Positions 1 to 23,154 of a DNA stretch of 23,154 nucleotides are shown one piece after another. Below the pieces are notes generated by a model, which did not search any database, was not told where the DNA came from, and saw only the letters and a list, made by a program, of their open reading frames with translations. Origin of the DNA: a virus; the IMG/VR virus record IMGVR_UViG_3300025617_001068, positions 1 through 23,154 of that record, one strand, 5' to 3'. Position 1 is the stretch's first letter, and each line of letters opens with the position of its first letter. A program made the translations under genes and the position numbers.

Positions 1-906
1 AGCAGTTATGTATTCCGTCGCTACAACGGTAGCGTGATAACACCAACACAGGTATTGGACGGCGAAGCTGTAGCTCGTATCAACTTTACAGCTGCCACAG
101 ATGCTGGCATGGGCAATGTATCACTAGCACAGATTCGCATCAGTGCTATAGAAGATCAAACTACCACAGCACAAGGAAGTGAAGTACAGTTCTTTGTGAC
201 TCCCGAAGGTTCGCCTGCTAGCAGTCGTATTTCTGCTTTAGACATCAGAGCCGCGGGTGTAACCAGCAATGTAGGATTCATAGGAAACCTAACCGGAACA
301 GCCAGTTCTGTGACCAATGGTGTTTATACCACAGATACTGGCACAGTTACCAACACAATGTTGGCAGGATCAATAGCAAATGATAAACTTGCCAACTCAA
401 CCATTAGCGGAGTAGCACTGGGCAGTAATTTACTAGCACTCACAGCAGGTTCTTACTTAACCAGCAATGATGGCACATATAATGGTAGTGCAGCACTAAC
501 ATTCGCAGTTGATGCTACCACAGCGGCCACAGCAGATAAAGTTGTTGCCCGTGATGCCAACGCAAGTATCGCTGCCGCAACTACATCATTTGCAACACGT
601 CAAGCAGGATCGTTTGGCGTAGGACAGACTCTCACAATTGATATGGCAACAGACAAATATGTTCACGCTAATATCACAGGCGAAACAGTTACCGTTGCAT
701 ACACAAACATCACGGCAGGTAAAGAAATATATATATTCTTTACCAACGCAACCGGCGGCGACTTAGCAGTCAATAGTGGTATTGCTGATACTAATGCCAC
801 CAATGCCAAGGGCACTGAGAACGTAAAGAACGGAGGAACAAGTCAAATCCGTGTTACCAGTTTTGGAACCACAGTAAATGATTGTTACGTCCACTTCAAG
901 AAGTAA
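1..906 (+). CDS. Tail-fibre-like structural protein, 5' end missing
   Basis: The reading frame is open from base 1, so this is the C-terminal part (about 301 residues) of a longer protein. The GTG at 34 is internal, not a start. Composition is rich in Thr, Ala, Ser, Asn and Gly with few charged residues and almost no Cys, as in the beta-rich shafts of phage fibres. Short turns such as GNLTGTASS, GSIANDKLANS and SYLTSND resemble the repeats of tail-fibre proteins from T4-like marine phages. No peptidase S74 chaperone domain is visible at the C-terminus, which ends in VHFKK. The next gene is preceded by its own late promoter, so this is the last gene of its unit in view. Tail fibre or another virion surface protein is inferred from composition and context; host receptor binding is possible but not shown. 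Confidence 0.65.
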   Translation, partial: SSYVFRRYNGSVITPTQVLDGEAVARINFTAATDAGMGNVSLAQIRISAIEDQTTTAQGSEVQFFVTPEGSPASSRISALDIRAAGVTSNVGFIGNLTGTASSVTNGVYTTDTGTVTNTMLAGSIANDKLANSTISGVALGSNLLALTAGSYLTSNDGTYNGSAALTFAVDATTAATADKVVARDANASIAAATTSFATRQAGSFGVGQTLTIDMATDKYVHANITGETVTVAYTNITAGKEIYIFFTNATGGDLAVNSGIADTNATNAKGTENVKNGGTSQIRVTSFGTTVNDCYVHFKK

Positions 907-911
907 TCTTC

Positions 912-919
912 TATAAATA
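912..919 (+). promoter_or_regulatory. T4-type late promoter (TATAAATA)
   Basis: Exact match to the T4 late promoter box, six bases after the fibre gene stop. By T4 geometry (box at -13 to -6) transcription would begin near 925, giving a leader of about 32 bases with a Shine-Dalgarno AAGGAG at 946-951. Confidence 0.75.
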
Positions 920-956
920 CTCCTATAATACTACAATAAAAAAACAAGGAGCTAGT

Positions 957-1433
957 ATGAACACAAATGAATATGACGTTCATGTGGTCAAAGTTGTTGA
1001 CGGAGACACAGTAGACGTAGACATTGATCTAGGATTTGGTATTTGTTTAAAAGACGAACGTGTTCGCATCATGGGTATCGATACACCAGAATCAAGAACC
1101 AGTGACGACGTAGAAAAACTGTTCGGACTTGCGGCAAAGAATAGACTATACGAATTGCTAGAAAAAGACGCTAAACTTATCACCACAGAAGACAAGAACG
1201 GCGAAGACATGAAGGGCAAGTTTGGACGTATCCTGGGAGACTTCCGTGCCGCAGATGGACGTATGGTTACACAAATCCTAATTGAAGAAGGACATTGTGT
1301 TCCGTACTACGGTGGTAGCAAAGACGACGTACAAGCACAGCACATGATCAACAGAGAAAGACTTCTAAACGAAGGCATTGTTGATCGTGCAGAGTATGAA
1401 AAAGCAGTGCTCAAGGAAAGCAAAGAAAAGTGA
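957..1433 (+). CDS. Staphylococcal nuclease-like (SNase, thermonuclease) protein
   Basis: A 158-residue protein with the SNase OB-fold signature: VVDGDTV near residue 14, RVRIMGIDTPES near residues 35-46 (the Arg, Asp and Glu matching the catalytic R35, D40 and E43 of S. aureus nuclease), and GRILGDF further on, which supplies the second catalytic Arg. It is therefore probably an active Ca2+-dependent phosphodiesterase on DNA or RNA. No signal peptide is visible, so it should act in the infected cell, for example in host nucleic acid breakdown; that role is inferred. The ATG at 957 is chosen over an upstream in-frame codon because AAGGAG lies five bases before it and a late promoter lies at 912. 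The TGA stop overlaps a GTG that may start the next small gene. Confidence 0.88.
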   Translation: MNTNEYDVHVVKVVDGDTVDVDIDLGFGICLKDERVRIMGIDTPESRTSDDVEKLFGLAAKNRLYELLEKDAKLITTEDKNGEDMKGKFGRILGDFRAADGRMVTQILIEEGHCVPYYGGSKDDVQAQHMINRERLLNEGIVDRAEYEKAVLKESKEK

Positions 1434-1576
1434 TAACAGGTATACGTTTTGGTTCACTAGAACCTGCACAGAAACCTAAACAACCAACAGTGGATCCTCA
1501 ACAGGATCCTGCTGTTAAACAACAACAAGAAAACAAACACAATCCAGGTAAACGAAATGGAACTAGAAGAGCTTAA
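1430..1576 (+). CDS. Possible 48-residue Pro/Gln/Lys-rich protein
   Basis: A short frame beginning with GTG that overlaps the stop of the nuclease gene in a GTGA arrangement, the same kind of junction as at 11833. The predicted product is rich in Pro, Gln, Lys and Asn and ends in a basic stretch (KRNGTRRA), with no recognisable domain. It fills what would otherwise be a 120-base gap and overlaps the start of the next gene by 20 bases. There is no independent evidence of translation. It could equally be untranslated spacer carrying the ribosome binding region of the gene at 1557. Confidence 0.35.
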   Translation: MITGIRFGSLEPAQKPKQPTVDPQQDPAVKQQQENKHNPGKRNGTRRA

Positions 1577-1760
1577 AACACTTGCTGGTATAACAAATCG
1601 TTATACTGGACAAACCGAATACCGTGTAGAAAATATCAGTTACACTGGTATGGAAAAAGCAGAACTACAAAAGAAACACAACATAGAACCAGGAACACCT
1701 GAATGGTTCCAACTCTGGTTTAGTCGTCCTTATTTGACTGGCGAAAAGCCCATAGATTAA
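1557..1760 (+). CDS. Small conserved-looking phage protein of unknown function
   Basis: A 67-residue protein that I cannot assign to a family. The N-terminus (MELEELKTLAGITNRY) looks like a short amphipathic helix. The C-terminal half holds an aromatic-rich stretch, GTPEWFQLWFSRPYLTG, which has the look of a conserved folding or interaction motif. There are no Cys residues, signal peptide or membrane span. Its stop codon (1758-1760) lies inside the promoter-like box of the radical SAM gene, so the two units abut directly. It has coding-like composition and no better competing frame, but function is unknown. Confidence 0.6.
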   Translation: MELEELKTLAGITNRYTGQTEYRVENISYTGMEKAELQKKHNIEPGTPEWFQLWFSRPYLTGEKPID

Positions 1761-1763
1761 ATA
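1756..1763 (+). promoter_or_regulatory. Late-promoter-like box, ATTAAATA, five bases before ATG
   Basis: Shares the TAAATA core of the T4 late box and ends exactly five bases (CCCAC) before the ATG at 1769. No Shine-Dalgarno fits in between. It is one of six sites in the window with this spacing. Confidence 0.5.
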
Positions 1764-1768
1764 CCCAC

Positions 1769-2893
1769 ATGGAAAAGAAATACTGTGCCGCACCTTGGCG
1801 TGGATTGCACATAAACTTTCGCGGAGATGTAAAAACCTGTTGTGCTGGAGATCCTAACATGTTAGGTAACCTAACCACTGACTTTATGGATGATATAATT
1901 CACAGCGATAAGATGCAAGAAATACGAAGCAGTATTAGCAATGGTGTATTGCACCCTGAATACTGCTACAACTGTATACAAGCAGAGCGCAACGGCAGTA
2001 GCGAACGTGATTGGCACAATAACGTAAATCCTGAGTTTGATGCAAGTAAAGCAGGTCCAAACGATCATATACCTACACTAATAGATGTACGTTGGAATAC
2101 AACTTGTAACCTAAGTTGTAACTACTGCGGTCCATATTGTAGCAGTCAGTGGGCGGGGCTTAAAAAAGAATTTGTAGACAATGGTGTTAAACCTTATCAC
2201 TATCATGTAGTAGAGTATATCAAACAGTATGCACACAAAGTAAGAGAAGTAGCACTAGTCGGTGGCGAACCTTTATTACTTAAAGAAAATGTAGAACTAT
2301 TAAACGTACTACACGACCATACTCTTGTTACTGTGATAACAAATGCAACGGTTGATTTAAACAAAAGCATGGTGTTTACATACTTAACATGCCGTAGTAA
2401 TGTTGGGTGGAGTCTTAGTTTTGATAACGTAGGCGAACGTTTTGAGTATGTTAGGCACGGTAGTAGCTGGGATCAGTTGAAGAAAAACGTTAACCGTATT
2501 AAGCATCAAATGAACTACAACGGACACCACGGAGGCATACACGCAGTATACAATATATACAACTGCACTCGTTTAAGAGAGCTAAGAGAGTATGCAGATC
2601 ACAAAGAACTCGACATACTTTGGCAAACACTGTTTCAACCAGAATATCTAGATCCTACAAGACACAATCAATATGTTAGAGATATAGCACTACGAGAAAT
2701 AGAACTGTACGAACAAGAGTACGGCAGTGAGCCATTCTTTGACCATGTTAAAACCAGTTTAAGTGCTATTGCCACGGACAGTGATGTTAGAGAACAGTTT
2801 TGGCAACACATAGAAGATATCGAAAATGTATATCACAAGGATCAAAAAGGTAAGTTTGCTCAACTTTGGCCTGAATTGTTTATGCTAATCTAA
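1769..2893 (+). CDS. Radical SAM protein with N-terminal twitch-like domain
   Basis: A 374-residue protein. Residues 1-75 look like a degenerate SPASM or twitch domain: Cys6 in CAAPW, the Cys24-Cys25 pair, a LGNL stretch and Cys66/Cys69, which could bind an auxiliary iron-sulfur cluster. The radical SAM core follows, with CxxxCxxC at Cys113, Cys117 and Cys120 to hold the 4Fe-4S cluster that cleaves S-adenosylmethionine, and GGEP at 165-168 for SAM binding. Having the twitch part before the core, rather than after it, matches the architecture annotated as twitch domain-containing radical SAM protein in bacteria and phages. The substrate is unknown. SPASM and twitch relatives modify peptides, sugars or cofactors, and the abundance of glycan genes here makes a sugar or protein-modifying role plausible. 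It converges with the HNH gene, overlapping by 14 bases at the ends. Confidence 0.85.
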   Translation: MEKKYCAAPWRGLHINFRGDVKTCCAGDPNMLGNLTTDFMDDIIHSDKMQEIRSSISNGVLHPEYCYNCIQAERNGSSERDWHNNVNPEFDASKAGPNDHIPTLIDVRWNTTCNLSCNYCGPYCSSQWAGLKKEFVDNGVKPYHYHVVEYIKQYAHKVREVALVGGEPLLLKENVELLNVLHDHTLVTVITNATVDLNKSMVFTYLTCRSNVGWSLSFDNVGERFEYVRHGSSWDQLKKNVNRIKHQMNYNGHHGGIHAVYNIYNCTRLRELREYADHKELDILWQTLFQPEYLDPTRHNQYVRDIALREIELYEQEYGSEPFFDHVKTSLSAIATDSDVREQFWQHIEDIENVYHKDQKGKFAQLWPELFMLI

Positions 2894-3410
2894 GTTGTAA
2901 ACCTAAGTAAGTTTCCCAGCTTGGGTGATGAATAGTAACAGCAGTTTGTTTAACATGATTAACCAGTTTCCAGTAGTCTGGGTGTGCTGGCTTTTTGTGC
3001 GGAGTCCAAAGTTTACTGCCTTTTTTGCTGTTACAACTATAACAAGCCGCAACACAATTATCCCAACTTGTTTTTCCGCCACGACTATATGGTATAACGT
3101 GATCTACAGTTAGGTCTTTGGTTGAAAATGTTTCTAGGCAGTATTGGCAGGTATAAAGGTCTCGAAGGAAAAGGTTGTGTTTGGTAAATCTCATTGGCCC
3201 AAGCCGTCGCCTTTTAAAGTTGCTCTTAACAACAACCACAGCAGGCACTTTCATTTCCATCCTAGCACTGTGAATAGTCCAATCTTCGTACCATTCTATA
3301 ACATTGACTTTATCAAGGAAGTGGAGTTTAACGGCTGTTTCCCAACCTATTGTGCTTAACGGTAAGAAGTTTACCGGTTGATAATCTGGTGCTAGTACAA
3401 GAGTGCTCAT
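2880..3410 (-). CDS. HNH endonuclease
   Basis: A 176-residue minus-strand protein with a zinc-supported HNH (beta-beta-alpha-metal) nuclease in its C-terminal half: CQYC at residues 88-91, DHVIPYSRGG beginning at Asp103-His104, Asn118, and CYSCNSKKG supplying Cys123 and Cys126. The N-terminal 80 residues (APDYQPVNFLPLS onward) match the layout of stand-alone HNH proteins common in phages, where they often sit beside the terminase genes. Its position directly before the large terminase suggests a role in DNA packaging or maturation cuts; this is inference. The start is the ATG at 3410. A TTG two codons upstream would add only two residues. It is transcribed opposite to both neighbours. Confidence 0.88.
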   Translation of the reverse strand: MSTLVLAPDYQPVNFLPLSTIGWETAVKLHFLDKVNVIEWYEDWTIHSARMEMKVPAVVVVKSNFKRRRLGPMRFTKHNLFLRDLYTCQYCLETFSTKDLTVDHVIPYSRGGKTSWDNCVAACYSCNSKKGSKLWTPHKKPAHPDYWKLVNHVKQTAVTIHHPSWETYLGLQLRLA

Positions 3411-3417
3411 ACACAAG

Positions 3418-3425
3418 TATTTACC
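3418..3425 (-). promoter_or_regulatory. Late-promoter-like box, GGTAAATA, for the HNH gene
   Basis: Read on the minus strand, GGTAAATA ends seven bases before the ATG of the HNH gene, two more than at the six regularly spaced sites. It lies back to back with the terminase box at 3441-3448. Confidence 0.4.
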
Positions 3426-3440
3426 GTGACAGCAATTTCA

Positions 3441-3448
3441 GATAAGTA
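3441..3448 (+). promoter_or_regulatory. Late-promoter-like box, GATAAGTA, five bases before ATG
   Basis: One mismatch from the NATAAATA form and ends exactly five bases (TTTGC) before the terminase ATG at 3454. There is no Shine-Dalgarno between the box and the start. Confidence 0.5.
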
Positions 3449-3453
3449 TTTGC

Positions 3454-5013
3454 ATGTCAAAAAGCCTAGAAGGTGTACTTGTAAAGAAAGCGTATGCTAA
3501 AGAAAGATACACCGAAGAACAATTAGAAGAGTTTATGAAATGTGCGGATCCTGTAGACGGTCCGTTTTACTTTATGAGCAACTTTTTCTACATTCAGCAT
3601 CCAATGAAAGGCAAGATGCTGTACAAGCCTTTTAAATACCAAGAAAAACTTATCAACACATACCACAAATATAGATTCAGTATCTCAATGATGCCACGGC
3701 AAACCGGTAAATCAACCAGTGCTGCTGGATATCTACTATGGTATGCTATGTTCAAACCAGACAGTACAGTTCTAGTAGCCGCACACAAGTATGCTGGTGC
3801 TCAGGAGATCATGCAACGTGTAAGATATGCTTATGAAAGTTGCCCGGATCATATTAGAGCAGGTGTTACTAGTTACAACAAAGGCTCACTAGAGTTCGAC
3901 AACGGTAGTCGAATAGTAGCACAAACCACAACAGAAAACACTGGACGTGGTATGAGTATCTCGCTACTGTACGCTGACGAATTTGCGTTTGTACGACCTA
4001 CTATTGCAAAAGAATTCTGGACTGCTATTAGCCCTACACTAGCAACTGGTGGTGGAGCTATTATTACAAGCACACCAAACAGTGATGAGGATCAGTTTGC
4101 GTTCTTGTGGAAAGGCGCAAATAAAATGGAAGACTCGCACGGCAACCCAACAGAAGTGGGCATCAACGGTTTTAGAGCATACCGAGCATTTTGGCACGAA
4201 CATCCAGACAGAGATGAAGCATGGGCAAACGAACAACGTGCGGCACTAGGCGAAGATCGTTTCCGTCGTGAAATGGACTGTGAGTTTATCATCAATGACG
4301 AAACACTTATTGCTCCTGCTAAGTTGTTAGATTTACAAGGTGTAGATCCTGCATACAAAACAGGACAAGTGCGTTGGTATAAAACACCAGTGCCTGGAAA
4401 AATATATGCAGTAGGACTAGATCCAAGTTTAGGAACAGGGGGAGATCCTGCAGCTATACAAGTGTGGGAAGCAAATTCAACAGAACAAGTTGCTGAATGG
4501 AAACACAATAAAACAACTATCCCTGAACAAATACGAATACTTGCAGACATCTGCAAAGAAATATCAGCAAAAACAGGTGATAAAAACAGCGTTTACTTTA
4601 GTGTAGAAAATAACACAATCGGCGAAGCCGCATTGATTAGTATTGTGGACTACGGCGAAGAAAGCATACAAGGATATTTTTTAACAGATCCTGCTGGTGC
4701 TGGTAAAAAACGTAAAGGATTTAATACCAGTCACAAGCCTAAACTAGCAGCCTGTGCTAAGTTAAAAAACTTAGTAGAAATGGGCCGCATGAAAATACAC
4801 AGCAAAAGTTTAATCAGCGAATTAAAAAACTTTGTAGCATATGGAACCAGTTATGCCGCAAAACCTGGAGAAACAGATGACTTAGTTATGGCGACTATAC
4901 TTGTATTAAGAATGATGCAGGTGTTACAAAGCTATCACCAAGAACTAGACGGCACAGTGCGGGATCATGAAGATCACAGCGTAGAACCAATGCCGTTTGT
5001 AGCACTATTTTAG
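3454..5013 (+). CDS. terL: Terminase large subunit (T4 gp17 type)
   Basis: A 519-residue packaging motor. The ATPase domain shows Walker A MPRQTGKST around residues 80-88 (Lys86), Walker B LLYADE at 171-176 with catalytic Glu176, and coupling motif TSTP at 205-208. The RNase H-fold nuclease domain shows GLDPSLGTGGD (Asp323), SVENNTIG (Glu385) and ETDDLVMA (Asp475/Asp476), the three acidic positions expected to hold the two metal ions. The enzyme translocates DNA into the prohead and makes the headful cut. It is shorter than T4 gp17 (610 residues), as is usual in marine T4-like phages. No small terminase or tail sheath gene is adjacent, unlike the usual 16-17-18 order. Confidence 0.95.
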   Translation: MSKSLEGVLVKKAYAKERYTEEQLEEFMKCADPVDGPFYFMSNFFYIQHPMKGKMLYKPFKYQEKLINTYHKYRFSISMMPRQTGKSTSAAGYLLWYAMFKPDSTVLVAAHKYAGAQEIMQRVRYAYESCPDHIRAGVTSYNKGSLEFDNGSRIVAQTTTENTGRGMSISLLYADEFAFVRPTIAKEFWTAISPTLATGGGAIITSTPNSDEDQFAFLWKGANKMEDSHGNPTEVGINGFRAYRAFWHEHPDRDEAWANEQRAALGEDRFRREMDCEFIINDETLIAPAKLLDLQGVDPAYKTGQVRWYKTPVPGKIYAVGLDPSLGTGGDPAAIQVWEANSTEQVAEWKHNKTTIPEQIRILADICKEISAKTGDKNSVYFSVENNTIGEAALISIVDYGEESIQGYFLTDPAGAGKKRKGFNTSHKPKLAACAKLKNLVEMGRMKIHSKSLISELKNFVAYGTSYAAKPGETDDLVMATILVLRMMQVLQSYHQELDGTVRDHEDHSVEPMPFVALF

Positions 5014-5020
5014 ATAAATA
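5013..5020 (+). promoter_or_regulatory. Late promoter box, GATAAATA, five bases before ATG
   Basis: Seven of eight bases match TATAAATA. The box begins on the last base of the terminase stop codon and ends exactly five bases (AGAAT) before the ATG at 5026, leaving no room for a ribosome binding site on a transcript started here. Confidence 0.6.
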
Positions 5021-5025
5021 AGAAT

Positions 5026-6486
5026 ATGGCAAGCGAAAATACAACATCACAACAATTATACGATTTATTGGTTAGCAGAGACTTTGATCCTTCTGCTCTC
5101 GACTTAATGGGCAAAGCCGCAGAATCACCTGCAGATGCTGACCTGTTTAGTTTTGAATATAAAACAGCTAACAAAAACTATGGCACAGTTGTAATACTAA
5201 TTGACAGCGATAGTAATATGGAAGTTTACTTTGGTGATAACCTTGGTAAAACTATGGAAGCAGAAGATAAAAAAGATTGGTATGATTTTCTTTATCTAAT
5301 TCGCATGCTTGCTAAACGCAATCTTCTTACATTTAGTTTAAACAATCTTAATAAACTAAAATATAATATGAAAACCATGTCCGCAGTTACGGAAGGCACA
5401 TTACTTGAAGGCTACTATGGCACAAGCAGGACCAGCTACAGTGATCAACCGAAGAAAACAAAACTAGTAATCAAGCACAGTCGTCCTCTTGGTGAAGGCG
5501 AACAACGTTTCAGAAACATCCAAACCCTGTTTGTAGAAACAGAAGAAGGCGAGCGTTTTAAATTGCCATTTACAAATGTAACCGGTGGTAAAGCAATGGC
5601 ACGCCACGTTGCAGAAGGCGGTAAGCCTTACGATGCTTTTGGACAACACATCGCTGAAATGATGGCTGAAATGGCAACACTAAGCAGATTTACACGAGCA
5701 ACAAAAAACAAAACATTCGGCGAAGATGCACAAGCACTAAGTGAACAAGCAGTAGAGCACTACAAAGATTTAAAAAGAAAAGCAAAGCGTATGATTAGTC
5801 GTAGAGGCTACCACGAAGAACTTGAAAATTTTGACCCTATTACAGTAACAGAACTAGAAGAAACAGTGGATGCTGTGCGTGAAATATTCGTACAGCAATC
5901 ATTGGATTCAAGAGTAGAAGACGCATTGCCTATTCTTGCTAAAATACAGGAAACAAACATGAAAGAAATTGATGAGTTTGCTGGTTGGGCAGACAGTGTA
6001 GTAGAAGGAACTGGCCCAATTGCTAGTACACCTGAGGAAATTGCTCAATTAAAAGATATTATGTCTGAACCACTGCTAGTTGGTGCTGATGCGTTGAATG
6101 CTAGCGAAACAATTGGGTTCTTGCTCGGTGGTGATGATCAACTACAAGACGACTTAGATGCATTAGCTGCAAAAGATCCAAATGCAGATGCCCGTCCTGT
6201 AATACAGAGTGCTATTGAGCGTTTGGGTATTGAGCTTGATGAAGCAGCACAAAGTCCTTATGCAATAGGCATGGCCACAGCAATGAAGATGAAAGGGGAT
6301 AAACCACCTCTTAAAAAGTCAACAATTGCAAAAGCTCATGAAATTGCCAAGGCAATCGAAAAAGACGAAGCCAACGAAGAAGTAGAAGAAGTCACAGACA
6401 TCGACACTGGGGAACAAGTTCTTAAAGCAGAGAGAGACCCAATGCTCGAAGATGAGCTTGCGAGTTTACTTAAACTACTAAAATGA
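5026..6486 (+). CDS. Conserved T4-like marine phage protein, function unknown
   Basis: A 486-residue soluble protein without a signal peptide or membrane span. The N-terminal 130 residues look folded and aromatic (FSFEYKTANKNYGTVV, then VYFGDNLGKTMEAEDKKDWYDFLYLIRMLAKRNLL). The middle has KKTKLVIKHSRPLGEGEQR and a long, mostly helical stretch rich in Glu, Ala and Lys. The C-terminus is acidic and likely coiled or extended. From memory, closely similar hypothetical proteins occur in T4-like cyanophages, but I know no function. Its stop overlaps the ATG of the next gene (ATGA at 6483). Placement between the terminase and a glycosyltransferase, with a late-type box, suggests late expression. Confidence 0.75.
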   Translation: MASENTTSQQLYDLLVSRDFDPSALDLMGKAAESPADADLFSFEYKTANKNYGTVVILIDSDSNMEVYFGDNLGKTMEAEDKKDWYDFLYLIRMLAKRNLLTFSLNNLNKLKYNMKTMSAVTEGTLLEGYYGTSRTSYSDQPKKTKLVIKHSRPLGEGEQRFRNIQTLFVETEEGERFKLPFTNVTGGKAMARHVAEGGKPYDAFGQHIAEMMAEMATLSRFTRATKNKTFGEDAQALSEQAVEHYKDLKRKAKRMISRRGYHEELENFDPITVTELEETVDAVREIFVQQSLDSRVEDALPILAKIQETNMKEIDEFAGWADSVVEGTGPIASTPEEIAQLKDIMSEPLLVGADALNASETIGFLLGGDDQLQDDLDALAAKDPNADARPVIQSAIERLGIELDEAAQSPYAIGMATAMKMKGDKPPLKKSTIAKAHEIAKAIEKDEANEEVEEVTDIDTGEQVLKAERDPMLEDELASLLKLLK

Positions 6487-7340
6487 TTCCAGATGCAGTC
6501 GCAGTGATCACTTATCCTGGTCACTGTGTTACTACACTACTAACTATAAAAAATCTACAAAATCTAACCGGATGGCAAGTGCCTGTGTATTTGTTTGTTG
6601 ATGACATAGGCAAACAATACCAAGAATGGGACGGTGATTACATTGAAGACATCCGTGAATTTTATGACTTTGAATTTACAGTAATTAAGTTTAGTGAATT
6701 TGAGTGGCCTTATATTTGGGATGGTTGGTTAACACAACAGTTAGTAAAACTAAACGTTGATAAATTTTTACCGGGCAATATATGGTATGTTACCGATGGT
6801 GATGTGTATGTCAAAGAACCTTTAGTACACGGAACTACACCGTTTAATTATGTGCCAGATCGTAATAAAATGATACACGCTCAAAATCGCAGTTACTTAG
6901 ATCACATACTCAAAACACCTAATATAACACTAGAAAAAGACAACAGACTGTTGTTTACTCATCATGCACCATTTCGCTGGGTTGAAAAACATCACCTACA
7001 AAGATTAAGAGAGTATGTTAGTAGAATACATGTTAACGATTTTAATCTTGTCCACTTGCAATTGATCAAAGAAGAGCGTATAATAGGATTTGGTCCAACA
7101 GCAGAATGTTTAAGTATGACTGAATGGGATCTACTAGAAGTATTCCGTTCAAATATATTACAAGAAGACATTGGACTTGAGTATTGGCCACTGAGAATTG
7201 ATGCAAGCATTGAAAATCAAGCAAAGTTTTGGACATTCTATGGCACTGATCGAGACATTGATTCGCAGTGGTTTAAACAATTTGGCATTGATGTACCTGC
7301 TGATATACAGCAAAAAATTAAACGCATTAGTCGCACTTAA
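6483..7340 (+). CDS. Glycosyltransferase-like protein, GT-A fold (DUF6492-like)
   Basis: A 285-residue protein. The first 110 residues look like a Rossmann-like GT-A nucleotide-sugar domain ending in WYVTDGDVYV, where Asp105-x-Asp107 would bind the metal and the sugar donor. The preceding stretch WDGWLTQQLVKLNVDKFL fits the helix before the DxD in DUF6492-type glycosyltransferases. The C-terminal half contains HHAPFRWVEKHHLQRL and a Trp-rich tail. The ATG overlaps the preceding stop (ATGA), pointing to translational coupling with the gene at 5026. Donor and acceptor are unknown. This copy stands apart from the main glycan island, before gene 32. Confidence 0.72.
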   Translation: MIPDAVAVITYPGHCVTTLLTIKNLQNLTGWQVPVYLFVDDIGKQYQEWDGDYIEDIREFYDFEFTVIKFSEFEWPYIWDGWLTQQLVKLNVDKFLPGNIWYVTDGDVYVKEPLVHGTTPFNYVPDRNKMIHAQNRSYLDHILKTPNITLEKDNRLLFTHHAPFRWVEKHHLQRLREYVSRIHVNDFNLVHLQLIKEERIIGFGPTAECLSMTEWDLLEVFRSNILQEDIGLEYWPLRIDASIENQAKFWTFYGTDRDIDSQWFKQFGIDVPADIQQKIKRISRT

Positions 7341-7362
7341 TTTTACCAAAATACGTCGACAT

Positions 7363-7370
7363 GCTAAATA
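7363..7370 (+). promoter_or_regulatory. Late-promoter-like box, GCTAAATA, upstream of gene 32
   Basis: Carries the CTAAATA form of the late box. By T4 geometry transcription would start near 7376, giving a leader of about 91 bases before the ATG at 7467, long compared with the other genes here. Confidence 0.5.
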
Positions 7371-7377
7371 AGATTGT

Positions 7378-7434
7378 GTACACTAGTATCAAGTGTATGC
7401 ATTTAGGCAACATTTAGAGTAGTAGTAGCTACTC
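7378..7434 (+). promoter_or_regulatory. Structured leader of gene 32 mRNA
   Basis: Two hairpins can be drawn. One pairs 7378-7384 with 7392-7398 (seven pairs including one G-U, seven-base loop), at the predicted 5' end of the transcript. The other pairs 7417-7422 (GAGTAG) with 7429-7434 (CTACTC) around a six-base loop. Between them is a tiny frame, ATG 7397 to TAG 7417, encoding MHLGNI, and a direct repeat of CATTTAG at 7400-7406 and 7411-7417. T4 gp32 represses its own translation through a structured leader with a pseudoknot. A comparable role here is inferred from position only; no convincing pseudoknot pairing was found. Confidence 0.4.
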
Positions 7435-7466
7435 GTAGGCAAACATGGCAATTAGAGGAAAACAAC

Positions 7467-8471
7467 ATGGCAAGTTTAGCAGAAATCCGTGCTCGATTAC
7501 AAGCACAAGAAAACAACAAGGGTGGTAACACCGGTTCAACAGGCGGCGATAACGCCATTTATGCACACTGGAACATGAACGAAGGCGATAGTGCATCATT
7601 ACGCTTCCTTCCAGATGCAGACACTAACAACACATTCTTTTGGGTAGAACGAGCAATGATTCGTTTGCCATTCAATGGTGTAAAAGGCGACATGAACAGC
7701 AAAAATGTTCAGGTACAAGTTCCTTGTGTAGAAATGTGGGGAGACTCATGTCCTATCCTTGCAGAAGTACGCACTTGGTTTAAAGACGCAAGTCTCGAAG
7801 ACATGGGTCGCAAGTACTGGAAAAAACGCTCATACATCATGCAGGGTTTTGTTCGCGATAACCCAATCGCGGATGATTCAAGCACGAATCCAATTCGTCG
7901 CTTTATCATGGGTCCACAGTTGTTTAACGTTATTAAAGCAGCTCTTATGGATCCAGAGTTGGAAGAACTGCCAACAGATTATCAGCGTGGTTTAGACTTC
8001 CGTATTACTAAAACGTCAAAAGGCGGATATGCTGATTACTCAACATCAAACTGGGCTCGTAAAGAGTCTGCTCTCTCAGCGGAAGAAGCAGAAGCAATCG
8101 AGGCACACGGTCTTCATAACTTGACTGATTTCCTTCCTAAACGTCCAGGTGAAGAAGAACTTCGTGTAATGAAAGAGATGTTCGAAGCATCAGTAAACGG
8201 CGAGCAATATGATCCAGATCGTTGGGGTCAGTATTTCCGTCCAGCTGGTATGGCGGCTCCTGCGGGCGGCTCTGCGCCAGCACCAGCACCAACAGCAGTT
8301 CCGGCTCCACAGCCAACACCTGCTCCAGTTGAAGCATCAGCACCTCCATTTGATGCAGATCCTGTAACAGAGTCAGCTCCGGCTGCAAGTGAACCAGTTG
8401 CTTCAGCGGCAGGTACACAAAAAGCTGAAGACATCTTGGCTATGATTCGTAGCCGTCAACAGCAGTCTTAA
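7467..8471 (+). CDS. 32: Single-stranded DNA-binding protein (T4 gp32 type)
   Basis: A 334-residue gp32 homologue that coats ssDNA during replication and recombination. The N-terminal arm (MASLAEIRARLQAQ) would mediate cooperative binding. The OB-fold core runs from about residue 30 to 260, with HWNMNEGDSASLRFLPD and KYWKKRSYIMQGFVRDNP matching marine phage gp32. Only two Cys residues (87 and 95) lie in the region of the T4 zinc site (His64, Cys77, Cys87, Cys90), so zinc binding is doubtful. Residues 260-318 are Pro- and Ala-rich, followed by a short helix, AEDILAMIRSR, in place of the strongly acidic tail of T4 gp32. A Shine-Dalgarno, AGAGGA, lies at 7454-7459. An out-of-frame ATG at 7445 is a less likely start. 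A terminator follows the gene. Confidence 0.9.
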   Translation: MASLAEIRARLQAQENNKGGNTGSTGGDNAIYAHWNMNEGDSASLRFLPDADTNNTFFWVERAMIRLPFNGVKGDMNSKNVQVQVPCVEMWGDSCPILAEVRTWFKDASLEDMGRKYWKKRSYIMQGFVRDNPIADDSSTNPIRRFIMGPQLFNVIKAALMDPELEELPTDYQRGLDFRITKTSKGGYADYSTSNWARKESALSAEEAEAIEAHGLHNLTDFLPKRPGEEELRVMKEMFEASVNGEQYDPDRWGQYFRPAGMAAPAGGSAPAPAPTAVPAPQPTPAPVEASAPPFDADPVTESAPAASEPVASAAGTQKAEDILAMIRSRQQQS

Positions 8472-8478
8472 TATATAA

Positions 8479-8511
8479 CAGGGTGCAAGGCAATCTTGCA
8501 CCTTGATTTTT
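8479..8511 (+). terminator. Rho-independent terminator after gene 32
   Basis: Bases 8479-8489 pair with 8495-8505 (eight perfect pairs around a five-base GCAAT loop, plus an outer G-T, A-T and C-G), followed by a short T run to 8511. It would separate gene 32 from the AT-rich gene at 8519. Confidence 0.8.
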
Positions 8512-8518
8512 AACATAT

Positions 8519-9322
8519 ATGAAATATTGTATAGATTATCGTAACGGGAGCATGGGTAACACTGTCTTGGCACATATCTTGTATTCTTGTCAGCAAACAG
8601 ATTTTGACTTGAACACGTTTTTCAGTGCCGACGGAAATGCACACCGTATTTCAAAATATAATAATACAATGTTAGTAGCAAAACATCTAAAAGAATACCC
8701 AGATAGTAATGTAAAATGTGTCTTAGAAATTTATTGTAACGACTGGGCAAACTTGTTAAAAACAAAAATGTCTTATAGTAAGTGGGTACATGACAAACCA
8801 ACATTGCACAACTTTAAAAAATTTAATTTTAATTTTGATGAAAAATGGCAAGACCCTTTAAATATTACTCAAACTGATTTTGTAGAACTCTTAACTAAAA
8901 CATATTATGATAGCTTTTGTAATCAACAGCGTATGTTCGAATTGGTTCCGGGTATTGGATTAGATCAATATCTCAACGGGGATTTTTCTGAATTGATTCG
9001 ACTCAGTGAAAATGTTTTAGAATGGAAATGGGATAGACAACGTAGTCAAATATTTTTTAATAAAGTTCTTGAAACAAATAAAAAATATTTAGACTGGTTG
9101 AAAAATATCAGATCTGCTGTTGGCGCATTGTTAGATAACAATACGTTCAGCACAGATTTTGAATTATGGGAACAGGCAATTATTATAGCAAAAGCATGCA
9201 CAATTACCGATCAGGAACCGATGTATATAAATTGGCAAAATAGTGATTGTGATATGTCTATAAAAAATGTATACTTAAAGCAATTTAAAAAGGAACTATC
9301 ATGGCAAAACCGTTTGACGTAA
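8519..9322 (+). CDS. AT-rich protein of unknown function between genes 32 and uvsX
   Basis: A 267-residue protein that I do not recognise. It begins MKYCIDYRNGSMGNTVLAHIL, which has a glycine turn but no true P-loop lysine. It is rich in Asn, Lys, Phe, Tyr and Trp. There is no signal peptide, membrane span or recognisable catalytic motif. The gene is visibly richer in A and T than gene 32 before it and uvsX after it, with many AAA and TTT runs, suggesting later acquisition. It starts right after the gene 32 terminator, has no clear ribosome binding site or late box, and its end overlaps the uvsX start by 22 bases. The overlap and frame length support it being real; function is unknown. Confidence 0.65.
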   Translation: MKYCIDYRNGSMGNTVLAHILYSCQQTDFDLNTFFSADGNAHRISKYNNTMLVAKHLKEYPDSNVKCVLEIYCNDWANLLKTKMSYSKWVHDKPTLHNFKKFNFNFDEKWQDPLNITQTDFVELLTKTYYDSFCNQQRMFELVPGIGLDQYLNGDFSELIRLSENVLEWKWDRQRSQIFFNKVLETNKKYLDWLKNIRSAVGALLDNNTFSTDFELWEQAIIIAKACTITDQEPMYINWQNSDCDMSIKNVYLKQFKKELSWQNRLT

Positions 9323-10386
9323 GTAAATTTCGTAAAGATATCACTAAAAGCATTGATGGACTCAGCATTGGGTTCAACGATCCTACAGATTGGATTTCAA
9401 CAGGCAATTATGCACTTAACTATCTTATTTCGGGGGACTTTCATAAAGGTATTCCATTAGGTAAGGTAACAGTGTTTGCGGGAGAGTCGGGTGCAGGTAA
9501 ATCGTATTTTGTATCAGGTAATATTGTAAAACATGCACAAGAACAAGGCATTTTTGTTGTTCTTGTAGATAGTGAAAATGCACTAGACGAAGCATGGTTA
9601 CAAGCATTAGGTGTAGATACCAGCGAAGACAAACTGTTAAAACTTAGTATGGCAATGATCGACGATGTGGCCAAAACTATCTCAACATTCATGAGTGACT
9701 ACAAAACACTAGCTGAAGAAGAACGTCCTAAAGTATTGTTTGTTATCGATAGTTTAGGCATGTTGCTAACACCCACAGATGTTGATCAATTTGACAAAGG
9801 TGATATGAAAGGTGATATGGGTCGTAAGCCCAAAGCACTAACAAGTTTGGTTCGTAACTGTGTTAATATGTTCGGAGCATACAATGTAGGTATGGTGTGT
9901 ACTAACCACACATACGCTTCCCAGGATATGTTCGACCCAGATGACAAGATTTCAGGCGGTCAAGGTTTTATCTATGCATCAAGTATTGTTATTGCAATGA
10001 AGAAGATGAAGCTCAAGGAAGACGAGGCAGGTAACAAGATTTCAGATGTACGCGGTATCCGTGCTGGGTGTAAGGTTATGAAAACACGTTATGCAAAACC
10101 GTTTGAAGGCGTACAGGTTAAAATTCCATACGAATCAGGTATGAATCCGTATTCAGGGTTGGTCGACATGGCAGAAAAGAAAGGATTGCTAGTTAAGAGC
10201 GGTAACCGACTGATGTTTGAACCAAAGTCGGGTGAGCCAATCCTACAGTTCCGCAAGGCGTGGGAAAACAATGAAGCCGGATGTCTTGACAAGCTCATGA
10301 AGAGCTTTGTAGAAATGGACGAAGAGGTAAGTACAGAAGTCGAAGAAGTAATTGTCGACGCACTAGAACAACAAGAAGAGGAATAA
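9301..10386 (+). CDS. uvsX: UvsX, RecA-like recombinase
   Basis: A 361-residue strand-exchange ATPase. Walker A is GESGAGKS at residues 61-68, with VFAGESGAGKSYFVSG typical of UvsX. Walker B is VLFVIDSLGML near 145-155. The segment around DPDDKISGGQGFIYASS matches the DNA-binding loop region of the family. The C-terminus is strongly acidic and ends QQEEE, as in RecA-family regulatory tails. UvsX loads on gp32-coated ssDNA with the help of UvsY, found two genes downstream, and drives recombination-dependent replication and repair. The start ATG follows AAGGAA. The protein is slightly shorter than T4 UvsX (391 residues). Confidence 0.95.
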   Translation: MAKPFDVSKFRKDITKSIDGLSIGFNDPTDWISTGNYALNYLISGDFHKGIPLGKVTVFAGESGAGKSYFVSGNIVKHAQEQGIFVVLVDSENALDEAWLQALGVDTSEDKLLKLSMAMIDDVAKTISTFMSDYKTLAEEERPKVLFVIDSLGMLLTPTDVDQFDKGDMKGDMGRKPKALTSLVRNCVNMFGAYNVGMVCTNHTYASQDMFDPDDKISGGQGFIYASSIVIAMKKMKLKEDEAGNKISDVRGIRAGCKVMKTRYAKPFEGVQVKIPYESGMNPYSGLVDMAEKKGLLVKSGNRLMFEPKSGEPILQFRKAWENNEAGCLDKLMKSFVEMDEEVSTEVEEVIVDALEQQEEE

Positions 10387-10392
10387 TAATAA

Positions 10393-10614
10393 ATGAGTAT
10401 CGAGCTAGCTGTACAACTCTGGAAAGAAACTAAAAACTTTGTTCATGACAGTCATGATCAAGCAGAAGCCGCAGAAGCAGTAACCGCAGTATTAATGGAA
10501 CACTTTGACGCTGATGAAATTGCAGAAGCATTTAAGTTTGATAAGAATGTTATCCATAGCATTGCTGAATACTTAGGTGACGATTTAGATGACGAATACT
10601 ACGAAGACGAATAA
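10393..10614 (+). CDS. Small acidic protein between uvsX and uvsY
   Basis: A 73-residue, very acidic protein, mostly predicted helix (QAEAAEAVTAVLMEHF, then DADEIAEAFKF), ending in DDLDDEYYEDE. I do not recognise a family. It starts six bases after the uvsX stop and ends two bases before the uvsY ATG, so it is almost certainly co-translated with both. A cofactor of the recombinase pair, or an inhibitor mimicking DNA charge, are guesses from context and composition only. The purine-rich AGAGGA at the end of uvsX can serve as its ribosome binding site. Confidence 0.7.
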   Translation: MSIELAVQLWKETKNFVHDSHDQAEAAEAVTAVLMEHFDADEIAEAFKFDKNVIHSIAEYLGDDLDDEYYEDE

Positions 10615-10616
10615 TT

Positions 10617-11069
10617 ATGTGGTATAATAAGGTAGTTGCTGACTTAGGTAAAATTCCTGACTTCATTGCACATTATGAAGCAGAGCTACAACAAGCAAAG
10701 AATGAATGCCGTGTCGGGGGTTATGTTGAACGTAACATTAAAGAGTTGCCTGGACTAACCGAGCATCGTTTCAATCAACTTCAAGAGATTGAAGCAGTGC
10801 TTAACTACCTTAATATTCAGTTGCGTAAAATACGTCGTAAACATTTTCAAAAATATCTCGAAGGATATGCCCGAGCACTCAGCAGTCGCGACGCTGAAAA
10901 GTATGTAGACGGGGAAGATGAGGTCATTGATTTTGAAACAATTATTAACGAAGTAGCTCTACTTCGTAACAAGTTTCTTGGTGTAATGAAGGGATTCGAT
11001 AGCAAAAACTTCATGATGGGACACATTGTTCGACTAAGAACTGCTGGCATGGAAGATGTACAGGTATAA
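10617..11069 (+). CDS. uvsY: UvsY, recombination mediator
   Basis: A 150-residue helical, mixed-charge protein. The core RKHFQKYLEGYARALSSRDAEKYVDGE, followed by NEVALLRNKFLGVMKGFDSKNF and VRLRTAG, matches the pattern of UvsY from T4-like marine phages. T4 UvsY (137 residues) forms hexamers, binds ssDNA and helps UvsX displace gp32. All three partners lie within 3.6 kb here (gene 32, uvsX, uvsY), which supports the call. The ATG lies two bases after the previous stop. The gene closes the replication and recombination block; the next gene has its own late-type box. Confidence 0.85.
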   Translation: MWYNKVVADLGKIPDFIAHYEAELQQAKNECRVGGYVERNIKELPGLTEHRFNQLQEIEAVLNYLNIQLRKIRRKHFQKYLEGYARALSSRDAEKYVDGEDEVIDFETIINEVALLRNKFLGVMKGFDSKNFMMGHIVRLRTAGMEDVQV

Positions 11070-11072
11070 CTA
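11065..11072 (+). promoter_or_regulatory. Late-promoter-like box, TATAACTA, five bases before ATG
   Basis: One mismatch from TATAAATA. It overlaps the uvsY stop codon and ends exactly five bases (ACTGT) before the ATG at 11078. It would head the operon running from 11078 to about 15371. Confidence 0.5.
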
Positions 11073-11077
11073 ACTGT

Positions 11078-11836
11078 ATGAAATACAGTAGTTTTGCAAG
11101 TTCAGTAAAAAGCCACGAACATAGCTTACAGACACTAAATCTACTTTACGAATATGACGATTTTATGGAAAGCATAGGTCGTATGGTAGATCTAGGGTGC
11201 GGCGAATCTGGCTTAGATTTAGAATGGTGGGCAACCCGAACCACTAGAGGCGAAGAACAAATACCTCTTAATATACAATGTGTAGGAACCGACCTGTTTT
11301 CTGGTCTTTCGTTAGATTACAATAATGTTTCTTATCAGAAGTTAGACATTAGCACATACGATAAAACCAAAAGAGGATTTGATGTGTTGTGGTGTCACGA
11401 CACATTTCAATATCTATTAAATCCTTATCATGCACTAAAAAGTTGGTACAACATTTCTAACACCAATGGCATGCTAGTGCTAATATTACCTCAAACAACC
11501 AACATGGAATACAATACTCAAGCATTTGATTTACCGCCAGGGCACATGTATAACTACACTATACCTAGTTTAATTTACATGCTTGCTGTAAATGGGTGGG
11601 ACTGTCGTGACGGGTTTTTTAAGAAAGAGCCCGGTGATCCTTGGTTGCATGCTATTGTTTATAAAAGTAACATTGAACCAATGGATCCGAGTGTAACCAG
11701 CTGGTATGAATTAATGGAAAAGAACTTGCTACCCGAAACAGCAGATGCGAGCATTTTAAAATATGGAAAACTTAGACAACGTGATTTGGTATTGCCTTGG
11801 CTAGATAAATCAAATATGTGGATGGCACAACAGTGA
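11078..11836 (+). CDS. Class I SAM-dependent methyltransferase
   Basis: A 252-residue protein with a Rossmann methyltransferase core. Motif I, MVDLGCGESG, is at residues 36-45. An acidic strand end, CVGTDLFSG, likely contacts the SAM ribose, LDIS resembles motif III, and FDVLWCHDTFQYLLNP matches motif IV. The pattern is of the Methyltransf_11/23 group that acts on small molecules or sugars rather than DNA, since no DNA methylase DPPY or NPPY is present. It is first in the glycan operon, and its stop overlaps the probable GTG start of the glycosyltransferase downstream (GTGA). O- or N-methylation of a sugar intermediate is the likely role, inferred from neighbours. Confidence 0.82.
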   Translation: MKYSSFASSVKSHEHSLQTLNLLYEYDDFMESIGRMVDLGCGESGLDLEWWATRTTRGEEQIPLNIQCVGTDLFSGLSLDYNNVSYQKLDISTYDKTKRGFDVLWCHDTFQYLLNPYHALKSWYNISNTNGMLVLILPQTTNMEYNTQAFDLPPGHMYNYTIPSLIYMLAVNGWDCRDGFFKKEPGDPWLHAIVYKSNIEPMDPSVTSWYELMEKNLLPETADASILKYGKLRQRDLVLPWLDKSNMWMAQQ

Positions 11837-12540
11837 AAACAAAAGCATTTTTAAAAATTGACAGAATGGATGCAAGCGGTGTATTGTGTTTGCGTTTCTG
11901 GCTAGAAGTATTTAAAAAATACGAAACATACATACTCTGTGACAGAGAAACTGATCTATTAGACACAGTGCAAACAGACTATCCACATGCTAAACTAATC
12001 TCCAGTGATAGAACTGTCATCGCTGAATGCTGTACTACACTTAAAAGTTCAAAACGAAACATGGCCGCGGCTAATCTAACTGGATTTAAGTTGAGTCAAA
12101 ATGCAGATGCTTTCTGGATGATTGATGCAGACGATACTATGTTTTTAACAAGACGTTTTGACATACTGGAAACCAAATTCCAAGAAGCAGAACGTATTTT
12201 TGAGGAACAGAAGTTTGATGCATTTAGTTTAGACTTTTATAGAAACCTAAACGGGGGTTGGACATTCGGCGTTGCACTAATGCGTAGCAGTTTGCCTTAT
12301 CAACGTATACTAGAAGTCGACGGTCCAGACATGGTAGACTTGGGATATGCTAGGAATATCGACAGCGCATTTCATGTACTAGGTGATAGAGGTATTATCA
12401 AACGTGGCAACTTTGTTTTTAACAAAATGGCATTCCAACATTTGCACAACAATTATCCACTGATGCCCGAAGGGGTATACTACTGGAGCGCAAAACATTT
12501 GTGGGACGTTCCGCTACAACCAGATGTAATCTCAATATGA
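11833..12540 (+). CDS. Glycosyltransferase-like protein with IDADD motif
   Basis: A 235-residue protein if started at the GTG at 11833, which overlaps the methyltransferase stop as GTGA; another GTG at 11818 would add five residues. The frame has no ATG near its beginning. Residues 95-103 read FWMIDADDT, with Asp98-x-Asp100 placed like the metal-binding DxD of GT-A enzymes. C-terminal features include NGGWTFGVALMRSSLPY and paired His-Asn residues (FQHLHNNYP) that could complete a metal or acceptor site. The fold is probably GT-A; donor and acceptor are unknown. The stop overlaps the next gene's ATG (ATGA at 12537), so translation is coupled on both sides. Confidence 0.65.
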   Translation: MKTKAFLKIDRMDASGVLCLRFWLEVFKKYETYILCDRETDLLDTVQTDYPHAKLISSDRTVIAECCTTLKSSKRNMAAANLTGFKLSQNADAFWMIDADDTMFLTRRFDILETKFQEAERIFEEQKFDAFSLDFYRNLNGGWTFGVALMRSSLPYQRILEVDGPDMVDLGYARNIDSAFHVLGDRGIIKRGNFVFNKMAFQHLHNNYPLMPEGVYYWSAKHLWDVPLQPDVISI

Positions 12541-14048
12541 ATATAATTGTACAAGCAGGTGGCAGAGGCAGTAGACTTAGACATCACACTTGGAACAAAC
12601 CCAAGTGTTTGGTGAGTGTTCGCGGCAAGCCTATCTTGTATCATTTGTTTGACCGGTTTCCAGATGCTAAATTCTATGTTATCGGCGACTACCATTATGA
12701 TCAACTTGAAAACTATCTAAACAGCAACGACCCGGGTGTTGATTATACACTAATAAAAGCAAGCGGCAGTGGAACATCGAGTGGTGTAGCACAAGCTGCA
12801 AATACAATTCATCCTAGTGAACCGGTAATGTTGATTTGGAGCGATATTATTGTAAACGAGTTTGAATACCCAGAATCGGGATCAACGGTTGTGTACACCA
12901 CAGATGCATTTACTTGTAGATGGAGCTACACCGGAGAACGCTTAGTCGAGGAAACAAGTCACACCACAGGCATTCCTGGTATATTTTATTTCCGCGGACC
13001 AGTTACATTGCAAAATGCTCCGGTCACTGGAGAATTCACACGTTGGTTTAGTGAAACAGTTAAACAATACACAACAAAAAACATTAGCACTGTGGAAGAA
13101 CTCGGCGATTTTGCTACAATCGAAAACGATAACGACAGCGTAGGCTTTTGTAGATTCTTTAATAGTGTAGAAGTACATGATTGCACCGTAACTAAACAAG
13201 CAATCGATCCCGAGTACAAACATCTTATTGCTAATGAAGTTGAATGGTATCAAAAAGTTGAACATCTCGGTTTTAAACGCATACCCGAAATACTAGAGTA
13301 TCCGCCATTGGTGATGACTCGTGTTAAAGGAAACCACGTTTGGGAACACGAAAATCTCAGTGAACTAGAACAGCGTAGTTTACTAGCAGACATACTTTAC
13401 ACACTCCAAGACTTGCACAGTCGAGGACGTAGTACAGCACTAGTCGGCGATGTATATGAAGTATACATTGAGAAAACAAAACAAAGAGTACAAAGTGTTA
13501 GTAGCCTTATCCCAGGATTTGACAGAGATAGCGTTACCGTCAACGGAGTGAAGTGTCCTAACATATTTCACAATAAACATAAACACTTGTGGGACACAAT
13601 TGAAAAGAATGTCCAAGCAGATCACTTTACGCCAATACACGGTGATCCTACATTTAGTAATACACTGATTGATCAAAATCTCAAATGCTGGTTCATTGAT
13701 CCACGCGGATACTTTGCACACGATAATGATATCAATGGGGATCCTGACTACGACTTTGCTAAAGTGTATTACAGTGCTGTAGGCGGATACGATACATTTA
13801 ATAGGCGCAAATTTAAACTGTACGCCGATGGCGAAACTGCTGAAATTATTATGGCAGAACCAAACACCGCAAATGTAGCAGAAACGGTTTTTGAAGAATT
13901 TTTTCCAGAAAACCTTACTAAAATCAAAATATTACACGGACTAATCTGGCTAGCTCTTAGTGGATATGCTAAAGATGACATTGATAGTGTAATTGGTAGT
14001 TTCTATCTTGGTTTGTATTATTTAAAACAAGGATTGGACAGATTATGA
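12537..14048 (+). CDS. Fusion: nucleotidyltransferase plus choline-kinase-like kinase
   Basis: A 503-residue two-domain enzyme. Residues 1 to about 210 form a sugar-phosphate or phosphocholine-type nucleotidyltransferase: QAGGRGSRL at 6-14 and NKPKCLVSVRGKPILYHL just after are the NTP-binding and lysine motifs, and WSDI is the metal-binding Asp region. Residues from about 225 to 503 form an aminoglycoside-phosphotransferase or choline-kinase fold: a Lys in TVTKQA, then HGDPTFSN from His368 with catalytic Asp370, and IDPRG at 387-391 as the metal motif. One polypeptide could phosphorylate a small molecule and then activate it with a nucleotide, like LicA plus LicC in phosphocholine decoration. 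The ATG at 12537 is preferred to a frame extension from 12501 because it overlaps the previous stop and begins the beta strand MNIIVQAGG. Confidence 0.85.
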   Translation: MNIIVQAGGRGSRLRHHTWNKPKCLVSVRGKPILYHLFDRFPDAKFYVIGDYHYDQLENYLNSNDPGVDYTLIKASGSGTSSGVAQAANTIHPSEPVMLIWSDIIVNEFEYPESGSTVVYTTDAFTCRWSYTGERLVEETSHTTGIPGIFYFRGPVTLQNAPVTGEFTRWFSETVKQYTTKNISTVEELGDFATIENDNDSVGFCRFFNSVEVHDCTVTKQAIDPEYKHLIANEVEWYQKVEHLGFKRIPEILEYPPLVMTRVKGNHVWEHENLSELEQRSLLADILYTLQDLHSRGRSTALVGDVYEVYIEKTKQRVQSVSSLIPGFDRDSVTVNGVKCPNIFHNKHKHLWDTIEKNVQADHFTPIHGDPTFSNTLIDQNLKCWFIDPRGYFAHDNDINGDPDYDFAKVYYSAVGGYDTFNRRKFKLYADGETAEIIMAEPNTANVAETVFEEFFPENLTKIKILHGLIWLALSGYAKDDIDSVIGSFYLGLYYLKQGLDRL

Positions 14049-14395
14049 TACCATTTGAATTAAGCACAAATCTAGGACACACTTGGTTCTTTGACTTGGA
14101 TGGTACTATACTAAAGCATAACGGGCTTTGGGAAGACGGGTACGATACGGTATTACCTGGTGTTAAAGAACTGTGGGCTAGTATACCACAGGACGACATG
14201 ATTATCATCACTACAGCTCGTCGGGAAATGTGGCGAGAAGATGTAATACAATGCTTGAAACAAAATCACATACGCTACGACTATTTGTTGTTTGGGATAA
14301 GACACGGAGAACGTATAGTAGTAAATGATGAAAAGCCTGGTGGGTTGCAAACAGCAATAGCATGGAATGTTAAACGTGACGCTGGATTTAAGTGA
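14045..14395 (+). CDS. Small HAD-superfamily phosphatase
   Basis: A 116-residue minimal HAD hydrolase. Motif I, FFDLDGTIL, supplies nucleophile Asp17 and general acid Asp19. Motif II is IITTAR. The C-terminal GERIVVNDEKPGG supplies the acidic motif IV. There is no large cap domain, which suits phosphosugars or other accessible phosphates. It overlaps the nucleotidyltransferase-kinase gene as ATGA and is followed by a KpsC-like gene. A HAD phosphatase beside an HldE-like nucleotidyltransferase recalls GmhB in the ADP-heptose pathway, but GmhB is longer and has zinc-binding cysteines not seen here, so the parallel is only suggestive. Confidence 0.83.
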   Translation: MIPFELSTNLGHTWFFDLDGTILKHNGLWEDGYDTVLPGVKELWASIPQDDMIIITTARREMWREDVIQCLKQNHIRYDYLLFGIRHGERIVVNDEKPGGLQTAIAWNVKRDAGFK

Positions 14396-15371
14396 GAAGT
14401 TACAGGTCGTAACATTCACACCCGGGCCCTATAACTATCATTTTCCTTTGCCATTGGCACCAAATTTTAAAATTGTCCAGGCAAAAAAACGTCCCCCGTT
14501 TGATCGAGACACACAAAAGATTGTAGAAAACGCTGACATATATTTGCTTGAAAACAATCCAGATTATAATAAAACAAAAAGAAAATACGCCTGGATATTT
14601 GATATAGTTGAGAACTCAGGCAAACCGTGGATTGTAACCGAAGGCCCTTTGTTCAGAAAAAATCACGTTAAAGCACCATGGCAGGGCAGTTACTATCGAT
14701 GGAGTTGGTATAGTTATTTTAGAGATAAAGGAAATTACTGCAATGCTAACAGTCCTGGTGATAGATGGAAACGCATACAACAAGAACAAAATATTACAAT
14801 ACATAATTGGAAAAAAGATCGCGGAGATTACATATTATTCATGATGCAACGTCCTGGTGATACCAGTTTAGGTCCTGCTATTGATCAATATGGAAACTAT
14901 GGTAATTTTATTTTTAGAACAATACAACGTATAAGACTAAAAACAGATCGTCCAATTCGCATACGCTTGCATCCGCAAAATCATAATGCACAACTTCCTT
15001 TACTGAAAAACATATTAAAATATAAAAACGTAAGTATTAGTGACGGAACAGAACAAATACAGCATAAAAGTGTCGAAGGCGGTGATAACTTAGAAAAAGA
15101 TATCTTAGGAGCTTGGGCAGTAGTAGGACTTAACAGTAACAGTTTAACTGAAAGTTGTTGCTTGGGAATCCCAACTTGGAGTTTACACCCTAGCAGCATG
15201 GCATGGGAAGCAAGTCACACTGATCTCAATCAACTTGAATATCCAAATCTACACATTGATAGAACACAATGGTTGTACAACTTAGGATACACTCAATGGA
15301 GACAAGACGAAGTAATCGCTGGATTGCCATTTAAACACTTGTTAAAAGAATGGAACAGCATTAACGGCTAA
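14367..15371 (+). CDS. KpsC/capsule-synthesis-like glycosyltransferase, copy 1
   Basis: A 334-residue protein with a GT-B-like C-terminal half. Key features are GDYILFMMQRP (strand and nucleotide-side loop), PIRIRLHPQ (conserved Arg and His), AWAVVGLNSNSLTESCCLGIPTW (the Asn-Ser-rich loop and helix near the donor site), then DRTQWLYNLGYTQWRQDEV. The same series recurs at 16718 (C-terminal part), 18378 and 21060. The pattern resembles capsular polysaccharide synthesis proteins of the KpsC/LipB type, which add beta-Kdo. The ATG at 14367 overlaps the HAD gene by 29 bases; I see no better in-frame start. Exact sugar and linkage are unknown. Confidence 0.7.
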   Translation: MLNVTLDLSEKLQVVTFTPGPYNYHFPLPLAPNFKIVQAKKRPPFDRDTQKIVENADIYLLENNPDYNKTKRKYAWIFDIVENSGKPWIVTEGPLFRKNHVKAPWQGSYYRWSWYSYFRDKGNYCNANSPGDRWKRIQQEQNITIHNWKKDRGDYILFMMQRPGDTSLGPAIDQYGNYGNFIFRTIQRIRLKTDRPIRIRLHPQNHNAQLPLLKNILKYKNVSISDGTEQIQHKSVEGGDNLEKDILGAWAVVGLNSNSLTESCCLGIPTWSLHPSSMAWEASHTDLNQLEYPNLHIDRTQWLYNLGYTQWRQDEVIAGLPFKHLLKEWNSING

Positions 15372-15379
15372 TATAAATA
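15372..15379 (+). promoter_or_regulatory. T4-type late promoter (TATAAATA), five bases before ATG
   Basis: Exact late-promoter consensus just after the stop of the KpsC-like gene. It ends exactly five bases (TCTGC) before the ATG at 15385, so a T4-style start would fall on the A of the ATG. Confidence 0.7.
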
Positions 15380-15384
15380 TCTGC

Positions 15385-16158
15385 ATGAAAATCGTACTAG
15401 TATCAGGTGGATTTGATCCACTACATTCCGGGCATATCAAGTTATTCCAGGAAGCAAAAGCACTTGGTGATCGACTTGTTGTTGGTGTCAACAGCGACGC
15501 CTGGCTTACACGCAAAAAGGGAAGACCTTTCATGCCTCTTAGCGAAAGAGCTGAGGTTATTCGTGCATTAAGCATGGTAGATGCTGTAGTAGCATTTGAA
15601 GACGACTATGATGCTGACGGTAGTTGTCGACGTTTTATTGAGGATTCGTGTTGGAACTATGAAGAAGATGAAGTTGTATTTGCTAACGGCGGAGACCGGA
15701 ATGATGGCAACATACCTGAAATGGAAGTTATTGCTGAAAATCTTAGTTTTGAATTTGGCATTGGCGGCACAGACAAAGCTAACAGCAGTAGTTGGATACT
15801 TGAGGAATGGAAAGCACCAAAAACTGAACGTCCGTGGGGATACTATAGAGTCCTACATGAAGAACCAGGAATTAAAGTAAAAGAACTTGCAGTAAATCCT
15901 GGAAAAAGCCTTAGCAATCAAAGACATTTGCACAGAAGTGAATATTGGTTGGTGAGTGAAGGCGAAGCTACAGTGGATTATCAGCGACATCATAATTGGA
16001 ATACACAAATAACTAACAAGTTCAAACAACATCAAGCCTTGGATATTCCTTGTAAAACATGGCACAGACTGTATAACGATACAGACAAACCTGTAAGAAT
16101 TGTAGAAATACAATACGGCGATGATTGTCGCGAAGAAGACATTGAGAGAAAACAATGA
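15385..16158 (+). CDS. Fusion: HldE/RfaE-like nucleotidyltransferase plus cupin
   Basis: A 257-residue two-domain enzyme. Residues 1-145 form a cytidylyltransferase-like domain: GGFDPLHSGH at 8-17 carries the HxGH nucleotide motif, LGDRLVVGVNSD and RPFMPLSERAEVIRAL closely follow the adenylyltransferase half of HldE (RfaE), GGD lies near 102-104, and a Ser-rich GGTDKANSSSWIL replaces the usual ISTT motif. Residues 149-257 form a cupin like type II mannose-6-phosphate isomerase: RPWGYY, then HLHRSEYW with His181, His183 and Glu186, and His227 in PCKTWHRLY as likely metal ligands. The cupin is usually fused to GDP-mannose pyrophosphorylase, so this pairing is odd. A role in making an ADP- or CDP-activated sugar is inferred. 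The stop overlaps the next ATG. Confidence 0.85.
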   Translation: MKIVLVSGGFDPLHSGHIKLFQEAKALGDRLVVGVNSDAWLTRKKGRPFMPLSERAEVIRALSMVDAVVAFEDDYDADGSCRRFIEDSCWNYEEDEVVFANGGDRNDGNIPEMEVIAENLSFEFGIGGTDKANSSSWILEEWKAPKTERPWGYYRVLHEEPGIKVKELAVNPGKSLSNQRHLHRSEYWLVSEGEATVDYQRHHNWNTQITNKFKQHQALDIPCKTWHRLYNDTDKPVRIVEIQYGDDCREEDIERKQ

Positions 16159-16721
16159 CAGAATTACCCGAACATCTAGGCGGACATAGCGGTAAAACAC
16201 ACATAGACAAAGGTGCTCTAGGTTGGTTTACCGAAATGGGATTCAGTAGTTTCCTTGATGTAGGGTGCGGCCCAGGCGGAATGGTGCACCAAGCTGAAAT
16301 ACAAGGATTTGATAGTTTTGGCATAGATGGCGATTTTACACTAGAAAGATATAATCCAGAACGTTTTCTAATACATGATTTTACAACCGGACCTGTTAGC
16401 TTAGATAGAACGTTCGACGTATGTTGGTGCGTTGAATTTGTAGAGCATGTATACGCTGAATATATACTTAATTTTGCAGTAGCATGGCAACAGTGTAAAA
16501 ATTTAGCAATGACACATGCAACACCTGGGCAAGGTGGATATCATCATGTTAACGAACAGCCTAAAGAATACTGGATTGATGTGTTAGATCAATATGGCTT
16601 TGATTATAGCGAAAGCATGACAGAAGAACTTAAACTTCGAACTACAATGAACACTCACAAAAAGCCCAAGAAGGCATTTGTAAGAAACAATGGATTATAT
16701 TTTAAGAACAGAAACCTATGA
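16155..16721 (+). CDS. Class I SAM-dependent methyltransferase
   Basis: A 188-residue small-molecule methyltransferase. Motif I, FLDVGCGPGG, lies near residues 33-42. FGIDGDFTLE supplies the acidic residue after the second strand, and FDVCWCVEFVEHV is a typical post-motif stretch with a conserved His in Methyltransf_11 proteins. The segment HATPGQGGYHHVNEQPKEYW contains paired His residues that often line the acceptor pocket of sugar methyltransferases. The ATG overlaps the stop of the HldE-cupin gene and its own stop overlaps the next start (ATGA both times). It is therefore one link of a tightly coupled operon and most likely methylates a sugar made or attached by its neighbours. Confidence 0.85.
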   Translation: MTELPEHLGGHSGKTHIDKGALGWFTEMGFSSFLDVGCGPGGMVHQAEIQGFDSFGIDGDFTLERYNPERFLIHDFTTGPVSLDRTFDVCWCVEFVEHVYAEYILNFAVAWQQCKNLAMTHATPGQGGYHHVNEQPKEYWIDVLDQYGFDYSESMTEELKLRTTMNTHKKPKKAFVRNNGLYFKNRNL

Positions 16722-18388
16722 CACAACAACCGTTTAACATTTATATAGGCTGGGATAGCAGAGAACCAATTGCCGCTGATGTGCTAAAACACAGTATCGA
16801 AAAACATACCAGTGTGCCAGTAAACATAATTTATTTGCAACAAGAAAAACTTCGCGACGCAGGATTATACTGGCGTGAAGTTGATCAACTTGCTAGCACA
16901 GAGTTTACATTTACACGTTTTCTTGTTCCTTATCTAAACAATTATGAAGGGCATGCTATTTTTGTAGATTGCGATTTTTTAGCAATAGCAGATTTAGCAG
17001 AGCTTATTAACAGCGCAGATCCTAAAAAAGCCGTCCAGGTTGTTCAACACGACTACACACCTCCTGAAGGTGTAAAAATGGATGGACAAAAGCAATATCC
17101 ATACCCACGCAAAAACTGGTCAAGTATGATACTGTGGAATTGCGGCCACAAAGATAACAAGAAGGTAGACTTAGAATTTGTCAATACAGCAACAGGACAA
17201 GAACTACATAGATTTACCTGGCTTAAGGACAAAGATATTGGTGACCTACCACCTGAATGGAATTGGCTAGTGGGTTGGTACAGAGAGATTAGAGACGGAT
17301 ATCCTAAGTGGATTCACTACACACTTGGCGGTCCATGGTTCAATGAGTGGCAAGATTGTGAATACGCTGATCTGTGGCTAGCAGCTGAAGCTGAAGTAAT
17401 TGAAGCAAAAAAGCTACCGCGGGTAATAACTGAAAAGGATCTAATATTACCCGAAAATCTCCTCAATCTAGTTAAAAACTTACTCGAAGGACGCCGAGAT
17501 CCTAAACATTATTGGCACGAGGGCAATGTAGCCGAAGTAATAGAAAAAATTAACTATGTACGCAAGCCTACATGCATGGCACTTATTGATGCTGACCCTG
17601 AAAATCCACCCGAAGGACAAGTAAAAATGGATCCTATTGTTGACAACTTTATAATTGGTGCCGACGGAGTCATCGGCATGAGCAAAGACACCGGTAATAT
17701 ACCTCTAGAAGTTCCTGCTGTCATACGTGGTATTGCAAAACGCAAAGTAATACAACGTTGCAAGGAAGAAGGAAGAGATTGGTATTATATTGATACTGGT
17801 TATTTTGGCAATGGTAAAACTAAACTGTATCACAGAATTACTCGTAACAACATGCAATACACCGGAAAGATTCACGAAAATTGCCCCGACGATAGATTTG
17901 TGCAAACAGGTGTAACACTAACAAAATATAGACCTGGAGACTGTATACTGGTTTGTCCACCAAGTCAAAAGGCTATGAATTACTGGGGATTGGATTTACA
18001 AGAATGGCTTAAAATCACAGTAGACGATATCAAAAAGCATACAGATCGTCCAGTTGTGATAAGAGAAAAGGCAGGTAGAGATGTTCGTGTTAATCATGAC
18101 ACAATGGAAATGGCACTTAACCGAAACGTACACTGTATGGTCACATTTAACAGTATTGCTGCTGTAGAAAGTTTAATCTATGGTAAGCCAGTGTTCACAA
18201 TGGGCCCAACGGGAACTAATGCCGCTGAACCGTTGAGCAATACAGATTTAGCAAATATCGACAATCCGTTTATGCCAAGCATGGACGAAGTAAGAAACTT
18301 GCTGTGCAATCTAGCATATCAACAATTTACCGTACACGAAATGCGCAGTGGCTACGCATGGGAACGCCTGAATAACAATGTCTTTTAA
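16718..18388 (+). CDS. Two-domain glycosyltransferase: GT-A (GT8-like) plus KpsC-like, copy 2
   Basis: A 556-residue protein. Residues 1 to about 240 resemble family 8 glycosyltransferases: NIYIGWDSREPIAADVLKHSI at the start, a metal-binding Asp84-Cys-Asp86 in IFVDCDFLA, and a later HYTLGGPWFNEW stretch giving the conserved His and Gly-Gly region. After a linker, residues from about 280 carry the second copy of the KpsC-like domain: GDCILVCPPSQ, LDLQEWLKITVDDI, RPVVIREKAG and VTFNSIAAVESLIYGKPVF. Here the usual HP after the Arg strand is replaced by KAG. Two catalytic domains in one chain suggest two successive sugar transfers on the same acceptor. Start and stop overlap the neighbouring genes. 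Confidence 0.78.
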   Translation: MTQQPFNIYIGWDSREPIAADVLKHSIEKHTSVPVNIIYLQQEKLRDAGLYWREVDQLASTEFTFTRFLVPYLNNYEGHAIFVDCDFLAIADLAELINSADPKKAVQVVQHDYTPPEGVKMDGQKQYPYPRKNWSSMILWNCGHKDNKKVDLEFVNTATGQELHRFTWLKDKDIGDLPPEWNWLVGWYREIRDGYPKWIHYTLGGPWFNEWQDCEYADLWLAAEAEVIEAKKLPRVITEKDLILPENLLNLVKNLLEGRRDPKHYWHEGNVAEVIEKINYVRKPTCMALIDADPENPPEGQVKMDPIVDNFIIGADGVIGMSKDTGNIPLEVPAVIRGIAKRKVIQRCKEEGRDWYYIDTGYFGNGKTKLYHRITRNNMQYTGKIHENCPDDRFVQTGVTLTKYRPGDCILVCPPSQKAMNYWGLDLQEWLKITVDDIKKHTDRPVVIREKAGRDVRVNHDTMEMALNRNVHCMVTFNSIAAVESLIYGKPVFTMGPTGTNAAEPLSNTDLANIDNPFMPSMDEVRNLLCNLAYQQFTVHEMRSGYAWERLNNNVF

Positions 18389-19301
18389 TTATGATGTACA
18401 AGTGTGTTTAGGCACACTACCCAAGATCAAAAATCATAATCTTAAAGTACAGATTATGAGAGCATTTGCTGACGGCGCAGAACGTGCTGGAGCAAGAGTC
18501 GTTGTTACAGAAGATCGTAGTTTTCAAAATGTTCGACTAGCAGTAATGATTGGTTGGGTTGGCATGAATTTTAGTGGGCCGCACATATATTATCGTCGAG
18601 ATTTGATCGAACATCAAAAACGAATCGGCGGAAAAATAATGAGCATTGACGGTAGTTGTTTTAAATTTACTCACAGTGGCGACATGTGGCTACGATACAG
18701 TTTGGACAGTGTGTTCTGGAACGAAGGCGAATATGCTAATCACAACAGCGATAGTTCGCATTGGAACGCAATTAGTAGCAGTCTAAATTTGCAAATGAAA
18801 CCCTGGCGTACAAATGGTGATCATATATTAATTTGCTTACAACGAGATAGTGGATGGAACGCTAAAGGATTCGATCAACAAGCGTGGTTAAACAAAACTG
18901 TAAAAATTATTAGAAGTCAATCAGTTCGCCCTATTAGAGTACGCCCTCATCCTGCTAACAAATTAGATTGGACTAAAATTACACAAAACTACGATAACAT
19001 CGTTATTTCTAACAGTGCAGTTACTACATTAGAGCAGGATTTGCAAAACGCATGGGCTGGTGTATTTTACAATAGCAGTAGCAGTGTTGCGGCAGTGTTA
19101 GAAGGTGTTCCTGTATTTGTAAGTGACGAAGGTGCAGTCACGTACGATATTGCAAACTATACCACAAGAGATATTGAAGGTCCTCGTATGCCTGACAGAC
19201 AGCAGTGGTTGTGGGATTTAAGTCAAGCACACTGGAATATAGAACAAAGTCGTAACGGCGACATTTACCGGCACTTTGACCCTTTCTTACCACCAGCTTA
19301 A
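18378..19301 (+). CDS. KpsC/capsule-synthesis-like glycosyltransferase, copy 3
   Basis: A 307-residue paralogue of the domain at 14367. The N-terminal half (VQIMRAFADGAERAGARVVVTEDRS) looks like the first Rossmann half of a GT-B enzyme. The C-terminal half has GDHILICLQRDSGW, FDQQAWLNKTVKII, RPIRVRPHP, then AWAGVFYNSSSSVAAVLEGVPVFVSD and DRQQWLWDLSQAHWN. The spacing of Arg-His-Pro, Asn-Ser-Ser, Gly-Val-Pro and the closing Trp-Leu-Trp matches the other copies. The ATG overlaps the preceding stop by 11 bases. Its end converges with the minus-strand membrane protein gene, overlapping by 15 bases. Donor and acceptor unknown. Confidence 0.72.
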   Translation: MSFNYDVQVCLGTLPKIKNHNLKVQIMRAFADGAERAGARVVVTEDRSFQNVRLAVMIGWVGMNFSGPHIYYRRDLIEHQKRIGGKIMSIDGSCFKFTHSGDMWLRYSLDSVFWNEGEYANHNSDSSHWNAISSSLNLQMKPWRTNGDHILICLQRDSGWNAKGFDQQAWLNKTVKIIRSQSVRPIRVRPHPANKLDWTKITQNYDNIVISNSAVTTLEQDLQNAWAGVFYNSSSSVAAVLEGVPVFVSDEGAVTYDIANYTTRDIEGPRMPDRQQWLWDLSQAHWNIEQSRNGDIYRHFDPFLPPA

Positions 19302-19568
19302 CGCTCGGCCAAATCCAAACACATTTATACAACTAAAGTAAAAAGTAAGCAACATAATCCATGCTGCTCCTCTACGCCAACTTGCATAAACTTGTGTTAC
19401 AGCACCTACAAAAAATCCTGGATAAACATATCTCATATCAGGGTTGTCTGCGTGTATAGCAAGATATAAACTAGCTGCCACAGTAAATACAAAGCTCACT
19501 AATTCAAAATAAAATGCAATATGATCGCTATGATAACTTTGCAACCAAAAGTCTTTGACGGTTTGCAT
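19287..19568 (-). CDS. Small membrane protein, three predicted spans
   Basis: A 93-residue protein with three hydrophobic segments: about residues 22-40 (ELVSFVFTVAASLYLAIHA), 47-63 (YVYPGFFVGAVTQVYAS), and 68-90 (GAAWIMLLTFYFSCINVFG). Arg-Arg-Gly lies between the second and third spans, and the N-terminus is soluble. It is probably an inner-membrane protein of the host. I do not recognise the family with confidence, although similar short membrane proteins occur in T4-like marine phages. The ATG follows directly on the stop of the FkbM methyltransferase gene, so it is the last gene of a three-gene minus-strand operon. Anchoring or transport of a lipid-linked glycan is a contextual guess. Confidence 0.7.
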   Translation of the reverse strand: MQTVKDFWLQSYHSDHIAFYFELVSFVFTVAASLYLAIHADNPDMRYVYPGFFVGAVTQVYASWRRGAAWIMLLTFYFSCINVFGFGRALSWW

Positions 19569-20219
19569 TTACCAGCCTAATATAACGTCGTGGCGCACAC
19601 GAGCTAATTCTCGAGCACCCCAACTTTTAATAAGTTCAGCGGCGTCAAATTGTGTTTCAAGAGTTTTACCGGTGTCTTCGTGTAGTTTTTGTTCTACAAC
19701 CATAACCGGGCGGCAACGTTTAATAGTTTCTTCTGCGCCTCGAACAATAGGTAACTCGTAACCTTCGCAGTCAATTTTAATATATCCTACATCTTGCAAG
19801 TTCATGCTGTCTAATCTGCGCATAGGTATACTGCCTGAACCTACAGTGTTTTGATCGACATGGCTGTGTCCGGTATTACCTTCTGTAATAACCATTTCGA
19901 TTGTGGTATCCGTTTCTCCTAATGCACAACTTTCAATTTGCAATGCGGCGTGATGAACATTCTTCTTTAAGCAATCTCTGAATTGTGCCACAGGTTCAAA
20001 TGCAATAACAGTTTCGAATGTATTACACAAGTCTCTGCTCCACAATCCAATATTAGCGCCAATGTCTAATGCAACTTTTCTATTGTTAACAAAGATTAAA
20101 CTGCGTTTTCTAACTGGTTCTTGATAAACAGGTTGATTACCTTTAGCAATATTTTTATCTAGCATTTCACAAAAATGAGTATCTTCGTCTGGAAACCACC
20201 AGCCGTGCTTAGTGTACAT
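19569..20219 (-). CDS. FkbM-family methyltransferase
   Basis: A 216-residue SAM-dependent methyltransferase. Motif I, ALDIGANIGLW, is at about residues 50-60; VIAFEPVAQF at 71-80 is the FkbM-type acidic loop; and YIKIDCEGYELPIVRGAEE at 146-164 is the hallmark FkbM signature. Members usually O-methylate sugars or polyketide and glycolipid intermediates. A strong Shine-Dalgarno, AGGAGG (minus strand, 20224-20229), sits inside the end of the upstream gene, four bases before the ATG, and the ATG directly follows that gene's TAA. Of the starts in the window this has the strongest ribosome binding site, so it is expected to be well translated. Confidence 0.9.
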   Translation of the reverse strand: MYTKHGWWFPDEDTHFCEMLDKNIAKGNQPVYQEPVRKRSLIFVNNRKVALDIGANIGLWSRDLCNTFETVIAFEPVAQFRDCLKKNVHHAALQIESCALGETDTTIEMVITEGNTGHSHVDQNTVGSGSIPMRRLDSMNLQDVGYIKIDCEGYELPIVRGAEETIKRCRPVMVVEQKLHEDTGKTLETQFDAAELIKSWGARELARVRHDVILGW

Positions 20220-21044
20220 TTAGCCTCCTAGTACCTGTCGCCAATAAGGATGATCAGTGTGCAATCTCACTTCTTTGGCTTTACTGTGTCCGCGATTCTT
20301 TCTGTCGCCTTTCATATGATCCAAGTAAGCACCTAGCTCGCTGTTGATAAATGGATGCCCTGCAAGGCCTTTCGTATCTGGCTCTGGATTTAAATCTTGG
20401 AACACTGCACCTTTTTCTCGAAATTCTTTTCTGACAATATCCCAAATGTAACTGTCGTGCCATTCTTTGTAGTTGAATATTTCGTCTGTTATATACATTT
20501 CAGCAAATCTTTTTGCAAAGTTTACAGCATGGTTACCCGCTTTGTGGTATCCGACCCAACCACATTCACTGTGGTAATTGTCTGTACGACCCAAAAAAGA
20601 AAAGTCACTGTTATCAGGGCATACTCTGGCAAGTGCTTCTGACGGAATAGGACTGTGTGTTTTGCTGTCAGCATCTAACCAAATGATCCATTCACTATCG
20701 ATATTTTCGAGAGCATGTTGTACAGCAAATACTTTGTAGCAAAATCTCACAGCTTGCCATTTAAAACTTTTCTTTTCTGTCCACATACCTTCATTGTGCG
20801 GTCCAAGCCCGCCATGTGCTTCTGGATTGTCTCTGTGGCGTTTTACAAAACGTTTGCACTCTTTATTAGCACCAAGTAAGTCTACTACACGAACGTTTGG
20901 CTTGGTAGTTTGAGGATTGCAGTTTTCTGTATAAACTACCAGATCAACTGAATCTGGCCAATATTGCTCGAAAGTGTCTATCATTGTCTGGCCGTATAAT
21001 TCTAGCCCGGCTTGATGAAAAGTGGTAATTACAGTATATTTCAT
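20220..21044 (-). CDS. GT-A-fold glycosyltransferase
   Basis: A 274-residue protein beginning MKYTVITTFHQAGLELYGQ, the first strand and loop of a GT-A domain. WIIWLDADSKT near residues 119-129 gives Asp124-Ala-Asp126 as the metal-binding motif. HSECGWVGYHKAG and WHDSYIWDIV follow, the latter likely part of the acceptor site, and a His near the C-terminus (HTDHPYW) could be the third metal ligand. The start is placed at the ATG at 21044, not at an in-frame codon at 21092. The exact late box TATAAATA lies five bases before the 21044 ATG, and the 21092 extension would run into the divergent gene at 21060. Confidence 0.8.
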   Translation of the reverse strand: MKYTVITTFHQAGLELYGQTMIDTFEQYWPDSVDLVVYTENCNPQTTKPNVRVVDLLGANKECKRFVKRHRDNPEAHGGLGPHNEGMWTEKKSFKWQAVRFCYKVFAVQHALENIDSEWIIWLDADSKTHSPIPSEALARVCPDNSDFSFLGRTDNYHSECGWVGYHKAGNHAVNFAKRFAEMYITDEIFNYKEWHDSYIWDIVRKEFREKGAVFQDLNPEPDTKGLAGHPFINSELGAYLDHMKGDRKNRGHSKAKEVRLHTDHPYWRQVLGG

Positions 21045-21049
21045 GTGAG

Positions 21050-21057
21050 TATTTATA
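21050..21057 (-). promoter_or_regulatory. T4-type late promoter (TATAAATA), minus strand, five bases before ATG
   Basis: Reads TATAAATA on the minus strand and is followed by five bases (CTCAC) and the ATG at 21044. It lies inside the 15-base space between the two divergent start codons at 21044 and 21060. Confidence 0.7.
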
Positions 21058-21059
21058 GA

Positions 21060-21905
21060 ATGATCAAAAACATAGCATATTATCCTTTGCAATGCGCCCG
21101 TAACAGTGTTCCGGTTATGGATGCTTTTTTACAAAGTTGTAGACGTGCTGGTATTCACACTGTACCCAATGGCGACATGTGCGATGCCGCTGTCATTTGG
21201 AGTGTTCTTTGGAATGGGCGTATGCTTCAGAATCGTGAAGTCTACCGAGAGTTTCGAGCAAAAAACAAGCCAGTTATAGTAATTGATGTTGGCGCACTTC
21301 AGCGAGGCGTAACTTGGAAAATAGCAATTGACAATATTGACGCAACAGGAAAGTATGGACACAAAAGTAATCTTGATTACGATCGTCCAGACAAACTAGG
21401 CATTGAATTACAGAATAGAACGCAAACAAATGACAATATTGTGATTGCTACCCAGCATACTAAAAGTGAACAAGTGGCACATGTTGATTACAGTGCTTGG
21501 TTAGAGCGTACACTTAAAGAAATAAATGCCGTTAGCAATAGGTTAACAGTGGTAAGACATCATCCAAGATGTAATTTAGGATATGACGGAAGCAGTGTAC
21601 TAGAAACTCCAGTTAAGTTGCCTGGCACATATGACAGCTACGATATTGACTTTGGGTGTCACGCCATGGTAAACTTTAACAGCGGCCCGGCTATTCAAGC
21701 AGTTATCGCCGGTTGCCCTGTTGTATGCGATCAAACCAGTTTAGCATATCCGATGAGTATTAAAATAAATGAAATTGAGAACCCTCCCGAAATTGATCGA
21801 AGCCAGTGGTTGGTTGAGATTTGTCACACAGAATACACTGTACCAGAAATAGAACAAGGACTATGGCTAAAAAGATTAAGCGACTACTTGGAGACACCAC
21901 AGTAA
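21060..21905 (+). CDS. KpsC/capsule-synthesis-like glycosyltransferase, copy 4
   Basis: A 281-residue copy, the shortest and most diverged of the four. It keeps DNIVIATQHTKS, VDYSAWLERTLKEI, LTVVRHHPR, FGCHAMVNFNSGPAIQAVIAGCPVV and DRSQWLVEICHTEYTVPEIEQGLWL, in the same order and spacing as the other copies. The N-terminal half (NIAYYPLQCARNSVPVMDAFLQSCRRAGI) is a reduced Rossmann-like half. The ATG at 21060 is chosen because the frame extension to 21012 lies inside the divergent gene and lacks a promoter or ribosome binding site. Even the ATG at 21060 has no obvious Shine-Dalgarno and no good late box on the plus strand, so how it is expressed is unclear. Confidence 0.7.
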   Translation: MIKNIAYYPLQCARNSVPVMDAFLQSCRRAGIHTVPNGDMCDAAVIWSVLWNGRMLQNREVYREFRAKNKPVIVIDVGALQRGVTWKIAIDNIDATGKYGHKSNLDYDRPDKLGIELQNRTQTNDNIVIATQHTKSEQVAHVDYSAWLERTLKEINAVSNRLTVVRHHPRCNLGYDGSSVLETPVKLPGTYDSYDIDFGCHAMVNFNSGPAIQAVIAGCPVVCDQTSLAYPMSIKINEIENPPEIDRSQWLVEICHTEYTVPEIEQGLWLKRLSDYLETPQ

Positions 21906-22612
21906 TACATTGTGCTTGTTTAATACATGACACAAAATACGACTGGAGTTACGTTGACAAGTTATACCGAGCACTTTGCAGGAACTTAACGCCTGAAGTA
22001 ATACTTCATGTTTTTACAGAAAGCAACAGGCCTGTTCCTGCTCCTTATATACGACACAATTTAGAAGAATGGCCTGGTATCCGTGGTCCTAAAAAAAGTT
22101 GGTGGTATAAAGTACAGATGTTTAACCCTAAACATCATAAAGGACATTTGCTATACTTTGATTTAGACACAGTGATTATTGACAATCTAGATTGGATTTG
22201 GCGAGATTTATCTAGAGATTTTTTCTGGGCAGTGAGAGATTTTAAGTATTTGTTTCGCAGTAAACGTAACACTATTAATAGCAGTGTGATGTGGTTTAAC
22301 ACAGAAGAGTATGCCTACATATTACAAGACTTTGATGCTGAGAAAGTTAGAAAAAACATTTTAAGATATCACGGTGATCAAGATTACATTCATGAAAAGA
22401 TACCACCTGAGAAATTGAGATATTTTGACACTACAAGAATTGTAAGTTACAAATGGGAAATCAAAGAGGGTGGATATGACTTTTCAACTAGAAAACATCG
22501 TAAACCTGGAGAGATCAGTTGGCCTCCACCTGATGTGGATGTGCTAGTGTTTCATGGAAGCCCTAATCCTTGCGAAGAAAATCATCCAATCATTAATGAT
22601 AATTGGATTTAA
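21863..22612 (+). CDS. GT-A-fold glycosyltransferase with YFDLDTV motif
   Basis: A 249-residue protein. Residues 12-110 form a nucleotide-sugar-binding half ending in LLYFDLDTVIIDNL, with Asp100-Leu-Asp102 as metal ligands. SSVMWFN near the middle and YHGDQDYIHEKI with a His-Gly-Asp-Gln-Asp stretch match the acceptor side of GT8 and related GT-A enzymes. VFHGSPNP near the C-terminus supplies the final conserved His of the family, as in HGxxKPW-type ends. The ATG at 21863 follows AAGGA at a short distance and overlaps the previous gene by 43 bases; an in-frame codon at 21821 would add 14 basic residues that look like read-through of the other frame. Confidence 0.8.
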   Translation: MAKKIKRLLGDTTVIHCACLIHDTKYDWSYVDKLYRALCRNLTPEVILHVFTESNRPVPAPYIRHNLEEWPGIRGPKKSWWYKVQMFNPKHHKGHLLYFDLDTVIIDNLDWIWRDLSRDFFWAVRDFKYLFRSKRNTINSSVMWFNTEEYAYILQDFDAEKVRKNILRYHGDQDYIHEKIPPEKLRYFDTTRIVSYKWEIKEGGYDFSTRKHRKPGEISWPPPDVDVLVFHGSPNPCEENHPIINDNWI

Positions 22613-22615
22613 AAT

Positions 22616-22623
22616 CATAAATA
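22616..22623 (+). promoter_or_regulatory. Late promoter box (CATAAATA)
   Basis: Seven of eight bases match TATAAATA. A T4-style start near 22629 would give a 20-base leader containing AAAGGA at 22637-22642, upstream of the ATG at 22649. Confidence 0.65.
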
Positions 22624-22648
22624 GATATGTGTTAACAAAGGATCAATA

Positions 22649-23154
22649 ATGGCAACTAGAAATATTAAACTATTAGGAACAGCTTACAGCACAGATGGCA
22701 ATGTTTCTATTACTGTAAATTTTAACGGAACTCAGGTATTTTCTGGGGAAGTTCCTACTACTAACGGAACTGCACCAGCAAAAGAAACTTCGGTGCCGGT
22801 AGAATTAGCAACATGGGCAACTACAACCGACGTAACTGGTGACGTTGCAATGAGTATTGAAGTTACCAATGGTACTATAATTTTCCAAGACCTATTTGGC
22901 GACCAAGTTATTTCGTTAGATGAAGATGAAAATGGCGTTCGTACAGTAGTTGACGGTGCGTATGTAGTTCTAAATGACGGTACTGCTTTTGCACCTTTGA
23001 ATATTAACAGTGCAGAATCTGATGGTAAAAACAACGTTGAGATCGAAGGCGTAGCAGTTGCACGAGACTTAGAATCAACTCCAGATGCAGCAACTGGCGA
23101 ATGGATGTACAAAATTGAAGAAAGTGAAACACTAACATGTAGTTTTTATATTGA
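22649..23154 (+). CDS. Probable virion structural protein, 3' end beyond window
   Basis: The frame from the ATG at 22649 is open to the last base, giving at least 168 residues. It starts MATRNIKLLGTAYSTDGNVS and is rich in Thr, Val, Asn, Asp and Gly, with many alternating hydrophobic residues, suggesting a beta-rich fold. Val, Thr and small residues dominate and there is only one Cys, near the visible end. It has both a late promoter box and a clear Shine-Dalgarno (AAAGGA, six bases before the ATG), as expected for an abundantly made virion protein. No known family is recognised; a fibre, decoration or neck component are all possible. A 126-codon minus-strand frame opposite it is a shadow. 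Confidence 0.75.
   Translation, partial: MATRNIKLLGTAYSTDGNVSITVNFNGTQVFSGEVPTTNGTAPAKETSVPVELATWATTTDVTGDVAMSIEVTNGTIIFQDLFGDQVISLDEDENGVRTVVDGAYVVLNDGTAFAPLNINSAESDGKNNVEIEGVAVARDLESTPDAATGEWMYKIEESETLTCSFYI

Follow-up and report, generated by a model that had tools for sequence, protein, structure and literature searches.

Late-promoter boxes at the start codon suggest leaderless late mRNAs in T4-like giant phages

The stretch of DNA analyzed here (the window, 23,154 nucleotides) is a fragment from an uncultured phage of the T4 superfamily, a T4-like giant. It harbors gp32-, UvsX- and UvsY-like genes, and this cluster together with a gp17-like terminase places it among the jumbo T4-superfamily phages (PA5oct / window clade). 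Among isolates the nearest terminase is that of the PA5oct group (Pseudomonas jumbo phage; 54% identity), while the nearest public contigs, from records of up to 342 kb, show terminase identities of 72-96%. A gp55 gene is absent from the 23 kb window record itself. Boxes of the T4 late-promoter type lie upstream of the following genes (spacing is the number of bases between box and ATG):

912..919, plus strand: contrast box TATAAATA, 37 bases before ATG 957 (nuclease); leader with Shine-Dalgarno (SD) sequence AAGGAG
1756..1763, plus strand: late box ATTAAATA, spacing 5 to ATG 1769 (radical SAM/SPASM protein)
1769..2893, plus strand: predicted leaderless gene, radical SAM/SPASM protein (Pfam Radical_SAM and SPASM)
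2880..3410, minus strand: predicted leaderless gene, HNH endonuclease domain protein
3418..3425, minus strand: late box GGTAAATA, containing TAAATA, spacing 7 to ATG 3410 (HNH gene)
3441..3448, plus strand: late box variant GATAAGTA at spacing 5 before ATG 3454 of the gene for the terminase large subunit
3454..5013, plus strand: predicted leaderless gene, terminase large subunit
5013..5020, plus strand: late box GATAAATA, spacing 5 to ATG 5026
5026..6486, plus strand: predicted leaderless gene, virion structural protein (family match, phrog_13484)
11065..11072, plus strand: late box variant TATAACTA at spacing 5 before ATG 11078 of the methyltransferase gene; the weakest of these boxes
15372..15379, plus strand: perfect late box TATAAATA at spacing 5 before ATG 15385 of the cytidylyltransferase/cupin gene
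15385..16158, plus strand: predicted leaderless gene, CTP_transf_like plus mannose-6-phosphate isomerase C-terminal domain (Pfam)
20220..21044, minus strand: predicted leaderless gene, protein without Pfam match
21050..21057, minus strand: perfect late box TATAAATA, spacing 5 to ATG 21044; only three assessable orthologues
22618..22623, plus strand: contrast box TAAATA, 25 bases from ATG 22649, with an SD-like AAGGA in the leader

The original prediction had listed six boxes, each five bases before an ATG, and called two of them perfect T4 late boxes. All six are found where they were placed, and the two perfect ones are the TATAAATA copies at 15372-15379 (plus) and 21057-21050 (minus). Four of the six contain TAAATA, one reads GATAAGTA and one TATAACTA. 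Four TAAATA at spacing 5 compare with 0.04 expected in the window (P about 1e-7), the expectation being taken from the far-upstream sequence of the same starts. The HNH gene (minus strand, 3410) is a seventh box gene of the window that the first reading had missed. In the box at 1756..1763 the TAA is also the stop codon of the upstream ORF 1557-1760. Three genes had further been described as having a box followed by a leader with SD; this holds well for 957 and 22649 but poorly for gene 32 (7467), where the closest TAAATA is 96 bases upstream.

The placement of the box directly before the ATG is conserved among orthologues to a degree that differs from gene to gene. The gene following the terminase (5026 in the window) has the predicted leaderless arrangement in 78 of 80 relatives, with spacings of 4-7, and the HNH gene in 17 of 19 orthologues, mostly with spacing 5. 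The same arrangement was found in 34 of 79 assessable orthologues of the terminase (eight have a leadered box), in 17/31 of the radical SAM/SPASM gene (1769) and in 6/11 of the cytidylyltransferase/cupin gene (15385). The terminase box variant GATAAGTA is itself kept in many relatives. No box was present at the methyltransferase (11078) orthologues of 27 relatives. Orthologues of the nuclease (957) have kept box and SD, or SD, and none is leaderless; gp32 and UvsX are likewise never leaderless in relatives, and their SD is mostly present. Portal, neck-type and many small genes, on the other side, are leaderless in relatives, and a gene that lacks a leader in one phage may have one in another. 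A functional split into leaderless terminase and modification genes and leadered virion genes, as originally proposed, must therefore be rejected, because virion (5026 family), portal and neck-type genes are among the leaderless ones and the state varies by phage.

A count of box-to-start distances in relatives had been suggested as a check, and it was run along with permuted hexamers. Genes were called by a simple longest-ORF method, and candidate ATGs were tested within the first 50 codons. To allow for the non-independence of orthologues, counts were made by gene family and several distant genomes were included. Across 80 related contigs (window included) TAAATA precedes an ATG at distances of 4, 5, 6 and 7 bases in 35, 92, 24 and 56 matches, respectively. 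The 92 matches at spacing 5 span 20 gene families, and permutations of the six letters reach at most 13 matches at this spacing (about 80 relatives). The predicted excess at five bases is thus found, five being the mode; "exactly five" is too narrow, as spacings in relatives range from 4 to 7 and that of the HNH gene is 7. The distribution is sharply bimodal, with two discrete classes, one at 4-7 (near boxes) and another at 15-30, which rises at 17-23 (leadered boxes), and an almost empty stretch at 8-14. De novo analysis of positions -11 to -6 in the window clade returned TAAATA as the most over-represented hexamer, followed by SD-like words, TAAGTA and TAACTA. At spacing 5, TAAGTA occurs 16 times versus 0.56 expected (clade) and TAACTA nine times versus 0.74 expected (relatives); both are hardly seen at leadered distances.

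The bimodal distance is seen in several large genomes as well, and five large relatives have 12-27 near boxes each. In whole records, TAAATA N4-7 ATG outnumbers the reversed pattern by 108 to 3 in G017 and by 67 to 0 in G015 (records of 500 and 578 kb, 57-59% GC). The near class is also common in the numerous IMG/VR relatives of PA5oct and Phosso and can be seen, though less strongly, around the pelagiphage HTVC008M. The terminase tree has a branch of 139 rows in which none of the sampled neighbourhoods lacks a near box; this branch includes PA5oct, whose few near boxes fall within chance. The near class is missing or nearly so in T4, Syn9, phiM12, Phosso, PA5oct, 121Q and CBB, and whole-record pattern counts gave no excess in T4, 121Q, CBB, Phosso or Syn9. 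Near versus leadered boxes number 0 vs 9 in the Phosso stretch, 0 vs 4 in the phiM12 stretch, 2 vs 57 in PA5oct and 5 vs 82 in Atu_ph07. SRB7757, considered as a further cultured example, has no near-box genes once its genes are called.

HTVC008M is a cultured case with 13 near-box genes, 11 of them at spacing 5. Its near boxes mostly read ATAAATAG, followed by four bases and the ATG, and an SD is present in 15% of its near-box versus 70% of its leadered genes. Both members of a divergent gene pair (starts 18916, minus, and 18943, plus) are predicted to be leaderless. Late promoters of pelagimyophages were not found by the methods applied to cyanophages (PMC7029224); placement at the start codon may explain why they were missed.

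Near-box and leadered genes of the window clade differ in features that are independent of the box. Only 5% of the 98 near-box genes have an SD, compared with 79% of the 157 leadered genes (Fisher P 4e-34) and 40% of the 1296 genes without a box. A pyrimidine stands at -1 in 89%, 57% and 47% of these classes, respectively, and a strand switch lies upstream in 42%, 30% and 17% (near versus no box, Fisher P 4e-17 for the -1 pyrimidine and 2e-8 for the strand switch). At a spacing of exactly 5, C or T occupies -1 in 51 of 53 cases (96%). Near boxes are largely restricted to ATG (90 of 1843 sites, versus 5 of 554 for GTG and 2 of 760 for TTG), whereas leadered boxes occur before all three start codons. 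Near-box genes hence combine the lack of an SD with AUG instead of GUG/UUG, and leaderless initiation in E. coli is known to prefer AUG (PMC9031893). A downstream, in-frame, SD-led start exists in only 3 of the 98 near-box genes, and such starts were rejected as an explanation.

The geometry of the boxes fits the late sigma factor of T4. In the structure of T4 gp55 (PMC7892883) the bound adenines lie at -12, -9 and -8 relative to the start site, and for TATAAATA at spacing 5 these positions match the letters of the box only with +1 on the A of the ATG. A gp55 family member was identified in 9 of 11 clade records. Nearly all of them retain the T4 pocket residues N13, R57, F86, Y97 and T99 (N13 was not scored in G005, where the gp55 start is uncertain), with L54 replaced by Y and H95 by F. 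Two marks of T4-type late promoters are thus at hand, an 8-bp TATAAATA-like -10 box and, in the records of relatives, a phage gp55-family sigma factor. Judged by box position and -1 bias, transcription would begin roughly one helical turn past the box, and the C or T before the ATG at spacing 5 gives the pyrimidine-purine step expected if the A is the first nucleotide transcribed. This model is not uniform, since G017 and G015 prefer spacing 4 and the -1 pyrimidine rule fails there. Leadered promoters show no sharp pyrimidine-purine step where the start is predicted, and they were rejected as the sole means of placing the start site because purines are enriched over too wide a region downstream of the box.

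We consider it highly probable, judging from these sequence patterns, that the boxes are gp55-type late promoters and give rise to leaderless mRNAs from some of the late genes, those for terminase, portal and a virion protein among them. A gp55-like sigma factor on the host RNA polymerase would bind and read them as T4-type late promoters. For a large subset of late genes the initiating nucleotide would be the A of the ATG, or a base within about two of it, and ribosomes would start on the 5'-terminal AUG of the resulting leaderless mRNA. At the other late genes the same box, 15-40 bases upstream, would yield a normal leader with an SD. The original prediction of a start at the A of the ATG, next to a leadered SD class, is strongly favored by the bimodal spacing, the anti-correlation with SD, the -1 pyrimidine, the restriction to ATG, the strand switches and the gp55 residues. 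The arrangement is real and probably a new variant of T4-type late transcription. Our literature search, which covered mainly open-access papers, returned no earlier report of leaderless late mRNAs in T4-like phages.

Alternatively, TAAATA near the ATG could be an AU-rich, SD-independent ribosome-binding element of the mRNA, with transcription beginning further upstream. Near-box genes without an SD do need another initiation signal, and many of them lie closely behind a gene on the same strand, where read-through from upstream may also contribute. The confinement of TAAGTA and TAACTA to spacing 5 fits such an element too and is not explained by a pure promoter view. The same hexamer, however, is found at 15-40 bases together with a full SD, where it cannot be a ribosome-binding site, and the gap between both positions is nearly empty. 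In addition, the near position equals the T4 promoter geometry, genes at strand switches are enriched, and the -1 pyrimidine fits a start site. A pyrimidine at -1 is expected for a transcription start site; we know of no ribosome-binding site for which it would be. We regard a translation signal as an improbable explanation.

Even less probable is coupling or reinitiation from the upstream gene, with the TAA of the box serving as the upstream stop codon. Two window boxes indeed contain an upstream stop (1758-1760 and 11067-11069), as do the boxes of 13 of the 57 co-directional near-box genes in the clade. But in 41 of 98 near-box genes the upstream gene is divergent, which makes coupling impossible there, and these genes, without any same-strand upstream gene, match the rest in spacing, in missing SD and in -1 bias. 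None of the other permutations that contain TAA reaches a comparable enrichment. As a general cause, stop-codon coupling is rejected on the 41 divergent genes. Finally, a chance pattern of an AT-rich genome, or one produced by start-codon choice, could be invoked for the few cases in the window alone and with a simple gene caller, but given the window P value, the lack of a comparable peak for permuted hexamers and reversed patterns, and the persistence of the excess at 57-59% GC in G017 and G015, it is refuted by the relatives and carries practically no weight.

Two regimes of late translation might even exist on purpose, with leaderless mRNAs from gp55 promoters serving ribosomes altered during infection (e.g. 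by a phage bS21, or when SD-led initiation is reduced) and allowing phage-selective late protein synthesis. This is a doubtful extension. Of the 11 clade records, 5 have a bS21, but so do PA5oct, Atu_ph07 and Phosso with few or no near-box genes, so that no link between bS21 and near-box genes is claimed.

A widespread group of environmental T4-like phages seems to have shifted the same promoter onto the start codon of many late genes. If true, leaderless translation would be a routine expression route for terminase, portal and other virion genes. The arrangement also offers a simple sequence rule with which late promoters can be located, and the right start codons chosen, in uncultured phages. 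As HTVC008M is in culture, the part that leaderless translation plays during infection can be tested there.

In T4, the textbook system of late transcription, late messages have leaders with Shine-Dalgarno sites. The T4 late promoters (TATAAATA, gp55/gp33/gp45-dependent) share with the boxes described here the sequence, the use of both strands and the late type of the genes (PMC2988020, PMC7892883), and relatives of the window encode a gp55 homologue with conserved promoter-reading residues. The T4 genome differs in having no TAAATA 4-7 bases before the ATG of a called gene and 39 at 15-39. The NATAAATA late promoters of the cyanomyoviruses S-PM2 and Syn9 belong to the same box family and also have gp55 (PMC2984593), but Syn9 shows 0 near versus 26 leadered boxes. 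Leaderless mRNAs of bacteria (mycobacteria, Deinococcus) and of lambda cI resemble the present case in the 5'-terminal AUG (predicted here), the missing SD and the preference for AUG (E. coli, PMC9031893); here, in contrast, a phage-encoded class of late promoters would create them, at terminase, portal and virion genes. Huge phages that encode bS21 or S1 and have few SD sites are comparable in that they, too, are large, come from the environment and show altered initiation signals, bS21 being frequent (PMC7162821, PMC9723584). Those reports concern ribosomal proteins and a general loss of SD, not promoter placement, whereas the window clade has bS21 in only 5 of 11 records and has kept the SD on its leadered genes.

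The variant late-promoter boxes TAAGTA and TAACTA showed a sharp peak at a spacing of five bases before ATG in four clade genomes (G001, G002, G003 and G006) together with the window, and at leadered distances they were, in contrast to TAAATA, hardly enriched in the same sequences. In the window, the HNH and terminase genes are divergent (3410-3454), each with a predicted leaderless promoter, and the two predicted promoters point apart within 43 bases.

A run of genes in the window, flanked by the replication/recombination genes on one side and by the gene at 22649 on the other, includes the following features:

11078-22612 (the whole run): two methyltransferases within it
12537-14048: nucleotidyltransferase-APH kinase fusion
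15385-16158: cytidylyltransferase-mannose-isomerase fusion

This run looks like a glycan-modification cluster.

In two very large phage records (G017, rows L478-L497, and G015, rows L498-L517; genomes of 500-578 kb, GC 57-59%), dozens of TAAATA boxes precede an ATG, mainly at 4 or 5 bases. The form CTAAATA is frequent among these near boxes, and those at spacing four lack a pyrimidine at -1. The cultured pelagiphage HTVC008M (rows L518-L525) carries 13 predicted leaderless genes and also encodes the ribosomal protein bS21. Genes for bS21 were likewise found in five of the eleven clade records (G001, G003, G007, G009 and G011) and in three cultured jumbo phages (PA5oct, Atu_ph07 and Phosso); across these eleven records and three phages, a link between bS21 and leaderless use was not established.

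The open frames holding homologues of the T4 late sigma factor gp55 comprise 302-320 codons in the relatives G001-G008 and G010, while T4 gp55 has 185 aa. Those of the homologues that were aligned contain, close to the N-terminus, a long insertion absent from T4 gp55.
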